This document shows positions 1 through 64,000 of a stretch of 64,000 bases of DNA, in pieces. The DNA lies in NCBI RefSeq assembly GCF_038719015.1, contig NZ_CP152276.1:3613501-3677500 (forward strand), in the 5' to 3' direction. The notes beneath the pieces are model-generated. The model was not told the origin of the DNA. It searched no databases and saw nothing but the letters and a program-made list of their open reading frames with translations. The position numbers and the translations under genes were made by a program. Origin of the DNA: Nguyenibacter vanlangensis. Its GTDB lineage: Bacteria > Pseudomonadota > Alphaproteobacteria > Acetobacterales > Acetobacteraceae. Numbering within the stretch: the first letter of the stretch is position 1; every line of letters starts with the position of its first letter.

Positions 1-417
1 CCCGTCATCCTTGTTCAGCATGACGGAGATACCGGACACCGTTTGGAATACGGAACGACAGACTGGTTGTTCCGCGACGAAATTACGCCTCGTCATGATA
101 CGGTCGTCGTCCACAAGCGTAGCTGCGACTCTTTCCACGACACTGACCTGAGCGAGCGCCTGGCAGAGCTTGGCATCAATCACCTGGTGATCGGTGGCTG
201 TATGACCCAATTCTGCGTCGACACCACCACTCGGCGGGCGACTTCGATGGGTTTCGATGTGACGTTACTCAGTGATGGTCATACCACCGCCGATTTCGGC
301 TCACTCACTGTCGAGCAGATCGTCGACCACCACAACTGCTTATTGTCGGGGTTTAATGCGGGATCAAAAGCCGTTCGGGTGGTGCCGTCGGAAGCAGCTT
401 GCTTTCTCACGACGTGA
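1..417 (+). CDS. isochorismatase-family cysteine hydrolase, 5' end outside window
   Basis: The reading frame is open from base 1, so the gene begins upstream and only about the last 138 residues are seen. The conserved core is present: a strand with a catalytic-type Lys (VVVHKRSCDSF) and the segment HLVIGGCMTQFCVDTT, in which the Cys before VD is the expected nucleophile. The third member of the triad, an N-terminal Asp, would lie upstream of the window. Family members hydrolyse small amides or isochorismate-like substrates in the cytoplasm; the substrate cannot be told from this fragment. A second, complete member of the family lies at 18248-18796, so the two are paralogues in the broad sense only. 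Confidence 0.85.
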   Translation, partial: PVILVQHDGDTGHRLEYGTTDWLFRDEITPRHDTVVVHKRSCDSFHDTDLSERLAELGINHLVIGGCMTQFCVDTTTRRATSMGFDVTLLSDGHTTADFGSLTVEQIVDHHNCLLSGFNAGSKAVRVVPSEAACFLTT

Positions 418-579
418 CGCGAGGCATCTGTACGCAGAATCGGCAGGCAAGGTATGGAAAACGGCCCGGTACGGAATCCCATCAGGCCGACAAAAAAACC
501 GGCGACACCTCGAAATCGCCGAGAAGCGACGCAGCGTCCCTTCCCTCATCGGACAAGACAGCCCGCTCGAAAAAGCCGC

Positions 580-942
580 TTATCGGGCATAGCGTTTCAT
601 CACCAGGGAACCCGGCACGATCATCGCCATGAACTTCGCCGAGATGGGGGCCGACGAGAAGCGTTCCATGGACGCGTCGGCATCGGCGACCGACCGCCAA
701 TGGACGATCGCCAGCCAGCTATGGTCGCTGCCAGGCGCGGATTCTCGCGACACGAAGCCCGGGCGCTTTGCGATCAGGTTCGTGCCGATCTCGTGATCGA
801 TCGCTTCCATTTGCGCGACCGTGACATCGCTTCTCAGCGTCGCCGTGACGACTTCGATGATCGGCGCACCCGCGGCCCGCGCGGCGATCGGAGACGCCAT
901 TCCCGCCAGCGCCAATCCCGCGGCGATAAGCTTTTTCATCAT
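580..942 (-). CDS. exported antibiotic-biosynthesis-monooxygenase-like (ABM fold) protein
   Basis: A 120-residue protein starting MMKKLIAAGLALAG, with a clear signal peptide ending near the AARAAGA segment. The start at 942 is preferred over longer frames because AAGGAAAGAAG lies just upstream and the signal peptide begins there. The mature part (IEVVTATLR, then a Trp-containing strand and an S-x-x-F-x-x-M tail) resembles the small ferredoxin-like ABM/dimeric alpha-beta barrel family, whose members are usually cytoplasmic; export makes this one slightly unusual. It is followed by a membrane-protein gene on the same strand further upstream (1078-1626). Function unknown. Confidence 0.6.
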   Translation of the reverse strand: MMKKLIAAGLALAGMASPIAARAAGAPIIEVVTATLRSDVTVAQMEAIDHEIGTNLIAKRPGFVSRESAPGSDHSWLAIVHWRSVADADASMERFSSAPISAKFMAMIVPGSLVMKRYAR

Positions 943-1077
943 GCTTCTTTCCTTTATATCAAGTGCTGACAAACGGATTCCCGTCAATCCTGAGGAATCG
1001 GCAGCACCCTTCGGCCACCGGTTCGGTGTTCGGCGCGGAGCCGGCGGCGCGATCCGCCGCCCCCGCGTGGGCAACGG

Positions 1078-1626
1078 TCAGGCACCGGCCTCCTGTGACC
1101 GCACCCACCCACGCCGGACGATCAGCGCGATCGGCAGGCCGAACCCGAACATGTGGATCAGCAAGGCAGGCACGAAGGGCATGGGTGTCACCGATGCGGG
1201 CGTGGTGAAGGCGCTGTGCGGCAACACGACGAATCCCATGAAGAAGAATAGGATGATGCCGAGTACGGGCCCGCCGGCCCACGCCCAGCGGTTCACCGCC
1301 GGCACGCGCCACGCGACCAGCGCGTACGCGACCGCCGGAACGATCGATACGAAGAAATGAAGCAGCGTCCCCAGGACCAGACCGGCGGCACCCGCATAGG
1401 CTGCCATGCCGATCAGGCTGCTGGCCGCCAGTTGCACCTCCGGAACGATTCCGACGCCCCGCGCCGCTTGCAGGATAAGAACCGGGACAAGTCCGATGGC
1501 GCCGGTTGCCAGGCCGGCGGCCAGCCCGATGGCGACGGCGCGGGACGACCCACGCCGCGAACCCGCTGGTCCCGCCGTCACCCCGCTCCCTGCCACCTTG
1601 TCCTGTAATGCGTCCGTCATATGCAT
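1078..1626 (-). CDS. predicted inner-membrane protein
   Basis: A 182-residue protein with about four hydrophobic segments (two N-terminal Gly/Ala-rich ones, one around LLHFFVSIVPAVAYALVAW, then IILFFFMGFVVL and a last helix ending in IALIVRRG). The start at 1626 has GAGGA six bases upstream; the longer open frame to 1728 has no such signal. It lies between the QOR2-like gene and the ABM-like gene, all on the minus strand. No family recognised. Confidence 0.6.
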   Translation of the reverse strand: MHMTDALQDKVAGSGVTAGPAGSRRGSSRAVAIGLAAGLATGAIGLVPVLILQAARGVGIVPEVQLAASSLIGMAAYAGAAGLVLGTLLHFFVSIVPAVAYALVAWRVPAVNRWAWAGGPVLGIILFFFMGFVVLPHSAFTTPASVTPMPFVPALLIHMFGFGLPIALIVRRGWVRSQEAGA

Positions 1627-1724
1627 GATCAATCCTCGGTCGTCCGTCGTTGGAGGATGCGGGGCCGTGGCTACATGAACCGACGGCAGGTCCGGCCCCA
1701 TTTGCCTGACTGCCCGTCCCGTCC

Positions 1725-2579
1725 TCAACCGCGCAGCGCGGCCGCGACGCGGCTTTCCAGCGAGGCCGTCGGGCGGCCGATCAGCCGCGACAGGGCGCCG
1801 CCATCATCGAACAGGGCACCGCGCGAGGCGGCGACATCGGCGTCGGCCAGCAGCGCGGCCAGGTCGCCCGGAAGCCCCGCGCCCGCCAGCATGCCCGCAT
1901 AGGCCTCGGCGGACAGATCGTTATAGGCCACGGCCTTGCCCGACTGGCGCGACACCTCCGCCGCGAGTTCGGCCATCGTGAAGGCCCCGTCGCCGGCGAG
2001 TTCATACGTCCGGCCCGCCTGATCCTCCGCGGTCAGCGCCACGGCCGCGGCTGCCGCATAGTCGGCGCGCGCCGCCGAGGAAAAGCGCCCATCCCCGGCG
2101 GCGCCGACGAAGGCCCCATGCTCCAGCGCCACGGGCAGCGCCATCAGATGATTCTCGATATACCAGCCATTGCGCAGGATCACGGCAGGCAGGCCCGACG
2201 CGGATATGGCCTCTTCCGTCTGCCGGTGTTCGATCGCAAGGCGGGCGGGCGACGTGCCGGCATGCAGCATGCTCGTATAGGCAAGCAGCGAAACCCCGGC
2301 CTGGCGCGCCGCCTCGATCACCGCGCCATGCAGCGGCACGCGGCCGCTGACTTCAGTCGAGGAAATCAGCAGCAGCTTGTCGACGCCGGCCAGCGCCGTG
2401 CGCAGCGTGTCGGGACGGGTATAGTCCGCCTCGCGCACGATCACGCCGCGCTCGGCAAGGTCACGCGCCTTGGCCGGATTGCGCGCCGCGGCGACGATGC
2501 GGCCCGCCGGGATGGTCTTCAGCAGCGTATCGATGACGAGGCGGCCAAGCTGCCCCGTCGCTCCGGTGATTGCGTACAT
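1725..2579 (-). CDS. NAD(P)H-binding atypical SDR, quinone oxidoreductase 2-like
   Basis: A 284-residue protein beginning MYAITGATGQLGRLV, the Rossmann GxxGxxG signature of the NmrA/atypical SDR group. The layout (nucleotide-binding N-terminus, NGWYIENH segment in the middle, no YxxxK catalytic pair) matches the QorB/YtfG quinone reductase family, which uses NAD(P)H to reduce quinones or related electrophiles. It is transcribed away from an HxlR-type regulator at 2827, an arrangement common for this family (ytfG/ytfH), so redox- or electrophile-responsive control by that regulator is likely. Confidence 0.8.
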   Translation of the reverse strand: MYAITGATGQLGRLVIDTLLKTIPAGRIVAAARNPAKARDLAERGVIVREADYTRPDTLRTALAGVDKLLLISSTEVSGRVPLHGAVIEAARQAGVSLLAYTSMLHAGTSPARLAIEHRQTEEAISASGLPAVILRNGWYIENHLMALPVALEHGAFVGAAGDGRFSSAARADYAAAAAVALTAEDQAGRTYELAGDGAFTMAELAAEVSRQSGKAVAYNDLSAEAYAGMLAGAGLPGDLAALLADADVAASRGALFDDGGALSRLIGRPTASLESRVAAALRG

Positions 2580-2826
2580 GTTCGGCCTCTTGTCGTTGTG
2601 TGCCTGATCATTGTGTGACGGACCGGAAGACGGCGCCCGTGTCTGCGCACGCCACGAATGCGTGGCGGGACGTGACGGGGAAGGTCGTCACCGGCTCCGC
2701 GATCAGAGAGCCTTCAGATAGCCGCACGCGTTACTTGCAGAAACCTCCTATCTTGCAGTTACCTCTACTTTCCGGTTACCAGATGGAAACTCGCCCCGGA
2801 TGGAAACTCGCCATGGAGGCTGCGCG
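2580..2826. promoter_or_regulatory. divergent control region between the QOR2-like gene and the HxlR regulator
   Basis: A 247-bp intergenic stretch. At 2733-2770 it carries a repeated CTTGCAG motif (ACTTGCAGAAACC, then TCTTGCAGTTACC) followed by GGTTACC. HxlR regulators commonly bind such short repeats in divergent promoters; the assignment here is inference. ATGGAAACTCGCC occurs twice (2783 and 2800), a small direct repeat just before the regulator start. Confidence 0.35.
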
Positions 2827-3267
2827 ATGGTCCTGAGAATGCGAACCAAGGTGAAGGCGCTCCCCGGCTGCCCCATGTCGAAATGCATGGCTCTGCTCAG
2901 CGGCCTCTGGACGCCCGAACTGCTCTGGTCCCTCAGCAACGGCCCGCGACGGTTTTCGGAATTGCGCCGCGATATCCCGGCCATTTCGGCGAAGGTGCTG
3001 ACCAGCAGGCTGCGCGATCTGGAGCATCGCGGCGTTCTCGGCCGCAGCGTGATGCCGACATCGCCACCGACGGTGGAGTATGATCTGACCCCATTGGGGC
3101 AGGAACTGCTCCCCGCGATCAAGGCGATCGTGGATGTCGGGTCGCGCCTGCTGCTCCGGGACCTCGCGATCCCATCACCGCAGGCGGTGGACGCGCCGGG
3201 GCCAGGGCATCTTGACCCAGAGCATCTTGACCCGGGGCATCTTGACCCGGGACATCTTGAACAGTGA
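2827..3267 (+). CDS. HxlR-family winged-helix transcriptional regulator
   Basis: A 146-residue protein with the HxlR signature: Cys in GCPMSKCMALLSGLWTPELL, then RRFSELRRDIPAISAKVLTSRLRDLEHRGV and a wing ending in VEYDLTPLG. The start at 2827 follows GGAGG by seven bases and is preferred to 2800. Family members often respond to aldehydes, quinones or disulfide stress through the conserved Cys. The C-terminus is odd: it ends in repeats of HLDP(E/G)G-like pentapeptides encoded by a 15-bp tandem repeat (3208-3264). It is divergent from the QOR2-like gene. Confidence 0.85.
   Translation: MVLRMRTKVKALPGCPMSKCMALLSGLWTPELLWSLSNGPRRFSELRRDIPAISAKVLTSRLRDLEHRGVLGRSVMPTSPPTVEYDLTPLGQELLPAIKAIVDVGSRLLLRDLAIPSPQAVDAPGPGHLDPEHLDPGHLDPGHLEQ
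3208..3264 (+). repeat. 15-bp tandem repeat inside the 3' end of the HxlR gene
   Basis: Three full copies and one partial copy of CATCTTGACCCRGRG, in frame, giving the repeated peptide HLDPx. The copies differ by one or two bases. Confidence 0.9.
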
Positions 3268-3360
3268 CCGATTGAAAGACAGGCCGGGCCCCCGCCCGAA
3301 CCCGGCAGCGGCCATAGACCCCCTGCACCCCATGACATCGATCCGGAATCGGTTTCCAAA

Positions 3361-3396
3361 GGCACCGCCTTTGGCGGGGTGCGGGGCAGCGCCCCG
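3361..3396. terminator. tandem GC-rich hairpins between convergent genes
   Basis: GGCACCGCC/GGCGGGGTGC and GGGGC/GCCCC pair around short loops between the HxlR gene and the convergent SPFH gene. No clear T-run follows on either strand, so termination is only suggested. The rest of 3268-3549 shows nothing recognisable. Confidence 0.3.
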
Positions 3397-3549
3397 AAAA
3401 GGAGACCGCGGGACGGCCAATCACGACACCAATTGGCACAAGGCACGGCCAACTCTTCGACGACGGCGAAACCGGCCGAGAACGACGGGCCACATCGAGC
3501 CATTGGAGGCATTCCGACCTGTGCGGCCTTTCCGCGTTCGGCGGCGCGG

Positions 3550-4479
3550 TCAGTGCCCGTTCATGGGCCCCATCACAGGCATCGTCATCATCGGCACGGG
3601 TTGCGACCCCAATATGGTCGCCGGCAGCCTGCCGTCCCAGCGCCGCGCCTGGGTATAGGTCACATAGTTCGGGCTGGCGCCCAGCGCCGCCGCCTGGGCG
3701 CGGATCGCATCCGCCTCGGCTTCGCCCTTGACCCGCGTCGCGGCGGCCTCGGCCTCCGATTTCGCGCGGATCGACCGCGCCTCGCCCTCGGCGGCGGCCA
3801 CGGCCGCGTTGGCGTTGGCCTGGGCGGCAATCTGCTGGCGCTCAGCGTCGATCACCGCCTGCTGGCGCAATTGTTCCGACCGCGTCACCTCGGCCTTCGC
3901 CCGGGTCATCATGTCGATGGCGTGGCGGAACGCCTCGGTATAATCCAGGTCGGTAATCTGAACTTCCGAAACCTCGATGCCGTACAGCTTCAGCGCCTGC
4001 GCGGCCACATCGGCCTTGATCTCGCTCTCGATCAGGCTGCGCGCGCTGGGTACGTCCGAAACCTGCCGCCGGCCGAAGGCCGACTTCATCCGGTCGTTGG
4101 CCAGCGTATAGATCCGCTGTTCATAGAACGGCACATGCTCGTACAGGTTCTGCACATCCCCGTCGGGAACGTTGAACTGCACCAGCATCGTCACGTTCAC
4201 GCCCTGGTTGTCGGCGGTAAAGACTTCGGATTTCTGGATGGCGACCTGCTGGGTGGCGGTGCTGTATTCCACCACGCTTTCCACCCAAGGCAGCTTGAAA
4301 TGCAGCCCCGGCCCCGCCGTGCGCGAAAACGCGCCGAAGCGCGATACCACGCCGACATTCTTCTGGTCGATCGTGTATCCGGTGCCGAACAGCAGCGACA
4401 ACACGACCAGCGCCCCGACGGCCAGGGCGCCATAACGGGCGATCGTCCGGGGATTGGCCCCGTCATACCGAAAATGCAT
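3550..4479 (-). CDS. SPFH/band 7 (prohibitin/HflK-like) membrane protein
   Basis: A 309-residue protein. It has one N-terminal transmembrane helix (ALAVGALVVLSLLFGTGY, about residues 20-37), then an SPFH domain (GVVSRFGAF ... GPGLHFKLPWVE) and a long Ala/Glu/Arg-rich coiled coil (about residues 195-270), which is the classic architecture. Such proteins form membrane-anchored cages and often modulate FtsH-type proteolysis. The start MHFRYDG at 4479 was chosen because upstream residues look like non-coding sequence; the ribosome-binding site is weak. The C-terminus is Met/Pro/Gly rich. No hflC partner is adjacent, so an HflKC complex is not supported. Confidence 0.8.
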   Translation of the reverse strand: MHFRYDGANPRTIARYGALAVGALVVLSLLFGTGYTIDQKNVGVVSRFGAFSRTAGPGLHFKLPWVESVVEYSTATQQVAIQKSEVFTADNQGVNVTMLVQFNVPDGDVQNLYEHVPFYEQRIYTLANDRMKSAFGRRQVSDVPSARSLIESEIKADVAAQALKLYGIEVSEVQITDLDYTEAFRHAIDMMTRAKAEVTRSEQLRQQAVIDAERQQIAAQANANAAVAAAEGEARSIRAKSEAEAAATRVKGEAEADAIRAQAAALGASPNYVTYTQARRWDGRLPATILGSQPVPMMTMPVMGPMNGH

Positions 4480-4542
4480 GACGCCACGATATCGGCGATC
4501 GCTTGCCTCGGCAATCCACCCCCGGCAAAAGACCCAAATCGC

Positions 4543-4640
4543 TTCCACTGAACACCGGTTCAGTGGAAATGCGCCAAGCTATTATTCAATCGAGCCTCGT
4601 CACCCGTTCAAACAAGTCCGCCCGAAACGGGATCTGCTCT
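4543..4640 (-). repeat. double-hairpin intergenic repeat, copy 1
   Basis: Read on the minus strand it matches the copies at 8841 and 10096: a CCCGTT...GTTTGAACGGGTGA block, an AT-rich spacer with AATAATA, and a GCATTTCCACTGAAC block. In this copy the second hairpin is perfect (TTCCACTGAAC / GTTCAGTGGAA, 4-base loop) while the first is eroded. Confidence 0.8.
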
Positions 4641-4887
4641 ATGTCGTATCCTCGCCGGCCGGCAGTTCGGTGTCGAAATGGGCGATCGCCTCCGATGCCG
4701 CGCAATTCAGCCGGATCACCTCGCCCTGCACCGCGTCGGCCATCGACAAGGGCAGGTAATGCGCCGCCCCGTCCGTGCCGGTCAGGCGCAGCCGCGCCCC
4801 CCCTTCTGCCTCCTGGACCTCGCCAACCGGCGCATTGTCCGCCCCGACGATCTTCATGCCGGAATGCAACTGGAACCATTGTGTCAT
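4639..4887 (-). CDS. small DUF2171-like protein
   Basis: An 82-residue protein: MTQWFQLHSGMKIVGADNAP..., a PRC-barrel-like short beta domain (VGEVQEAEGGARLRLTGTDG) and an acidic C-terminus. The start is supported by GAGGAGG five bases upstream. The length and the MKIVGADN/VGxV pattern fit DUF2171. Its 3' end touches repeat copy 1. Function unknown. Confidence 0.7.
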   Translation of the reverse strand: MTQWFQLHSGMKIVGADNAPVGEVQEAEGGARLRLTGTDGAAHYLPLSMADAVQGEVIRLNCAASEAIAHFDTELPAGEDTT

Positions 4888-5198
4888 GGACGCCTCCTCG
4901 CAGACTGTCCGAGCCCGTCATATGGGAACGCGGCGGCGGCGGCGGACGGGCCCGCCGATCACATCCCGTTGCGTATTCCCCCCATGCATCTCTCGGGCAG
5001 GCTCCCCTGCGCGACGCGCCCGGCGCAAGATGCCCAGCGTAAGATGATTGCAGTACGAAACGAAAAACCAGCCGCCCGGCACGGCGCCAACCCCGTGCCG
5101 GGCAAGAAAATAACGGCGCTTTACACGCGGGCCATCGCTCAATTAGGACGTGCCGCATCCTCCCCGTCCCCGCCCCTCCGCCGGACATCGTGCCCGCC

Positions 5199-5822
5199 AT
5201 GCCCCGAACCCAGGCCGACACCGCCTCGCCCCTGCGCCATTCGCTGTTCGAAGACGCCTATGCCCTCGTCATCGGCTGTTCGCTGATCGTGCTCGGCCTG
5301 GCCTGCCTGCACCGGGCCGGACTGGTCACCGGCGGGGTCGCCGGGGTGGCGCTGCTGCTGTCCTACGTCGTGAAGCTGCCGGCCGGCCTGCTCTTCACGC
5401 TGATCAATATTCCCTTCCTCGCCTTCGCCTGCCGGACCATGGGCGGCGCGTTCGCGCTCAAGACGCTGATCGTCAGCTTCTCGGTCACCCTCTTCGCCCT
5501 GGTCTTCCCGCATCTGATGACGTTAGGCGCCATCAACCCGTTCTGGGCGGCCTTCTTCGGCGGAACGGCGATCGGCATGGGCATCCTGTCCCTGGCCCGG
5601 CACCAGGCCGGGGTCGGGGGCACGGGCGTCATCACGCTGTGGCTGTACAAGACGCGCGGCTGGAACGCCGGCAAAAGCCAGTTGGCCATCGATGCCGGCA
5701 TCCTGGCCCTCTCGCTCCTGGTCATCGATGTCCGCCACGTCCTGCTCTCGGCCGTCAGCGCGGTGGCGATCAGCGGCGTGGTCGCCACCTTCCACCGCCC
5801 GGGCCGCTATACCGGCTACTGA
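5199..5822 (+). CDS. YitT-family-like integral membrane protein
   Basis: A 207-residue, strongly hydrophobic protein with about five to six membrane helices. It contains VTGGVAGVALLLSYVV, AFFGGTAIGMGI and GVGGTGVITLWLY, the Gly-rich helix pattern of the YitT/YczE group. It lacks the cytoplasmic DUF2179 domain of long YitT proteins. ATG 5199 was chosen, with GTG 5190 an alternative; neither has a strong ribosome-binding site. Its stop overlaps the stop of the convergent MurQ gene by seven bases. Transport role unproven. Confidence 0.7.
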   Translation: MPRTQADTASPLRHSLFEDAYALVIGCSLIVLGLACLHRAGLVTGGVAGVALLLSYVVKLPAGLLFTLINIPFLAFACRTMGGAFALKTLIVSFSVTLFALVFPHLMTLGAINPFWAAFFGGTAIGMGILSLARHQAGVGGTGVITLWLYKTRGWNAGKSQLAIDAGILALSLLVIDVRHVLLSAVSAVAISGVVATFHRPGRYTGY

Positions 5823-6769
5823 CCCGTCGTCGCGGCCCCCCGCGCATCTCCCATCGCACCCCCCATCGCATCCAGCGTCGCACGCAGGTCGCCGCCATGC
5901 CGGGCCAGGCCGGCTTCGGCCGCCTCCAGCGTCATGCCGTGCCGGATCAGCACCGCGCGCTTGACATTGCCGCCGGCGGCGTCCAGCGCCTGGCGGATCT
6001 CGTCATCCGTCCCGCCCGCCAGGGTCCGGACCATGCGCGCGGCCCGCCGCCGCAATTTCGCGTTCACCACCCGCATATCCACCATCTGCCCGCGATAGGC
6101 ATGGCCCAGCCGGACCATCAGCGTGGTCGAAAGCAAATTCAGCGCCGCCTTCTGCGCGGTCCCGGCCTTCAGCCGGGTCGAACCGGCAATGACCTCCGCA
6201 CCGGTCACGATCCCGATCCCCAGCTCGGCCTCGCGCAGCAGCCGCCCCTCGGCATTGCAGCTCATGCCCACCGTCAGGCTGCCGGCCGCCCGCGCGGCAC
6301 GCAGCGCCGCGGCGGTATAGGGCGTATTGCCGCTGGCCGCGACGCCCAGCACCACGTCGTCGCCGCCGGGCCGATGGGCCAGGATGTCGCGCCGCGCGGC
6401 GTCCTCGTCATCCTCGGCGCCCTCGGCCGCCTGGAACAGCGCCCCGGTCCCCCCGGCCAGCAGCAGCACCAGCCGCTCCGGCGCCCAGCCGAAGGTCGGG
6501 GTCAGCTCCACCCCGTCCTGCATGCCGATCCGCCCCGACGTGCCGGCCCCGACATAGAACAGCCGGCCACCCGCGCGCAGCCGGGGCAGGGCCGCGGCAA
6601 TAACGCGCTCCAGTTCGGGGATCGCCGCCCGCACCATGGCAACGGCGCTCATCTGCGCCTCGGCCAGCGCCTCCAGGATCGACGCGGTCGGCCACAGATC
6701 GATCTCCGCAAAGCGCGGATCCTGCCCTTCCGTCCCGCCAATGCCGGCCGCGTCGCTGATGTCGTTCAT
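5816..6769 (-). CDS. murQ: N-acetylmuramic acid 6-phosphate etherase
   Basis: A 317-residue protein, the usual MurQ length. It has the SIS sugar-phosphate-binding core (FYVGAGTSGRIGMQDGVEL near residues 70-88, GVAASGNTPYT) and the C-terminal AGGNVKRAVL UBA-like segment. The enzyme cleaves the D-lactyl ether of MurNAc-6-P to GlcNAc-6-P during cell-wall recycling in the cytoplasm. The start MNDISDAAG at 6769 is preferred; the open frame runs upstream into the AraC gene region without a start signal. No anmK or PTS gene is next to it, though serine hydrolases acting on peptides occur elsewhere in the window. Confidence 0.9.
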   Translation of the reverse strand: MNDISDAAGIGGTEGQDPRFAEIDLWPTASILEALAEAQMSAVAMVRAAIPELERVIAAALPRLRAGGRLFYVGAGTSGRIGMQDGVELTPTFGWAPERLVLLLAGGTGALFQAAEGAEDDEDAARRDILAHRPGGDDVVLGVAASGNTPYTAAALRAARAAGSLTVGMSCNAEGRLLREAELGIGIVTGAEVIAGSTRLKAGTAQKAALNLLSTTLMVRLGHAYRGQMVDMRVVNAKLRRRAARMVRTLAGGTDDEIRQALDAAGGNVKRAVLIRHGMTLEAAEAGLARHGGDLRATLDAMGGAMGDARGAATTGQ

Positions 6770-6911
6770 CGGAATATCCGCAAGTCCTTCGCCATTCGGG
6801 TCACGATCCCCCCTTATGGCCCGGCCGCCGCGCCACGTCCAAACGTTCGCGCCACGTCCAAATACGCCGCCACGTGCCCCGACAGGTCCGTCCCCATGCG
6901 GATCGTTCCCT

Positions 6912-7811
6912 TCACGCCGCCGCGCCGGGCGGGTCAGAAAGCCGCAACGCGTCCCGGGCGGGCGGCAATCCGAACATCCGGCGATATTCGCGGCTGAATT
7001 GCGACGGGCTGGCATAGCCGACCGCAAAGGCCGCCGCCTCCGCCGACATGCCGCCCGACAGCAGCAGCCTGCGCGCCTCCATCAGCCGGATCTGTTTCTG
7101 GAACTGCATCGGCGTCATCGCGGTCAGGGCCTTGAACTGGCGATGAAACGCGGTCGGGCTCAGCCCTGCCGCCGCCGCCAGGTCGTCGACGCGCAGCACC
7201 CGGTCGAATTTCTCCCTCAGCGCATGGATCGCCTCGACCAGGCGGCGATCGCGATCGACCCCGACCACCAGGCGCGACAGCACCGCACCATGCGGCCCGG
7301 CCAGCAGGCGATAGCAGATTTCGCGCATCACCGCCGGATAGAGGATGGGAATCGCCTGCGGCTCGCGCAGCAATCCGACCGCCCGCGCCGCACACCCCAC
7401 AAGCGCGTCGTCCAGATCCAGGACGAAGGCCCCCGCGCGGTCGTCCGGCACGGGCGGCGCCTCCATGCGCTCGAAGACCTCGCGCATGATCGCCCGGTCC
7501 AGCTCGATCACGACGCTCAGATAGGGCGCGCCCTCTCCGCCCTCGACCACCTGGCTCGCCCCCGGCATCTCGACGCTGACGACCATGGCCTGGCCCGTCC
7601 GGTACTCCAGCCGAAGCGCGCCGAAACTGGTCCATTTCGCGCCCTGCACCACAATGCACAGCGCGGGTTTGTGCAGGATATGCGCCGGATTCCGCTCGGC
7701 CGCCGACCGCAGCAGGATCAGGCCATCGATCGCGGTGTAAAGCGGACTGGCATTGCCGTGGCACGCGAAACATGTGTCGACGGCGTCACGTAATCGAGAG
7801 AGTTCATCCAT
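6912..7811 (-). CDS. AraC-family transcriptional regulator (AraC_N type)
   Basis: A 299-residue protein. The N-terminal cupin-like sensor begins LYTAIDGLILLRS and contains PALCIVVQGAK; the C-terminal pair of HTH motifs covers about residues 195-290 (LRVDDLAAAAGLSPTAFHRQFK, then AFAVGYASPSQFSREYRRMFG). It is divergent from the SDR gene at 7962, which it probably controls. The AraC_N type often activates aldehyde/alcohol oxidoreductases. Confidence 0.88.
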   Translation of the reverse strand: MDELSRLRDAVDTCFACHGNASPLYTAIDGLILLRSAAERNPAHILHKPALCIVVQGAKWTSFGALRLEYRTGQAMVVSVEMPGASQVVEGGEGAPYLSVVIELDRAIMREVFERMEAPPVPDDRAGAFVLDLDDALVGCAARAVGLLREPQAIPILYPAVMREICYRLLAGPHGAVLSRLVVGVDRDRRLVEAIHALREKFDRVLRVDDLAAAAGLSPTAFHRQFKALTAMTPMQFQKQIRLMEARRLLLSGGMSAEAAAFAVGYASPSQFSREYRRMFGLPPARDALRLSDPPGAAA

Positions 7812-7961
7812 GGGACAGCCCTGGTCGTGGCGGCCCCGAATGTAAGCGCCGAGGTGGAATCAGGCAAGAAATGGGCGGGTTCCGGCATGGCCGAACCAGG
7901 GGCCCGGCGCATAGGCTCGGCACCGGAACAGCCTCACCGGAACAGCTTCCAGGGAAAAACC

Positions 7962-8729
7962 ATGACCCGTCAAACCACAGGTAAAATCGCGCTCGTCACC
8001 GGCGGCAGCCGGGGACTGGGGCGCAACATCGTCCTGAACCTCGCCAGGCGCGGCGTCGATGCGATCTTCACCTACCACGCCGATCGGGCGGCAGCCGAAC
8101 AGGTCGCCGCCCTGGCGGCCGAAGCGGGACGCAGGGCCGTCGCCCTGCAACTCGATGCCGGCGATACGGCGGGCTTCGGCGATTTCGTGCAGGACGCGCG
8201 GCAGGCGCTGGCCGGCCTCGGCGCACAGCGTTTCGATTATCTGGTCAACAATGCCGGCACCTCGCATCATGACAGCATCGAGAACACCACCGAAGACGCG
8301 TTCGATGCCCTCTATCGCGTCCATCTCAAGGGCGTCTTCTTCCTGACGCAGAAATTGCTGCCGCTCATCAATGATGGCGGCCGGATCGTCAACATCTCGT
8401 CCGGCCTCACCCGCGTCATCATGCCCGGCCGCGCGCCCTACGGCACGATGAAGGGCGCCGTCGAAATCCTGACCAGATACATGGCCAAGGAACTGGGCCC
8501 GCGCCGGATCGCGGTCAACGTCGTCGCACCCGGCGCGATCGAGACCGATTTCAGCGGCGGCCTGGTCCGCGACAACCCCGAATTCAACAAGCGGGTCGCG
8601 GACATGACCGCCCTCGGCCGCGCCGGCCTGCCGGACGATATCGGACCGATGGTCGCCTCGCTGCTGTCCGAGGACCACCGTTGGGTCAACGGCCAGCGGA
8701 TCGAAGTCTCCGGCGGCATGTCGATCTGA
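7962..8729 (+). CDS. short-chain dehydrogenase/reductase
   Basis: A 255-residue classical SDR: TGGSRGLG cofactor loop at 13-20, NNAG at 97-100, catalytic Ser near 146-147 and Y160-x-x-x-K164. ATG 7962 follows AGGG with suitable spacing; the open frame upstream is not used. It probably reduces or oxidises a small carbonyl/alcohol with NADP(H), since GSRGLG and following residues fit NADP preference. It is divergent from the AraC regulator. A 104-bp fragment of this gene (8241-8344) recurs in the scar at 16914. Confidence 0.88.
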   Translation: MTRQTTGKIALVTGGSRGLGRNIVLNLARRGVDAIFTYHADRAAAEQVAALAAEAGRRAVALQLDAGDTAGFGDFVQDARQALAGLGAQRFDYLVNNAGTSHHDSIENTTEDAFDALYRVHLKGVFFLTQKLLPLINDGGRIVNISSGLTRVIMPGRAPYGTMKGAVEILTRYMAKELGPRRIAVNVVAPGAIETDFSGGLVRDNPEFNKRVADMTALGRAGLPDDIGPMVASLLSEDHRWVNGQRIEVSGGMSI

Positions 8730-8840
8730 TCGTCTAAGGCCCGCCCGCCGGCGTCTCCGACTGTCCGAGGCGCCATCCATCGGGTCCGGCGGATCAGCGC
8801 TGGGGGCGGATTTGGGCGGCGTTTCGTTTTCCGACAAATC

Positions 8841-8943
8841 AGAGCGGATCCCGTTCAAACGGACGCGTTTGAACGGGTGAAGATGCGCGATAAATAATAA
8901 CCTGGAGCATTTCCCGAACCGGTGTTTGGTGAAAACGCTCCAG
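8841..8943 (+). repeat. double-hairpin intergenic repeat, copy 2
   Basis: Lies in the 369-bp gap 8730-9098. The first hairpin is a perfect 12-bp stem, CCCGTTCAAACG / CGTTTGAACGGG; the AT-rich spacer is TAAATAATAA; the second hairpin (GGAGCATTT... AAAACGCTCC) is eroded. Nothing else recognisable is in the gap. Confidence 0.85.
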
Positions 8944-9098
8944 GTAACTCGAAATCGTGAAAGGCGCACGGAAACTCATCCTGCCGATATAAGCTTTTGC
9001 GTCGAGGCCGAGGACAGACGGCCGGATCGCGTCAAGGCAGGAGGGAACGGCAGCCGGCTTGCCCTGCAGAGAAAATCATCCCCGGAGGATTCGCGGCG

Positions 9099-10097
9099 AT
9101 GTCGAAAAAGTCGCTCCTGTGGATAGTGGCGGCCGTTGTTCTGGTCGCCTCCTATTTCGGCTACCAATATTGGCAGCAGATGCAGTCGGCGCTGCCGAAG
9201 GGAATCGCATCGGGTAACGGACGGATCGAGGCAAAACTCGTCGATATCACCGCCAAGGAAGCGCTCCGGGTGCAGGAAATCCGCGCCGATGAGGGCGATC
9301 TGGTCAACCCGGGCCAGGTTCTGGTCCTGCTGGATACGTCCACATTGCAGGCGCAGCTTCAAGAGGCAAAGTTGAACGTCGCGGCGACGCAGGAAAAAGT
9401 GGCCGTGGTCCGGGCTGCGATCATCAAGACGCAAAGCGAGATCAATCTCGCCAATATCGAGGTCAGGCGCAGTAGCGCGCTCGTCGCGGAACGTGCCGGT
9501 TCGCAACGGGAACTCGACGTCCGTAGGACGGCGGTACAGACCACGACGGCCGGACTTCAGGAAAACGAAGCCCAGTTACGCACGATTGAACAACAGGTCA
9601 AAGTCGCCGAGGCCCAGGTGTCGACGATCCAAACCCGAATTGACGATGCAACGCTGAAATCGCCGGTCAGGGGAAGAGTGCTCTATCGGCTGGTCGAAGT
9701 TGGCGAGGTCCTGGGGCCGGGCGGTAAGGCGTTGACGCTGGTAAACCTGAACGACGTGTACATGGAAATATTCCTCCCGTCGGAGCAGGCGGCGAAGGTG
9801 AAAATCGGCGCCGAGGCGCGGATCGTGCTCGACGTTCTCCCCAATCGCCCCGTCGCGGGATATGTCAGCTTCGTGTCGCCCGAAGCGCAGTTCACACCCA
9901 AACAGGTCGAGACCCGCAGTGAGCGGGAGAAGCTGATGTTCCGGGTCAAGATCCGCGTGCCTGAGCAGACGGTGGAGTCCTATATCGACGTCGTCAAGAC
10001 CGGCGTGCGGGGCGTCGGCTACGTGAAAATAGATCAAGCGACCGCCTGGCCGGCCTCGCTTGAGCACGCCATATCTCCCGCAAAAGACGGAGGATAG
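9099..10097 (+). CDS. HlyD/YbhG-type periplasmic adaptor (membrane fusion protein)
   Basis: A 332-residue protein. It has an N-terminal signal/anchor helix (LLWIVAAVVLVASYFGY), a biotinyl-lipoyl half motif around VQEIRADEGDLVNPGQVLVLLD, a long coiled-coil hairpin (about residues 85-180) and a second lipoyl half (SPVRGRVLYRLVEVGEVL). GGAGGA lies nine bases before ATG 9099. It is the first gene of a complete tripartite ABC exporter running to 15912. Closest in plan to the E. coli ybhG-ybhFSR system. Substrate unknown; drugs or sterol-like compounds are possible. Confidence 0.88.
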   Translation: MSKKSLLWIVAAVVLVASYFGYQYWQQMQSALPKGIASGNGRIEAKLVDITAKEALRVQEIRADEGDLVNPGQVLVLLDTSTLQAQLQEAKLNVAATQEKVAVVRAAIIKTQSEINLANIEVRRSSALVAERAGSQRELDVRRTAVQTTTAGLQENEAQLRTIEQQVKVAEAQVSTIQTRIDDATLKSPVRGRVLYRLVEVGEVLGPGGKALTLVNLNDVYMEIFLPSEQAAKVKIGAEARIVLDVLPNRPVAGYVSFVSPEAQFTPKQVETRSEREKLMFRVKIRVPEQTVESYIDVVKTGVRGVGYVKIDQATAWPASLEHAISPAKDGG

Positions 10098-10203
10098 AGG
10101 CCGGTCCCGTTCGAACGGATTCGTTTGAACGGGTGAAACTGCACGATAAAATAACAATGTAGGGCATTTCCACTGATCCGCGGTTCAGTGGAAATGCTCC
10201 AGG
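10096..10203 (+). repeat. double-hairpin intergenic repeat, copy 3
   Basis: Lies between the adaptor gene and the ABC gene. The second hairpin is a perfect 13-bp stem (GCATTTCCACTGA / TCAGTGGAAATGC); the first has one mismatch. It sits inside the exporter operon and could act as a processing or attenuation structure. Confidence 0.85.
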
Positions 10204-10334
10204 CACCGGTCGAATCGTAAAGGGCGGAAGCTGCCGCGCATTCACGCCGGCAACTGGCAGGCGCCGGGGCAATAAACATCAACGAAGCGTCACGACGGCG
10301 ACGATGCCGCCGTAACACGCCAGAGAACCAATCC

Positions 10335-13121
10335 ATGTCAGACACTGCGCCTCATGCGTCGCCTGCCATGTCCGCCAGCGTGCCGGTGGTGTCCATACAG
10401 GACGTCACCCATCGCTATGGCGGGGTCGCGGCGCTCGATGGGTTCTCCCTCGATATTCCCGCCGGGCGCATGGTCGGCATCATCGGGCCGGACGGCGTCG
10501 GCAAATCGACGCTCCTGGCGCTGGTCGCCGGATCCAAGAAGATGCAACGGGGCAAAGTGATCGTCCTGGGCGGGGACATCGCGGATCTGCGGCACCGGCG
10601 GGAGGCATGCCCGCGGATCGCCTACATGCCGCAGGGCCTGGGCAAGAATCTCTATTTCGAACTCAGCGTACAAGAGAACGTCGATTTCATGGCCCGGCTC
10701 TTTGGCCTGACCGCCGCCGAGCGCCTGGCCCGCATCAGGGTATTGCTGGACGGCACGGGGCTTGCGCCCTTTCCCGACCGTCCTGCCGGCAAGCTGTCGG
10801 GTGGAATGAAACAGAAGGTGGGGCTCTGCGGCGCGCTGGTGCACGACCCCGACCTGCTCATTCTCGATGAACCGACGACCGGCGTCGATCCGCTGTCCCG
10901 TCGGCAGTTCTGGGCGCTGATCGACGAGGTCCGCGCCGGGCGCCCCGGCATGAGCGTCATCATCTCGACGGCCTACATGGACGAGGCCCAGCAATGGGAC
11001 TGGATCGTGGCCATGGACGCCGGACGTGTTCTCGCGACGGGCACCCCCGCGGAACTGATGGCGCGAACCGGCACGACCGACCTCGAAAAATGCTTCATCG
11101 CCCTGTTGCCCGAGGAAAAACGCACCGGCCACGTCGATCTCGCCATACCGCCGCGGCCGGCCGGCAAGCGCGAAATCGCCATTGACGCCGAAGGGCTGAC
11201 GCGGCGCTTCGGCAGCTTCGTCGCCGTCGATCATGTCTCCCTGACGATCGAGCGTGGAGAGATTTTCGGCTTTCTCGGCTCCAATGGCTGCGGCAAATCC
11301 ACGACCATGAAAATGTTGACGGGATTGCTGCCGCCGACCGAGGGCAGCGCCAGGCTGTTTGGTCAGTCGGTCGATGCCGGCAGCATCGTGGTGCGAAAGA
11401 ACATCGGCTACATGACGCAGGCATTCTCGCTCTATGGCGAGCTTACGGTCCGGCAGAACCTCGTTCTCGACGCGCGCCTCTATCACATGCCGCCCGACAG
11501 GGCCAAGGCGCGGATCGACGAGCTTGTCGAGAAATTCGGGCTCGGCCCCTATCTCGACGCATTGGCCGGCGCGTTGCCCATGGGCTTGCGCCAGCGCCTG
11601 TCGCTGGCGGTCGCTGTCCTGCATGGCCCGGAATTGCTCATTCTGGACGAACCCACGTCGGGCGTCGATCCCGTTGCACGCGACAGTTTCTGGGAATTGC
11701 TGATCGACCTCTCGCGCCGGCAGGGCGTTACGATTTTCGTGACCACGCATTTCATGAACGAGGCAATGCGGTGCGACAGAATCTCGCTCATGCATGCGGG
11801 CAGGGTCCTCGCCGCCGACGCGCCGCGGAAACTGATCGAGGCGCAAAACGCTACCACCCTGGAAGACGCCTTCATCGCCTATATGGAGGATGCGATCGGA
11901 GAGGCGGCGTCCGGCGCGCAGGGCGAGGCGAAGCCGGACATCGGCGGATCGCCGTCAGCCGCCGCGCCGCCGCATGGGGCGCCCTCCGGGCTTTCATTGC
12001 GTCTGACGCGGCTGCTCGCCTACAGCGTCAACGAAACGATGCAGATCCTGCGCGATCCGGTCCGCCTGGCCTTCGCCTTTGTCGGCTCGGCCCTGCTGAT
12101 GCTCATCTTCGGGTTCGGAATCACCACGGACGTCGAACATATTCGTTATGCGACCTTCGATCTCGACCAGACGTTTGAAAGCCGGACCTATCTCGAACAA
12201 TATGAGGGCACGCCGCGATATTTCACGCAGATGCTTCCGGTCCGCTCGGCCGGCGATGCGCTGGCGCGCATGCAGTCGGACAGGATCTCGCTCGTTCTGG
12301 AGATGCCTCCGAATTTCGGCCGGGATCTCCGCAGGGACTCAAGGCCGGAAGTTCTTGCCGAGATAGACGGCGCGGACACGTTCCGTGGCGAAACCATCGC
12401 GCAATATGTTCAAGGCGTCCAGGACGAGATCCTGCGCAATCCCCCAAGCGGGCTGGAGATCACCCCGCAGAAATACACCGCAAATTTCCAGGACCGCTAT
12501 ATGTACAACCCGACGTTCGAAAGCGTCTATGCGATGGTGCCCAGCATCCCGCCGATCCTGCTCATCCTCATCCCGGCGATCCTGATGGCGGTCAGCGTCG
12601 TGCGGGAGAAGGAACTGGGCTCGATCATCAATTTCTACGTGACGCCGACCGGCCGGCTCGAATATCTCCTGGGCAAGCAGCTTCCCTATGTCGCGATCGG
12701 CATGATGAACTATGCCGTCCTGGTGACGATGGCCCTCATCGTCTTCGATGTACCGCTCAAAGGCAGCTTTCTGGTTTTGACGCTTTGCACATTGCTGTAT
12801 GTCGTCGCCACGACGGGCATCGGCATGGTCATCTCAACCTTCACCAGCAGCCAGGTCGCCGCCGTCTTCGTAACGACGATCATCACGCTTCTGCCCACCA
12901 TACAGTTTTCCGGCTTCCTGCAGCCGGTCTCGACGCTCGCGGGCCGGGCGCGATTCGTAGGGACGATCTGGCCCACGACCTATTACATGCATGCCAGCAA
13001 GGGCGCCTTCACCAAGGGCCTCGGCGCGGATCTCCTGATGCAGGACGTCATTTTCCTCGGGTGCTGCATTCCCGTTCTCTGGACCGTGAGCGCGCTCATA
13101 CTCAGGAAGCAGGAGAAGTAG
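10335..13121 (+). CDS. fused ABC exporter subunit: two ATPase domains plus ABC-2 permease
   Basis: A 928-residue RbbA/YbhF-S-like fusion. NBD1 has Walker A GPDGVGKST, signature LSGGMKQK and Walker B LLILDEPTTGVDP. NBD2 has Walker A GSNGCGKST and Walker B LLILDEPTSGVDP, but a degenerate signature (LPMGLRQRLSLA in place of LSGGQ). From about residue 555 an ABC-2 permease follows, with one N-terminal helix, a large periplasmic loop and five C-terminal helices. ATP use at one canonical and one degenerate site is common in asymmetric exporters. The next gene starts two bases after its stop. Confidence 0.92.
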   Translation: MSDTAPHASPAMSASVPVVSIQDVTHRYGGVAALDGFSLDIPAGRMVGIIGPDGVGKSTLLALVAGSKKMQRGKVIVLGGDIADLRHRREACPRIAYMPQGLGKNLYFELSVQENVDFMARLFGLTAAERLARIRVLLDGTGLAPFPDRPAGKLSGGMKQKVGLCGALVHDPDLLILDEPTTGVDPLSRRQFWALIDEVRAGRPGMSVIISTAYMDEAQQWDWIVAMDAGRVLATGTPAELMARTGTTDLEKCFIALLPEEKRTGHVDLAIPPRPAGKREIAIDAEGLTRRFGSFVAVDHVSLTIERGEIFGFLGSNGCGKSTTMKMLTGLLPPTEGSARLFGQSVDAGSIVVRKNIGYMTQAFSLYGELTVRQNLVLDARLYHMPPDRAKARIDELVEKFGLGPYLDALAGALPMGLRQRLSLAVAVLHGPELLILDEPTSGVDPVARDSFWELLIDLSRRQGVTIFVTTHFMNEAMRCDRISLMHAGRVLAADAPRKLIEAQNATTLEDAFIAYMEDAIGEAASGAQGEAKPDIGGSPSAAAPPHGAPSGLSLRLTRLLAYSVNETMQILRDPVRLAFAFVGSALLMLIFGFGITTDVEHIRYATFDLDQTFESRTYLEQYEGTPRYFTQMLPVRSAGDALARMQSDRISLVLEMPPNFGRDLRRDSRPEVLAEIDGADTFRGETIAQYVQGVQDEILRNPPSGLEITPQKYTANFQDRYMYNPTFESVYAMVPSIPPILLILIPAILMAVSVVREKELGSIINFYVTPTGRLEYLLGKQLPYVAIGMMNYAVLVTMALIVFDVPLKGSFLVLTLCTLLYVVATTGIGMVISTFTSSQVAAVFVTTIITLLPTIQFSGFLQPVSTLAGRARFVGTIWPTTYYMHASKGAFTKGLGADLLMQDVIFLGCCIPVLWTVSALILRKQEK

Positions 13122-13123
13122 CG

Positions 13124-14248
13124 GTGTCCTCGCTCATCAACATTTTCTGGCTCGGCATCAAGGAATTGCGAAGCGTCGGCAGCGACCTGGTGATGATCTT
13201 CTTCGTCGCGTATTCGTTCACAGGGGCGATCTACGCTCAGGCTACCGGCACATCCAGCGAGGTCAACAACGCGTCGATCGCCTTTACCGACGAGGACGGG
13301 TCCGCATTGTCCGGACAATTGATGGATGCCTTCTATCCGCCGCGCTTCCAGACGCCCCAGGCGATCGCCGCGGCGGACGTCGAAACCGCGATGGACGAGG
13401 GACGGTTCATGTTCGTCGTCGTGATTCCACCGAGGTTCGAAGCCGATCTGCGCGCGGGGCGCCACCCCGACGTGCAGTTGAACATCGACGCGACCGCCAT
13501 GCAGCAGGCCGCCATCGGCGGCGGCTATATCAAAAATATAATCGGCGATCGCATTTCCAGCTTTTTCAGGCGCTCCGACGCATCGGCGCAACCGGCGATC
13601 AATCTGGTCATTCGCCGGCTGTTCAATCCCAACGGAGAGACATCCTGGTTCGCGAGCGTCGTCGCGATCATCAATCAGATCACGCTGCTCACGATTGTCC
13701 TGACCGGTGCCGCGGTGATCCGCGAGCGCGAGCACGGAACATTGGAGCATCTGCTCGTGATGCCGCTGACGGCCTTCGAGATCGCAATGGCAAAAGTCTG
13801 GGCCAACAGTCTCGTCATTCTGGTTGCAACGGCGCTGTCCCTCTATCTCATCGTCATGAAGGCGCTGCACGTGCCGTTTGCCGGCTCGATTTCCCTGTGG
13901 TTCCTGGGCGTTCTGCTCTACCTGTTTTTCGCGACGGCGCTGGGTCTCTTCCTGGGCACGATTTCCCGTTCGATGGCGCAATTCGCGCTTCTGATCATCT
14001 TTGTCAACGTCATGCTGCAACTTCTTTCCGGCGGATCCACTCCTGTCGAAAGCCAGCCGACCTGGCTCCAGTACATGACCTTCTTTCTTCCATCGCGTCA
14101 TTTCGTCAGCTTTTCCCAAAAGATCATTTATCGCGGTGGCGGAATCGACGCCGTCTGGCGTCAATTCGCAATGGTCGGCGCAATCGGCCTGGCGTTCTTT
14201 GTCTACAGTCTGGCGCTCTTTCGAAAATCGATAGCCGTGACCAAGTAG
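13124..14248 (+). CDS. ABC-2 family permease, second exporter subunit
   Basis: A 374-residue protein starting with GTG at 13124, two bases after the previous stop, with AGGAGAAG as ribosome-binding site. One N-terminal helix, a periplasmic domain of about 150 residues, and then five helices starting near FASVVAIINQITLLTIVLTG; REREHGTLEHLLVMPL is the typical ABC-2 coupling segment. It should pair with the permease half of the fused subunit to make the inner-membrane channel. Confidence 0.9.
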   Translation: MSSLINIFWLGIKELRSVGSDLVMIFFVAYSFTGAIYAQATGTSSEVNNASIAFTDEDGSALSGQLMDAFYPPRFQTPQAIAAADVETAMDEGRFMFVVVIPPRFEADLRAGRHPDVQLNIDATAMQQAAIGGGYIKNIIGDRISSFFRRSDASAQPAINLVIRRLFNPNGETSWFASVVAIINQITLLTIVLTGAAVIREREHGTLEHLLVMPLTAFEIAMAKVWANSLVILVATALSLYLIVMKALHVPFAGSISLWFLGVLLYLFFATALGLFLGTISRSMAQFALLIIFVNVMLQLLSGGSTPVESQPTWLQYMTFFLPSRHFVSFSQKIIYRGGGIDAVWRQFAMVGAIGLAFFVYSLALFRKSIAVTK

Positions 14249-14259
14249 GACCGAAAGCG

Positions 14260-15912
14260 ATGAACGGCGCAACGCCATGTGACGGAGAGCGGCGGGTGAT
14301 GGGCGATCGTCGGAATGCAGCGCGCGCGGCTCGCCATGCGCCTCTCGTGCTCGGGGGCGGAATTGCGGCGTTCTGGATGGCGCTGATGCTGAATGGCTGC
14401 GCCGTGGGGCCCGACTTCGTCGCGCCGAAACCCGAAATTCAGAACAACTGGATCGAAAGCACCGATGCACGGGTCGTGACCACGGGCGACGTGATGAGTC
14501 ACTGGTGGCGAACGTTCAACGATCCGACGCTCGATCGATTGATCCAGATCGCCGCGACGCAGAATCTGCCGGTCCGGGTTGCCGGCCTCAGGATTCTGGA
14601 AGCCCGGGCGCAATTGGGCGTCGCGATCGGCAGCATGTATCCACAAACGCAAGAGGGCTTCGGCGCTGCGCAGGAAAACCTGATCAGCTCGCGTCTTGCC
14701 AACCAGGCCAATCTCCAGCATTCCTTCGCCAGCTTCGCTCTCGGCTTCGACGCAAGCTGGGAACTGGATTTCTGGGGGCGCTTCCGGCGCAATGTCGAGG
14801 CCGCCGGCGCCAACATGGGCGCCACGGTCGCGGATTATGACGACGCACTGGTCTCGCTCACTGCCGAGGTCGCACGCACCTACGCCATGATACGCACCTA
14901 CGAGGTATTCATTCAGATCACACGCGAGAACGCCCGCGTCCAGAGAGAGGGCCTGGACATCGCCACGTCGCGCTTTCGCAACGGTGCCACCTCCGAACTC
15001 GACGCCAGCCAGGCGCGCACATTGCTGGAGAGCACGCTTGCCGATATCGCGCCGTTGCAATCCAGCGAACAGCAGGCAAAAAACGCTCTCAGCACGCTGC
15101 TGGGGCGCCCCCCGGGCAGCGTCGACGCGTTGCTGTACGGCCCGCAATACATCCCGACGGCATCCAGCAGGGTGGTAGTCGGAATACCGGCGGAATTGCT
15201 GCGGCGGCGACCGGACATCCGGGCCGCCGAGTTGAGAGCGGCAACGGAGAGCGCGCGCATCGGCGTCGCCAAGGCAGACCTCTATCCAAGGTTCACGCTC
15301 TTCGGCGAGATCGGCGTGCAAAGCAGCAGCATGTCCACCTTCCTCGCACCCGGCAGCCGGTTCTTCACGACCGGGCCGGGCTTCAGATGGCCCATTCTGA
15401 ACTACGGACGGCTAACGAATAACGTCCGGGCGCAGGACGCGCGTTTTCAACAGGCGGCCGTCACATACCAAGATACCGTGCTCAAGGCCCAGCGCGAGGT
15501 CGAGGATGCGCTGATCGGTTTTCTCAAGGCGCAGGACAGCGCAATCAATGCGCAAAGATCCGTGCAGGCCGGGCAACGCTCGGTGCAGTTGTCGCTGACA
15601 CGGTATCGCGAAGGAGCCGAGGATTATCAGCGCGTCGTCGATTCGCAGCGGATTCTTCTGCAGTCGGAAAACAGGCTGGCCGATACGCAATCTTCCATCG
15701 CGACCTATCTCATCGCGCTTTATAAGGCTTTGGGCGGGGGGTGGGAGGTCGGGGCAGGAAAGCCGATCATACCCGAAGCCATGCAGGCCGAAATGGCGCG
15801 TCGTACCAACTGGGGAAAATTGCTGCCGGCCCACCCACCGCCGGCGACGGACGAATTGGCGCCCCCAACCCCGGCGGGAAAAGCCCCGATTCTGCGAAAG
15901 CCCATCTGGTGA
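14260..15912 (+). CDS. NodT-family outer-membrane efflux lipoprotein
   Basis: A 550-residue protein. The N-terminus is long, with a lipobox LNGC (MALMLNGC) after about 45 residues, followed by AVGPDFVAPKPE, the standard opening of RND/NodT channels; two OEP repeats with long helices follow. ATG 14260 starts 11 bases after the permease stop with AGGA upstream; a later ATG at 14299 is also possible and would shorten the leader. It completes the exporter with the adaptor and ABC subunits. Confidence 0.92.
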   Translation: MNGATPCDGERRVMGDRRNAARAARHAPLVLGGGIAAFWMALMLNGCAVGPDFVAPKPEIQNNWIESTDARVVTTGDVMSHWWRTFNDPTLDRLIQIAATQNLPVRVAGLRILEARAQLGVAIGSMYPQTQEGFGAAQENLISSRLANQANLQHSFASFALGFDASWELDFWGRFRRNVEAAGANMGATVADYDDALVSLTAEVARTYAMIRTYEVFIQITRENARVQREGLDIATSRFRNGATSELDASQARTLLESTLADIAPLQSSEQQAKNALSTLLGRPPGSVDALLYGPQYIPTASSRVVVGIPAELLRRRPDIRAAELRAATESARIGVAKADLYPRFTLFGEIGVQSSSMSTFLAPGSRFFTTGPGFRWPILNYGRLTNNVRAQDARFQQAAVTYQDTVLKAQREVEDALIGFLKAQDSAINAQRSVQAGQRSVQLSLTRYREGAEDYQRVVDSQRILLQSENRLADTQSSIATYLIALYKALGGGWEVGAGKPIIPEAMQAEMARRTNWGKLLPAHPPPATDELAPPTPAGKAPILRKPIW

Positions 15913-15996
15913 CAGGTCGCTCGTAACGCGCGGCGAAATGGCACCGAGGTTCGTGGTCCACGCCACCGCCTCCAGATCCTCCGAGGGGAGAAACTC

Positions 15997-16836
15997 ATGG
16001 GAAAGACCGAAAAATCTTCAGCCTCCGACGCCACGCTCAGCCAGGACGGTTCCCCTGGAACGGAAAAGCTGCGCCGGAAAGATTACGAGGCGGAACTGGC
16101 GCGGCTCCATGTCGAACTCGTGCAGCTCCAGGAGTGGGTCCGGCGCGAGAAGAAAAAGATTTGCATTGTCTTCGAAGGCCGCGACGGTGCCGGAAAGGGC
16201 GGTGTGATCAAGGCGATCACCGAGCGGGTCAGTCCGCGCACCTTCCAGGTCGTGGCGCTGCCGGCGCCCACCGAGCGGGAAAAGTCGCAGATGTATGTGC
16301 AGCGCTATCTGGCGCATTTGCCGGCGGCATCGGAAATCGTAATTTTCGACCGAAGCTGGTACAACAGGGCCGGCGTCGAGCGGGTCATGGGTTTTTGCAC
16401 CGAGAAGGACGTCGAGGCGTTTTTCAGGGGCGTAACCCTGATCGAACGGGCGATGGTCGATTCCGGAATCATTCTCCTGAAATACTGGCTCGAGGTCAGT
16501 CGGGACGAACAGACCAGGCGTCTCGAATCCCGGATCAATGACGGCCGCAAGACATGGAAGCTCTCCGAAATGGATCTGAAATCCTATTCGTGCTGGCATG
16601 CCTATTCGCGCGCGCGTGACGAGATGTTCCAAAAAACGGATACGGGGTGGGCTCCGTGGTACATGGTCCGATCCGACGACAAGAAGCGCGCACGCCTCAA
16701 TATCATCACGCATATGCTGGGACGGATCCCCTATGACAAGACGCCGCGCCGAAAGGTCGAACTTCCGAAACGCGACAAGGCCAATGGCTACGTCGAACCC
16801 GATTACACATCCAAGCTGATTCCCGAATTGTTTTGA
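15997..16836 (+). CDS. ppk2: polyphosphate kinase 2 family protein
   Basis: A 279-residue single-domain PPK2: Walker A GRDGAGKGG at 61-69, Walker B FDRSWYNR at 117-124 and GVERVMGF after it, then the lid segment. PPK2 enzymes move phosphate between polyphosphate and nucleoside di- or monophosphates in the cytoplasm. The ribosome-binding site GAGGGGAG precedes ATG. It lies 84 bp after the efflux channel gene and may be co-transcribed, but no functional link is evident. Confidence 0.92.
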   Translation: MGKTEKSSASDATLSQDGSPGTEKLRRKDYEAELARLHVELVQLQEWVRREKKKICIVFEGRDGAGKGGVIKAITERVSPRTFQVVALPAPTEREKSQMYVQRYLAHLPAASEIVIFDRSWYNRAGVERVMGFCTEKDVEAFFRGVTLIERAMVDSGIILLKYWLEVSRDEQTRRLESRINDGRKTWKLSEMDLKSYSCWHAYSRARDEMFQKTDTGWAPWYMVRSDDKKRARLNIITHMLGRIPYDKTPRRKVELPKRDKANGYVEPDYTSKLIPELF

Positions 16837-16843
16837 CGGGGCA

Positions 16844-17018
16844 CCTTCGCCAGACTGCCGATCAGCGCGATCATCTCCGCACGGGCTTGTGTTGCCGGGT
16901 TCCGCTCGACTGTCTGGTCAACAATGCCGGCACCGCGCATCATGACAGCATCGAGAACACCACCGAAGACGCGTTCGATGCCCTCTATCGCGTCCACCTC
17001 AAGGGTGTCTTCTTCCTA
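16844..17018 (+). pseudogene. two-part mosaic scar: fragment of the 51.8-kb membrane gene joined to a fragment of the 8-kb SDR gene
   Basis: Bases 16844-16901 match 51805-51862 (3' end of the membrane gene) with two mismatches. Bases 16914-17018 match 8241-8345 (middle of the SDR gene) with about four mismatches, giving the peptide LVNNAGTAHHDSIENTTEDA. About twelve unrelated bases join them. The rest of 16837-17208 shows nothing else recognisable. Confidence 0.85.
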
Positions 17019-17208
17019 TGCGCAATAGGAAAGGCTGGCCTTCAATATTAAGGAATTTTCAAGAGCATGTTTGCGGTTGGAAATGAAGCAAGGCAGGAAG
17101 ACTGATTTCTTGGTGCAGGCATCATAAATGGGTCTATCCAGCCCCTGATGACCCACCGCGATCGTCACTTGCCCCGACGGGTCGTGCTTGCTTTGGAGGA
17201 AGCAACGG

Positions 17209-18153
17209 TCAGGAAGTCGGCCTGACGATGAACCGTTCGCGGTATTCGGCGGGAGAGAGGCCCGTGAGCCGAAGGAAGAGCTTCTTGAATGCGCCGACAT
17301 CCTGATAGCCGACCTCCCACGCGATCCGGTCCAATGAGAGCACGGTCGTTTCCAGAAGGTCCCGCGCGCGCTCCACGCGCAGATGCTGGGCATATTCTCT
17401 CGGCGCAATTCCGGTCGCCCTACGGAAGCGGCGCAGGAAAGTCCGTTCCCCCAGCGCCGAAACGCGGGACATTTCTGCAACGCTTGCCTCGCGGGCCGCA
17501 TCCGTACGCAACCAGTGCTGGACGGCCAGGATCGCGCGATCTCCATGGGTGAGAACCGGGACGAACTGGCGGTAATGGCGCTGGTCGCGTCTCGGTGGGT
17601 CGATCAGCAGGTCGCGCGCCGTCTCGGCCATGACGGCCGGTCCCAGCAGTTTTTCGATGAGGCGAAGACCAAGATCGGGCCAGGACATCACGCCTGCGAC
17701 GGTCAGGATGTCGCCGTCGTCCACCAGCAGCCGGTCGGGATCGACACGGATGGTGGGATACAAGGCCCGCAGCCGCTCGGCGGACTGCCAATGCGTCGTC
17801 GCTGGCCGACCGTCGAGCAAGCCGGTGGCTGCAAGCAGGAACGTGCCGGCGCACACGGCGGCAAGGATCGTGCCGTTCGTGTGGCAGGTTCGCATCCATG
17901 CCAGAAGGCCGCCCATTGTCTCGGGTACGGGTGATCCGCTCAGGGCAGGGGGAAGGATGATCACGGCAGGCGCCGTGGCAGGGCGCCGGTCCTCCGCGAT
18001 TGTCGTGACGCGGAGCAACGGCCCGTGCCGGTCGAAATGCGTTCGGGCCCGTTCGTCGGCGACGGCGAAGAGATCGGCCATGCCGTGCAAGGCAGCCTGC
18101 TGCGCGCCGGGATAGGCGACGAGAACGATTTCATGCAGCGCCTGTGTCGTCAT
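17209..18153 (-). CDS. GlxA-family transcriptional regulator (DJ-1/PfpI domain plus AraC HTH)
   Basis: A 314-residue protein. The N-terminal DJ-1-like domain has the nucleophile-elbow segment ILAAVCAGTFLLAATGLLDGR; the C-terminal AraC HTH domain spans about 215-310 (LGERTFLRRFRRATGIAPREY and IAWEVGYQDVGAFKKLFLRLTG). It is divergent from the cysteine hydrolase and cupin pair at 18248-19128 and is the likely regulator of them. Confidence 0.9.
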   Translation of the reverse strand: MTTQALHEIVLVAYPGAQQAALHGMADLFAVADERARTHFDRHGPLLRVTTIAEDRRPATAPAVIILPPALSGSPVPETMGGLLAWMRTCHTNGTILAAVCAGTFLLAATGLLDGRPATTHWQSAERLRALYPTIRVDPDRLLVDDGDILTVAGVMSWPDLGLRLIEKLLGPAVMAETARDLLIDPPRRDQRHYRQFVPVLTHGDRAILAVQHWLRTDAAREASVAEMSRVSALGERTFLRRFRRATGIAPREYAQHLRVERARDLLETTVLSLDRIAWEVGYQDVGAFKKLFLRLTGLSPAEYRERFIVRPTS

Positions 18154-18247
18154 GTGTCGGATATGACCATGATTTTGTCTTTCCCGCCACTGGGGCGGCG
18201 GTCACAGCGCCGCTATTCTGGCCGCATCAGAGCAAAAGGAAGCGGAT

Positions 18248-18796
18248 ATGACGGACAAGGCCCTGATCATCGTGGACTTCCAGAACGATTATTTCCCCGG
18301 CGGGCGTTGGGAGCTGGTCGGTATCGAGCAAGCCGCCGCCAATGCGGCACGCGTGCTGGCGGCCTTCCGGGAGAGGGGATTGCCGGTCATTCATATCCGG
18401 CACGAGTTTCCCACGGTGGATGCGCCGTTTTTCGCGCCAGGGTCGGACGGTGCGCACATTAACGCCATCGTCGCGCCGCGAGAGGATGAGACGGTGATGC
18501 TCAAGCATCACCCGAACGCGTTTCGGGATACGCCTCTGAAGGCGCTGCTTGATGAGAAGGGCATCAGGATACTGACGATCCTCGGCGCGATGAGCCATGT
18601 CTGTATCGACGCGACTGTCCGCGCGGCGGTGGATTTCGGCTATGAGGTGACTCTGATCCACGACGCCGTTGCCACCCGCGACCTCGCGTTCAATGGGGTC
18701 GCAGTTCCTGCGGCGCATGTCCACGCCGCCTATATGGCCGCGCTGTCCTTCGCCTATGCGACAGTGCTGTCTACGGATGAAGGCCTCGGAACATGA
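18248..18796 (+). CDS. isochorismatase-family cysteine hydrolase
   Basis: A 182-residue complete member. The triad is visible: Asp in IIVDFQNDY, Lys in MLKHHPNAF and Cys in MSHVCIDATV, with a cis-peptide-type segment GAMSHVC. AAAAGGAAG precedes the start. It overlaps the downstream cupin gene by ATGA, so the two are translationally coupled. The substrate is an amide or isochorismate-like compound and cannot be set from sequence. Confidence 0.9.
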   Translation: MTDKALIIVDFQNDYFPGGRWELVGIEQAAANAARVLAAFRERGLPVIHIRHEFPTVDAPFFAPGSDGAHINAIVAPREDETVMLKHHPNAFRDTPLKALLDEKGIRILTILGAMSHVCIDATVRAAVDFGYEVTLIHDAVATRDLAFNGVAVPAAHVHAAYMAALSFAYATVLSTDEGLGT

Positions 18797-19128
18797 ACGA
18801 CAACGAAGCCACCATCGCCCGCGTCATCCGGGCTGGAGACTACACTGGCAGCAAGGCATGGGATGCGCTGGAGCTTGAGAGCTTCGCCGATGTCACCGTT
18901 CGTCTCCACTGGACCGATCATCCCTATGTCTGGCACGTGAACGACGGTCCGGAAGTGTTCGCAGTGCTCGATGGGGTGGTTGAAATGCATCTGCGGCATT
19001 CCGGTGGAAAACAAGTGTTCCGCCTGGAACCTGGCGATATTTTCCGTGCTCACGAGGGTGATGAGCACAAGGCGATCCCACTGGGGGCTGCGCGGATTCT
19101 CGTCGTCGAACGGAAGGACAGTATATGA
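18793..19128 (+). CDS. small cupin-domain protein
   Basis: A 111-residue single-domain cupin: HLRHSGGKQVFRLEPGDIFRAHEGDEHKAIP contains the His/Glu-rich second cupin motif, while the first motif is poorly kept (WHVNDGPEVFAVLDGVVEMHL). It starts within the stop of the hydrolase gene (ATGA). It may modify the hydrolase substrate or bind a metal; no reaction is assigned. Confidence 0.85.
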   Translation: MNDNEATIARVIRAGDYTGSKAWDALELESFADVTVRLHWTDHPYVWHVNDGPEVFAVLDGVVEMHLRHSGGKQVFRLEPGDIFRAHEGDEHKAIPLGAARILVVERKDSI

Positions 19129-19245
19129 GCATCGCGCGAACGTCCGGACTGCCCGGTATGGATCGACGCGAAAACGAGGGGCGCGTCTCTCTCCAGCATG
19201 AGGAATATTCTGGTGATTTCATAATAATGATGGAGAATTAACATA

Positions 19246-19923
19246 ATGAAAAATAAAAACGTCATTGTTTTTGATATCGATGGTACATTGACGGACAGCG
19301 TAAGTGTGCATCAGTTTGCATTCGGATCTGCTTTACAAAATTTCAAATTTCCCGCACTTCGAACCGATTGGAGCAGTTATAGGCATCACTCCGATAGTGC
19401 AATTCTGACTGAAGCATGGGAAGAGGCCAACCTTGAAGGGAAGGCAGATATGCTTCGACTTGAAAGAGAATATGCACGCTTTTACGATGAAGCCGTTAGG
19501 AAAACGCCCTTCTCCGAGATCAGAGGTGCGCGCCGCTTCATTGACTATATGCGTAAGCAAGGTTGGATTGTCGTATTCGCGACGGGAAGTCTGCGCTACG
19601 GTGCTTTGCATAAGCTTTCAGTGATCGGTCTCGATGGTGAGTCAGAAATATTGGTTACGGCATCTGAATTCGAGACGCGTGAAGAAATCGTTGGCCGTGC
19701 TGTCGAACTCGGTTCCGCCGCAAATGGAGGGCAAAAACCCCATCATGTTATTTCGATCGGTGACGGTGTTTGGGATCTGACAACCGCCCGTAATCTGGGG
19801 TATGAATTTTTTGGAATTGATAGTGGGAAGAAGAAATTATTGGAAAATTTTGGTGTCGTGATGTATAGAGATTTTGATGATCTCTATGAAAACGAGCGAT
19901 CATCCTTCGAAATATTGAAGTAA
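19246..19923 (+). CDS. HAD-superfamily hydrolase on a low-GC patch
   Basis: A 225-residue HAD phosphatase-like protein: motif I FDIDGTLTD (Asp10 and Asp12), motif II FATGS, motif IV GDGVWD. An alpha-helical cap lies between motifs I and II. The codons are much richer in A/T than those of all neighbours (many aaa, att, gat), and flanking bases are AT-rich, which points to recent transfer. No partner genes are adjacent, so no specific substrate is proposed. Confidence 0.85.
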   Translation: MKNKNVIVFDIDGTLTDSVSVHQFAFGSALQNFKFPALRTDWSSYRHHSDSAILTEAWEEANLEGKADMLRLEREYARFYDEAVRKTPFSEIRGARRFIDYMRKQGWIVVFATGSLRYGALHKLSVIGLDGESEILVTASEFETREEIVGRAVELGSAANGGQKPHHVISIGDGVWDLTTARNLGYEFFGIDSGKKKLLENFGVVMYRDFDDLYENERSSFEILK

Positions 19924-20053
19924 TATAAAATCCGCTCCGCGCGCATCGGCACCGATTTCGCACGGAATCCCGAGAGGCCATGCATTCCTATGAGACAGAC
20001 TGTGTAGCCAATACCGAAGTGGCCCCCATCCTGAGGACCAGCGGCGGCCGAAT

Positions 20054-20190
20054 CTAAGTTGGACGATCTGGCTCTGCGGATCCTTTCTCCCCAGGCATCG
20101 CTGTGGCCAGGCTGTCTTCCCGGACCGCCATCGGCGTGCAGTAGCCCAGCGCCTGGCGCAAGCGCGCCGGCTGGATGTGTTCGACCGCGG
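20054..20190 (-). pseudogene. probable transposase C-terminal remnant
   Basis: The minus-strand frame reads AVEHIQPARLRQALGYCTPM, resembling the C-terminal end of integrase-type (DDE) insertion-sequence transposases (typically ...ALGYRTP...). Only about 45 residues remain and no inverted repeats were found. Confidence 0.4.
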
Positions 20191-20262
20191 ATATCCGGGC
20201 GTGGCTGGCGGAAAACCCGGTCAGGATCACGCGGAAAGACGGCCGCAAGCGGCGGCGCGCCG

Positions 20263-20451
20263 TCAGCCCCGCATGGCGTCGCGGATCTTCCGGTCGGTCT
20301 TGTACTGGCTCAGCGCGTAGACCGACCAGATCGCGGCGGGAATCCAGCCGATGACCGTGATCTGCAACAGCAGGCAGATGATTCCCGCGACCGGGCGCCC
20401 GATCGTGAAGAACTGAAGCCAGGGGAGCACGAGGGCGAGAAGCAGGCGCAT
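20263..20451 (-). CDS. YqaE/Pmp3-family small membrane protein
   Basis: A 62-residue protein with two membrane helices: LLALVLPWLQFFTIG and a second one with IICLLLQITVIGWIPAAIWSVYAL, then a short basic tail. This is the Pmp3/YqaE pattern, whose members help keep membrane potential or salt tolerance. GAGGACC upstream supports ATG 20451. Confidence 0.85.
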   Translation of the reverse strand: MRLLLALVLPWLQFFTIGRPVAGIICLLLQITVIGWIPAAIWSVYALSQYKTDRKIRDAMRG

Positions 20452-20547
20452 CGATGGTCCTCAACGCTGGATGGCGGGGCCGGCCGCCGGCCTGACCGGT
20501 TTAGGCGACGCCGCGCGGGGCGGCAAGCCATGCCGCGCGCCAAGCCG

Positions 20548-20864
20548 TCAGAGGACGCCCCCCAGCACGGTCGGATCGAAGGCCGCCCTGATGTCCAGCC
20601 CCTTCGCGATCAGCCCGTACGCGGCCAGCCTGCCATACAGGGCGGCCGTGTCGCGGATGACGCCGTCGTCGATCGCCACGTCCTCCAGCCGGCTGGCCGC
20701 GACGGACCGCCGGGCCACGGCGTCGGGCAGATGGGATATCTTGGCCAGGGTCCGGGCATACAGGTCACGATGGGCCCGCGCTCATGCCGTCGCACGCCGG
20801 CCGTGAAGACGTGGCCGGCAAGGGCCCCGGCACCGGCGAGGCACAGGCGACGCGGGATCGGCAT
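20548..20864 (-). pseudogene. sulfonate/nitrate-type ABC substrate-binding protein, internally deleted
   Basis: The N-terminus (MPIPRRLCLAGAGALAGHVF, a signal peptide) starts at 20864. After about 35 residues it is joined out of frame to a C-terminal part reading ALYGRLAAYGLIAKGLDIRA and FDPTVLGGVL, typical of aliphatic-sulfonate binding proteins. About 200 central residues are missing. Confidence 0.6.
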
Positions 20865-20871
20865 GGCGCCG

Positions 20872-21307
20872 TCACGCGATGGTGTGGCGCCGCTTGCCGT
20901 TGACCAGGACCAGGGTTTCGTTCGACGGCAGGCCGCGCAGGGACGCGGTCTTGGTCGTGAAGCCCAATTGCCCGGGATAGCCGGGCGTGTTGTTGATCGA
21001 CGGATCCAGCAGGGCCAGCGCGCTGCGCAGGTTGGGCTGGCCGGTGCGCGTCAGGTCGGTACGCGACACGATGACGATCGGCGACATGCTGCGCGGGGCG
21101 CGCGGTGTTCGCGACCGTCCGCCGCCGGGCTGCCTCGCCGGGCGCGGATGCCGAAGGCGCGGGCCGGGGCGTGGCCTTCGCCGTGCCGTCATCCGCGATC
21201 GCGCGCGGCGTGGACAGATGCAGCGACGCCAAGGCCAGGATCAGGCGCGTGGCGGTCCGTTCGATGGAGGGCGGCGTGGGGGCGCGATTCTTTCTTGTCG
21301 ATTGCAT
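20872..21307 (-). pseudogene. TonB-dependent receptor remnant, frameshifted and truncated
   Basis: A signal-peptide-like start (MQSTRKNRAP..., at 21307) runs to about 21100. The plug domain then continues in another frame with SPIVIVSRTDLTRTGQPNLR, LDPSINNTPGYPGQLGF and LVLVNGKRRH, and stops at 20872 after about 65 residues of plug. The entire barrel is gone. Confidence 0.65.
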
Positions 21308-21365
21308 TCGTCTGCTCGATTGATTGCGGCATGCGGGCCCGATGGGGGGCTGCGGGCGCGGACGG

Positions 21366-22688
21366 TCAGGGCGTGGCCGGGTCCGGCAGGCCCAGATTCT
21401 CGCGCAGCGTCCGGCCGGTATAATCGGTGCGCAACAACCCCCGGCGCTGGAGTTCCGGCACCGCCAGGCGCACGAAATCACGGATGCCGTCGGGGGCCGA
21501 GGTGAACATGATGTTGAAGCCGTCGGCGGCGCCGGTGCGGTACCAGCCTTCGATATCGTCGGCGATCTCGCGCGCCGTGCCCACGATGATGCGGTGCCCG
21601 CCCCGGGTGAAGTGGCGCAGCACGTCGCGCGGGGTGGGGCGGTCGCGGCGGATCCAGTCCACGATCAGCGATTGGCGGCTCTTATGGCTGTTGGTTTCCG
21701 CGACCTCGCCCAGTTCGATCGGGCGGTCCCGGGGCCATGCCGACAGATCGACGCCCAGGCTGGCATAGGCCGACAGGCCGCGCAGGCTGTCGCCATGGTC
21801 CAGATAGCGCAGATAGGTCTCGAATTTGGCGCGCGCGTCGTCGTCGCTTTCGCCGACGAAGGGCGCCAGGCCCGGCAGGATACGCAGATGCGCCTCCCCC
21901 CGCCCGTGGCGGGCGGCGCGGTCCAGCACGTCGGCGCGATAGGCGCGCCCGGCGGCGGGGTCGTATTCGGCGGTGTAGATGACCTCGCCGATGCGCGCCG
22001 CTAGGTCCCGTCCCGGCCCCGAGGCCCCGGCCTGGGCCAGCACCGGGCGGCGCTGGACGGGCGGCGGCGCGTTCAGCGGGCCGGCGACGCTGAAGAAACG
22101 CCCCTTGTGATTCAGCGGCCGCACCAGCGCCGGGTCCAGCCAACGGCCGCTCCGCTTGTCGCGCAGCAAGGCGCCGGGGGCGATGCTGTCCCACAGTCCG
22201 GTGACGACATCGACGAATTCATGGGCGCGTTCGTAGCGGTCGGCATGGTCCGGATGGCGCGGCAGGTTGAAATTCTCGCCCCCGCCGGTGGCGGTCACGA
22301 CATTCCAGCCCGCCCGTCCGCCGCTGAGCCGGTCCAGCGAGGCGACGCGGCGGGCGATGTTGTACGGTTCGTTGAAACTGGTGCTGGCGGTGCCGATCAG
22401 GCCGATATGGCGCGACGTGACCGCCAGCGCCGCCAGCAGGGTAAAGGTGTCCCAGCGCGGCAGCGCCGGCGTGTCGGCCACCGCCGCCGGGTCCGGTACC
22501 GGCAGCACGTTGTCGTACAGGAAAATGGAATCGAAGCGCCCCTGTTCCAGCAGATCGACGTAATCGCGATAGCGCGCGAACGTGATGTCGGCGTCCACAT
22601 CCTCGCCCGGCGCCCGCCAGGCATCGCCGTTGGTGGCCGACCCGGTCAGATAGGCGCCAAGCGCAAAGGTGCGTTTCGGTTCGGTCAT
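21366..22688 (-). CDS. LLM-class flavin-dependent monooxygenase (NtaA/SnaA/DszA family)
   Basis: A 440-residue protein, usual length for the family. Family landmarks: FARYRDYVDLLEQGRFDSIFL, SRHIGLIGTASTSFNEPYN, RAGWNVVTA and VQRRPVLAQAGASGPGRDLA. These enzymes use reduced flavin from a separate reductase to oxidise sulfonates, sulfones or aminopolycarboxylates. It sits between remnants of a substrate-binding protein and a TonB receptor, so the uptake system that once served it is broken. The ribosome-binding site is weak. Confidence 0.88.
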   Translation of the reverse strand: MTEPKRTFALGAYLTGSATNGDAWRAPGEDVDADITFARYRDYVDLLEQGRFDSIFLYDNVLPVPDPAAVADTPALPRWDTFTLLAALAVTSRHIGLIGTASTSFNEPYNIARRVASLDRLSGGRAGWNVVTATGGGENFNLPRHPDHADRYERAHEFVDVVTGLWDSIAPGALLRDKRSGRWLDPALVRPLNHKGRFFSVAGPLNAPPPVQRRPVLAQAGASGPGRDLAARIGEVIYTAEYDPAAGRAYRADVLDRAARHGRGEAHLRILPGLAPFVGESDDDARAKFETYLRYLDHGDSLRGLSAYASLGVDLSAWPRDRPIELGEVAETNSHKSRQSLIVDWIRRDRPTPRDVLRHFTRGGHRIIVGTAREIADDIEGWYRTGAADGFNIMFTSAPDGIRDFVRLAVPELQRRGLLRTDYTGRTLRENLGLPDPATP

Positions 22689-22803
22689 CAAGGTACTTTC
22701 TTGCGATCGGAAAGGCCGGCGACGGGTTGCGGCAGCCGGAATCACAAGAAGTCACGCATGACGATGACGTGAAGACAAATTTAATTTTTACATTTATTCT
22801 ATA

Positions 22804-23030
22804 TTAATCGATCATTATATTGGCAATATTAATGTATCCGATGAATTTTACCGGATTATCCGGGCGGTCTGCGGGGCTATGCCGGCGCCGGGTGCCGGAC
22901 CGGCATGCGCGCCACATCGGGACGGGGGCGACCACTCCCTGGGCGGTGAAGAAATCGGCGATCCGCTGCTGGGCGGCCAGGGCCTGCGGGGTGATCGGCT
23001 GCACCCGGTAGCTGCGGCGCGCCGCCCATC
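22804..23030 (-). pseudogene. C-terminal remnant of a second sulfonate-type substrate-binding protein
   Basis: The frame reads RRSYRVQPITPQALAAQQRIADFF, a segment typical of the C-terminus of aliphatic-sulfonate binding proteins. Upstream coding is lost and the downstream part leaves the family pattern. The flanks 22689-22803 and 23031-23348 show no gene; 22760-22860 is strikingly AT-rich. Confidence 0.5.
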
Positions 23031-23348
23031 CCCCAGCGTCCTACCCCCCGGGCGAACGCCCGTCGCCCTGCGGGGGCAAATGGTCCATGGCAAAGGCACA
23101 GTTCGCCATTCTCTTCGGTGACCGCTTCGCACGCGCCACCGTCTGATCAACAACGTGAGCAACGCATCGCACACGAAATTCCTGACAGTCCCGAACAGCG
23201 CGAAGAGATACCGCGCGCCTCCAGGCTTCCTGCCCCGCAGCAGTATATCCCCACGGACAGATCACCGATATGAAGCCCGGGAACGAGTGTGCTACGGAAA
23301 CTGTCCTGTGGACACGAATACACCGGATAGACCGAAAGACGACTGCGT

Positions 23349-24272
23349 ATGTCCCGCCACCACGACCTGGATCCTCAGTTGCTTCGGTCTTTCCTGGCCG
23401 TAGCGGACACGCTTCACTTCACGACGGCGGCTCATATGCGCGGAGTCAGCCAGTCCACGATCAGCCAGCACATCAACAGGCTGGAAAAGATCCTCGGCCG
23501 CTCCCTTCTGGAGCGGAGCACCAAAGACACGAGACTCACCGAAGACGGGCAGATACTCGTGCCCCATGCCAAGCAAATCCTCGCCGCATGCGAGGCTGCA
23601 TTTGACGAGTTCGAGCCCGACTTCCTCTCGGGCCATATCCGCTTCGGGGTATCGGACGATCTGGTTCTGTCCCACCTGCCCGAAGTCCTGCGGGAATTCC
23701 GCATCATGTATCCAAGCGTCCACGTCTCGATGGTCGTCGGGCTGAGTTCGGAACTGAACAGCCGCCTGCAATCGGGGGAACTGGACGTCGCCTGCACCAA
23801 GCGCTTCCTGCCGTCGAGCGAGGTATTCGAGGGAGAATGCGTGCTGTGGCGCGAACGGTTGCGCTGGCTCGGCGCCAGAGGGTTCGGCCTGCATGCGGGA
23901 AACCCCGTGCCGCTGGTGGCGTACGAGAAGGAAAGCCTGAACCGCCGCCGGACGATCGAGGCGCTGAACCAGGCGGGCCTGGCCTGGCAGCTCTCCTTCG
24001 TCAGTGACCATCTCAGTGCGCTGATAGCAGGCGTCAGGGCCGGCTACGGGGTCTTCATGCAGTCCGCGCTGCTGATCGACGACAGCATCGTTCCGGTGGA
24101 AGCGGCAGAGTTGCCACCGCTTCCGGAAATGGAGTTCCTTCTGGTGCCCGGGCGCTCGACGCGGGCAGTCAAGGCCCTGATACGCACGCTGGTGGAAAAT
24201 GTTTCGCGGGTTGCGCCGAACGGGTGCGAGATCCCGGCGACGCTTGCCGCTCCTCAGCGGGCGACGGCATAG
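23349..24272 (+). CDS. LysR-family transcriptional regulator
   Basis: A 307-residue protein. The winged HTH occupies residues 8-66 (LRSFLAVADTLHFTTAAHMRGVSQSTISQHINRLEKILG) and an effector-binding domain follows. Its stop overlaps the stop of the convergent gamma-glutamyltransferase gene by 19 bases. It is the only regulator in the transferase-MFS-TonB module and likely controls it, though the usual divergent promoter arrangement is absent. Confidence 0.9.
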   Translation: MSRHHDLDPQLLRSFLAVADTLHFTTAAHMRGVSQSTISQHINRLEKILGRSLLERSTKDTRLTEDGQILVPHAKQILAACEAAFDEFEPDFLSGHIRFGVSDDLVLSHLPEVLREFRIMYPSVHVSMVVGLSSELNSRLQSGELDVACTKRFLPSSEVFEGECVLWRERLRWLGARGFGLHAGNPVPLVAYEKESLNRRRTIEALNQAGLAWQLSFVSDHLSALIAGVRAGYGVFMQSALLIDDSIVPVEAAELPPLPEMEFLLVPGRSTRAVKALIRTLVENVSRVAPNGCEIPATLAAPQRATA

Positions 24273-26026
24273 CCCTGCATGCCGCGTGGATTGGCACCCG
24301 CGTACAGCCTGCCGTCCGCCTCGCGACGGATGGCAGAGAGCCTCCCTTCGCTCCAGTCGCCGCCGACCACGACATCATGGCCACGGTTACGGAGATCGTC
24401 CACGACATCCGTGCCGAAACGGCCTTCGACGACCAGACGTGCCGGATGTGCGTCATGGGGCCAGAAACTGCCTGGCCAATGTTCGCTATGAAAACTCGGG
24501 GCCTCGATAGCCTGCTGGGTGTTCATGCCGAAGCGGGTCATGCGCATGTAGAAGATGAACGACCATTGGTCCTGCTGGTCGCCGCCGGGAGTGCCGAAGG
24601 CCATCCAGGGCTTTCCGTCCTTGAGCGCGAAGCTGGGCGTCAGGGTCGTCCTGGGGCGTTTGCGCGGCGCCAGCACGTTCGGATGCCCCGTCCGCAGCGA
24701 GAACATCTGGGCGCGCGAGCCCAGGCCGAAACCAAGCTCCGGTATGACCGGCGCCGACTGGAGCCATCCGCCCGACGGCGTGGCACTGACCATGTTGCCC
24801 TCGGCATCGACGACATCGACATGACAGGTATCGCCTTTCGTGACGCCCATGTTCGAGACGGTCGGTTCGCCGACACCGCTCGCAATGCGACCATCCCCGC
24901 GGCTGGTGGGCAGGAATCCGGACTCCGGCACCCTACCGTCCGGCCGGCCGGGACGTAGCTCCAGCGAGGCTCGCTCTCCGACCTGGGTCCGCCTGGCATC
25001 GTTGTAGGACGCAGAGAGAAGCGTCGCGAGCGGCACGTCCGAAATATCGCCGTAGAAGGCCTCACGGTCGGCATAGGCCAGCTTGGCGCATTCGGTCACG
25101 GTGTGGAGAAAATCAGCGCCACACGGGTCCATGCCGGCAACATCGAATCCCTGCATCAGGGCAAGCTGCTGGAGAAACACCGGTCCCTGGCTCCACGGGC
25201 CGCATTTCAGGACGGTATACCGGCCATCCTGCAGCGAGACGGGGTTTTCCAGGGTGGCTCGCCATGCGGCCAGGTCGGTCGACCTCAGGAACCCAGCATG
25301 GGGCGTTCCGCTACTGTCCATCATCGGAACCCGGCAGAAGCGGTCGATGGCTTCCGCGACGAAGCCGTCATACCATGCATGCCGCACGGCATCGATGCGC
25401 TCCTCGCGTGTCGTGCCGGCTGCAGCGTCCTTCAGGCGTTTCAGGGTCTCCGCCAGAACCGGCCGCCGCAGGAGCGTGCCCGCGGCCGGAACGACGCCGT
25501 CGGGCATGAAGGTCTTCGCGTTCTCGGGCCAATGGTCGCGGAAGAGGCTTTCCACGCTGGCGATGGTCGCAACCATCTGGGGCATGACGGGCACACCCTG
25601 CACGGCATAGAAGATCGCATATGCAATGACATCGGCGAAATCCCATGTCCCGAAATCGCGCAGCATCAGGCACCAGGCATCGAAGGCGCCGGGCACGACG
25701 GCGGCCAGATGCCCGGTTCCCGGAATCTCATCCAGGTCCAGGGCATGATAGGCGCCGACGCTCGCGCCGGCGGGCGAAACACCCTGCCCGCAGATCACAT
25801 GCTGCTTTCCGGTCCTGGCGTGACTGATGATGATGGGAGCGTCCCCGGCGGGCCCGTTCAGGTGCGGTTCCGCAACCCAGAGGGCAAATCCGGCAGCGAC
25901 GGCAGCGTCGAACGCATTCCCGCCTTGTTCCATTACGGCTTGTCCGACGCCGCTGGCCAGCCAGTGCGTCGAGGCGACGGCACCAAAGGAGCCGCAGAGT
26001 TCCGGGCGTGTCAGGAAGGGAGTCAT
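24254..26026 (-). CDS. gamma-glutamyltransferase-family protein
   Basis: A 590-residue Ntn-hydrolase. GNAFDAAVAAGFALWVAEPHLNG is the family opening. The autocleavage site is GDTCHVDVVDAEGNM, where the Thr after GD is the expected nucleophile, and SATPSGGWLQS follows. Family members cleave gamma-glutamyl bonds or related amides, either in the periplasm or cytosol; no signal peptide is obvious here, so it may act in the cytoplasm on imported substrates. The start at 26026 overlaps the MFS stop by ATGA; the longer upstream frame is a shadow of the MFS gene. Confidence 0.9.
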   Translation of the reverse strand: MTPFLTRPELCGSFGAVASTHWLASGVGQAVMEQGGNAFDAAVAAGFALWVAEPHLNGPAGDAPIIISHARTGKQHVICGQGVSPAGASVGAYHALDLDEIPGTGHLAAVVPGAFDAWCLMLRDFGTWDFADVIAYAIFYAVQGVPVMPQMVATIASVESLFRDHWPENAKTFMPDGVVPAAGTLLRRPVLAETLKRLKDAAAGTTREERIDAVRHAWYDGFVAEAIDRFCRVPMMDSSGTPHAGFLRSTDLAAWRATLENPVSLQDGRYTVLKCGPWSQGPVFLQQLALMQGFDVAGMDPCGADFLHTVTECAKLAYADREAFYGDISDVPLATLLSASYNDARRTQVGERASLELRPGRPDGRVPESGFLPTSRGDGRIASGVGEPTVSNMGVTKGDTCHVDVVDAEGNMVSATPSGGWLQSAPVIPELGFGLGSRAQMFSLRTGHPNVLAPRKRPRTTLTPSFALKDGKPWMAFGTPGGDQQDQWSFIFYMRMTRFGMNTQQAIEAPSFHSEHWPGSFWPHDAHPARLVVEGRFGTDVVDDLRNRGHDVVVGGDWSEGRLSAIRREADGRLYAGANPRGMQGYAVAR

Positions 26027-27312
26027 GCTGCTCTTGCTTTCTTCTTGCTTGCAATGTGCACATTCGTGACGCGCTGCGCGGTCATGAGAATCACGGCGGA
26101 AAGGATGCAGATAGCGATAACATATCCGATCCAGGACAACCTGCCGCCCGTCACGCCGATGATCCATGCAAAGACCAGTTGCGCGGTGGAACCGAACAGG
26201 GTGACGCCGATGGAATAGGACAGGCCGATGCCGAAGGCCCGCTGCTCCCTGGGGAACAGCGAGGCGAGGAACGCCATCCCGGCACCACCCGATATGGCAT
26301 TTCCGATCATGAGAACGGCGCAGGCAAGGGTAAGGCTCTCCAGGGAGGGCGCCTGGAGCATAAGCCAGAAAACGGGAAAATAAAGTGCAGCATTCACCAG
26401 TCTGGAAATGATGATCACCCGGCGCGCACCGTGTCTGTCTGCAAGCAGCCCGCCAGCGACCGACCCCGCGAACCCGACAAGCCCATTGCTGATATTGATA
26501 AGCAGCGCTTTGCGGATCGGCATGTGCAGCGTATGGACGGCATAGGTGACGACGAACTGGAAGAAATATTGCTGGATGGTGCTTCCGGCCTCGTAGACGA
26601 TTCCGATTGGCAGGCGCCTGAAGGCATGGTTGTGAAACTGCCGCAGGAAATCGGAAAAGGAGAGGCGCTCTTCTTCCGATGGCACGGTTTCTTCCAGCGT
26701 TTTCCGAAGATAGATCCCGACCGGGGCGATCAGCATCCCGAAGACGAAGGGGAGTCTCCACGCCCAGTCGCGGATCGTATGCTCGTCGAAACCAAGGAAG
26801 AGGATCAGCCCCAGAAGGCCGGAGATCAGCGCGCCGAGGTGCTGCCCGGTGGTTTGCCAGCTTCCGGCAAGGCCCATCCGCTCTTCGCGGGCGCTCTCCA
26901 CAAGGATCGACGTGGCGGCACCCAGTTCCCCGCCCGCGGCGAACCCCTGCAACAACCGGGCTACGATAAGGGCGAGCGGGGCGAGGATGCCGATCGATGC
27001 GTATCCGGGCAGAAAGGCGATGATCGCACTGCCGGCCGCCATGACCCAGACAGTCAGGGTCATGGCGGCGCGGCGGCCATACCGGTCCGCATAGGCACCG
27101 ATGAGAAAGGCACCGAGAGGTCGGACCAGGAAACCGATGCCGAAGGTAGCCAGCGTGAGCAGCAGCGCCGTATCGCTATGCTCCGCGGGGAAGAAGATGT
27201 GCGAAATGACGGTCGCGAACGTGGCATAGGCCGTGAAGTCGAACAGTTCAAAGGCGTTTCCGACGGCGGCGCCAACGATGTTCCTGCGGGACGATGCGGA
27301 TGTCGGGCTCAT
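26023..27312 (-). CDS. MFS transporter, metabolite:H+ symporter type
   Basis: A 429-residue protein with about twelve membrane helices. The loop between helices 2 and 3 has the signature GAFLIGAYADRYGRRAAMTL, and LQGFAAGGELGAATSILVE is the MHS-family landmark. These carriers import dicarboxylates, betaine or other small acids with protons. It begins ten bases after the TonB receptor stop and overlaps the transferase gene by four bases, so the three genes form one unit. Confidence 0.92.
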   Translation of the reverse strand: MSPTSASSRRNIVGAAVGNAFELFDFTAYATFATVISHIFFPAEHSDTALLLTLATFGIGFLVRPLGAFLIGAYADRYGRRAAMTLTVWVMAAGSAIIAFLPGYASIGILAPLALIVARLLQGFAAGGELGAATSILVESAREERMGLAGSWQTTGQHLGALISGLLGLILFLGFDEHTIRDWAWRLPFVFGMLIAPVGIYLRKTLEETVPSEEERLSFSDFLRQFHNHAFRRLPIGIVYEAGSTIQQYFFQFVVTYAVHTLHMPIRKALLINISNGLVGFAGSVAGGLLADRHGARRVIIISRLVNAALYFPVFWLMLQAPSLESLTLACAVLMIGNAISGGAGMAFLASLFPREQRAFGIGLSYSIGVTLFGSTAQLVFAWIIGVTGGRLSWIGYVIAICILSAVILMTAQRVTNVHIASKKKARAA

Positions 27313-27322
27313 GCAGTCGGCC

Positions 27323-29674
27323 TCAATATGTCAGCGACATGCGGCCGCCGATGAAACGCGGTGGTCCGGGAATGTAGAAATAGGTGGTGGAGGCATTTCC
27401 GGCGGTTTCCGCATATTGCCGGTTGAGAATGTTGCTCGCATAGGCCGTGACCGACCACGGGCCGTTTTTCGGCCGGAACGTGACATGGGCTCCGAGCAGG
27501 AAATAGGTCGGCAGGCGATAGACGCCCACGCCGCCAGGGGTGATGGCCTGGCTGTCGCGATACATCCAGTCCACGCCCCCTTCCATATTGTATTGCGTGA
27601 AGACGTCGCTGCGATAATCTACCTCGCCGTTCAGGGTCAGTTTGGGGATACCGGAATCGACACCGGCAAAACTGTCGTAGAAACCCTTCCAGATGCCGGT
27701 CCGCGCGAAATAGGCATTGGTCCGCCCGCGGTCGATATTGTTGAAAACCTGATAGGTGCCGCGCTCCCAGCCGAGATTCTGCGTCAGGAAGACATGCGGA
27801 AGGGGATGCGCCTCGATGGACGTCTCGAAGCCCCAGATATCCGATTTCGGCGCATTCACGATCTGCGACAGCGGTCCGTAACTCGGCACCAGGAAGGTGC
27901 CGACGACCTGCTGCCCATGATAATCATCGTAGAACGCGGCAGCATTCAGGCGCAGATGGTTGGGAATGAGGTCGCTCTTGAAACCCGCTTCGAACGCCAG
28001 GACAGTTTCAGGCTCGAACGGGGCGAGCTGTGCCTGCGATACGGTATTGTTGGCCGTGAAACCGCCTGGTTTGAAACCCTTGCTGGTCTTGAAATAGAGC
28101 AATGTTCCCTTCGTCGCCTGCCACTGCACGCCCAGAACGCCCGAGACCTGCGCCGAGAGGGTCGATTCGTTGTTGAACTGCTTGTCGTTGATGCCGAAAT
28201 GCTGGGTGCTGAGGCCAAGCAGGGCGCGCTGGTCCAGCGTATGATTGAGCCCCCCGAACAGTGTAATATGGTAGGGCAGCCTGTAACTGAGATGCCCGTA
28301 TTCAGAAATGCTTTGCTGGGTGGAGCGAAAGGCGGTCTCGCTGAGATAACCGCGCTGTGGCAGATAGTCCGTGAAATCGAAATAATAGTTCTGCAGCATG
28401 CGCGTGCGGTTATAGAACGCGCCGACATCCCATTGCAGGCGGTCGCCGGGGCTTGAATTGCGAAGCCGCACTTCCTGCGAGAAGACATTGGCGACGATAT
28501 TGCGGTACGTGTCGCCGGTGGAAAGCGCCGTCGCATCCTGATCCGTGTATTCGGCGATACGTTCCGTCTCATAGGCGCTGATGGTCGAAAGCGTGACCTT
28601 CCCGAAATCATGGCCCATGTCGAGGTCGGCGCCCCAGAGCGTATTATGTTCCCTGGGCATCAGGCTGGCGGGCCGTCCGATCATCTGCGCGAACTGGGGA
28701 CGCAGGCTCCACTGGGCCTGCTGGTATCCGAGTTGCGGAATCGGCTGGGACGCAACGAAGCCGAGCACGGGGCGTCCCGTCACGACCTGATCGTCATCCT
28801 GCATCCAGTGGCCGGTCAGCTTGATGGTCGTATGCTCGTTCGGGGCCCATTTCAGCTTTGCGCGCAGCGCGCCGTCATTGGCATTCCCCAGATGGCTGCC
28901 GTTCTGCGGATTGTATTGCCAGCCGCCGCCATGAACGGTCTGGCCGGCAATACGGAACGACAGATTGCGGGCAATGGGGCCGGAAATGAACAGATCCGTT
29001 CTCGACCGGGCATAACTGGCGATATCTTCCGTGACGCCGCCATGCCAGCGGGGTGTGGGATCGTTGGTGTGGATGGAAACCTCGCCGCCCGTATCCGCCA
29101 TGCCGTGGGTAAATCCGACCGCACCGGGTGTGACGTCGACGTTGGAGAGGTCGAACATCTGGCCGCCCATCATGGTACTGAGCGGAAACGCGACGTCATC
29201 GACGTAGGTCATCACCGAAGACATGTTGTTCTGCGTGAAATCGTTGAAGCCGATGCCACGGATGAAGAAGTTGGTGGTGCCGGTTCCGTTCATGCTCTGG
29301 ATGGTGACGTTCGGCGCAACACGCTGAAGACCTTTGACGTCGAACACGCCCCTGTTGAGCAGCGTGTCGGCGGAAATATGGGTGACGGAGTTCGCTTCAT
29401 GCTGCGCCTTCGAAAAACCGAAGGCACGGCGCGCCGAGCTCACGCTGATGGCTTCCGCCTCGTCGCTACCGGCCTGACCGGCCGGGGCACGGGCCGCACC
29501 CTGCCTGGCACGCGGAGCGTGGCCCTGGCTGCTGCTGTTCCTGGGATGAGGCGCGGTGCCCGCCGCACGGGCTCCGGAAAAGGGTGCTCCAACGGTCAGC
29601 GTGATGCCAAGGGCAGACAGCATCAGGTGCAGCCTGCGCGTGTGCGCTGTGCGAGCAGTTCTATGACTGGCCAT
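27323..29674 (-). CDS. TonB-dependent outer-membrane receptor
   Basis: A 783-residue protein with a signal peptide (to about GARAAG). The plug domain contains SVTHISADTLLNRGVFDVKGLQRVAPNVTI and FFIRGIGFNDF; the long barrel ends with GPPRFIGGRMSLTY, a C-terminal aromatic as expected. AGGACGGGATGC precedes ATG. As the first gene of the unit it should bring a substrate across the outer membrane, the MFS carrier takes it across the inner membrane, and the transferase hydrolyses it. The N-terminal region after the signal is rich in Ala/Arg/Gly. Confidence 0.92.
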   Translation of the reverse strand: MASHRTARTAHTRRLHLMLSALGITLTVGAPFSGARAAGTAPHPRNSSSQGHAPRARQGAARAPAGQAGSDEAEAISVSSARRAFGFSKAQHEANSVTHISADTLLNRGVFDVKGLQRVAPNVTIQSMNGTGTTNFFIRGIGFNDFTQNNMSSVMTYVDDVAFPLSTMMGGQMFDLSNVDVTPGAVGFTHGMADTGGEVSIHTNDPTPRWHGGVTEDIASYARSRTDLFISGPIARNLSFRIAGQTVHGGGWQYNPQNGSHLGNANDGALRAKLKWAPNEHTTIKLTGHWMQDDDQVVTGRPVLGFVASQPIPQLGYQQAQWSLRPQFAQMIGRPASLMPREHNTLWGADLDMGHDFGKVTLSTISAYETERIAEYTDQDATALSTGDTYRNIVANVFSQEVRLRNSSPGDRLQWDVGAFYNRTRMLQNYYFDFTDYLPQRGYLSETAFRSTQQSISEYGHLSYRLPYHITLFGGLNHTLDQRALLGLSTQHFGINDKQFNNESTLSAQVSGVLGVQWQATKGTLLYFKTSKGFKPGGFTANNTVSQAQLAPFEPETVLAFEAGFKSDLIPNHLRLNAAAFYDDYHGQQVVGTFLVPSYGPLSQIVNAPKSDIWGFETSIEAHPLPHVFLTQNLGWERGTYQVFNNIDRGRTNAYFARTGIWKGFYDSFAGVDSGIPKLTLNGEVDYRSDVFTQYNMEGGVDWMYRDSQAITPGGVGVYRLPTYFLLGAHVTFRPKNGPWSVTAYASNILNRQYAETAGNASTTYFYIPGPPRFIGGRMSLTY

Positions 29675-29830
29675 GCATCCCGTCCTATTGGATTATGCAA
29701 TATATGATCGATATGGATATTTCGATATGAGATAATAGTCGGATATGCAACGAAAAAATTTTCGGTCAAAAACCGATATAGGTGTATAATGTAATGTTTT
29801 TATTGATTTTTTAATCGATGACCGAACGTC
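29675..29830. promoter_or_regulatory. AT-rich promoter region of the TonB-receptor unit
   Basis: Very AT-rich compared with its surroundings, with TCGATATG occurring twice in direct orientation within about 14 bases near 29710. It is the likely promoter/operator of the receptor-MFS-transferase unit; no specific factor can be named. Confidence 0.3.
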
Positions 29831-29879
29831 ACCTAGGCGCAATACGGGGCACAAGCGCGGATCGGCGGGACCTGCGGTA

Positions 29880-30000
29880 TGGGGATCCATGGGGTGCACG
29901 CAGGGCTGATCGGGGTGTGAAAGCCGTTCACGGCGATGTGCAGACGCTCCTTGCGGCTGGGATTCTCAACCGGACGGGCCAGGAAAATGAAGAAGGATAG
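29880..30000 (+). pseudogene. remnant of a COG4190-like HTH regulator
   Basis: The frame reads GVKAVHGDVQTLLAAGILNR, matching the HTH segment of small MarR-like predicted regulators that accompany toxin systems. The upstream part is not homologous and the frame stops soon after. Confidence 0.35.
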
Positions 30001-30041
30001 CGCCAATGACCGACAACGATCCGACCGCCTCACGTAGCGCT

Positions 30042-30082
30042 TGATATATACCATGCCGTATGCCATGGTGATATATACCATG
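30042..30082 (+). promoter_or_regulatory. VapBC operator
   Basis: TGATATATACCATG occurs twice as a perfect direct repeat (30042-30055 and 30069-30082). ACCATG at 30050 and CATGGT at 30064 make an inverted repeat between them. The position, just before vapB, is that of an autoregulatory VapB/VapC operator. Confidence 0.6.
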
Positions 30083-30103
30083 TCACCTATCACAGAGGGC
30101 GTG

Positions 30104-30364
30104 ATGACCCAGGTCGCAAAAATCTTCAATAATGGCCGTAGCCAGGCGGTTCGCCTGCCGGCCGCCTTCCGCTTCGAAGGCACGGAGGTCTTTATTCGCC
30201 GGGACGAAACTACCGGAGATGTCATCCTGTCGCGCCGCCCGGAGAGCTGGGACGGCCTGCTTGCGGCCATTAAAGCGGGCGGTGTGCCGGATGACTTCCT
30301 CGACCCCGCTGATCGCGCCCAAGACCAGGACGAACGCGATCCGTTCGCCGATGGGCCAAAATGA
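30104..30364 (+). CDS. vapB: VapB-type antitoxin (AbrB/SpoVT fold)
   Basis: An 86-residue protein. The N-terminal swapped-hairpin DNA-binding domain is [20 protein letters not shown], followed by [13 protein letters not shown]; the acidic C-terminus ([17 protein letters not shown]) would bind and block the toxin. The start at 30104 has AGAGGG upstream and lies after the operator. It overlaps vapC by ATGA, the usual coupling. Confidence 0.9.
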
Positions 30365-30774
30365 GCGTCGGTCCGGCAACTTCGTGGATGCTCGACACCA
30401 ATACCGTGAGCTACATTCTCAAGGGGAACCCGCGGGCGCTGGAGAACCTGTCTCGGACACCGATGGCAAACGTGTGTATCTCTGTCATTACCGAGGGCGA
30501 ACTGCGTTTCGGCATCGCCAAGCGCCCGCAGGCAACGCGCCTCCAACGGATTGTAGGAGAGTTTCTTCAGCGCGTCACCGTCGAGCCCTGGGAGTCATCG
30601 ACGGCCGATACATATGGCAGGCTCCGTGCCTCGCTGGAGGCATCCGGAAAGGTGGTTGGCGCCCTCGATCTACTGATCGCCGCGCATGCCTTGGATATGA
30701 ATGTGACGCTTGTCACCAATGATGCAGGTTTTTGCAAGATCCCCCATTTGAAGACCGAAGACTGGACGGCGTAA
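30361..30774 (+). CDS. vapC: VapC-type PIN-domain ribonuclease toxin
   Basis: A 137-residue PIN protein with acidic active-site residues Asp12 ([11 protein letters not shown]), Glu45 (ITEGELRFG), Asp103 ([11 protein letters not shown]) and Asp121 (VTNDAGF). VapC toxins cut tRNA or rRNA when VapB is degraded. All catalytic positions are intact, so the pair is probably functional. It may help keep the adjacent island in the genome. Confidence 0.92.
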
Positions 30775-30846
30775 CCAGCCGAAAGAGGCAACGCACGGTG
30801 ACTGACAACCAGACGACCCTCACGGACCGACTGCTCCGGGGGCTCG

Positions 30847-31375
30847 GCGGGCGGCCGCATTCAGATCTGCGGTAGCATCACGTCCGCCGCGAAGGGGAAG
30901 GAGTCTTCGCCAGACTGCCGATCAGCGCGATCATCTCCGCATGGGCTTGTGTTGCCGGATTGCGCAGGTCATCGACGGTATGGGCGTCCGCCAGCCGGGC
31001 AAGCGTCGTCAACGTGCGGATTTTTCTCCGGCGCGCGCTTTTCAGTTCCGTCGGACGCCAGGTGAACAGGATCCTGGACAGTTCACCATCGCCGAACAGC
31101 CTGTTGAGTTCCGTAATGAACGTGTAGATCAGGAAAAGCACCGCGATCCAGATCTGGACCGCCAGGAACCGGCTCCATATGAAGTTCGCGGTAACGTATT
31201 CCGGAAGTTCTCTTGTCGTGCCGCCATGGATCAGAAATTCGATCAATCGTTCAAGAATACGTGCCGCAGCGGTCGCCAGAAAATATATGCTGCTTTTGAA
31301 CAGGACCGGCTTGATGAGCGGCCGCCCCAGCGCCTGGGCGGCAGCCGTTGCCACACGTCGTGCCGCAACTGGATA
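30847..31375 (-). repeat. left direct repeat of the island: truncated copy of the 51.8-kb membrane gene fused to the 3' tail of a serine-hydrolase gene
   Basis: Bases 30847-31322 match 51748-52223 without gaps and with only about ten mismatches. Bases 31324-31375 then match 52714-52763, so the copy equals the right-hand locus with about 490 bp deleted. Both copies have the same orientation. Confidence 0.9.
30878..31322 (-). pseudogene. N-terminally truncated copy of an integral membrane protein
   Basis: The C-terminal two thirds (PLIKPVLFKSSIYFLATAAA onward) of the protein encoded at 51779-52456 is retained in frame, but the first two membrane helices are missing. They are replaced by a few residues read from serine-hydrolase gene sequence. 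A short open frame remains to 31354; no start signal supports expression. Confidence 0.75.
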
Positions 31376-31379
31376 ATTG

Positions 31380-31547
31380 TCAGGTTGTCTGTGACAACAC
31401 CTCCCAAATGACAGTCATGAGAACGTACGTTTTCGGACCGAATCTCACCGGACCCCAGCCTCGCTGCCGTTCGATCTGAAACTCGACAACGAGCGGCTGA
31501 TGGGCCCCCATCATCACATCAGCGATATGAGGCGTGTATTCCATCAT
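31380..31547 (-). CDS. possible small protein, 54-55 residues
   Basis: Frame starting MMEYTPHIADVM and containing VVEFQIERQRGWGPVRFGPK, ending right at the left repeat. There is no good ribosome-binding site, and no family was recognised. It may be the disrupted end of an island gene. Confidence 0.25.
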   Translation of the reverse strand: MMEYTPHIADVMMGAHQPLVVEFQIERQRGWGPVRFGPKTYVLMTVIWEVLSQTT

Positions 31548-31565
31548 GCCTCATAACGTTGCCGT

Positions 31566-32159
31566 TCAAGTGCGGAACAACTTAAGAGCGCGTGCACCCT
31601 GAAACAGGGATCGGCCCCGAAAGCTAATCATAATCATTGCCGCCAAGCTAAGCGGCCCGATCAGACCCTCCAGCGTCGCCGCGCGGGCGCTTGGCAATGC
31701 TTCAGCACACCAAAACCAGAAAACCGCACGCAGCAGGAAATATCCCGCCCATATCCTGCTATACACAGCGAAAAAAGCCCGAAGATCCGCGCTATCTTCC
31801 GGAAAGGGAAAGCCCTGCCGCTGCTCCGCCAGTTCCTGAACCAAGGGCTTCTTGCCCGAGGCATTCCAAGCGAATATGGCAGAGATCAATAGGTTGACCG
31901 CAACCCCCTCGTAATGCGCCGTTGGATACCCGGAAAGCATGACATTCAGCAGCACTAGAAGAACGGCCAACCCGTTGAACAGGCGCCAGACTCTGGGAAA
32001 GCCAAGGGACTTGCGCCAGCGGCGCAAGGCATCAAGCAGAACGAAGACCAGCACCGCCGGTGCTGCAGCCTTAGCCAGACCCAACGCATTTAGCCCCCAA
32101 AACAGGAGAAGGCCCCCGATCTCGAGGATGAAAGCGTGAAGTAGTGCTGTACGATTCAT
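31566..32159 (-). CDS. predicted integral membrane protein, COG4648-like
   Basis: A 197-residue protein with about five helices: LLHAFILEIGGLLLFWGLNAL, AAPAVLVFVLLDALRRW, VWRLFNGLAVLLVLLNVML and two C-terminal ones. The plan recalls the septation-protein-like membrane proteins (COG4648) that occur in aryl-polyene gene clusters; that likeness is from memory of the family and needs a profile search. It lies 69 bp downstream of a 59-residue ORF, both divergent from luxI. Confidence 0.65.
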   Translation of the reverse strand: MNRTALLHAFILEIGGLLLFWGLNALGLAKAAAPAVLVFVLLDALRRWRKSLGFPRVWRLFNGLAVLLVLLNVMLSGYPTAHYEGVAVNLLISAIFAWNASGKKPLVQELAEQRQGFPFPEDSADLRAFFAVYSRIWAGYFLLRAVFWFWCAEALPSARAATLEGLIGPLSLAAMIMISFRGRSLFQGARALKLFRT

Positions 32160-32228
32160 CGCATGGCTCCGATGAGAGAAAACGGAAGTCGGGATCTCGA
32201 CTCTGGTCGTCCGTCACGTAATGGCCGC

Positions 32229-32408
32229 TCAGTGTCGGTGCCCCTTGTCATAGCTGTTCTTAATCTCCTCTCTGAGAATCACGATAACGCGCTCGATTGC
32301 TTTGGCGACTGATGGCAAATTGAAGCGCATCGCCTCGCGTTTGAGAAATTCGAGCCCAGCGCCAAGGCGCTCAACTCGCGTTTCCTCTTTCTCGCTCATA
32401 TTGGACAT
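32229..32408 (-). CDS. small charged helical protein, 59 residues
   Basis: Starts MSNMSEKEETRVERLGAGLE and ends HRH; almost entirely predicted helix with alternating Glu/Arg/Lys. GGAG lies seven bases before the ATG. It is divergent from luxI across a 153-bp gap that holds the candidate lux box, and precedes the membrane gene. No family recognised. Confidence 0.5.
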   Translation of the reverse strand: MSNMSEKEETRVERLGAGLEFLKREAMRFNLPSVAKAIERVIVILREEIKNSYDKGHRH

Positions 32409-32476
32409 CTGCGCGCTCCATAGTTCGTGAGCCGCATTAAGCCTGATTTTAACAAATGTTGCTCCTGGGATTTTTC

Positions 32477-32494
32477 CTAGGGCTTAAGCCTTAG
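32477..32494. promoter_or_regulatory. candidate lux-type box upstream of luxI
   Basis: CTAGGGCTTAAGCCTTAG is an 18-bp inverted repeat with a single mismatched pair. Its centre lies about 76 bases before the first luxI ATG. That suits a LuxR-type box near -42, with an AT-rich -10-like stretch (TTTTTTAT) about 30 bases downstream. It could also act on the divergent small gene. Confidence 0.5.
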
Positions 32495-32561
32495 AGCATT
32501 ATTCGCGGTTATTCAGTTTTTTATCGAAACGTCATCGTAACCCCATCAGTGCATTTGATGG

Positions 32562-33218
32562 ATGGTGGTGATGATTAAGATTATTACTTGTGCGAATATC
32601 GCCTGCAACGCTCAATATGTGGCTTCATTTGCAAAATTACGCTACAGAGTCTTCGTCGAACGTCTCGGCTGGACAGCTCCGGATCAAAGCTCAGCTCTTG
32701 GCTTCGAATATGACAGATTCGACACCAAGGACGCGATATATATTCTAGTATGTAATGCGCAGAGCGAGGTCATCGCCGGTGTTCGTCTGATCAAGACAAC
32801 AAGCCATTTCCTGCTTGCTCAGCTTTTTCCGACTCTCGATCCTCAGGCGATCCCAACCGGTGAGGATGTTCTTGAGGTCACGCGCTTTGTGGTTGAGCCC
32901 AATCGTGAGCGCTTGGGCGGCTGCAGCGATCCCGTCGGGCAGCTTGTCATGGCGTTACAGGAATTCGGTCTAAACAACAGCCTCCGGAATTTCATTTCCG
33001 TTTCCTACGCTGGAATGGAACGCCTCCTTTCCCAGGCGGGTTGCCGCTTTGCGCGCTTGGGCGGCCCGCAGCGCTTTGACGGTCGTATGGCCGTTCCTCT
33101 GAAATTCGAAATTTCGAAGGATGTCCTGAGCGCCGTTCAGAATCGCCTCGGCACTCCGCGGGTGGAAGAGCCGATCATCGTTCCGTCGCATCCCGTATTT
33201 GTGGCGATGGCCGCCTGA
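32562..33218 (+). CDS. luxI: LuxI-family acyl-homoserine-lactone synthase
   Basis: A 218-residue protein (215 if ATG 32571 is used, which has GGATGGTGG upstream). All invariant LuxI residues are visible: Arg27, Phe31, Trp37, Asp51, Asp54, Arg75, Glu105 and Arg108. It makes an N-acyl-homoserine lactone from SAM and an acyl-ACP or acyl-CoA. It heads a gene set with an ATP-grasp ligase and an ABC export system. The cognate LuxR lies at 39762, beyond those genes. The acyl chain cannot be predicted from sequence; the cluster's own ACP could in principle supply it. Confidence 0.95.
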   Translation: MVVMIKIITCANIACNAQYVASFAKLRYRVFVERLGWTAPDQSSALGFEYDRFDTKDAIYILVCNAQSEVIAGVRLIKTTSHFLLAQLFPTLDPQAIPTGEDVLEVTRFVVEPNRERLGGCSDPVGQLVMALQEFGLNNSLRNFISVSYAGMERLLSQAGCRFARLGGPQRFDGRMAVPLKFEISKDVLSAVQNRLGTPRVEEPIIVPSHPVFVAMAA

Positions 33219-33251
33219 AATTTCCCGTCATTCAAAAGAGGATATTTCCCT

Positions 33252-34484
33252 ATGCCACGCTTGCTACTCTTGGCGCCACGACCATCTTTTCTCTTCCGGA
33301 ATAATTCCGGTGCCTGCGTTCTTGATGGCCTGTCCGACGCCGTCTTCCTGCTCACCGATACAAGCTCGGCCCGTTACGCAGCAGAATTATTTTCCGGTCC
33401 GATCCAGACTCTCCCCTATCCTGCATTCGCATCAGCTCAGAAGATTTTTGCCGCCGTCGAAGCGGAGCACCATACACAGCCTTTTACGTCCGTGGGGCTA
33501 ATCGACGAGTCGCTGATGGAAATCGCGGCGGAGCTTCGCCTTTTTCTGGGCGTCGAGGGGATCGACCCGGATCTAGCCCTGCGTTTTCGCGACAAGACGG
33601 TGATGAAGGCCATCCTCGCAGAAGCCGGGGTAAGGGTTCCTTCCTACCTGCACAATGTCGAACGTTCCGGTGTCGGCGATTTGCTGGCGCGTCACGGTCG
33701 AGTGGTTTTGAAAGAACGCAAGGGCTTCGGCTCGCGTGGAGTAACATTCATTGACGATCTGAATGCCTTCGACGTCTGGGCTGCGCGAACCCGTGATCCC
33801 GAGATTTTCGAAGCGGAAGAATTCATTTCCGCCCCCCTCTATAACGTCAACACCATCGTCATCGGTGGTAAGATTCGTTTCACAGCAGTCATTTATAACG
33901 AACCGGGTATGGCGGATGTCGATTTTTCAAGCGGTGCACCTTTCGTGTCGTATGTCCTGCCCGAGGGTGAGCAGCAGGACCGCTTCGTTGCCTATGCCGA
34001 GCAAGTTCGCGCTGGGCTTGGTCTCGAAAACGGCGTTATGCATCTCGAATGTTTCTACAAAAGTAAGGACGAAATCGTTTTTTGCGAAGTTGCAGCACGT
34101 CCCGGCGGCGGGGGTGTCATGCGTCTGATCGAGAGCCAGTTCGGGATCAATATGGCGCGCGTCTCCCTCCAGCTCGAGCTCAAGCGTTATGGCGATGTTC
34201 TGTCGGCCATCCGACGCAGCGCCGGCATTGCGTGCTTCATCGGCTTTCGCAGCAGCGCTACCGGATTCATCCGGAATATCGCCAGCCATGATGACTTGAT
34301 TCGACCATGGGTCGAGCGCGTCAGCTACCGCAAGACGATGACGGATTTCGTGGCGTTAGCGGCGCATTGCACCGATTTTATCGCCCATATCGATTATCGA
34401 TCCGAAACGACTGACGACTTCCTCGCTCGCGCGACCGAACTCAACGCCGCCTTCAATCAATCACTGCTGATCGAGCCTGTCTGA
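33252..34484 (+). CDS. ATP-grasp ligase
   Basis: A 410-residue ATP-grasp enzyme. The nucleotide loop is VVLKERKGFGSRGV (about residue 155), the hinge EAEEFISAPLYNVNT, and the Mg-binding segment CFYKSKDEIVFCEVAARPGGGG (about 270-290). The order is as in the carnosine-synthase/BtrJ-like group that joins a carboxylate to an amine through an acyl-phosphate. It begins 33 bp after luxI and looks co-transcribed. It may form an amide on the cluster's acyl product. The acceptor is unknown. Confidence 0.85.
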   Translation: MPRLLLLAPRPSFLFRNNSGACVLDGLSDAVFLLTDTSSARYAAELFSGPIQTLPYPAFASAQKIFAAVEAEHHTQPFTSVGLIDESLMEIAAELRLFLGVEGIDPDLALRFRDKTVMKAILAEAGVRVPSYLHNVERSGVGDLLARHGRVVLKERKGFGSRGVTFIDDLNAFDVWAARTRDPEIFEAEEFISAPLYNVNTIVIGGKIRFTAVIYNEPGMADVDFSSGAPFVSYVLPEGEQQDRFVAYAEQVRAGLGLENGVMHLECFYKSKDEIVFCEVAARPGGGGVMRLIESQFGINMARVSLQLELKRYGDVLSAIRRSAGIACFIGFRSSATGFIRNIASHDDLIRPWVERVSYRKTMTDFVALAAHCTDFIAHIDYRSETTDDFLARATELNAAFNQSLLIEPV

Positions 34485-34548
34485 TGCCCTTTCCCGCACG
34501 AAAAGCCGACTTGAGCGGCCCTGTGCCCACCCGAATGGGAGAACCGTC

Positions 34549-35328
34549 TTGAACGTCATGCCCTTACTCCGATCCTACGAACCCTCGTCACGATCACCGG
34601 CCGATGACTCCTTTGCCGTCTGTGTGGAGAACGTATCGCGTCATTTTGGTCAGGGCGCCTCCGCCGCCGTGGCACTCGACGATGTGAGTTTCCGAATCCC
34701 CGCTTCCGGTTTCGCTGTCCTGACGGGCCCTTCGGGCAGCGGCAAAACCACATTGCTAAACCTTATCGGCTGCCTGGACCGCCCGACGAGCGGCCGCATC
34801 CTGATCGCCCAAAAAGACACCAGCGGCTTCGACGAGCGACGGATGACGGCGTTTCGCGCCGAGACGCTGGGCTTCGTCTTCCAAAACTACAACCTTCTTC
34901 CTGTGCTGACGGCCTTCGAAAACGTCGAATTTCCGTTGCGGCTTATCGAGCCGGACCGGCAGCGCCGTCGCCGGATGGTGGGCGAGATGCTGGAGCGTGT
35001 CGGCCTCGGCGGGCTGAGCCATCGCAAGCCGGCTCAGCTCTCGGGCGGCCAGCAACAGCGTGTTGCCGTGGCGCGGGCGCTCGTCAAATCACCTGCACTC
35101 GTCCTCGCGGACGAGCCGACCGCCAATCTCGACGAACGCACAGCCATCGCCCTCATCGAGACGATGCGCGCCCTGCAGCGCGAGATTGGAACGACTTTCC
35201 TCTTTTCCTCCCACGATCCGCGCCTGATCGGCGAGGCAGACACGCATATCGAAATCGCAAACGGCCACCTGAGTGCGCTTCACCAGGGCAGCCGATCTCT
35301 CGCCCCCGTAAAGGAGACACGCGCATGA
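34549..35328 (+). CDS. ABC transporter ATP-binding subunit, LolD/MacB type
   Basis: A 259-residue ATPase: Walker A GPSGSGKTT, signature LSGGQQQRVAVARA, Walker B LVLADEPTANLD and an H-loop in FLFSSHDPRL. TTG 34549 is preferred as the start because GGGAG lies seven bases before it; ATG 34558 would leave the signal too far. It overlaps the permease gene by ATGA. Its type pairs with FtsX-like permeases that act on envelope substrates rather than on import. Confidence 0.92.
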   Translation: MNVMPLLRSYEPSSRSPADDSFAVCVENVSRHFGQGASAAVALDDVSFRIPASGFAVLTGPSGSGKTTLLNLIGCLDRPTSGRILIAQKDTSGFDERRMTAFRAETLGFVFQNYNLLPVLTAFENVEFPLRLIEPDRQRRRRMVGEMLERVGLGGLSHRKPAQLSGGQQQRVAVARALVKSPALVLADEPTANLDERTAIALIETMRALQREIGTTFLFSSHDPRLIGEADTHIEIANGHLSALHQGSRSLAPVKETRA

Positions 35329-36725
35329 GCGGGTTTGAAATCGCTTTTCGCAATACCGTGCGTAACAGTCGGCGATCCGTGCCGTCCATTGTCGCCGTCG
35401 CACTGGGAACGGCCGCGATCGTGCTGTTCAACGGATACGTCAGCTACATGATTCATGGCATGCAGACCGGCACCGTCCGCTCGCTCGGCCATCTGCAGGT
35501 GGTACGTGACGGCTATCTAGATTTCGGGCGTGGCAATCCCGGTCGTTTCTCGATCCATAATTATGAGAAAGTCATCGCCGCCATACGTCAGGAAGCGGCT
35601 CTCCAAAGCCGGATCGCCGTCGTGACGCCGGAGCTTGACGTCTACGGAATTGTAGGGCGCGACGGTCGCGATGAATCATCCTCCTTCGCCGGCGAGGCAT
35701 GGAATCCGTCGGAGCGCCGTGCTCTTGGCGCGTGGGACGGTTTCGACATGCATATGCCGGCGACGCGCGCCACACTGAACGAGGACCAGCCCGACAGTGG
35801 CGTGATGGGCGTGGGCCTGGCGCAGCTTCTGGATCTGTGTGGCGATCTGAAGGTGCCGCATTGCCGCGCCCTGCCGCAGATCATGCCCTCCCCCGCAGAG
35901 CGCGCGCCGGGCGCTACCACGCCGGATGATCTGGCTGCGCTCGCCGCCACGTCCATGGCCGTCCGTCCCGCCCCGAAGCCTGGCATCAGCGTAGATCTTC
36001 TCGCCGCATCGCCGACGGGTCTGCCGAACGTCATGAGAATGACGGTGCTACGCACCGAACGCCAGGCGATCCGGGATGTGGACGCCACCTACGTCGCCAT
36101 GCCTCTGGCCTTGGGGCAGAGGCTCGTCTTTGGCCCCGGCGTGAAGGCGGCTTCGACGATTATCGTCCAGCTTCGCCAGACGAGCATGATGGCCCCGGCA
36201 CATCCGATCCTCGAGCGCGTCGTCAAGAGCATCGATCCCGGCCTGACGGTGGTGGATTTTCATGAAGTCAGCCCGATCTATGATCAGATCGTCAATAATT
36301 ACAGAACGATCTTTCGCTTCATTGCTGTGTTGATGGGGCTGGTGACGATGTTTTCAGTCGCGAACACCATCACCATGGCCGTGGCTGAGCGGACACGCGA
36401 AATCGGCACCTTGCGCGCGCTGGGCTTCGAACGCTCCGCAATCCGCATGGTCTTCCTGATCGAGGGGGCCTTGCTCGGGTTGATCGGCGCCGTTTCCGGG
36501 GTCGCGGGCGGCCTGCTTATCGCGCGGTTGGTGAATGCCGCCGGCATGACATGGACGCCCCCGGGACGATCTGCACCGATACCCCTTCGGATCGAAACGG
36601 TATCGCAGCATGAAACGCTGATCGCCAGCGTCCTGGTTCTGACCATCCTCGCATGCCTTTCGGCCCTTCGTCCGGCTAGCCGGGCTTCCCGTCTCCCCAT
36701 CACAAAGGCTCTCCAACATGCTTGA
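35325..36725 (+). CDS. FtsX/MacB/LolE-type ABC permease
   Basis: A 466-residue protein with the four-helix topology of the family: one helix near residues 22-45 (SIVAVALGTAAIVLFNGYVS), a periplasmic domain of roughly 280 residues, then three helices from FRFIAVLMGLVTMFSVANT to the C-terminus. The conserved cytoplasmic loop ERTREIGTLRALGFERSAI contacts the ATPase. It would use ATP to move or release substrates at the outer face of the inner membrane. Confidence 0.9.
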   Translation: MSGFEIAFRNTVRNSRRSVPSIVAVALGTAAIVLFNGYVSYMIHGMQTGTVRSLGHLQVVRDGYLDFGRGNPGRFSIHNYEKVIAAIRQEAALQSRIAVVTPELDVYGIVGRDGRDESSSFAGEAWNPSERRALGAWDGFDMHMPATRATLNEDQPDSGVMGVGLAQLLDLCGDLKVPHCRALPQIMPSPAERAPGATTPDDLAALAATSMAVRPAPKPGISVDLLAASPTGLPNVMRMTVLRTERQAIRDVDATYVAMPLALGQRLVFGPGVKAASTIIVQLRQTSMMAPAHPILERVVKSIDPGLTVVDFHEVSPIYDQIVNNYRTIFRFIAVLMGLVTMFSVANTITMAVAERTREIGTLRALGFERSAIRMVFLIEGALLGLIGAVSGVAGGLLIARLVNAAGMTWTPPGRSAPIPLRIETVSQHETLIASVLVLTILACLSALRPASRASRLPITKALQHA

Positions 36726-37533
36726 TCTCGCCCCCGCCTTCGCTGCGCGCCTGCTCGTCGCGTTCGCGGCCCTTAGCGCATCCGCTTCCTCAATCGCCTT
36801 GGCGCAGGCGCCCGCCTCGTCCACAATTGATGCCCAGAACCTTCTGACTCGCTCGGACGCCGTGCGTAATCCGCCCGGATCGTTTTCTGCCCGCGTCACG
36901 CTGACTGAGTATCGCGACGGTGCGCAGAGCGACAGCGCGGCGCTCATGATTTATTCCCGCCCGTCGGAAAACTCCGGACAATATTACAACCTGGTTCGCT
37001 ACGAAGCCCCGGCCCGCGATAACGGCAAGCTGCTTTTGCACAAAGGTGTCGATCTTTGGTTCTTCGATCCCGCAAGCGCGGCGAGCGTGCGAATCTCGCC
37101 ACAGGCCCGCTTGCTGGGTGAGGCATCGAATGGCGATGTCATGACGACCAATCTGGGCAAGGACTATCGCGCGACCTTGCTGCGCACTGAAAATACGGAA
37201 GACGCCGCGCACCATGTGCATGAATGCGCCGTCCTGCACCTCACGGCCGAACGCGAAGATGTTCCCTATAACGGGGCGGATTACTGGATCGACCGCACCA
37301 CCGCCGTACCGGTGAAGATCAATTTCCTCACTTCCGAGGGACGCGTTCTGAAAACGGCCTATTTCCGTCGGTTCGACAACGTCCTCGGCGTTCAACGCCC
37401 GACCGAGACCGTCATTCTCGATGGCCTCAATCCTCACTGGATCACGGTCATGCGCACGGGAGCGTTTACCCCGCGGGAAATTTCCGTCGCCTGGTTCCAG
37501 CGCGACTACCTGCCGCGTTTCGAGGAGGAATGA
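36718..37533 (+). CDS. outer-membrane lipoprotein-sorting-like (LolA-fold) periplasmic protein
   Basis: A 271-residue exported protein with a signal peptide ending near SSIALAQA. The body (SFSARVTLTEYRDGAQ, LLLHKGVDLWFFDPAS, GADYWIDRTTAVPVKINF, LKTAYFRRFDNVLG) has the strand pattern of COG2834 proteins, which share the LolA half-barrel that shields lipids in the periplasm. It overlaps the permease gene by eight bases. With the permease and the next outer-membrane gene it suggests a lipid-like cargo route. Confidence 0.82.
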   Translation: MLDLAPAFAARLLVAFAALSASASSIALAQAPASSTIDAQNLLTRSDAVRNPPGSFSARVTLTEYRDGAQSDSAALMIYSRPSENSGQYYNLVRYEAPARDNGKLLLHKGVDLWFFDPASAASVRISPQARLLGEASNGDVMTTNLGKDYRATLLRTENTEDAAHHVHECAVLHLTAEREDVPYNGADYWIDRTTAVPVKINFLTSEGRVLKTAYFRRFDNVLGVQRPTETVILDGLNPHWITVMRTGAFTPREISVAWFQRDYLPRFEEE

Positions 37534-37534
37534 C

Positions 37535-39067
37535 ATGCAGAGGGCGGGATATGCGGCCCTTGCGATGTGCGGCGTCGCCGCCATCGTATCGCATGGCGCG
37601 AGGGCCCAGGTCGCACGGGCGCCGGATCTCCCTGGCTCGGTCCTTCCGCCGGAGAAACAGGTCCTTTCGTCCCCGACCCCTTCCTCCCCGGTCCCATCCA
37701 CGCGGCCGTCCACCGCAGCCCCGGATCTTCCGGGCGCAGTGATTGATCCATTGCCACAACAGCATGAACATGCCCCAGCCCAAAATTCGAAAGATGGCGA
37801 CACGCAGGCCGACATCCTGAAGGGGATCGAACTTCAAGCTTGGTACCAGAGCTTTCATGAGTTCGCGTTCACCTACACGGGAAAGAGCTGGGGCACATCG
37901 GATAACACCCGCATCGTCACGGGGTATCGGCGGCATATCCGGCTCGGCAAGCATTGGTCGATAGCCTTGTCCGATCGCCTGGATCTGATCCAGACGCTGC
38001 ATAATTTTCGACCAGCGGAGACGACCGGCAGCGCTGCCAGCCATACGCTGAATGCTCTGCGCGAGGTCTCGGCAAGCTGGCGCGGGAGCGGCGCGAACAC
38101 CGTGTTCATCGATCTGGGGCGGATCAACATCCGCAACGGTGTCGCCTCTGGCTACAACCCGACGGATTTTTTTAAGACCAATTCCGTGCTTCAGGCCACG
38201 ACGCTCGATCCAAGCGCCTTGCGGGAGGATCGCCTAGGGGTCTTCATGGTGCGCGCGCAGAAATTGTGGTCCTGGGGCGGCGTGACCGCGGCTTACGCGC
38301 CCCGTCTCTCCTCGCAGCACGATCCTTTCATGACACTTCAGCATATTCCGGCCTTCAGCCTAGATCTGAACCGCACGAATACGGCGCATACGGGATATTT
38401 CAAGATCTCGCCGCAGATCAGCCAGCGTCTCTCCGTGGATGCGATCGCCGTTATCCGTGAGCATGAAACACCTCGGATCGGTATCGACAGCTCGGCGCTG
38501 ATCGGGGACTCGATCGTCGTCTACGCCGAGGCGGCAATTTCACGCTTCAATATTCTCCAAGGCCCGGACGCCCTGACTGCGGTTCCGGAAGGCACGATGG
38601 CCGGAATCGCCGGCCCCGTCCGCTGGCGCGCGCGCATTGCTGCGGGCTTGACGTGGACGACACCGATCGGCATTTCCCTTACTCTCGAGAATCATTACAC
38701 GGGTGACGCGCTCTCCCATCACGCATGGAACGCATGGCGCTCCACAACGAACGAAGCCGCCCTCGACCGCCTATCACTCGAAGCGGCGCGCCGCAGCGGA
38801 GAGGAAGAGCCGATCACATGCGATGCCTGGTTTTTCCGTATCTCCGATAACCGAGTCTTCGGTCGGCGCGGGCTGGGCTTCTCCGCCTTTACCTTTATCG
38901 ATTCGCAAGACGGCAGCACCCTGACCCAGATGACGCTTTCTCAGGCCCTGACCCGACATTTGCAGTTGACCGCCCAGCTAGGCCTCTACACGGGTGACGC
39001 GCGCAGCGATTACGGCTCAGGTCCGGCGACGCGTTTTGTCTCAGCCTATCTTTCCTACCGTTTATAA
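37535..39067 (+). CDS. outer-membrane beta-barrel-like protein
   Basis: A 510-residue exported protein (signal peptide to about GARAQV). A Pro-rich segment follows (residues 25-75), then a long run of alternating amphipathic strands ending in SYRL, compatible with an outer-membrane barrel. It starts one base after the previous stop with GAGGAGG upstream. In other bacteria ABC/LolA-like/barrel gene sets of this kind occur together; the cargo is unknown. It is the last gene before the IS element. Confidence 0.65.
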   Translation: MQRAGYAALAMCGVAAIVSHGARAQVARAPDLPGSVLPPEKQVLSSPTPSSPVPSTRPSTAAPDLPGAVIDPLPQQHEHAPAQNSKDGDTQADILKGIELQAWYQSFHEFAFTYTGKSWGTSDNTRIVTGYRRHIRLGKHWSIALSDRLDLIQTLHNFRPAETTGSAASHTLNALREVSASWRGSGANTVFIDLGRINIRNGVASGYNPTDFFKTNSVLQATTLDPSALREDRLGVFMVRAQKLWSWGGVTAAYAPRLSSQHDPFMTLQHIPAFSLDLNRTNTAHTGYFKISPQISQRLSVDAIAVIREHETPRIGIDSSALIGDSIVVYAEAAISRFNILQGPDALTAVPEGTMAGIAGPVRWRARIAAGLTWTTPIGISLTLENHYTGDALSHHAWNAWRSTTNEAALDRLSLEAARRSGEEEPITCDAWFFRISDNRVFGRRGLGFSAFTFIDSQDGSTLTQMTLSQALTRHLQLTAQLGLYTGDARSDYGSGPATRFVSAYLSYRL

Positions 39068-39156
39068 GCAAAAGAAATCGGTCCAGCCTGGGTTTATCGC
39101 CCCCGGCAGGCGCGCGGCGAAGCCCGCAAAGCGATTTGTCTTTCCGGATTTTAGGG

Positions 39157-39629
39157 TCTGTTAGATCTTGATCCAATCTGCGGCTGCTGCGAGGTGAAGG
39201 ATAGCGAGGAACGAGGTGGCGGTCTTTTCGTATCGGGTTGCGACGGCGCGCCATTCCTTCAGACGGGCCCAGAGGTTTTCCACCAGATGCCGGTTTCGAT
39301 AAACCCATTGTGGACAGGCAACGGCAGCGTCCCGGCGCTTGGGCGGCATCGCTGGTCGCGCACCCATGGCCCAGACATGGTCCCGGAAGGCATTGGAAGC
39401 ATACCCCTTGTCACCGACGACCCATAATGGCTCGCGTGGCATGCGGTCGAGCATGGCGGGTGCGAGCGGCAGTTCGTGCGCCTGACCGGGAGCCAGGGTG
39501 AAGGTGGCGGCACGGCCACGTCCGTCAGCGACTACGCAGACCTTGGTTCCATAGCCGTCGGTGAAAATCTGTGTCCCATTGCTTTCAATCATTCCTTGTA
39601 TGCGAGAATAACCTACAAGATCTAACAGA
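39157..39629 (-). mobile_element. IS5-family element, internally deleted
   Basis: Bounded by a 14-bp perfect inverted repeat (TCTGTTAGATCTTG at 39157-39170 and its complement at 39616-39629). The total of 473 bp is about half a normal element. It contains only the C-terminal transposase part. No clear target duplication was found. Confidence 0.75.
39161..39592 (-). pseudogene. IS5-family transposase, C-terminal part only
   Basis: 143 residues with the DDE catalytic core end: LWVVGDKGYASNAFRDHVW (second Asp) and NRHLVENLWARLKEWRAVATRYEKT (catalytic Glu in the Y(x)R(x)E-type motif). The N-terminal part with the first Asp is missing through the deletion, so it cannot move itself. Confidence 0.8.
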
Positions 39630-39761
39630 TCATAATCACGAACTCGTGAACTTCTCAGGTGTGCTTCCGCGGAACTTTGACCCGCTCCGCACCTTTGCGC
39701 GATTGCGCCGCGTGATCACATTTCGTAATTAAATAGTGACAGGGTAACGAGGACGCCACGC

Positions 39762-40535
39762 ATGCTGACGAACCGTTCGGGCATTGATCTGCACAAATTC
39801 AGCGAGGCCCTTCGCGACCTTTCGACAGGTGGTGAGATCCGGAATTTCTTGCAAGAAATGGTCGATCGGCTTGGCTTCACGCATTTTGCCTACCATGTCG
39901 TCAAGACACCTGATGTGGATCACCTCGGCGCCCGACAGGTTTACGGCCTAACTACCTACCCGACCGAATGGCTTCGACATTACGTCGCCAATGGCTATGT
40001 TCATGAAGATCCCGTCGTTGCCAAGGTCTTCGATAAGCGCTCGCCCTTTGTCTGGGGCGATGCGATTGACGCGGAAGAACTGTCGAAAAAGCAGCGTCAG
40101 CTGCTGGAGGACGCGCAGGATGCTGGGCTAAAAAACGGCCTAACGATTCCCCTGATGTCCCGGAATGGCGAGGTCGCGGCGCTGAGTCTGATCCCGGGAA
40201 GCGCAGCTTCCGAAACGATGCGTTCAGTCGAGATGCAGTATCTCGTGCAACTCCTCGCCCTGCATTTGCACGATCATGCGGCGCGCGTGGTAATAGAGGA
40301 AGGGCTAACCGATAACAGCCGTCGGCGCAAGACCCTTCTCTCCAACCGCGAAAGCGAGGCGCTGAGCTGGGTCGCGCGTGGAAAGTCGACGTGGGATATT
40401 TCGCGTATTCTCGAAATCTCGGAAAAATCCGTCGAGTTCTACCTGGATTCCGCCAAACGCAAACTCCAGGCCACGAACCGCACCCAGGCCGTCGTCAAGG
40501 CGATCGTCCTGGGCTTGATTCGGTTCGACCCATGA
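39762..40535 (+). CDS. luxR: LuxR-family quorum-sensing regulator
   Basis: A 257-residue protein. The autoinducer-binding domain keeps all six conserved positions: Trp70, Tyr74, Asp83, Pro84, Trp98 and Gly126. The C-terminal LuxR HTH (about 190-250) reads LLSNRESEALSWVARGKSTW, with EKSVEFYL in the recognition helix. It is therefore a true acyl-homoserine-lactone receptor and not a solo regulator of another type. GAGGA precedes ATG. It sits 6.5 kb from luxI with an IS remnant between, and is convergent with the PPTase gene. Confidence 0.95.
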   Translation: MLTNRSGIDLHKFSEALRDLSTGGEIRNFLQEMVDRLGFTHFAYHVVKTPDVDHLGARQVYGLTTYPTEWLRHYVANGYVHEDPVVAKVFDKRSPFVWGDAIDAEELSKKQRQLLEDAQDAGLKNGLTIPLMSRNGEVAALSLIPGSAASETMRSVEMQYLVQLLALHLHDHAARVVIEEGLTDNSRRRKTLLSNRESEALSWVARGKSTWDISRILEISEKSVEFYLDSAKRKLQATNRTQAVVKAIVLGLIRFDP

Positions 40536-40546
40536 GAAGCAGGGCC

Positions 40547-41221
40547 TTATTCTTGCGTACGCCAAGCGAGAGCCACCTGCATCCGATCCCTGTTGGATTG
40601 CCACAAAGTCCATCGCCCATCATAGCCGGCCGGCGCGCGAATCATCCCGGGAGGCTGCGTGCGGATGGAGAAGGCGCTGAAATCCAGCCGCATGCCAACC
40701 CCCAGAGCTTTCGCGACAGCTTCCTTCAAGGTCCAGATGGAGATCTCACGCGCGGTGCCGGGAGGTTGCAGCTTCAGCCAGGCCTGCTCCTCCGGCGAAA
40801 GCAGCCAGGCGCAGTTGCGCGTGCGTCCCTCACGCAGAAATTCCGCATCGACCCCGACATCGCCATTCTCGAAGACGGCGCACACGGCGCTGTGCCGCGC
40901 ATGCGCCATGCTGATATCGAGTTTGCTGACAGGCCAGACGACCCGAGGCTTTCGTCCCACGCGACTTTCGATCAGCACATGATCAAGCGGCACGCCGAGG
41001 CAGGTTGCCGCCGCACTGCGCATCAGGCCATGCGCCAGCTCGAACAGCCGGCGCTCATCCTGGTAACGCAACGCATCACGGCGAAGGCGTTCTTCCTCGC
41101 TCAACGTCTCCGCGAAAATAAGCGCGTCCTGGTCGCTCGTCTGCCGGGCGTCGATACTGAAGAGGCGGGGACGCAATGCGGCAAACGGGACCTCGATTTG
41201 CCATTCCTGCACCGGAATCAT
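40547..41221 (-). CDS. Sfp-type 4'-phosphopantetheinyl transferase
   Basis: A 224-residue transferase with both signatures: GVDAE (Mg-binding, about 123-127) and WTLKEAVAKALG (Trp163, Lys166, Glu167, Lys171); SMAHARHSAVCAV is the CoA-contact strand. It would load the ACP at 48858-49229 with its arm from CoA. It is the last minus-strand gene of the cluster, close to luxR. Confidence 0.92.
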   Translation of the reverse strand: MIPVQEWQIEVPFAALRPRLFSIDARQTSDQDALIFAETLSEEERLRRDALRYQDERRLFELAHGLMRSAAATCLGVPLDHVLIESRVGRKPRVVWPVSKLDISMAHARHSAVCAVFENGDVGVDAEFLREGRTRNCAWLLSPEEQAWLKLQPPGTAREISIWTLKEAVAKALGVGMRLDFSAFSIRTQPPGMIRAPAGYDGRWTLWQSNRDRMQVALAWRTQE

Positions 41222-41302
41222 GGTGAAACGCCTTCAAGCTTGGGGGTGCAGGGCATGAACCGGCACCTGTTTTCATTCCATCGAGAAAGGATTTGAGCGC
41301 CA

Positions 41303-41617
41303 ATGAGCACAATCAACTTTTCCGGCTGCGAACACCAGATCGAGGCCAGCGCAGCTGAATTCGGCGGCAGTTCGTTTGTCGAGGTTAGCTTCGCCGAGAG
41401 CGCTTTCTCGATCGTGACGTTCGCCGGAGCATCCTTTGACACAGCGAATTTCGAAGGATGCTCGTTCGATTCCGTGCGTTTCGATGGCGCGCGTTTCGCC
41501 GAGGTGTCCTTCAAGAATATCGCTCTTCGCGAAGGCCATCTCGAAGGCTTGACGATCGAGGGAATCCCCGCAGCGGAGCTGCTCGCAGCCTGGCGGAAAA
41601 CGCGCACCGAGTCCTGA
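41303..41617 (+). CDS. pentapeptide-repeat-like protein
   Basis: A 104-residue protein in which Phe falls on every fifth residue through about ten repeats (SSFVEVSFAESAFSIVTFAG, then ASFDTANFEGCSF and on). This is the right-handed quadrilateral helix pattern. AAAGGA lies 11 bases upstream of ATG. It is the only plus-strand gene in the minus-strand synthesis set. Such proteins can mimic DNA or act as scaffolds and some protect gyrase; no role is known here. Confidence 0.75.
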   Translation: MSTINFSGCEHQIEASAAEFGGSSFVEVSFAESAFSIVTFAGASFDTANFEGCSFDSVRFDGARFAEVSFKNIALREGHLEGLTIEGIPAAELLAAWRKTRTES

Positions 41618-41639
41618 AGGCACAAGGTGATCCGGTGCG

Positions 41640-42221
41640 TCATCGTGCCGCCTCCGACGCGCTCACGAAACCGCTCCGCGCGCGCGCCATGCGCCGGCGG
41701 CACCAGGCTGGGTAGCGATCGCTGAAAATGATCGTCGCGATGATTCCCAGATAGCAGATCCCGGCAGTCGTCTCCGTATCGAGAGGTGACCAGCCTGCGA
41801 TGAACGCATTCACCAGAAAGGTCACTGACCACGCGGCCGAAATCGTACGGTTGATCGCGATGAAAGCTGGAGTGCTCCAATGCTGTCGCGGCACGGCCAG
41901 GCGGGCATCCGCCAGCGTGAACGGGCGATTGACGACAAGGCTCGTCAGGCCCGTCACTGCGAGAAAGGCATAAAAGAGGAAGGTTGCGTGGCGGTCCGCC
42001 CAGATGACATGAACAGCCACGTCGTTGAGGAAGAAAAGCGCTAGCAGCGCCGCACCGGCCCAGGAGAGCCAACTTCCGGTGCGAAGCCGCCGCCACGCAA
42101 TCAGGATATGCACCCCGAGCAGGACAGCCCAGCTCGCCGCGGCCCAATCCGGCGGAAGAAGCCGAGAAATGGCGACCACCATGATCAGAGGCAGGGCACT
42201 TCGAACAATACGTAGATACAT
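41640..42221 (-). CDS. predicted membrane protein of the polyene-like cluster
   Basis: A 193-residue protein with about six helices (SALPLIMVVAISRLL, ASWAVLLGVHILIAW, AALLALFFLNDVAVHVIWA, FLFYAFLAVTGLTSLVV and two more) and a basic tail. The start at 42221 has GAGGAG upstream. It follows a second membrane gene and shares the operon with KS and ACP genes. No family assigned; it may serve in transfer or insertion of the product. Confidence 0.7.
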   Translation of the reverse strand: MYLRIVRSALPLIMVVAISRLLPPDWAAASWAVLLGVHILIAWRRLRTGSWLSWAGAALLALFFLNDVAVHVIWADRHATFLFYAFLAVTGLTSLVVNRPFTLADARLAVPRQHWSTPAFIAINRTISAAWSVTFLVNAFIAGWSPLDTETTAGICYLGIIATIIFSDRYPAWCRRRMARARSGFVSASEAAR

Positions 42222-42246
42222 GACGGCGTTCTCCTCGTGGTCAGGT

Positions 42247-42786
42247 TTAGATGTCGTCGAACTGGCGTCCGAAACGCGGCGTGAAGTTTGAATAGGCAGG
42301 GCGGAGCGCGGCGGCGACCTGCCCGGTCGCGAGCCCCAGGGCCGCACCGCTAACAAGGCCGGACATTGTGCCGTAGATCGTCGTGAAAAAAACATCCCCA
42401 ACCCGCCATGGGTTGGTCGCCACTTCCACGCCGAGCGCATAGCGAACACCGAACCCGCCGATCGATACAATCAGGATGGCGGGCATGCCGGGTCGCAACA
42501 AAGTCATCGTGCCGCGCTCAAGGACAAGCCCGTCCGCAAGGCGGATACGGCGATGCATGATGACCGTCACAATCAGGCCGATACCCACGAATCCGGCAAG
42601 CGCCGCAGGGGCATCGTGCATCTGTGTCGTCAGCGCGTATAGCGACCATCCAATCATCACGAGCGGCAGGATGAACAGCCGGGCGATCGAAATGCGCTCC
42701 GGTTGCAAAGCGGCAAAACCGCGCCTGACTAGCAGGAAGAGAATGACCCAGATCCAGATGGGGGTGTGGCTCAGGATGTCGCTCAT
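42247..42786 (-). CDS. predicted membrane protein of the polyene-like cluster
   Basis: A 179-residue protein with about five helices, starting MSDILSHTPIWIWVILFLLV. Its start overlaps the stop of the hotdog gene by ATGA, so it is co-translated. No family assigned. Confidence 0.7.
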   Translation of the reverse strand: MSDILSHTPIWIWVILFLLVRRGFAALQPERISIARLFILPLVMIGWSLYALTTQMHDAPAALAGFVGIGLIVTVIMHRRIRLADGLVLERGTMTLLRPGMPAILIVSIGGFGVRYALGVEVATNPWRVGDVFFTTIYGTMSGLVSGAALGLATGQVAAALRPAYSNFTPRFGRQFDDI

Positions 42787-43211
42787 GACGCTACCTCCAC
42801 GGCCCCCGGCCGATCGGCGGGAAGGAGACCCGGCGAACCGCGCGACGGATCCGGGGCGGAAAGGATCGCCTGCAGATGGACACGGCCGTCTGGCCCCGTC
42901 ACCCGCACGCGGCGGCGCATCGCGCCGGCGAGAACGATGTTGCTGGACGAGCATGTAAGCCGGATGCCCGCCTGACAAGGAAGCTGAAACCGCGCATCGA
43001 TGACATCCACGCCAGCGCGTTCATACGCGGTGGACGAGGGGCATATTTCCTGCCAGATGAAATTCAGCACCTGTGAACCAGGGGCGACTGGAAAATCGGG
43101 AAAGTGCTCGTCCATCAGCACATGGTCAGCTTGGATGACGAAGCTGAACTCCGTTCCCGAGCCGCCGACTTCACGGCGGAACAGGGCCAAAGGGGCATCC
43201 TCATGCAGCAT
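42783..43211 (-). CDS. FabZ/FabA-like hotdog dehydratase
   Basis: A 142-residue single-hotdog protein. DHVLMDEHFPDFPVAPGSQV matches the FabZ motif HFPxxPxxPG, with the conserved His, and a long central helix follows. A role in removing water from 3-hydroxyacyl-ACP to give a double bond is likely. It is coupled to the membrane gene downstream and to the second hotdog-like gene upstream (11-base overlap). Confidence 0.7.
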   Translation of the reverse strand: MLHEDAPLALFRREVGGSGTEFSFVIQADHVLMDEHFPDFPVAPGSQVLNFIWQEICPSSTAYERAGVDVIDARFQLPCQAGIRLTCSSSNIVLAGAMRRRVRVTGPDGRVHLQAILSAPDPSRGSPGLLPADRPGAVEVAS

Positions 43212-43629
43212 GGGTTTTGGCCTCCCGCCCAGTTTCTACCGCTGCCACCACAACCGTCGTCAAGACGGCGGCACGCGGTGGCGCGCTGGCTTCGAACGAG
43301 GCGGGCGTCAGCATCGCTTCGACCCTCACCGTAGTGCCAAAAATCTGCCCGCGTCCCGTCGCACGATAGATGAGCGTGTCGGCCGACCCATCGGAGGCGC
43401 GATCGACGGTGAGTTGTTTGATCGTGGCGGGAAGAACTCTCGGCGCCACGCCATCCGGCCCGCGCAGTAATTCACGCCCAAGCCGCGCGCAGAACTGATT
43501 GACCCCCTCGATCAGGAGAAAGGTCGTATCGGCTTGCTGCCAATCGAGATAGCGCGATAGGTCGAGTATCGCCGTCATCGTGTCCGCGTCCCGGGTCAGC
43601 GGACCGCAGATAGAAAGAAAATGCCTCAT
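43201..43629 (-). CDS. second hotdog-like protein
   Basis: A 142-residue protein with a segment typical of the hotdog helix (LIEGVNQFCARLGRELL) and a strand-rich C-terminal half. AGGGAGAG upstream supports the start. It may form a heterodimer with the adjacent FabZ-like protein, as paired dehydratases do in aryl-polyene and highly reducing type II systems. Catalytic residues are not obvious, so it could be a structural partner. Confidence 0.6.
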   Translation of the reverse strand: MRHFLSICGPLTRDADTMTAILDLSRYLDWQQADTTFLLIEGVNQFCARLGRELLRGPDGVAPRVLPATIKQLTVDRASDGSADTLIYRATGRGQIFGTTVRVEAMLTPASFEASAPPRAAVLTTVVVAAVETGREAKTHAA

Positions 43630-43655
43630 CTCATCTCTCCCTTTATCAGGCCGCG

Positions 43656-44909
43656 TCAGGCGCGATCGTCGATTACGAGCCGCTGTTTGTGGCGATCCGT
43701 GGTCGCCAGCGTTTCGAAGCCGCGCGGCTCTACATGAATGTCCTGCCCCTTATCCGCCGCCTCGGAGAGCGCCGGGAGGGCAAGAAGGGCGTTGTGGCAC
43801 GCAATGATGGCGCCGGCGTCGTCGCTTAGCCCGAACACTCCCACACGCATGATATCTCGCCCGAAACTGTCGGCCGTCAGGCGGATTTCGATGTCCGGAT
43901 CGGTCATGCCCGAGGCCATGCCGATCGCCGATCGCACATCATCCGTATCGATGATGTTGCCCATGAAGTTGAAGTCGCGCCCCGTGCGGGCGATTCCCGA
44001 AAGTAAGATATCCCGCCCAGATTTCGCTACCGTGACACGATCGCCTGTCATATAACGCACGATGGGTACTGGGAGATGAGGGTCCAGACACGTGACCAGA
44101 AGGCGGTCCTGCGGGTCCAGCTCCAGAAAATATGCGTCGGAGCGGACGTGATAGATACCGGCGGATGTCGTCTCGATGCCGAGAAACCCTGCCTCGGAGA
44201 GCCCATAGAAACCGGTAATACGGGCGTGCGGAAAAATCTCCTGCACCAGCTTGCGTTTTGCGCCGCCGAAGGCCTCGCCAGTATAGAGAATGCTGCGTAT
44301 AGGCAACGTCTTGCCGGCTTCGCTCAAGGCGATGGCGAATTGTGCGATCGTTGCCGGTGTTCCGGTGAGGCCGTTCACCCCACAGCTTTCGATCAGATCA
44401 AGCGCCGGCCCGGTCATATCCGCGGCGCGGGCGCCATTGGGAAGGATCGTCGCCTGGCAGGCCTGAAGGATCGAATTCATCCCGTGATGCAGGATCGAAA
44501 AATTCCCGACCATGAAGAGGTTGAGAAACACGTCACTACGACGGATAAGTCCAGCGCTCCGGATTCGATGGATGAGAAGCTTGTCCTCATCGCTATGGCG
44601 GATGCCGGGCGGCAGAATTCGGGACATCACTAGCTTGGACGGGCCGGTCGTGCCGCTGGACCCACCGATATAGACCGGTGCGCCGCCACGATTGGCGTAG
44701 GCCCGTCGGGCAAGAGCGGCGTAATCCTGGCCCGAAAGGCATGGTACGTTTTTCTGGAATGTCTCGAGATCCGGCACGGCCGGAGCAGCGCCTTCGTGGC
44801 CCGCCACCGACCAGAGCCGCTCGACAACTGTTTTTATTTTGAAAGGAGAATAAAAAGTCGTGCGCACGGATGTGGCGGGCGCGACGTTCGCGCGTATCAT
44901 GTGGTTCAT
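43656..44909 (-). CDS. adenylate-forming enzyme, PaaK-like
   Basis: A 417-residue ligase: P-loop YIGGSSGTTGPSKLV, middle motif LYTGEAFGG and GFYGLSEAG (A5-type), as in phenylacetate-CoA-ligase relatives. The family makes acyl-AMP and transfers the acyl group to CoA or a carrier protein. The C-terminal domain is short and the usual catalytic Lys is not evident, so it may only adenylate or need a partner. The start at 44909 comes one base after the stop of the other ligase. Confidence 0.82.
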   Translation of the reverse strand: MNHMIRANVAPATSVRTTFYSPFKIKTVVERLWSVAGHEGAAPAVPDLETFQKNVPCLSGQDYAALARRAYANRGGAPVYIGGSSGTTGPSKLVMSRILPPGIRHSDEDKLLIHRIRSAGLIRRSDVFLNLFMVGNFSILHHGMNSILQACQATILPNGARAADMTGPALDLIESCGVNGLTGTPATIAQFAIALSEAGKTLPIRSILYTGEAFGGAKRKLVQEIFPHARITGFYGLSEAGFLGIETTSAGIYHVRSDAYFLELDPQDRLLVTCLDPHLPVPIVRYMTGDRVTVAKSGRDILLSGIARTGRDFNFMGNIIDTDDVRSAIGMASGMTDPDIEIRLTADSFGRDIMRVGVFGLSDDAGAIIACHNALLALPALSEAADKGQDIHVEPRGFETLATTDRHKQRLVIDDRA

Positions 44910-44910
44910 G

Positions 44911-46350
44911 TCAGATTGTCTCCAGATGAATGCGTTGAGCGAGTGACCGATGATCAATCTTGCCGCTCTCGGTGCGCGGCAGTTTCGGCAGGAATTTGAG
45001 GCGGAAATTGAAACCGGGGATTATGGGCTCGACGATCCGCTCAAGTGCGAGCCTTTCGGCCTGCGTGGCGGCGACATCGGCCGCTTCGAGAAAAAGCACG
45101 AGAACGCCTTCCTTGGTCTTGGCGTAACCTACGCCGGACACACCATGCAGCCCGCATAGGGAGTCGGCAACGGCGTGCAGCGAGATAAGCTGACCGTTGA
45201 TCTTCACCAGATGGGATGTGCGGCCAGCCCAGCTGTGCAGACCATCCCAATCGCGCCGAAAATGGTCCCCGCTCTCAATCCATTCCGGGGCGGGAACAAG
45301 AGCGAGGTCCGACTTCAAAAAGCCGAGCATCGCATAGGGCGAACGATAGAAAAGCCGCCCGATTCCATCATAATTTGCGTCCGCGATGCGGGTCTCGATC
45401 TCGGCTTGCATCGGATAGCCTGCCGAGATTGCGCCATCGTGCTCGAAACGTGTAAAATCCTCGATGGAGGAAACATCGATCGCAAAGAGTCTCGGCCCCG
45501 CTTCGGTCTGGCCGAAATTATTCCAGATCGCCCCGCAATGAGGCCGGAGCGCGCGGACATGATCGACGGTGAGGCGATCCGAAGCATTGAGAATGCGCAG
45601 ATCAGCTGAAACGAAAGACGAGCGCGCCCATTGCTGCGCTAGCCCGACGCACCAATCCCCCAGGATCGGCAGGATCGTGGTGCCACGCCGCTCGGCCTCG
45701 ACGGCGACGAGGCGCGAGTCGACGAAATCGATATAGTCGATAGCGCTACCAGAATGCAGGGTGCAGAGGGTGGTGGACAGGCCATACATATAGTTGACGG
45801 GAAATGCGCAGAGCGTCCGGTCCGATGCCGTAAGGCCGAGATAGGCGGTCACACGGGCCGCATTGGCCACGAGACGCTCCTCGTCATGCACGATCCTCTT
45901 GGGACGCCCTGTCGTCCCAGATGAACTGAACACGATCCGTGCAGGCTGCGCGGAAGGCGCGAGCGGCGCACCGTCGTCATTCGACGACGCTGGCGGCGCG
46001 GCATATGGCAGACGCACAACTTGGCATCCTTGAAGGACAGGGGGGATCGGCCGTCCCTCCGTCATCAGGAGGCGCGTGGTGCCCGTGTCGAAACCCTGCA
46101 TCGCGCTCGCTACGGCGCGCGGCGTCACGATCGTTGCGAGCAGCCCCTCATGTGAGATCACGAAGAGCGCGATGACGACTTCGATCGGAGAGAAGGCGAC
46201 GAAAATCGACAATGATTCCGGCACCGGAGGCTGCGCACGTAGGGCCAGGATCGCTTGCCGGCAGCGCCGCGCCGCTTGCGTGGCGTCGAGTTCATCGCCG
46301 CGCCATCGTAGCGTCCAGCCCGGACGTGTGAGGAACTCATGGAAGCGCAT
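44911..46350 (-). CDS. AMP-binding acyl-ACP/CoA ligase
   Basis: A 479-residue ligase: P-loop IVFSSSGTTGRPKRIVH, WNNFGQTEAGPR (A5) and the C-terminal ESGKIDHRSL with the catalytic Lys (A10). This domain order fits the ligases of aryl-polyene clusters that load an acyl or aryl starter onto an ACP. Two ligases side by side may activate a starter and an end group, or work in sequence. Ribosome-binding site GAGGG; seven bases after the KS stop. Confidence 0.87.
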   Translation of the reverse strand: MRFHEFLTRPGWTLRWRGDELDATQAARRCRQAILALRAQPPVPESLSIFVAFSPIEVVIALFVISHEGLLATIVTPRAVASAMQGFDTGTTRLLMTEGRPIPPVLQGCQVVRLPYAAPPASSNDDGAPLAPSAQPARIVFSSSGTTGRPKRIVHDEERLVANAARVTAYLGLTASDRTLCAFPVNYMYGLSTTLCTLHSGSAIDYIDFVDSRLVAVEAERRGTTILPILGDWCVGLAQQWARSSFVSADLRILNASDRLTVDHVRALRPHCGAIWNNFGQTEAGPRLFAIDVSSIEDFTRFEHDGAISAGYPMQAEIETRIADANYDGIGRLFYRSPYAMLGFLKSDLALVPAPEWIESGDHFRRDWDGLHSWAGRTSHLVKINGQLISLHAVADSLCGLHGVSGVGYAKTKEGVLVLFLEAADVAATQAERLALERIVEPIIPGFNFRLKFLPKLPRTESGKIDHRSLAQRIHLETI

Positions 46351-46357
46351 GGCACCC

Positions 46358-47647
46358 TCACGCCGCGAGAGACGGATTCTGAAGAACCATGGACGAGGCC
46401 AGCCCGCCCATTCCGAAGGAGTTCTTTAGAACGTTATTTAAACGTATCGATCTGGTGCTCCGCGCGAGAGGCACTTCGATCCGCGGGTCCACCTCGTCAA
46501 GATTGCGGATAGCGCCGATGAAATCGTCGCGGAAGTTCGCGATCACCCCCATGACTTCCATCGCTCCCGCAGCGGCGATCAAATGCCCATGGAGGGATTT
46601 GGCCGCAGTGACAGGAGGCATCGGCGTGTCGCCGAAGAGGCGGCGGATCGCGCGGCTCTCATGCAGATCATTGAGCTTGGTAGACGTTCCGTGCGCGTTG
46701 ATGCAGGAGATGTCCTGCGCCTTAAGGCCGGAATGCGCGAGCGCACGTTGCATGCACAGGAACATTTCCCTGTCTTGGGTATGCGGTGCCACGATGTGCT
46801 CCGCGCTTAACGAGGCGCCATACCCCATCAGGCGCGCATAAGGCGTGTGTCCTCGCCGGCGTACCGCATCTTCGCGCTCGACCACGAAGAGGATCGCTCC
46901 CTCCGCCGGTATGAAGCCGGAGCGTCGCGCATCGAACGGGCGTGAGCGGGCCGGCCCCTCAAGCTGCGGGTCCGTGCAGACGGCGCCGATCCCTTCAAGG
47001 CGCGCCACATTTAGCGGCGTGACCTTGGCCGAAACCCCACCGACGATGGCCGCATCGATGCGGCCATCGTCGATCGCGGCCGTCGCCATGCCCAGAGCCT
47101 GAAGCGACGCGGAACACAGGCCGACATGACAACGCGTGTATCCGCTGAAGCGAACCTGGCGATGAATGGCCCGGACGACACTCGTCACGTCAAGATCGAG
47201 CAATTCTGAGACACGAAAATGCTCGATCGCGTTGGCGACGAGTTTTTCGCGATCATTGCTGTTTTCGACACCAATCTTGGCGAGAAGATCACTGCATCGC
47301 TCAATATCGATGGCCGGCTCGTCAACCCCGATCACACAACCGATCCGATCTGCCTGATAGGCGTCGGAAGGGTTGAATTCGGCCAAAAGGCGGTTCAGCG
47401 CCTTTTCGGCGTAGAGAATTTCGCCCGGCCGGGCTACCTGGCCAGGTCGCTCGCGCGGCCAGCGTATCGTGTCGTTGCCCAGCTCGGGGAGACCGGCCCA
47501 TTTGGTGGCATAGGTATCGGTAGCAAATTTCTTGATGGTACGAATGCCGGTGCGGCCCTCCTGAAGAGCAGCGCTGACTTGATCGAGCGTATCGCCAAGC
47601 GGTGTGATAGCACCGATCGCGCTGATGCAGACAGGGGAATGGGTCAT
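46358..47647 (-). CDS. beta-ketoacyl-ACP synthase (FabF-like, active KS)
   Basis: A 429-residue ketosynthase with the complete triad: Cys178 (VGLCSASLQALG), His319 (CINAHGTSTK) and His355 preceded by Lys350 (KSLHGHLIAAAG). It extends an ACP-bound chain by decarboxylative condensation. The upstream open frame to 47773 is not used. Its partner, encoded just upstream at 47719-48837, is a KS-like protein without the triad, so the two are likely a KS/chain-length-factor heterodimer. Confidence 0.92.
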   Translation of the reverse strand: MTHSPVCISAIGAITPLGDTLDQVSAALQEGRTGIRTIKKFATDTYATKWAGLPELGNDTIRWPRERPGQVARPGEILYAEKALNRLLAEFNPSDAYQADRIGCVIGVDEPAIDIERCSDLLAKIGVENSNDREKLVANAIEHFRVSELLDLDVTSVVRAIHRQVRFSGYTRCHVGLCSASLQALGMATAAIDDGRIDAAIVGGVSAKVTPLNVARLEGIGAVCTDPQLEGPARSRPFDARRSGFIPAEGAILFVVEREDAVRRRGHTPYARLMGYGASLSAEHIVAPHTQDREMFLCMQRALAHSGLKAQDISCINAHGTSTKLNDLHESRAIRRLFGDTPMPPVTAAKSLHGHLIAAAGAMEVMGVIANFRDDFIGAIRNLDEVDPRIEVPLARSTRSIRLNNVLKNSFGMGGLASSMVLQNPSLAA

Positions 47648-47718
47648 GGCGGTCTCTCGCTTTTTCTCCGAGCCGCCCCTTGGGGCGAACTCCCTGTTTT
47701 CGATTAAAAAGAAGTTTT

Positions 47719-48837
47719 TCAATGCGTTGACGGTGTTCTGATCTTGCGCAGCGTGATGCAGCCGACACCCCATCCAAGTCCCGCGCCGTTGATCATGATC
47801 AGCGCACCCGGCGGCACCGTCGCATCGACGAGGATCGCCGCGAGATCAAGCAGGTTGTTGGGCTTGCCGGTGTACCCGATCAGATTCTTGAAGGCCTTCT
47901 GAGGCACATCCGGATAAATCGCAGCCAGCGCTTCCCTTTCTGCCGCATCGAGAAGCGGGGCTCCGTTGCGGTAGGCCACGATGATATCTGGCGTGCCACA
48001 CTGCTCCTTGGCGCGCGTGAACAGCTTTTTCCATGTCGCGGCCTGGGGCCAGGGCTCCGGGGCGAACAGGGAAGAGGCATCAATGATTTCAGCGAGAGCA
48101 TAGGGATGGTCTTGTGCCGACAGCATGAGAGCTGCCGCGCCGAATGTTGGGTCGATCTGCCCCGGCTCTTCATCCTTGCCGACAAGCCCCATCTTCCCGA
48201 AAGCCACGAGAGCATCGAAGGAGCGCATATTTCCCGAGGCAACGACCGCCGCTCCATTCGGGGCCCGGTCCGTCATGATTTCACGCCAAGCATCCTCAAG
48301 CGCGCAAAGCCCACTGAGTGACATTGCGCGGATCGGATACCCCCCCCCATGAGCCTCAAGCCGCTTGGACGCGTGATAAAGAGTGTTTGTGGAAAGAAGC
48401 CGCATCATGTTGAGCGGATTTCCATAATCGCGAATTTCGCCCAGATGGTTCATCAGGGCCTCACGCCCGGGATACTTGGCCATCAGGCCGCAAAGCGAGG
48501 TGAACCCGTATTCCGCGCTGTCCGTCGCGGTGAAGACGGGGACATTCTCATGGTCGTCGTTCGCCGCCTGATCTGCGGCATCATTACCAGGGACATTGCC
48601 GCTTAGAGCGTCGGCCATCGCGTTCAGCGAGGCGACGGTGTGCGGGCTCAAAGTCGAGCGGTCCTCGCGGGCGATCGCCGCTAGCGCCGCCGCGCCTAAG
48701 GTGATGGAAGGCGCGGCATAGACGCTGGCAGGCGTAGTCGAAGGCGATTCCCGCATGTTGACGGCCTGCGCCAGCGCCGCCAGTCCAGAGCAACGCTCCG
48801 CATGAACGCCGATACTGTGGATGAAGACTCTGGACAT
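47719..48837 (-). CDS. KS-like protein lacking the triad, chain-length-factor-like
   Basis: A 372-residue thiolase-fold protein that aligns by eye with the KS. The nucleophile position reads MSLSGLCALE (Ser where Cys is expected) and the two His positions are absent (VAYRNGAP, GYTGKPNNLL). The gene order, KSbeta immediately before KSalpha, is as in type II systems. A run of nine G/C at 48340-48348 within the coding region encodes Gly164-166; slippage there would shift the frame. Confidence 0.75.
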   Translation of the reverse strand: MSRVFIHSIGVHAERCSGLAALAQAVNMRESPSTTPASVYAAPSITLGAAALAAIAREDRSTLSPHTVASLNAMADALSGNVPGNDAADQAANDDHENVPVFTATDSAEYGFTSLCGLMAKYPGREALMNHLGEIRDYGNPLNMMRLLSTNTLYHASKRLEAHGGGYPIRAMSLSGLCALEDAWREIMTDRAPNGAAVVASGNMRSFDALVAFGKMGLVGKDEEPGQIDPTFGAAALMLSAQDHPYALAEIIDASSLFAPEPWPQAATWKKLFTRAKEQCGTPDIIVAYRNGAPLLDAAEREALAAIYPDVPQKAFKNLIGYTGKPNNLLDLAAILVDATVPPGALIMINGAGLGWGVGCITLRKIRTPSTH

Positions 48838-48857
48838 TTGACGTTCCCCTTCTTTTT

Positions 48858-49229
48858 TCAGATGGCGGTGAGGCGCTGCTCGATGAAATCGATGGAGAAG
48901 TGGGAGTAGAGCTCGGTGGCGGTCGGCTCACCCTTGACGATATCACTGTCCTTGCCGAAGACATCCTCCAGCTTGGCGCGGCCGATATCGGTCCAGGTCC
49001 CGGCGGCGAAGCATGTGCGATCAGCCAGCATAGCGTTGACCGGCCAGAGATCATCGGGCGTAAAAGTCTTTCCGGTAACGTTGCGAAGCTCAAACGCGAA
49101 ATCTACGAAATCGAGCGACGACATCCCATACTCCGTGAAAAGGGAACGAGCCGTCTCGATGGCCGAAGCATCGTCGAGATACATGACTTCGCTGACGATC
49201 TTGGCGATATCATTTTTATTGATGGTCAT
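48858..49229 (-). CDS. acyl carrier protein with C-terminal extension
   Basis: A 123-residue protein. The 4'-phosphopantetheine site is in YGMSSLDFVDFAFEL (Ser38 by alignment with the DSL motif). A typical ACP is about 80 residues; the additional 40 (ELYSHFSIDFIEQRLTAI at the end) are unusual and may dock the ligases or KS. AAGGAG lies nine bases before ATG. The Sfp-type transferase at 40547 is its likely activator. Confidence 0.87.
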   Translation of the reverse strand: MTINKNDIAKIVSEVMYLDDASAIETARSLFTEYGMSSLDFVDFAFELRNVTGKTFTPDDLWPVNAMLADRTCFAAGTWTDIGRAKLEDVFGKDSDIVKGEPTATELYSHFSIDFIEQRLTAI

Positions 49230-49274
49230 TTTTCGAATCTCCTTCGAATGAATTGGAAATGTGAATTGAGTTGG

Positions 49275-50027
49275 TCAGAACGTCATTTCGCCATTGCCGA
49301 GCACGATGGTCGTTCCCGTCGTTTTCAGGCGTCCCTCGATGAATGCGATGACGGGATTGGCGACATCTTCAGGGGCAAGAATCTCGCGCGTAGGTAATTT
49401 CGAGATGAGATCATTGTCTTTTCCTTTCGCGTAGTTGCGGAACATGGGGGTATCGACGAAGCCCGGCGCGACACAGAGCGTCCGAATGCCGAACCTTGCA
49501 ACCTCAAGCGCGAGGCTCGCGGTAAACCGCTCGAGAGCGATTTTCGTGCTTCCGTAAATCGCGTTTCCGACACCGGCCTTGCGACTGGCGATGGACGTCA
49601 CGTTGATGATCGCGCCGCGCCGCGCCGGGGCCATCAGCGTCGCGACTTCGCTGGCGATGATGGCCGGGGAAAGAAAATTGACCGTATTGACGAAACGCAG
49701 ACGCTCCGTGATCGCGCCGATCGCCAAGCCTTCCTGCAACACACCCGCGGTGTTGACGAGGGCCACCGGCGCCGGTGCATCACGCAGGCATTCGACGAAA
49801 CTCGCCACACTTTCCGAAGAGCTAAGATCGACGCGATAACCGCGCACCCGCCCCTCGAAACGTGCACTCATATTATCAGCGGATGAATTTCCACTGTTAT
49901 AAGTGAAAGAAACGACGTATCCGAGCGCAATGAGACGCTCGATAATACAGAACCCGATCCCGGATGTGCCGCCTATGACTACGGCATGAGGCGGCGTTTT
50001 TTCCTGCTCTATTTCGGTCGATGACAT
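49275..50027 (-). CDS. 3-oxoacyl-ACP reductase-like SDR
   Basis: A 250-residue FabG-like SDR: GGTSGIG (about 20-26), NTAG, catalytic Ser in INVTSIASRK, then Y-G-S-T-K (IYGSTKIALERF), and VAPGFVDTPM. It would reduce the 3-keto group made by the KS. It is the first gene of the minus-strand synthesis operon; the start at 50027 is preferred but the ribosome-binding site is weak, and an upstream GTG at 50138 is possible. Its promoter must lie in 50028-50204, shared with the divergent dehydrogenase. Confidence 0.88.
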   Translation of the reverse strand: MSSTEIEQEKTPPHAVVIGGTSGIGFCIIERLIALGYVVSFTYNSGNSSADNMSARFEGRVRGYRVDLSSSESVASFVECLRDAPAPVALVNTAGVLQEGLAIGAITERLRFVNTVNFLSPAIIASEVATLMAPARRGAIINVTSIASRKAGVGNAIYGSTKIALERFTASLALEVARFGIRTLCVAPGFVDTPMFRNYAKGKDNDLISKLPTREILAPEDVANPVIAFIEGRLKTTGTTIVLGNGEMTF

Positions 50028-50204
50028 TTTTCTTACGCCCGTTTGGTGTTGCAGAGCGATAAGATCGTTTTTTGCGGCGTTCGTAACTCTGGTAAAAATG
50101 CGGGGGGATAAACCTCGCAATGTCATTTCTACTTTCACGGCCTACGATCTATCCATGAGCCGTCCAACGGGATGCTGCTCATAATGATGCAAAAGGGGTC
50201 AAGA

Positions 50205-51191
50205 ATGACACGGCCGGTCGTCGTGCAGATGGGCATGATGCTTAATTCGTCGCAGCACGAGCTCGACATGCGTTATGATGTCAGGAAACTTCCTAGAAGG
50301 CTTCATGTTCAGCAAAACTGGCTGCACACGCACGGTCAGTCCGCCCGTGCGGTGCTGACCCCAGCCCATGTGGGAATCTCGCTCTCGCAGGCAAATCTGA
50401 TGCCGAATCTCGAAATCGTCGCGATTTGCGGCATCGGGCAGGATTGCGTCGATGTCGATGCCATCAGGGATCGCGGGATCACTATCACCAATACGCCCTA
50501 TGCCTCAACAGCCGATGTTGCGGAGCTTGCGATCGCCCTTATGCTGAATGTTTTTCGTAACATACCCAGCGCGTTTGACTTCGTGCGCTCCGGTCGTTGG
50601 GCTCATGAGGTGCCGAGACTGGGGCGGCGCTCCTCCAGCTTGCGTTACGGGATCGTCGGATTGGGGCACATCGGCACTGCAATCGCCGAGCGTCTGGCGG
50701 GATTTGGCGGGAGCATTGCCTATACGGGGCGCCGCGCCCGCGATGTACCTTGGAGTTACTACCCTAGTATTTTGGAACTCGCCCAACAATCAGACGTGCT
50801 GTTCTTAGCTCTCCCCAGCACACCGGAAACACGGAGCGTGATCGGAGCCGCGGAGCTTCGCGCGCTGGGCTCTTCTGGCGTTTTAGTGAATGTTGCGCGG
50901 GGCGCCGTCGTCGATGAAAACGCCCTGATCGCCGCCTTGCGGCAAGGCGATCTATGGGGGGCTGGCCTTGACGTCACGTCCACCGAACCGAGCGTGTCGC
51001 CCGCCCTGCTGGCGCTGGAGAATGTAATCGTCCTTCCGCATGTCGGCGCCAGCACACTCGAAGCCGTCACGGCGATGGAGGCCGCCGCCATCGCGGAACT
51101 GGATCGGCATTTTTTTGGAATGGCTTCCCCCCCCCGAGGGTCTGGAGCCCGTTTGAGAGCATGGGTCCCTTCGGCCTTTGCTCAACCCTGA
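50205..51191 (+). CDS. D-isomer-specific 2-hydroxyacid dehydrogenase
   Basis: A 328-residue NAD-dependent dehydrogenase: GLGHIGTA cofactor loop, NVARGAVVDE (catalytic Arg), STEPSV (Glu) and LPHVGAST (His). ATG 50205 follows AAGGGG. It is divergent from the reductase and could supply or remove a 2-oxo/2-hydroxy acid used as starter or end group. A nine-C run at 51127-51135 sits near the 3' end; with eight C the frame would end in PEGLEPV, a more usual C-terminus than the present tail RGSGARLRAW and onward. Confidence 0.85.
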   Translation: MTRPVVVQMGMMLNSSQHELDMRYDVRKLPRRLHVQQNWLHTHGQSARAVLTPAHVGISLSQANLMPNLEIVAICGIGQDCVDVDAIRDRGITITNTPYASTADVAELAIALMLNVFRNIPSAFDFVRSGRWAHEVPRLGRRSSSLRYGIVGLGHIGTAIAERLAGFGGSIAYTGRRARDVPWSYYPSILELAQQSDVLFLALPSTPETRSVIGAAELRALGSSGVLVNVARGAVVDENALIAALRQGDLWGAGLDVTSTEPSVSPALLALENVIVLPHVGASTLEAVTAMEAAAIAELDRHFFGMASPPRGSGARLRAWVPSAFAQP

Positions 51192-51218
51192 ACAGTTGCT
51201 TGGGACATTCGATCCCGC

Positions 51219-51365
51219 ATGACATGGGCAGAAACCTTCACCATGCCACAGCCCGTGGTCGGCTGCGATCTTTCGCGCGCCTTCCTCGATCTCTGCGATC
51301 TGCCTTCCGGCCGGACGCGGCGTATTCCAAATACTCGTGACGCCGTCGCCCAATGGGCCGCGACA
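51219..51365 (+). pseudogene. IS110-family transposase N-terminal fragment
   Basis: VVGCDLSRAFLDLCDLPSGR with the following NTRDAVAQW is the start of the DEDD-type catalytic domain. After about 50 residues the homology ends where IS66 sequence begins. Confidence 0.6.
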
Positions 51366-51369
51366 CTCG

Positions 51370-51651
51370 CCCCTGTAGTCCTCGTCCTGCGCCAGGGCCG
51401 CCAGTCCCGAGATCCCCTTGCGCATGTCGGTCACGCCGCACGCCAGATAAACGCGAACGCCGTTTCCCACGCCGATCATGCCATCTCCGCGATCCGGATG
51501 ATCCGCGCCAGCAAGGTGTCTGGGCGATCGCCCGTAACGCCGATCGACCGGCCGTCGCCCCGTCCGCCCCAACCTCGGACAGAACCCGCATCTTCTGTTC
51601 ATCTGACCAGCGCCGCCGACGCTCCACGCCGATCAGGATCTCGTGCCGCAT
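51370..51651 (-). pseudogene. IS66-family tnpA/tnpB remnants
   Basis: Minus strand: MRHEILIGVERRRRWSDEQK at 51651 is the IS66 TnpA opening; MIGVGNGVRVYLACGVTDMR at 51479 is the TnpB opening. Both are cut short and partly frameshifted. Together with the IS110 piece they fill most of 51192-51745 beside the right direct repeat. Confidence 0.7.
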
Positions 51652-51747
51652 CCTCACCTCCCAAACAACGTCAATAACGACGTGAAGTTACCAACCACCC
51701 AATTCAATCATAAGGCGGCCATGAGCGGCCGGTTACCGTCGGTTGCG

Positions 51748-52223
51748 GCGGGCGGGCGCATTCAGATCTGCGGTAGCATCACGTCCGCCGCGAAGGGGAG
51801 GCGGCCTTCGCCAGACTGCCGATCAGCGCGATCATCTCCGCATGGGCTTGTGTTGCCGGATTGCGCAGGTCATCGACGGTATGGGCGTCCGCCAGCCGGG
51901 CAAGCGTCGTCAACGTGCGGATTTTTCTCCGGCGCGCGCTTTTCAGTTCCGTCGGACGCCAGGTGAACAGGATCCTGGACAGTTCACCATCGCCGAACAG
52001 CCTGTTGAGTTCCGTAATGAACGTGTAGATCAGGAAAAGCACCGCGATCCAGATCTGGACCGCCAGGAACCGGCCCCATATGAAGTTCGCGGTAACGTAT
52101 TCCGGAAGTCCTCTTGCCGTGCCGCCATGGATCAGAAATTCGATCAATCGTTCAAGAATACGTGCCGCAGCGGTCGCCAGGAAATATATGCTGCTTTTGA
52201 ACAGGACCGGCTTGATGAGCGGC
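51748..52223 (-). repeat. right direct repeat of the island
   Basis: Matches 30847-31322 in the same orientation. It covers the 3' two thirds of the membrane gene and about 30 bp past its stop. Confidence 0.9.
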
Positions 52224-52456
52224 GCATTGTCGAAACGATGGAAGAACGGCAGCGCGTTCGCGACCAGCACGGCTTTCCCCACGATCAGCGCCGCCGTTGT
52301 CGCCAGCAGGTGGTTGGCGAATTGAAGTTGATAATGTCTCAGAATCAGGTTCGTGGTAAGGACGATCAGATTGAACCCGATGGCAAAGAATATCATCGGC
52401 GGAAGCGCTTCCTTCACCTCCTTCACGAGGAAGGAGACGATAGATGACTTGGGCAT
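51779..52456 (-). CDS. integral membrane protein, full-length copy
   Basis: A 225-residue protein: amphipathic start MPKSSIVSFLVKEVKEALPP, four helices (MIFFAIGFNLIVLTTNLIL; LLATTAALIVGKAVLVA; SSIYFLATAAARILERLIEFL; FLAVQIWIAVLFLIYTFI) and a basic cytoplasmic tail with LNRLFGDGELSRILF. GAGGA is upstream of ATG 52456. Truncated relatives occur at 30878 and 16844. Function unknown. Confidence 0.75.
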   Translation of the reverse strand: MPKSSIVSFLVKEVKEALPPMIFFAIGFNLIVLTTNLILRHYQLQFANHLLATTAALIVGKAVLVANALPFFHRFDNAPLIKPVLFKSSIYFLATAAARILERLIEFLIHGGTARGLPEYVTANFIWGRFLAVQIWIAVLFLIYTFITELNRLFGDGELSRILFTWRPTELKSARRRKIRTLTTLARLADAHTVDDLRNPATQAHAEMIALIGSLAKAASPSRRT

Positions 52457-52693
52457 TGGGATGCATCCTCGATACCACGTTGATCGTCTCTCACGGATGG
52501 TGTCCGAAGGGCAGGGGACATTCTCGACCGGTGCCGGCTTCTCGATCTGTGGATTCTTGCCGGTATATGGGCTGCGATTTTGCACGCCCGAATGTCGGCC
52601 CGAATATCGGGGCCGGTACGGCCGCTCGGGTGAACGTTTTGACACTCCGTCAGGTTGCGGTGCCCGGCGCCGGGGCGCCGGGGGAGGATGGTG

Positions 52694-53899
52694 TTACGCC
52701 GGCCCCCCATCCAGCCCCAGCGCCTGGGCGGCGGCCGTCGCCACGTCGTGCCGCAACTGGATGATCTGCCGCCCGTGCCCGTTGGACGGATGCACCCGGT
52801 TGGTCAGGATCAGCACATAGGAATCGCTCCCCGGGTCCATCCACAGCGAGGTACCGGTAAAGCCGGTATGGCCGAACGACCCCACCGGAAACACCGCGCC
52901 GCGCGGGGTGGAATAATGGGTGGCGATGTCCCATCCCAGGCCGCGCAGGTCGGTCCTGCCGGCGGGCTGCTCCGGCGTGGTCATCATCTCCAGCGTATCG
53001 CGCTTCAGCGGATAGGCGCTGGGCCGCCCCGCCCGCCGGTCCAGCAGCGCCTGGGCATAGAGCGTCATGTCGTGCGCGTCGGAAAACAGCCCGGCATGCC
53101 CCGCGACCCCGCCCATGCGCCGCGCCGTCGGGTCATGCACCACCCCGCGCAGCATTCCCGCCTGCGGGTCGAACTGGGTCGGCGCGATCAGCGGCCGCAA
53201 CGCGGCGGCCGGCAGAAACCCCGATTGCCGCATACCCAGCGGCGCCAGGATGCGGCCCGCGGCATAGCGGTCCAGCGTCATCCCGCTGACCCGCTCCACC
53301 AGCAGCCCCAGCGTGATGAAGTTGATGTCGCTGTACACGAACGCCACGCCCGGCTTCCGCGTCGGCACCGTCAGCATGACCCGCCGCACCGCCTCGTCCT
53401 TGCCGTGCCAGTCCGTGGACAGGTCCAGGTCCGGCGGCAGGCCGGAATAATGCGTCAGCAGATGCCGGATCGTGATGCCGTCCTTGCCGTTGGCGGCAAA
53501 CTCCGGCAGGTACCGTGCCACCGGTTCATCCAGCCTATAGGCACCCTGCTCCCATAATTGCATGACCGCCGGGGCGGTGATCGTCGGCTTGGTCAGCGAC
53601 GCCATGTCGAAATGCGTGTCCCAGCTCTCCGGCTCGGTCTCGGGCACCAGGGCGCGCTGGCCGTACACGCCGCGATACACGACCCGCCCGCCATGCCCCA
53701 CCGCCGCGACCACGCCCGGCACGTCCCCGCGCTGCGCCGCGCCGTGCAGCAACCGGTCCACCGGCGCGAAATCGGCGCCGGTCGCGCAGGATGCAACGCC
53801 CAGCGCGCTCATCGCCATCCCCATCGCGCCCATGCCCCGCAACATGCCGCGCCGATCCAGCCACGGCGGGGGCAGGGGGGCATCGTCGGTCTGGGGCAT
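52694..53899 (-). CDS. exported serine hydrolase, class C beta-lactamase-like
   Basis: A 401-residue lipoprotein-like protein: LDRRGMLRGMGAMGMAMSAL may be a Tat-type leader, followed by lipobox-like VASC. The active-site motifs are MASLTKP (SxxK), YSDIN (YxN) and FGHTGFTG (HTG in place of KTG). Members act as esterases or DD-peptidases on cell-wall or small ester substrates. The 3' tail of this gene is also found in the left direct repeat. Confidence 0.88.
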   Translation of the reverse strand: MPQTDDAPLPPPWLDRRGMLRGMGAMGMAMSALGVASCATGADFAPVDRLLHGAAQRGDVPGVVAAVGHGGRVVYRGVYGQRALVPETEPESWDTHFDMASLTKPTITAPAVMQLWEQGAYRLDEPVARYLPEFAANGKDGITIRHLLTHYSGLPPDLDLSTDWHGKDEAVRRVMLTVPTRKPGVAFVYSDINFITLGLLVERVSGMTLDRYAAGRILAPLGMRQSGFLPAAALRPLIAPTQFDPQAGMLRGVVHDPTARRMGGVAGHAGLFSDAHDMTLYAQALLDRRAGRPSAYPLKRDTLEMMTTPEQPAGRTDLRGLGWDIATHYSTPRGAVFPVGSFGHTGFTGTSLWMDPGSDSYVLILTNRVHPSNGHGRQIIQLRHDVATAAAQALGLDGGPA

Positions 53900-54025
53900 G
53901 GGACTGCTCTCACACGAATGAAATTGCGGCACCGGCGCCATGCCGGCTGCCTTTGCCAGATGGCGACCGGTGCTTTACAATTCTTAAATGGCCCGCAAGC
54001 CGGGTGGAATGACGAAGAGGTCTCG

Positions 54026-54400
54026 ATGCATAAGAAAATGGCGGCAACGCTGTCGGTCGTCCTGCTGGCGGGTCTGGCCGGCCCGGTGCGGGCCGAACCG
54101 GGCGGCTGCCTGAAATATGGCGCGGTCGGCGCCGTCGGCGGCCATGTCGCGCATCACGGGGTGCTGGGCGCGGTAAGCGGCTGCGCGGCGGGCATGTATG
54201 TCCGCCACGAATACCGCAAGGAAGCGCGCGCCAAGGCCGCCCTGTACGACCAGGAACATCCCGGCACCAAGGGCACCTACGAACAGAAGGCCACCGCCTA
54301 TGACGTCGAACATTCGACCGCGCCCGGCCAGATGACCCCCAAGACGGATGCCCCGGCCGCCCCGGCCGCCGGCAATCCGAACGGCAACGCCTCGTTCTGA
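54026..54400 (+). CDS. small exported protein with Gly/Ala/His-rich core
   Basis: A 124-residue protein with a signal peptide (KMAATLSVVLLAGLAGPVRA). The core GAVGAVGGHVAHHGVLGAVSG resembles glycine-zipper membrane segments, followed by a charged region and a Pro/Ala tail. AGAGG upstream of ATG 54026. Possibly an envelope-associated protein. Confidence 0.65.
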   Translation: MHKKMAATLSVVLLAGLAGPVRAEPGGCLKYGAVGAVGGHVAHHGVLGAVSGCAAGMYVRHEYRKEARAKAALYDQEHPGTKGTYEQKATAYDVEHSTAPGQMTPKTDAPAAPAAGNPNGNASF

Positions 54401-54449
54401 TCCTGATCCCGCGCGGCGGGGCGCCAGGCCCCGCCGCCCCCCGCATCCC

Positions 54450-56018
54450 CTACGCCAGCCTGGCATAGCGCAGGTCCCGCGCCAGCCAGCACCCGATCCG
54501 CAGCCCGCTGGCCGCGCCGTCCGCGCCGCGTGTCACGTGGATCGTCCAACGGCCCGGCGCCGGCGCATCCATGCTGCGCCGGCACGGCATGATCCAGACA
54601 TCCTCGCCCACCGCATGCATCGGGTGCATCGGTCCGTCGCCCAGAAAGCCGCTGCAGGCGACATAGCCGACATCGTCGCCCGCCATGACGATCTCCAGGG
54701 TCGCATCCAGCTCCACGCAATAATACCGCCCGCCGATATCCGGGCGCGGCGCGCCGCCGACCCGCCCGGCTTGCCCGCGGAAATTCTCGCCCGGCCGGTC
54801 GATCGCAATCATCGCGCCCTGGCGCGTCAGGGTCATGCCGCCGGCACGGGCCACATCGTCGCCATCCGGGGCCAGGCGCTCGGCCAGGGTGCCGAAATGC
54901 GCGTCCAGCCGCGGTCCGCGCGCGCGGACCGTCAGCAGCAACCCGCTCTGCGGTTCCAGATAGTCGCCGTTCCAGCCCGGATCGCTCCGCCCGGCCGGGC
55001 CGGCCGCCGCCTCCGGCAGCGCCAGCGCCGCCTTCATGATCGCGGACGCCGCCCCGCGCGCGTCGTGCTCATGGTTGAACATCACGACGACCGACAGCCG
55101 CGCCGCCGCCGCGTGCAGGCGCTGGCAGCGAAAGCCGCGCAGCGCGCCGCCATGCCCGGTCACCGCGACGTCGCCGATCCGCTCATGGCCCAGCCCGAAA
55201 CCATAGCGCGCCGGCGTCCCGTCCGCGAAACGCGTGGGCGCCGCGAGCCGGCGATACAACCCGTCCGCGTCGTCGCGTGTCCGGTCGATGAAACATTCCC
55301 ACGCAAGCATGTCGTCCAGGCTCGCCGACAGGCCGGCATCGCCCGTCCAGAAGATCCTGTTGGCCGCCGGAAAGAAACCGACCGTGCCATTGCCCTCATA
55401 GCCGACCACGCCGCCGGCCGGCGCCGCCGTATCCGGGGTGAAGCGCATCGTCTCCATGCCCGCCCGCGCGAAGATCCGCGACTCGTACAACTCCCCCAGC
55501 GACCGCCCGGCCTCCGCCTCGACGATGTCCGACAGGATCCGGAAATTCCCGTTGGAATAGGAATAGAGCAAGCCCGGCGGGAAATGGGTGCGCCGCATCC
55601 GCGCGAACAGCGGGGCGGCGTCCACCCGCCGGAACCGGCCTTCGGCATCCGCGCCGTGCAGGACCGTCAGCGCCCAGTAATCGCGCAGGCCGGACTGGTT
55701 GTGGCAGAGCTGCGCAATGCTCGGGTGCGGCCCCTCCAGGTTGGGCAGGTGGGCGGCAACCCGCCCGTCCAGCCGCGCGGGGTCGCCGACCAGGTCCAGC
55801 AGCACGGCACAGGTGAAATGCTTGCTGATCGAGCAGATCGGCAAGGGGGTCGCCTCCGTCATCGGCAGCCGGCGCCCGAGATCCGCATAGCCCCAGGCCT
55901 GTTTCAGGACGACCCGCCCGTCCTTGACGATCCCCGCGACACCGCCGGGCCCCCTGAATCGCTCGGGCAGCGCCCGGACAAACCGCCCGGCGGCATCAAG
56001 ATCGAATGCTCCCATCAT
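54450..56018 (-). CDS. dap: D-aminopeptidase (serine, DAP type)
   Basis: A 522-residue protein, near the 520 residues of known D-aminopeptidases. The penicillin-binding-like domain has SISK (ICSISKHFTCAVLLDL) and YSYSNGNF; two C-terminal beta domains follow. These enzymes release N-terminal D-amino acids from peptides, such as wall fragments. No signal peptide is apparent, so it is probably cytoplasmic. A role in using D-Ala peptides fits with murQ elsewhere in the window. Confidence 0.85.
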   Translation of the reverse strand: MMGAFDLDAAGRFVRALPERFRGPGGVAGIVKDGRVVLKQAWGYADLGRRLPMTEATPLPICSISKHFTCAVLLDLVGDPARLDGRVAAHLPNLEGPHPSIAQLCHNQSGLRDYWALTVLHGADAEGRFRRVDAAPLFARMRRTHFPPGLLYSYSNGNFRILSDIVEAEAGRSLGELYESRIFARAGMETMRFTPDTAAPAGGVVGYEGNGTVGFFPAANRIFWTGDAGLSASLDDMLAWECFIDRTRDDADGLYRRLAAPTRFADGTPARYGFGLGHERIGDVAVTGHGGALRGFRCQRLHAAAARLSVVVMFNHEHDARGAASAIMKAALALPEAAAGPAGRSDPGWNGDYLEPQSGLLLTVRARGPRLDAHFGTLAERLAPDGDDVARAGGMTLTRQGAMIAIDRPGENFRGQAGRVGGAPRPDIGGRYYCVELDATLEIVMAGDDVGYVACSGFLGDGPMHPMHAVGEDVWIMPCRRSMDAPAPGRWTIHVTRGADGAASGLRIGCWLARDLRYARLA

Positions 56019-56140
56019 GTCCTCGCGTCAGGCGGCCGAAGAAACCAGTCTACTCACATACCCGGCGCAGACAAAATGCGATCAATTCTTATTCTCAATA
56101 TTCAAAGTGAAAGCGCGCGCAACATCATCATTTCCCATAA

Positions 56141-56908
56141 TCACCGCACCGCCCCCACCAACGCGAACGGCACCCCCTGCGGATCCACGCACTGCACGAT
56201 CCAACTGCCCCCCGGCACCTGCTGCGGCCCATGAACGACCTGCCCGCCACCCGCGCCGACCCTGGCCACCGCCGCGTCGATGCCCGCCACGGTAAAATAA
56301 TAGAGCCACCCCGGCGCCACGTCCGTCCGCGTCATCATCCCGCCCGCCGGCACGCCATCTATCGCGAAAATCTGATAGACACCCATCGGCCCCATATCGA
56401 TGGCGTCTCCCTTGGTCCAGCCGAACAACCCGGCATAGAACGTAAACGCCCCCGCTTGGTCCGAGGTGCTGAGTTCTCGCCACCCGACATGCCCCACCGC
56501 CATCGGCGCTGCTTCCGGCCTCGGACTTTCCTCCTGCCCGTGAAACAGGGCAAACACGGCGCCCTGCGGATCGCTGACGACCGCAAAGCGGCCGACAGCA
56601 GGAATGTCGCGCGGCGCAACATATATCGCGCCCCCCGCGGCCTGGACCGCGCCCGTGACGGCATCGACATCCGTCACACCGATATACCCGATCCAACTCG
56701 GCCGCGCGCCCATGTCGCTGGCGGCTTGCGTCAATTCCATCAAGCCGGCAACCGGGACATCCTGAGCACTCAGCAGAGTATAGTTCATCTCCGGCATTCC
56801 GGCGTCCTTGACGCCCCAGCCAATCACGCTGGAGTAGAATGCCGCAGCCGCCGTCGATTCTCGGGTCAGGAGTTCGTACCAGACGAATTTATCTCGTAGG
56901 GTCGACAT
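56141..56908 (-). CDS. VOC-superfamily protein with two glyoxalase domains
   Basis: A 255-residue protein with two tandem VOC domains: FVWYELLTRESTAAAAFYSS (about 7-120) and VGHVGWRELSTSDQAGAFTF (about 135-250). GGGAG upstream supports ATG 56908. Such proteins bind metals or hydrophobic ligands; the substrate is unknown. Confidence 0.87.
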   Translation of the reverse strand: MSTLRDKFVWYELLTRESTAAAAFYSSVIGWGVKDAGMPEMNYTLLSAQDVPVAGLMELTQAASDMGARPSWIGYIGVTDVDAVTGAVQAAGGAIYVAPRDIPAVGRFAVVSDPQGAVFALFHGQEESPRPEAAPMAVGHVGWRELSTSDQAGAFTFYAGLFGWTKGDAIDMGPMGVYQIFAIDGVPAGGMMTRTDVAPGWLYYFTVAGIDAAVARVGAGGGQVVHGPQQVPGGSWIVQCVDPQGVPFALVGAVR

Positions 56909-57288
56909 GACGCTTCTCCCAGCATCCCTGTCCGATGTTCCGAAGACGCCCGACAGGACCTGTTTCACCCAAGAGCATGGTGGTATGCGCGAGAACCCGC
57001 TTCAACCCCTCCTTTCATTTCCGAGTAGAGCCTACAGGACGGAAATTACGGCCGCCGACAGGTCCGCGGCAGGAGGAGGCAGGCTCTCGTTCGGAACAAA
57101 ATCTGTTCCATAAGCCTGTTAACATTGCGGTATTTGTGGATTGCACTTTCCCGTCCTGAAAAGGACGTGGCGTCCCATAGGGGAGAAAAATCTTCTCCAC
57201 ACCAAGTTATTGATTAATAAAAACAATAAGTTGCGTTCGCATCGCTAGTGCCACCAATTAGTGCCACGGGCTGGTGCTACTCGTCAAT
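56909..57288. other. gene-free boundary region with a chain of hairpins
   Basis: No gene. At 57153-57198 three short inverted repeats follow in series: GTCCTGAAAAGGAC, GACGTGGCGTC and GGAGAAAAATCTTCTCC. AGTGCCAC occurs twice near 57250. This is where the base composition and gene type change from chromosome-like to mobile-element-like. Confidence 0.4.
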
Positions 57289-57615
57289 TCAGGCGGCGAC
57301 TACCTCATCGATTCTCGCGATGTCCGCCATTATCGCCACCCCATGCTCGTCGCGTTCGAGTGTGACCAGCACCGCAAACCGTTCGTCGCCAAGTGCCGCT
57401 TCAAGCCACCTCGTGAGGTCTGCCTCTGTCGCTCCGGCCGCTGCCCGTTCTTCAAGCTCGTCGTGAAGTGGGCCGCGCGACATCTCGTCGAACCAATCTT
57501 CATATTCATGCCCGTGCCAGCGGAACACCTTCGGCTCGGGTCGCATGACCCGGATTTCCGCGTCGTAGATATCTTTGCCGAAGTCCTTGTGATAAACGGC
57601 AGATTCCTCGGTCAT
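57289..57615 (-). CDS. hypothetical acidic protein of the mobile module
   Basis: A 108-residue protein, acidic, with FRWHGHEYEDWFDEM and an Ala/Glu-rich helix. AAGGAAAGGAACGAGCG precedes ATG. No family recognised. It is followed upstream by two further small genes on the same strand. Confidence 0.55.
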   Translation of the reverse strand: MTEESAVYHKDFGKDIYDAEIRVMRPEPKVFRWHGHEYEDWFDEMSRGPLHDELEERAAAGATEADLTRWLEAALGDERFAVLVTLERDEHGVAIMADIARIDEVVAA

Positions 57616-57654
57616 CGCTCGTTCCTTTCCTTGTGATGGTTTATCGACATGCGC

Positions 57655-57891
57655 TCAACCCTCTCTGAGCCGCATCTTTATGTCCGCTATCAGTTCCGCT
57701 CTGATGCTCTTCTGTAATTCCTCGGTCATTTCCATCGACAACACCTCAGCCTCACCGGCGTCCATCTCGACCGGCACGCCGTTCTTCGAAATACTGACAG
57801 AAGAAATGCTTATCGCTCCCAGCAGCCTATCCGCCAAAATCTCCGCCTCTTCATCAGACACGCCGTTGGCATTCCCATTTTCACTTGTCAC
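57655..57891 (-). CDS. hypothetical small acidic protein
   Basis: A 78-residue acidic protein (SDEEAEILADRLLGAIS, then MTEELQKSIRAELIADIKM). No family recognised; it is in line with its neighbours. Confidence 0.5.
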   Translation of the reverse strand: MTSENGNANGVSDEEAEILADRLLGAISISSVSISKNGVPVEMDAGEAEVLSMEMTEELQKSIRAELIADIKMRLREG

Positions 57892-58004
57892 TGTTCGCTT
57901 CCTTATTTCTCACTGTCGCCAGTCTCCCTCACTCCATCCAGCCCGTGACGCCGGACAATGCCGCCGATACAGCCGTATCGGTATGGGGTGCTACGCCTCC
58001 GCCA

Positions 58005-58616
58005 TCACGCAAACACCTCCATGCAAGCCACCTCATCCGATGCGAAGATTCCCGCATCGCCGTAGAATGAGAAATCATCGGAATTGCTGCCGTCCTGCCC
58101 GATGCCCAGCGCCGTCCGGCATCTGTTGCAGCGCCAAACGATTTTTCGGTCAGCAGGGGCCACCGTGAACGGCCTGGTGCATCTCAGGCACCGCCGCGCT
58201 ATGCCGTGGCGGGCTGTCATGACGGCAGGCGCCGGGGGCGGCGAGGGCACGACGATTGACAGCACATAGTGGCTGTCATGGCCGAATTGGCTGGCAATGC
58301 GATGGTATATCGCATCGACAGACCGGCGCAGGTCCGCCGCCACACCCATGATTTCAAGCCCATCCGCCGACATGCGGGCGTCCAGAGCCATCGGAAACGC
58401 CGCGACATCCTCGGCGCTCCACCGCCTACGATGCTCCCGCGACCTTTCGCGCAACGGCAGGCTCAGGCGGCTGGCCTGGGTCTGAACGGACGAATACGGG
58501 CGGCGCATGATTCGGGAAATCAGCACTATGCTGCCGTAAGACTGCCATAGCTCGGTCAGCCGCCCTACATCTGCGGCGGTCCAGTGCTGCCGACGAGGGT
58601 GGGTTGTGGCACCCAT
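58005..58616 (-). CDS. putative DNA-binding protein with Myb/SANT-like repeats and a zinc ribbon
   Basis: A 203-residue protein. Two segments, HWTAADVGRLTELWQSYGS and RRWSAEDVAAFPMALDARM, look like paired SANT/GcrA-type helical repeats. The C-terminal CLRCTRPF ... CNRC provides four Cys for a zinc ribbon. Its ATG overlaps the previous gene's stop by one base (TGATG). A role in controlling the element is likely. Confidence 0.6.
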   Translation of the reverse strand: MGATTHPRRQHWTAADVGRLTELWQSYGSIVLISRIMRRPYSSVQTQASRLSLPLRERSREHRRRWSAEDVAAFPMALDARMSADGLEIMGVAADLRRSVDAIYHRIASQFGHDSHYVLSIVVPSPPPAPAVMTARHGIARRCLRCTRPFTVAPADRKIVWRCNRCRTALGIGQDGSNSDDFSFYGDAGIFASDEVACMEVFA

Positions 58617-59260
58617 CACACGGCCTCCATGGCGCAGACGGTGACGGTCGTGCCGTCGCATAGCAGGTCCTTGCTGAAATCAACGGTCACGACATATTCA
58701 GCACCAGTTTCGGCGGTCAACCAATCCGCCGACCAGCGGGCAAGCTGGGTCTCTCCCGCGCCGGATTCCGCAAGCCTGAGCAATCGTTCCGTCATCTCGC
58801 CTTCCGGCATCTCGGCGAAAAGGGACGGCTGGCCGTAGATTTCGACGGGTTCGGGGCGGGCAATGAGAACTTGCACGGTGTAAAGACTGTCGGCGGGGAT
58901 GACCGCCACTTCTTTCTGCATCAAGTGATAGGAAACGACATCGGGTTGCCGACCGAAAGCCCGCGCAATGTCAATAATCCGCGCCCCGCCCCGCCTCATC
59001 CTCACCCAGGCGGCGCTCCGCTGCGATGTTACTGGCCCATGAGCCTCATGACATCCGATTGCCGCGTTCTCTTCGTGCGTTTTGAGATGCCGTCGCTGCG
59101 CTACGTCCGCGCCCCTCTTCCGCATTCTGGTCAACACATTCCTGACCGTGCTCTCGATATATCCAGTTTCTTGCGCAATAGTCTGTCCGCGCACCCCGGC
59201 GTTCCACATGGCAACCATCAGGTCGCACATGTCGCGTGGCACGTTTTCACTTCTCGCCAT
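58616..59260 (-). CDS. putative HTH regulator of the mobile module
   Basis: A 214-residue protein with an N-terminal helix-turn-helix (LMVAMWNAGVRGQTIAQETG and YIESTVRNVLTRMRKRG) and a second one near AWVRMRRGGARIIDIARAFG. The C-terminal half is mixed. GAAGGGGA lies upstream of ATG 59260; the longer frame to 59359 codes an unlikely hydrophobic leader. The start faces the repeat-rich region 59400-59580. Confidence 0.55.
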   Translation of the reverse strand: MARSENVPRDMCDLMVAMWNAGVRGQTIAQETGYIESTVRNVLTRMRKRGADVAQRRHLKTHEENAAIGCHEAHGPVTSQRSAAWVRMRRGGARIIDIARAFGRQPDVVSYHLMQKEVAVIPADSLYTVQVLIARPEPVEIYGQPSLFAEMPEGEMTERLLRLAESGAGETQLARWSADWLTAETGAEYVVTVDFSKDLLCDGTTVTVCAMEAV

Positions 59261-59402
59261 CTCTCGTCCCCTTCTGCGTTGAGACAAGAACAGGCTAGTA
59301 CGGGCTGCCGCCAACGTCAAATACACGACAAGACCAAAAAACAACAACAAAGCATACACCTCACATCATCAATATGATGGCTGACGTAATACATAACCAT
59401 CT

Positions 59403-59576
59403 TCATGAATTTATGAAGCATCCCATGCACCACATAGGCTCGGAATTTGAGCATAAGTATCTATAATATAACGATTAAATGTGCGCATTCGACATCTGAC
59501 ACCCCACCAGCCCTTCTGCCATGTTAACTCATGAATTACATGGAAAACGGTCATGAGTTCTCTCATCAATTTATGA
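59403..59576. repeat. iteron-like TCATGAATT repeats and inverted repeats
   Basis: TCATGAATTTATGA (59403-59416), TCATGAATTACATG (59529-59542) and TCATCAATTTATGA (59563-59576) are near-copies. AACTCATGA (59526-59534) and TCATGAGTT (59551-59559) form a perfect inverted repeat. The whole gap 59261-59731 is AT-rich with no convincing gene. Confidence 0.55.
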
Positions 59577-59731
59577 TGCCTGAACCCCACCAAACCCTGT
59601 CGAGCGCGCCCAACATTGAAAAATGTTTTAATAAAAACTTCGCCCCACCTTGACTCACACCACCATCCGCAATCCGGGCTTTCTTGCTGTCTCATGTGCG
59701 ATAATTGGCGGAAAACCGGGAGTTTTCTGCC

Positions 59732-60430
59732 ATGAGCAAAGAGATTTCAGACAGTGTGCGGTTGACATATCTGAACGATGCGGCGTTCTGGCGCAGGCTG
59801 ATGCGTCGTCTGTCCGCTGACCTGCGGGACATAGAGAGTGCCGACCGGCGGCTTGTCGCCCAGCGTCCGGTCATGACGACTTTCGATTACGATGCGATGT
59901 CAGAGAAAGCCGATGCCCGGGCGGCGGAACTGAAAGAAGCTGTTCGGAGGGCCAAATCGATGCCGGACGGATGGTTTCGATGGACGAAGACAAGCAAGGC
60001 GAAGGTCAAGGCCATCGCTGCGGCACGGCACGATTTGCGGGTCTGGCGGGCGACCGGGCGCGACAGATTCATGCTGTCGGAGTTCGCCAGCGTTGAGACT
60101 AGCAACCGTCGCCGGGCGCGGAAAACTGCCAAATTTGATGAGCGCCCTGATGTCCGGGCGGCAGCGGCACGGCTGGCCGCGATGCCGGGGGTGCTGCGGG
60201 AAGTTGACGGGGCGGCCAAGGCGGACGAGGCATTGTTTGCTGCGCTGGCACCAGTCGTGCGGGACGACGGGCGTATCATCAAAATTCATATCGGACCGGC
60301 GTTCGACCTGCTGCGTCAGCGGGCTGTCCTGCTGGCGGCGATGATGGAAGCGGCGGAACCGGAGCCGGAAGCGGTGGCGGAAACAAAAAGAGAGGCCGGG
60401 AATCCTGATGATTTCCCGACCTTTGCTTAG
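59732..60430 (+). CDS. hypothetical basic protein, convergent with the relaxase
   Basis: A 232-residue, largely helical, Arg/Lys/Ala-rich protein (DAAFWRRLMRRLSADLRDIE near the start). GGGAG lies nine bases before ATG 59732. No family recognised. It reads away from the iteron-like region and ends 23 bases from the relaxase stop. Confidence 0.6.
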   Translation: MSKEISDSVRLTYLNDAAFWRRLMRRLSADLRDIESADRRLVAQRPVMTTFDYDAMSEKADARAAELKEAVRRAKSMPDGWFRWTKTSKAKVKAIAAARHDLRVWRATGRDRFMLSEFASVETSNRRRARKTAKFDERPDVRAAAARLAAMPGVLREVDGAAKADEALFAALAPVVRDDGRIIKIHIGPAFDLLRQRAVLLAAMMEAAEPEPEAVAETKREAGNPDDFPTFA

Positions 60431-60453
60431 TTTCTGGCCAGGCGCCTACCGTG

Positions 60454-63400
60454 TCAGTCGGGCGCGCTGGCCGGTCTGTCCTGTTCCCGCTTGGCCTCCA
60501 TCGCTTCCCTGCGCTTGCGGTCTTCCTCCCTCTGCCGCTCGGCGCGGATGATTTCGGCACGGAATGCGGCCTCTCGCTGCTCGCGCGTCATCGGTGCCGG
60601 GACTTCGGCCTTAACGTCGGTCACTGCCTGTTCCCGGTTCTGCGCCAGTTCGCTTGCCGCCCTTCTCGCCGCCCCCTCGACTTTGCTGGCTTCTTTTTCA
60701 GCCTTGATGAGTCTGCGGCGCTCGAACGGCGCGAATGCCCCGTCAAGCGGGCTCCGGAGCAATCCCGCATGGCTTGATGCGTCGTTGAACTTCTCCTTCG
60801 CGACAACTGCATCATTTCTCGCGGACTCAATATTCTGGTCAATTACCTCGATTTTGCGTGCCAGTTCGTCGGCCTGGTGCTGCTTCTGCCTCCACTCCTG
60901 CGCCGCCACCGTTACCGCCGCGAAGTCCCCCGTTTCCATCACCCTGCGCGTGGCATCGTCCCGTGCCTGCAACGCGCCCGTGATAGCGACGCCCGCTTCG
61001 ACAGAAGCCTTGAGCCCCGGCACCTTGTTCATGGCCTCGACCAGCAGCTTTCCCCGCTCTTCCGACGCCATCCGCCGCGCTTCTGCGATGATTTCGGGAC
61101 GTTCGGCTTCCAGCTTCTCCGCCGTAACCTGCTCTGCCGCGCCCTTGGCCCCCAGCTTCCGGGCCTCATTTTGGGCCAGCCAGCGTTTGATGGGGCGGTA
61201 TCGTGCGCCGTAAGTCGCCGTGTCCGCCGCAAAGGCGTCGTCGGCAAGCCGCTGCCCGCTCTCTCTGCGCGTCCGGATTTCTTCGTCCAGCGCCGCGACC
61301 TGCGACTTAATCATGTCGTCGATGCCGGGGACACCAGCGGTCGCAACACGGTATTCTCGCTGTATTTCGGCCAATTTGCGCAGAATTACCTGTCTGCCCG
61401 TGCGTCCAGCCGCTTCCGGGCCGCGTGCATCAGCGCCGCCAGCCCAAGCGTCAGCAGGAACAGCACCGGCAGACCCGACCGGTCGAATGTCTGCCACGTC
61501 CGGCTGAGCATGTGCGCCACCGTGAGCGGATGCACCAATACCGGCATGGCGATGGACAGCGCCATCAGCGCCGGGATTGAGTGTGTCAGCGCGCTGTGAA
61601 TTTTTCGCATCGTCGTTCGCATTCTTGGCTTCCTTGCTTGCTTGCTGTGCTGTCCGCCATGCCGCGACGGCAGACATTCTGGCTGTGGTGTCGGCTTCGG
61701 TGTCACCGGTGATATCGTAGTGCGGAAATGTGGATTTCAGGCGGTTTTCCAGCGCCGCGTCGTCCAGCGCGGCCATTTTGGGCGCATCGGATGCAAGGCG
61801 CGTCCGCATGGCCACCATGTCGATGTCCCGCCCGACATCGTGGGGGTTTGTGATGAAAGCCGTGCGCGGTGGCGCGACCTCGACAGGCGGCGCGACCTCG
61901 ACAGCCGGGATATCTTCAACCGGCGCGGTTTCCTCGGCCACCGGTTCCGCCTCGACCACCTGGGCGGTGGGCGCAGGTTCCGGCACCTCAACCGTGATTT
62001 CCTCGACCACCTGCGCGGCCACCGGCTTCGCCTCGGCCGCCGGTTCTGGCGCAGGCTCGACCGGCTCCGCAACCGGCGCAACAACCGGCGTAATCTCGTT
62101 CGCTTGGACCTCAACCGGCCTGATGGCATTCGTGTTCTCGACCGCCGCTACTCGCTCCGCAAGCGCAGTTTCCAGCCGTTTTTGCGCCGCCTCACTCAAT
62201 TCCCAATCGTGGCCGACCGGCGGTTCCAGCAATGCCAACGCGATTCCGACTTCATCGCGATATGCCGGGGTGCCGGTCAGTTGCACGTTCGTCCAGCCAT
62301 GCCGCTGGGCCGCCGCTGCAAGCTGGGCCGCTGTATCTGGCGATGGGTCGCGGGCGCTGACGATTCTGTCGCCGAAATCCTCAAATACGTCACCGCTCGC
62401 TAGTTCGATGGTCGCCACGCCCCTCTTGCGGTCCAGGCGAATGTTGCTGATGGCGGCCACCTGGGCCGGGGTCAGCGACGATTCAGAAATCTTGTAATGA
62501 CCAGCGAGAAGGCGGGCACGGAACCGGGTTGCACGGTCCCATCCCTCGTCGTCCGGCATGTCGTCCCTGGGCGGCGCAGGTGGTTCATTGTCGCTGCGGA
62601 CCGCGTTTGCATTGTCGCCCGGACGCTCGAACCGCCAGCCGTGGTCCTCGCGGCGGCGACCTTGGACGAAATCGACGTAATCGGGCAGGCTGAAAATGTC
62701 AGCGGCATTCTTGCCTTCTTCAAGCTGCTTTGCCCGCCAGCGGTCATATGATTTCTGCGCGGATGCTTTCAAATTGTCGGGCAGTGCTGCATAGCCGTCC
62801 GTGCCGCCGGGCCAGCCGTTTCGTGTCTTCGCCATCGTGTGCGCTCCCTGTTGTCGCTGTTCTGGGAGCCGCTGGCGTTCCTGGCGCTGAGTTTCCAGAG
62901 AGACAATCTCGGCAGAAAGCATGCGAACGGCTCTCTGTGATTCTACTGCGCGACGATGCAAATTACGGTGTTTTTCGAGAGAAATTATTGCGGGCGCTGG
63001 GTTGTCCGGGTGTCGTTTCGTTGCCTCGATTTCAGCCCTCGAAAGCTGCGGCTCGGGCGGTAGTGCGTCGGGTCCGTCAAGCTCTTCATTTGAACGAATG
63101 CGAAGGCGGATATTGTAGCCGTTTTCCGCAAGCCAGCGGTTGCCGCGCTGCTCGAACTGCGCGCGCATTTTTCGGCCCTTGCCAGCTAAGAAAAGAGCGT
63201 TCCAATCCCTTGCTTTTTTGCTATCAAAAGACCCGTCCGCGTTCATACGGCGCAGAGTCAGCATTATATGCGCATGCGACTGCTCGCCTCCGTCCCGCGC
63301 TCCGGGGTCGTGAAGGTCGGCGTGGGCGGCCATTCCCGCGTCTATCAGCGGAGCGAGAACATGGGCCAGATATTCGCGATGTCTTTCGCGTTCCAGCCCG

Positions 63401-63717
63401 CGCGGAATCGACAGAAGAATTTGGCGGGCAACCTGTCCGTCTGCCCGCCTCTCTGCGGCCTCGGCCATCCGCCAAAAATGCGCCGGGTCGGTCAGGTTAT
63501 CGGTCGGCTGAATGTGCGCCGGGAAGATAGAAAAATGGTCGTAGTGTTCGGGGGCTTTCCGGCTGAAATCGAAGGTCTGGTCGGTCAGCCGGTCCTTGAT
63601 AGTTCCGCACAGATTATATGCAGCGGCCTTGAGAACAGCGCCCACATTCGCAATGCCGAAATTCAGATGAATCCGTCGGCTAACAATCTCCGTCTCTGCG
63701 AGTGCGGGCGTGGTCAT
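60454..63717 (-). CDS. MobA/MobL-family relaxase with long C-terminal extension
   Basis: A 1087-residue protein. The N-terminal relaxase domain (about 1-220) starts RRIHLNFGIANVGAVLKAAA with YN in the expected nucleophile zone, and has QSHAHIMLTLRRM, the metal-binding His pair, and GYNIRLRIRSNEELDG. A Pro/Glu/Val/Ala-rich linker lies at about 540-640; a helical coiled-coil region fills the end. The stretch 61386-61622 also codes a membrane ORF in another frame, and there the relaxase frame is low-complexity. It nicks oriT and starts transfer with help of a type IV system in trans. Confidence 0.85.
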   Translation of the reverse strand: MTTPALAETEIVSRRIHLNFGIANVGAVLKAAAYNLCGTIKDRLTDQTFDFSRKAPEHYDHFSIFPAHIQPTDNLTDPAHFWRMAEAAERRADGQVARQILLSIPRGLERERHREYLAHVLAPLIDAGMAAHADLHDPGARDGGEQSHAHIMLTLRRMNADGSFDSKKARDWNALFLAGKGRKMRAQFEQRGNRWLAENGYNIRLRIRSNEELDGPDALPPEPQLSRAEIEATKRHPDNPAPAIISLEKHRNLHRRAVESQRAVRMLSAEIVSLETQRQERQRLPEQRQQGAHTMAKTRNGWPGGTDGYAALPDNLKASAQKSYDRWRAKQLEEGKNAADIFSLPDYVDFVQGRRREDHGWRFERPGDNANAVRSDNEPPAPPRDDMPDDEGWDRATRFRARLLAGHYKISESSLTPAQVAAISNIRLDRKRGVATIELASGDVFEDFGDRIVSARDPSPDTAAQLAAAAQRHGWTNVQLTGTPAYRDEVGIALALLEPPVGHDWELSEAAQKRLETALAERVAAVENTNAIRPVEVQANEITPVVAPVAEPVEPAPEPAAEAKPVAAQVVEEITVEVPEPAPTAQVVEAEPVAEETAPVEDIPAVEVAPPVEVAPPRTAFITNPHDVGRDIDMVAMRTRLASDAPKMAALDDAALENRLKSTFPHYDITGDTEADTTARMSAVAAWRTAQQASKEAKNANDDAKNSQRADTLNPGADGAVHRHAGIGASAHGGAHAQPDVADIRPVGSAGAVPADAWAGGADARGPEAAGRTGRQVILRKLAEIQREYRVATAGVPGIDDMIKSQVAALDEEIRTRRESGQRLADDAFAADTATYGARYRPIKRWLAQNEARKLGAKGAAEQVTAEKLEAERPEIIAEARRMASEERGKLLVEAMNKVPGLKASVEAGVAITGALQARDDATRRVMETGDFAAVTVAAQEWRQKQHQADELARKIEVIDQNIESARNDAVVAKEKFNDASSHAGLLRSPLDGAFAPFERRRLIKAEKEASKVEGAARRAASELAQNREQAVTDVKAEVPAPMTREQREAAFRAEIIRAERQREEDRKRREAMEAKREQDRPASAPD
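61386..61622 (-). CDS. membrane ORF embedded in the relaxase gene in another frame
   Basis: A 78-residue frame starting MRTTMRKIHSALTHSI, with two clear hydrophobic segments (ALMALSIAMPVLVHPL and LPVLFLLTLGLAALMHAA) and a basic end. AAGGA lies eight bases before ATG 61622. In the relaxase frame the same bases code a Gly/Ala/His low-complexity stretch, so this frame looks like the more constrained one. Confidence 0.55.
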   Translation of the reverse strand: MRTTMRKIHSALTHSIPALMALSIAMPVLVHPLTVAHMLSRTWQTFDRSGLPVLFLLTLGLAALMHAARKRLDARADR

Positions 63718-63727
63718 GGGTCACGGC

Positions 63728-63934
63728 TCAAGCTTTCGGCTGAAACCGACCGGTGCGAACGGCATGCCGCATGATAGCCGCTCCGCCGTAGAGTCCGACC
63801 GGAAGCGCGAGGGCAACGGCAAGGTCAGCACCGGACGCAACGCCGACAGAAAGGCCCATTCCGACGAATGCGGTCGGGAGCCAGGACAGAATTTTGGCGA
63901 CCTTGACGCGGCGGGGTTCACGATATTCGGACAT
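63728..63934 (-). CDS. small membrane protein upstream of the relaxase
   Basis: A 68-residue protein with two membrane segments (ILSWLPTAFVGMGLSVGVAS and ADLAVALALPVGLYGGAAIM) and basic ends. GAGAGG lies five bases before ATG. The next gene, the relaxase, starts ten bases after its stop, so they form one unit. It resembles the small TraD-like proteins of MobQ-type plasmids in plan only. The region from 63935 to the window end shows no further gene. Confidence 0.6.
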   Translation of the reverse strand: MSEYREPRRVKVAKILSWLPTAFVGMGLSVGVASGADLAVALALPVGLYGGAAIMRHAVRTGRFQPKA

Positions 63935-64000
63935 GAATACCTCTCACGAGATGACGTTCGCGAAGCGAATGTATAATCGAGCATATGAGTGCCGACGGGC

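What the first reader, a model, noticed from the sequence alone, without database searches (positions are those of the whole stretch)
32229..51191. Quorum-sensing-linked highly reducing type II acyl/polyene biosynthesis and export cluster
Seen: an intact LuxI and an intact LuxR; KS, triad-less KS partner, extended ACP, ketoreductase, two hotdog proteins, two adenylate-forming enzymes, Sfp-type PPTase; an ATP-grasp ligase; an ABC/FtsX-type/LolA-like/outer-membrane route; three to four membrane proteins. Known: KS-CLF plus KR plus DH plus ACP makes polyene chains in aryl-polyene and ishigamide-type systems. Inferred: LuxIR turns on production and envelope placement or export of a polyenoyl conjugate. 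The set is much smaller than classical aryl-polyene loci (no glycosyltransferase, acyltransferase or ammonia-lyase seen) and joins parts not normally described together.
Basis: partly seen in the sequence, partly recalled or inferred. Interest (0 to 1): 0.88.

Follow-up and report, generated by a model that had tools for sequence, protein, structure and literature searches.

The report
Quorum-linked acyl-chain synthesis and export island
A relative of the vinegar bacteria carries a 20-kb gene island that probably lets crowded cells build an unusual fatty-acid-like chain, attach it to another molecule and ship it out; the chain-building enzymes belong to a small, scattered family for which no description turned up in the papers searched.

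Summary
The gene set is real; two assignments are weak (second hotdog protein, outer-membrane protein). The core (ACP, KS, triad-less KS partner, KR, ligase) recurs in seven other loci. All eight KS keep Cys-His-His and all eight partners show Ser-Tyr-Tyr; the eight KS form one clade (100/100) apart from FabF-like, E. coli aryl-polyene and Streptomyces KS. It is not an aryl-polyene locus. Added here: a pentapeptide-repeat gene; a probable split dehydratase; a 478-bp direct repeat bracketing the island; an 18-base palindrome shared by three luxI promoters at one distance, with the next-best window score reached before the KR operon; and a same-species genome carrying LuxI/R, ATP-grasp, pentapeptide and export relatives around a different core. 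Most likely an AHL-controlled, highly reducing type II PKS whose acyl chain is joined to an amine and exported by a Lol-like route. Polyene nature, conjugate, AHL control and export are inferred. New variant of a known kind; interest 0.6.

The parts
32464..32481 (+). lux-box-like 18-base palindrome before luxI
   Evidence: shared with both luxI promoters of G1110 at about the same distance; best score in the window with a matrix from the two G1110 sites, 0 of 5000 shuffles
32562..33218 (+). luxI, AHL synthase (likely ATG at 32571)
   Evidence: PF00765 1e-18; only one in the genome; aligned with two G1110 LuxI
33252..34484 (+). ATP-grasp ligase
   Evidence: PF13535; weak matches to BacD and DdaF amide ligases; relatives in L059, G057, G336, L061, L062, L063 and G1110
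34549..35328 (+). ABC ATPase, LolD/DevA-like
   Evidence: PF00005 2e-33; DevA and LolD models below cut-off
35325..36725 (+). FtsX/LolCE-type permease
   Evidence: PF02687; lolCE model below cut-off
36718..37533 (+). LolA-like periplasmic carrier
   Evidence: PF17131 9e-31; profile of four matches a solved LolA-superfamily protein, E 4e-55
37535..39067 (+). probable outer-membrane protein
   Evidence: no family or PDB match; 32% identical relative in same order in G1110
39151..39635 (.). IS remnant between export operon and luxR (an intruder, not a working part)
   Evidence: 20-nt ends, 90% complementary; 93% identical over 406 bp to an Acetobacter plasmid
39762..40535 (+). luxR
   Evidence: PF03472 and PF00196; 49-52% identical to two G1110 LuxR
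40547..41221 (-). Sfp-type phosphopantetheinyl transferase
   Evidence: PF01648 1e-12
41303..41617 (+). pentapeptide-repeat protein
   Evidence: PF00805 2e-9; relatives in L059 (31%) and G1110 (32%)
41640..42221 (-). membrane protein mem1
   Evidence: hydrophobic segments; relatives in six core loci
42247..42786 (-). membrane protein mem2, DUF6622-like
   Evidence: PF20327 5e-8; relatives in five core loci and G1110
42783..43211 (-). hd1, FabZ-like hotdog with catalytic His motif
   Evidence: profile matches FabZ E 1e-9 and ApeI 87%; His in 7 of 7
43201..43629 (-). hd2, putative second hotdog carrying Glu
   Evidence: invariant E-x3-Q in 6 of 6; fold not shown
43656..44957 (-). lig1, PaaK-like adenylating enzyme
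   Evidence: relatives in all seven other core loci
44911..46350 (-). lig2, acyl adenylating enzyme
   Evidence: PF00501 9e-20; 39% identical in L059 and L060 only
46358..47647 (-). ketosynthase KS
   Evidence: PF00109 and PF02801; Cys-His-His in 8 of 8; own clade
47719..48837 (-). triad-less full-length KS partner
48858..49229 (-). extended acyl carrier protein
   Evidence: PF00550 2e-7; aligns over its whole length with other loci
49275..50027 (-). ketoreductase KR (ORF open to 50138)
   Evidence: PF00106 6e-33; alignment of eight
50088..50105 (-). lux-box-like site before the KR operon
   Evidence: 14.46, next-best score in the window, shared with 3933 and the reverse of the luxI site; 6 of 5000 shuffles of this promoter
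50172..51191 (+). D-2-hydroxyacid dehydrogenase; membership open
   Evidence: PF02826 2e-46; no relative
30845..31322 (+). left copy of the bracketing direct repeat
   Evidence: 478 bp, 98%
51746..52223 (+). right copy of the bracketing direct repeat
   Evidence: 478 bp, 98%

Best explanation
A probably acquired, quorum-controlled biosynthetic island. Shown from sequence: an intact KS with a full-length triad-less partner, ACP, KR, a FabZ-like hotdog, two adenylating enzymes and a putative second hotdog sit in one conserved run; a luxI-led run carries an ATP-grasp ligase and LolD/FtsX/LolA-like export genes. Inferred: the PPTase primes the ACP; lig2 and/or lig1 activate and load a carboxylic starter; KS and partner extend it with malonyl units; KR reduces and an hd1/hd2 pair with a shared active site dehydrates each round, with no enoyl reductase among the genes identified, which would leave an unsaturated, perhaps polyenoyl chain; the ATP-grasp enzyme joins the acyl group to an amine such as an amino acid; the ABC/FtsX pump lifts the amphiphilic product to the LolA-like carrier and the outer-membrane protein. 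AHL from LuxI, bound by LuxR, acts at the palindrome before luxI and probably at a weaker site before KR, so that signal, ligation, export and chain building rise together.
For: Core conserved in eight loci with the triad pattern 8 of 8 and 8 of 8. Biosynthesis and export genes run together in L059. hd1/hd2 motifs mirror E. coli ApeI/ApeP. ATP-grasp gene near the core in six of the seven other loci; the seventh, L060, ends before that point. Palindrome shared by three luxI promoters; a matrix from the two outside sites ranks the window's luxI site first (0 of 5000 shuffles), with the KR promoter at the next score (6 of 5000). LuxI/R, ATP-grasp and export relatives kept together in G1110 around another core.
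Against: No LuxI/R relative in the seven other core loci. KRs lack the proposed polyene leucine in 8 of 8. hd2 fold unproved. The palindromes were picked by eye from the promoters before testing; the KR site ties with 3933, which has no known role, and fails a 3-mismatch pattern scan; none at luxR. Sigma-70 promoter-like and terminator-like scans at chance level.
Confidence: 0.6

Rival explanations
1. Quorum sensing is only a neighbour: LuxI/R control themselves and perhaps the export genes, while the biosynthetic operon is regulated otherwise.
For: No LuxI or LuxR relative at E 0.01 in the fetched stretches of the seven other core loci; regulator genes identified there are LytTR in G057, L059 and L062 and LysR in L061. 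An IS remnant lies between the export run and luxR, and luxR has no box (1557 of 5000 shuffles as good).
Against: luxI leads a closely spaced run with the ATP-grasp and export genes; G1110 keeps this association with another core; the KR promoter holds a next-best box.
Confidence: 0.2
2. A short or cyclic acid made the cispentacin/coronafacic way: lig2 loads 2-oxoglutarate, the KS pair condenses and cyclises, hd1 acts as a decarboxylase-like hotdog.
For: AmcH is the second-best NCBIfam model for lig2 (77 bits, cut-off 370) and AmcF matches KS (167 bits, cut-off 325). AmcE in that pathway is a hotdog decarboxylase that keeps the His (PMC10698177, passages).
Against: Both matches are far below cut-off and below FabF for KS (239 bits). 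A KR is conserved in all eight loci, while the route described in the PMC10698177 passages uses none.
Confidence: 0.1
3. A reduced aryl-polyene (APE) pigment locus.
For: Shared logic: KS plus partner, KR, hotdog pair, adenylating enzyme, LolA-like carrier. APE clusters are reported in Acetobacteraceae (PMC8776678, section 12).
Against: E. coli ApeC is 240 aa and unlike the partner; KS only 28% (ApeO) and 31% (ApeR) identical to E. coli APE KS and in a separate clade; no second KS, MMPL pump, glycosyltransferase or thioesterase among the island genes identified; KR mark differs.
Confidence: 0.05

Closest known systems
Highly reducing type II PKS of the ishigamide kind (Streptomyces Iga11-Iga12)
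   Same: KS with KS-like partner, KR and dehydratase giving an unsaturated chain that ends in an amide (ishigamide per PMC8041823 and PMC8358021, passages)
Aryl polyene (APE) clusters, E. coli CFT073 as yardstick
   Same: KS-partner, KR, ApeI/ApeP-like split hotdog motifs, LolA-family carrier
   Different: Half-length ApeC, second KS ApeR, MMPL pump, glycosyltransferase and thioesterase in APE; KS 28-31% identical only
Cispentacin/coronafacic acid type II PKS-like system (AmcB-H)
   Same: ACP, KS pair, adenylating enzyme, hotdog
   Different: Our loci have a KR; model matches below cut-off
LolCDE/LolA-like and DevBCA/DarD-type exporters
   Same: ABC ATPase, FtsX-type permease, LolA-like carrier
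   Different: All model matches below the equivalog cut-offs; cargo unknown

Membership tests
Type II PKS (KS plus chain-length-factor-like partner) | Discrete KS with Cys-His-His next to a KS-fold partner lacking the triad, with ACP | tested here: met
   8 of 8 and 8 of 8; profile match of partner to KS; ACP
Highly reducing (polyene) type II PKS | Dedicated KR and dehydratase in the cluster, no enoyl reductase | tested here: met
   KR in eight loci, FabZ-like hd1; no enoyl reductase among island genes given to Pfam
Highly reducing (polyene) type II PKS | KR leucine proposed for polyene KRs (PMC8041823) | tested here: not met
   Phe in 7, Trp in 1 of 8 KRs; Leu in ApeQ. The mark is a proposal, not an established criterion
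Highly reducing (polyene) type II PKS | Conjugated polyene product | not testable with these tools
   needs chemistry
Aryl polyene cluster | Half-length CLF of ApeC kind | tested here: not met
   372 aa against 240 aa, no profile match
Aryl polyene cluster | Second KS of ApeR kind and MMPL pump | tested here: not met
   neither among the island genes identified
Cispentacin-type PKS | AmcF and AmcH family membership at curated cut-off | tested here: not met
   167 of 325 and 77 of 370 bits
LuxI/LuxR quorum-sensing pair | AHL synthase and AHL-binding regulator families in one locus | tested here: met
   conserved LuxI blocks shared with two G1110 LuxI
LuxI/LuxR quorum-sensing pair | AHL production and AHL-dependent promoter | not testable with these tools
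   promoter palindromes only
Split heterodimeric dehydratase (ApeI/ApeP kind) | Catalytic His on one hotdog chain and Glu on its partner | tested here: inconclusive
   motifs fit, hd2 fold not shown; structure jobs failed

The most novel reading that the evidence does not exclude
An undescribed family of proteobacterial highly reducing type II PKS, marked by its own KS clade, a full-length Ser-Tyr-Tyr partner and a split dehydratase, makes acyl amides; and in acetic-acid bacteria a separate chassis of LuxI/R, ATP-grasp, pentapeptide protein and Lol-like exporter is reused with interchangeable acyl-building cores, so that quorum sensing, conjugation and export travel as one swappable cassette.
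Probability: 0.35. Interest if true: 0.78.

Novelty: new variant of a known kind. Interest (0 to 1): 0.6.

Why it matters
It would add another branch of non-aromatic type II PKS logic beside the ishigamide/APE and cispentacin branches, with eight loci at hand for chemistry, and a quorum-controlled, Lol-like exported acyl conjugate in a bacterial family whose predicted specialized metabolites were reported as not yet purified (PMC8776678, passage of its conclusion). One regulatory-export chassis found with two different cores is a concrete test case for modular evolution of gene clusters.

Tried and rejected
Gyrase self-resistance by the pentapeptide protein was set low: the three copies seen have 91, 104 and 114 aa, and PMC8145042 (start of abstract in a listing) asks for at least eight contiguous repeats; that known protectors are larger is recalled. 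LuxI taking its acyl group from this PKS: possible, no evidence either way. APE and cispentacin readings: see rivals.

No match of the partner protein in 72,556 plasmid records, two queries, E 1e-3; the KS query matched 901 plasmid records, none at 60% identity or more, so KS-like genes as such say little. No Rfam match in 28-56 kb. Promoter and terminator scans at chance level. ATP-grasp relatives in G440 and G569 lie in stretches with no other match to the cluster proteins. The empty site of the island was not shown: the stretches of G003, G007 and G008 shared with the window only the beta-lactamase-like gene and the ORF antisense to it among ORFs compared at E 1e-20 and over 45% identity. 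The first KS tree held four FabF rows that I had read on the wrong strand, one of which the program dropped; it was redone with eight FabF-like rows. A window-to-window shift in the KR start (50138 to 50027) is my choice from alignments.
Full report
Setting. The window is a 64-kb part of a 4.75-Mb single-contig genome. Plasmid matches point to Acetobacteraceae: a toxin-antitoxin pair near 30.0-30.8 kb is 81% identical to one on a Komagataeibacter plasmid, an IS remnant 93% identical over 406 bp to an Acetobacter plasmid.

Anatomy. On the + strand a closely spaced run leads from luxI (32562-33218) through an ATP-grasp ligase, ABC ATPase, FtsX-type permease, LolA-like protein and probable outer-membrane protein to 39067; luxR follows at 39762 behind an IS remnant with 20-nt, 90% complementary ends. 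On the - strand KR, ACP, KS partner, KS, lig2, lig1, hd2, hd1, mem2, mem1 and the PPTase run from 50027 down to 40547. A pentapeptide-repeat gene (41303-41617, +) lies between PPTase and mem1 and was not in the finding. PF00765 has one match in the genome.

Bracketing repeat. 478 bp at 30845-31322 return at 51746-52223 with 98% identity; next to the left copy a 51-bp stretch matches (92%) a place 490 bp beyond the right copy. The island so lies between two copies of one stretch, the left one internally deleted; arrival by insertion is inferred, and no empty site was shown.

The core elsewhere. The triad-less partner served as marker. Strong matches: 3 of 385 genomes drawn from the class, the window's own included; 1 of 299 from the family, its own; 2 of 398 from the phylum, own included, with 20 further matches of at most 36 bits; 1 of 14 in G336's family; 1 of 61 in G057's family with 18 weak ones. 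One scan of genome contigs with two peptide patterns gave 33 candidate stretches and 5 loci: a Woeseia MAG (L059), a gammaproteobacterial MAG (L060), Pseudomonas salomonii (L061), Roseobacter cerasinus (L062), P. palleroniana (L063). With G057 and G336 that makes seven other core loci. Such a scan can miss relatives.

Two subtypes. Subtype A: window, L059, L060, KS 65-67% identical, with lig2. L059 has the export, priming, chain-building, ligation and pentapeptide genes in one direction; mem2 was not found there and its ATP-grasp reads in two frames. L060 ends after lig1; upstream it has a LolA-like gene, a PPTase and a penicillin-amidase-type gene just before KR. Subtype B: G057, G336, L061, L062, L063, KS 45-47% identical, no lig2; ACP, partner, KS and ligase are followed by mem2, mem1, hotdog, KR and ATP-grasp, in four of five with another ligase behind it. 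An arylamine-N-acetyltransferase-type gene beside KR was seen by Pfam in the three of these five loci tested. G336 also has PALP and PLP-decarboxylase genes upstream of the ACP. Regulators differ from the window: LytTR in G057, L059 and L062, LysR in L061; no LuxI or LuxR relative at E 0.01 in the fetched stretches.

Enzymes. KS Cys-His-His in 8 of 8, partner Ser-Tyr-Tyr in 8 of 8. The partner profile aligns with the KS profile (92%), not with E. coli ApeC. In a tree of 21 KS the eight form one group at 100/100 against 8 FabF-like, 2 APE and 3 Streptomyces rows; APE and Streptomyces rows are long-branched, and Iga11 and AmcF were not at hand. hd1 matches FabZ and ApeI and has the His in 7 of 7, while the FabZ Glu position is not conserved in it. 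hd2 has an invariant Glu-x3-Gln in 6 of 6; E. coli ApeI shows the His, ApeP the Glu-x3-Gln. PMC8041823 (passages) calls ApeI/ApeP a heterodimer with a single active site. Against a polyene: the proposed leucine is absent in 8 of 8 KRs.

Regulation. An 18-base palindrome lies before luxI and before both luxI genes of G1110, centred about 94 to 99 bp before the start codons assumed: CCTGGGATTTTTCCTAGG, CCCAGGATTATTCCGGGG, CCTGGCATTTCTCCCAGG. I picked these among palindromes of those promoters after seeing them. A matrix from the two G1110 sites alone puts the window's luxI site first in the window (20.8; 0 of 5000 shuffles of that upstream region). The next score, 14.46, is shared by three places: the reverse of that site, 3933, and 50088-50105 in the KR promoter (6 of 5000 shuffles of that promoter; 12 of 5000 with the three-site matrix). 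luxR has none, and a pattern scan with up to 3 mismatches finds only the luxI site. So control of luxI is well supported by sequence, control of the KR operon only suggested.

Same chassis, other core. G1110, a fragmented genome of the same species (87% complete), gave nine DNA matches to the island, none in the - strand operon. Its contig C4 carries LuxI relatives of 63% and 43% identity, two LuxR (49-52%), ATP-grasp (35%), mem2 (31%), ABC (48%), FtsX (39%), LolA-like (35%), OMP (32%) and a pentapeptide protein (32%), beside FabH-like, AurF, acyl-CoA dehydrogenase, TauD, PLP decarboxylase and GNAT genes and an AMP-ligase relative. A FabF-like fragment and another ligase relative lie on contig C15. 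A family search with the ATP-grasp pair gave the window's gene and two weaker, unlinked ones in 299 genomes; G1110 is not among the matches listed, so I take it as not drawn.

Literature. PMC8776678 (sections 12 and 15 read, other passages seen) reports APE clusters and AHL synthases in Acetobacteraceae but not this combination in what I read. PMC8041823, PMC8358021, PMC8253772, PMC10698177 and PMC10132072 were seen as passages. Searches listed no paper on it.

Verdict. A quorum-linked, highly reducing acyl cluster with export is the best explanation (0.6); polyene nature, conjugate, export of the product and AHL control of the KR operon are inferred. It is a new variant of type II PKS logic, not a new kind of system.

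Noticed in passing
window 30845-31374 and 51746-52762; also 16844-16905: Direct repeat bracketing the island, left copy internally deleted; a 62-bp piece of the same sequence (95%) occurs again near 16.9 kb.
   Followed up: partly
window 30041-30774: VapB/VapC-type toxin-antitoxin pair just outside the island; PIN domain, 81% identical to a Komagataeibacter plasmid pair.
   Followed up: partly
window 39151-39635: IS remnant between export operon and luxR, which may have changed luxR expression.
   Followed up: partly
window 47041-47072: Perfect 32-bp palindrome inside the KS gene; no explanation.
   Followed up: no
L082 and L083 (G1110 contig C4): A cluster with two LuxI, two LuxR, AurF, FabH-like, acyl-CoA dehydrogenase and TauD genes and the same export chassis.
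   Followed up: partly
L060 6895-8871: Penicillin-amidase-type gene directly before KR, possibly a maturation or self-protection acylase.
   Followed up: no
L019 8670-11146: PALP and PLP-decarboxylase genes beside the core in G336, possibly making the amine partner.
   Followed up: no
L061 4985-9243: RND pump (HlyD-type and AcrB-type genes) beside the core in Pseudomonas salomonii, in place of the Lol-like set.
   Followed up: no
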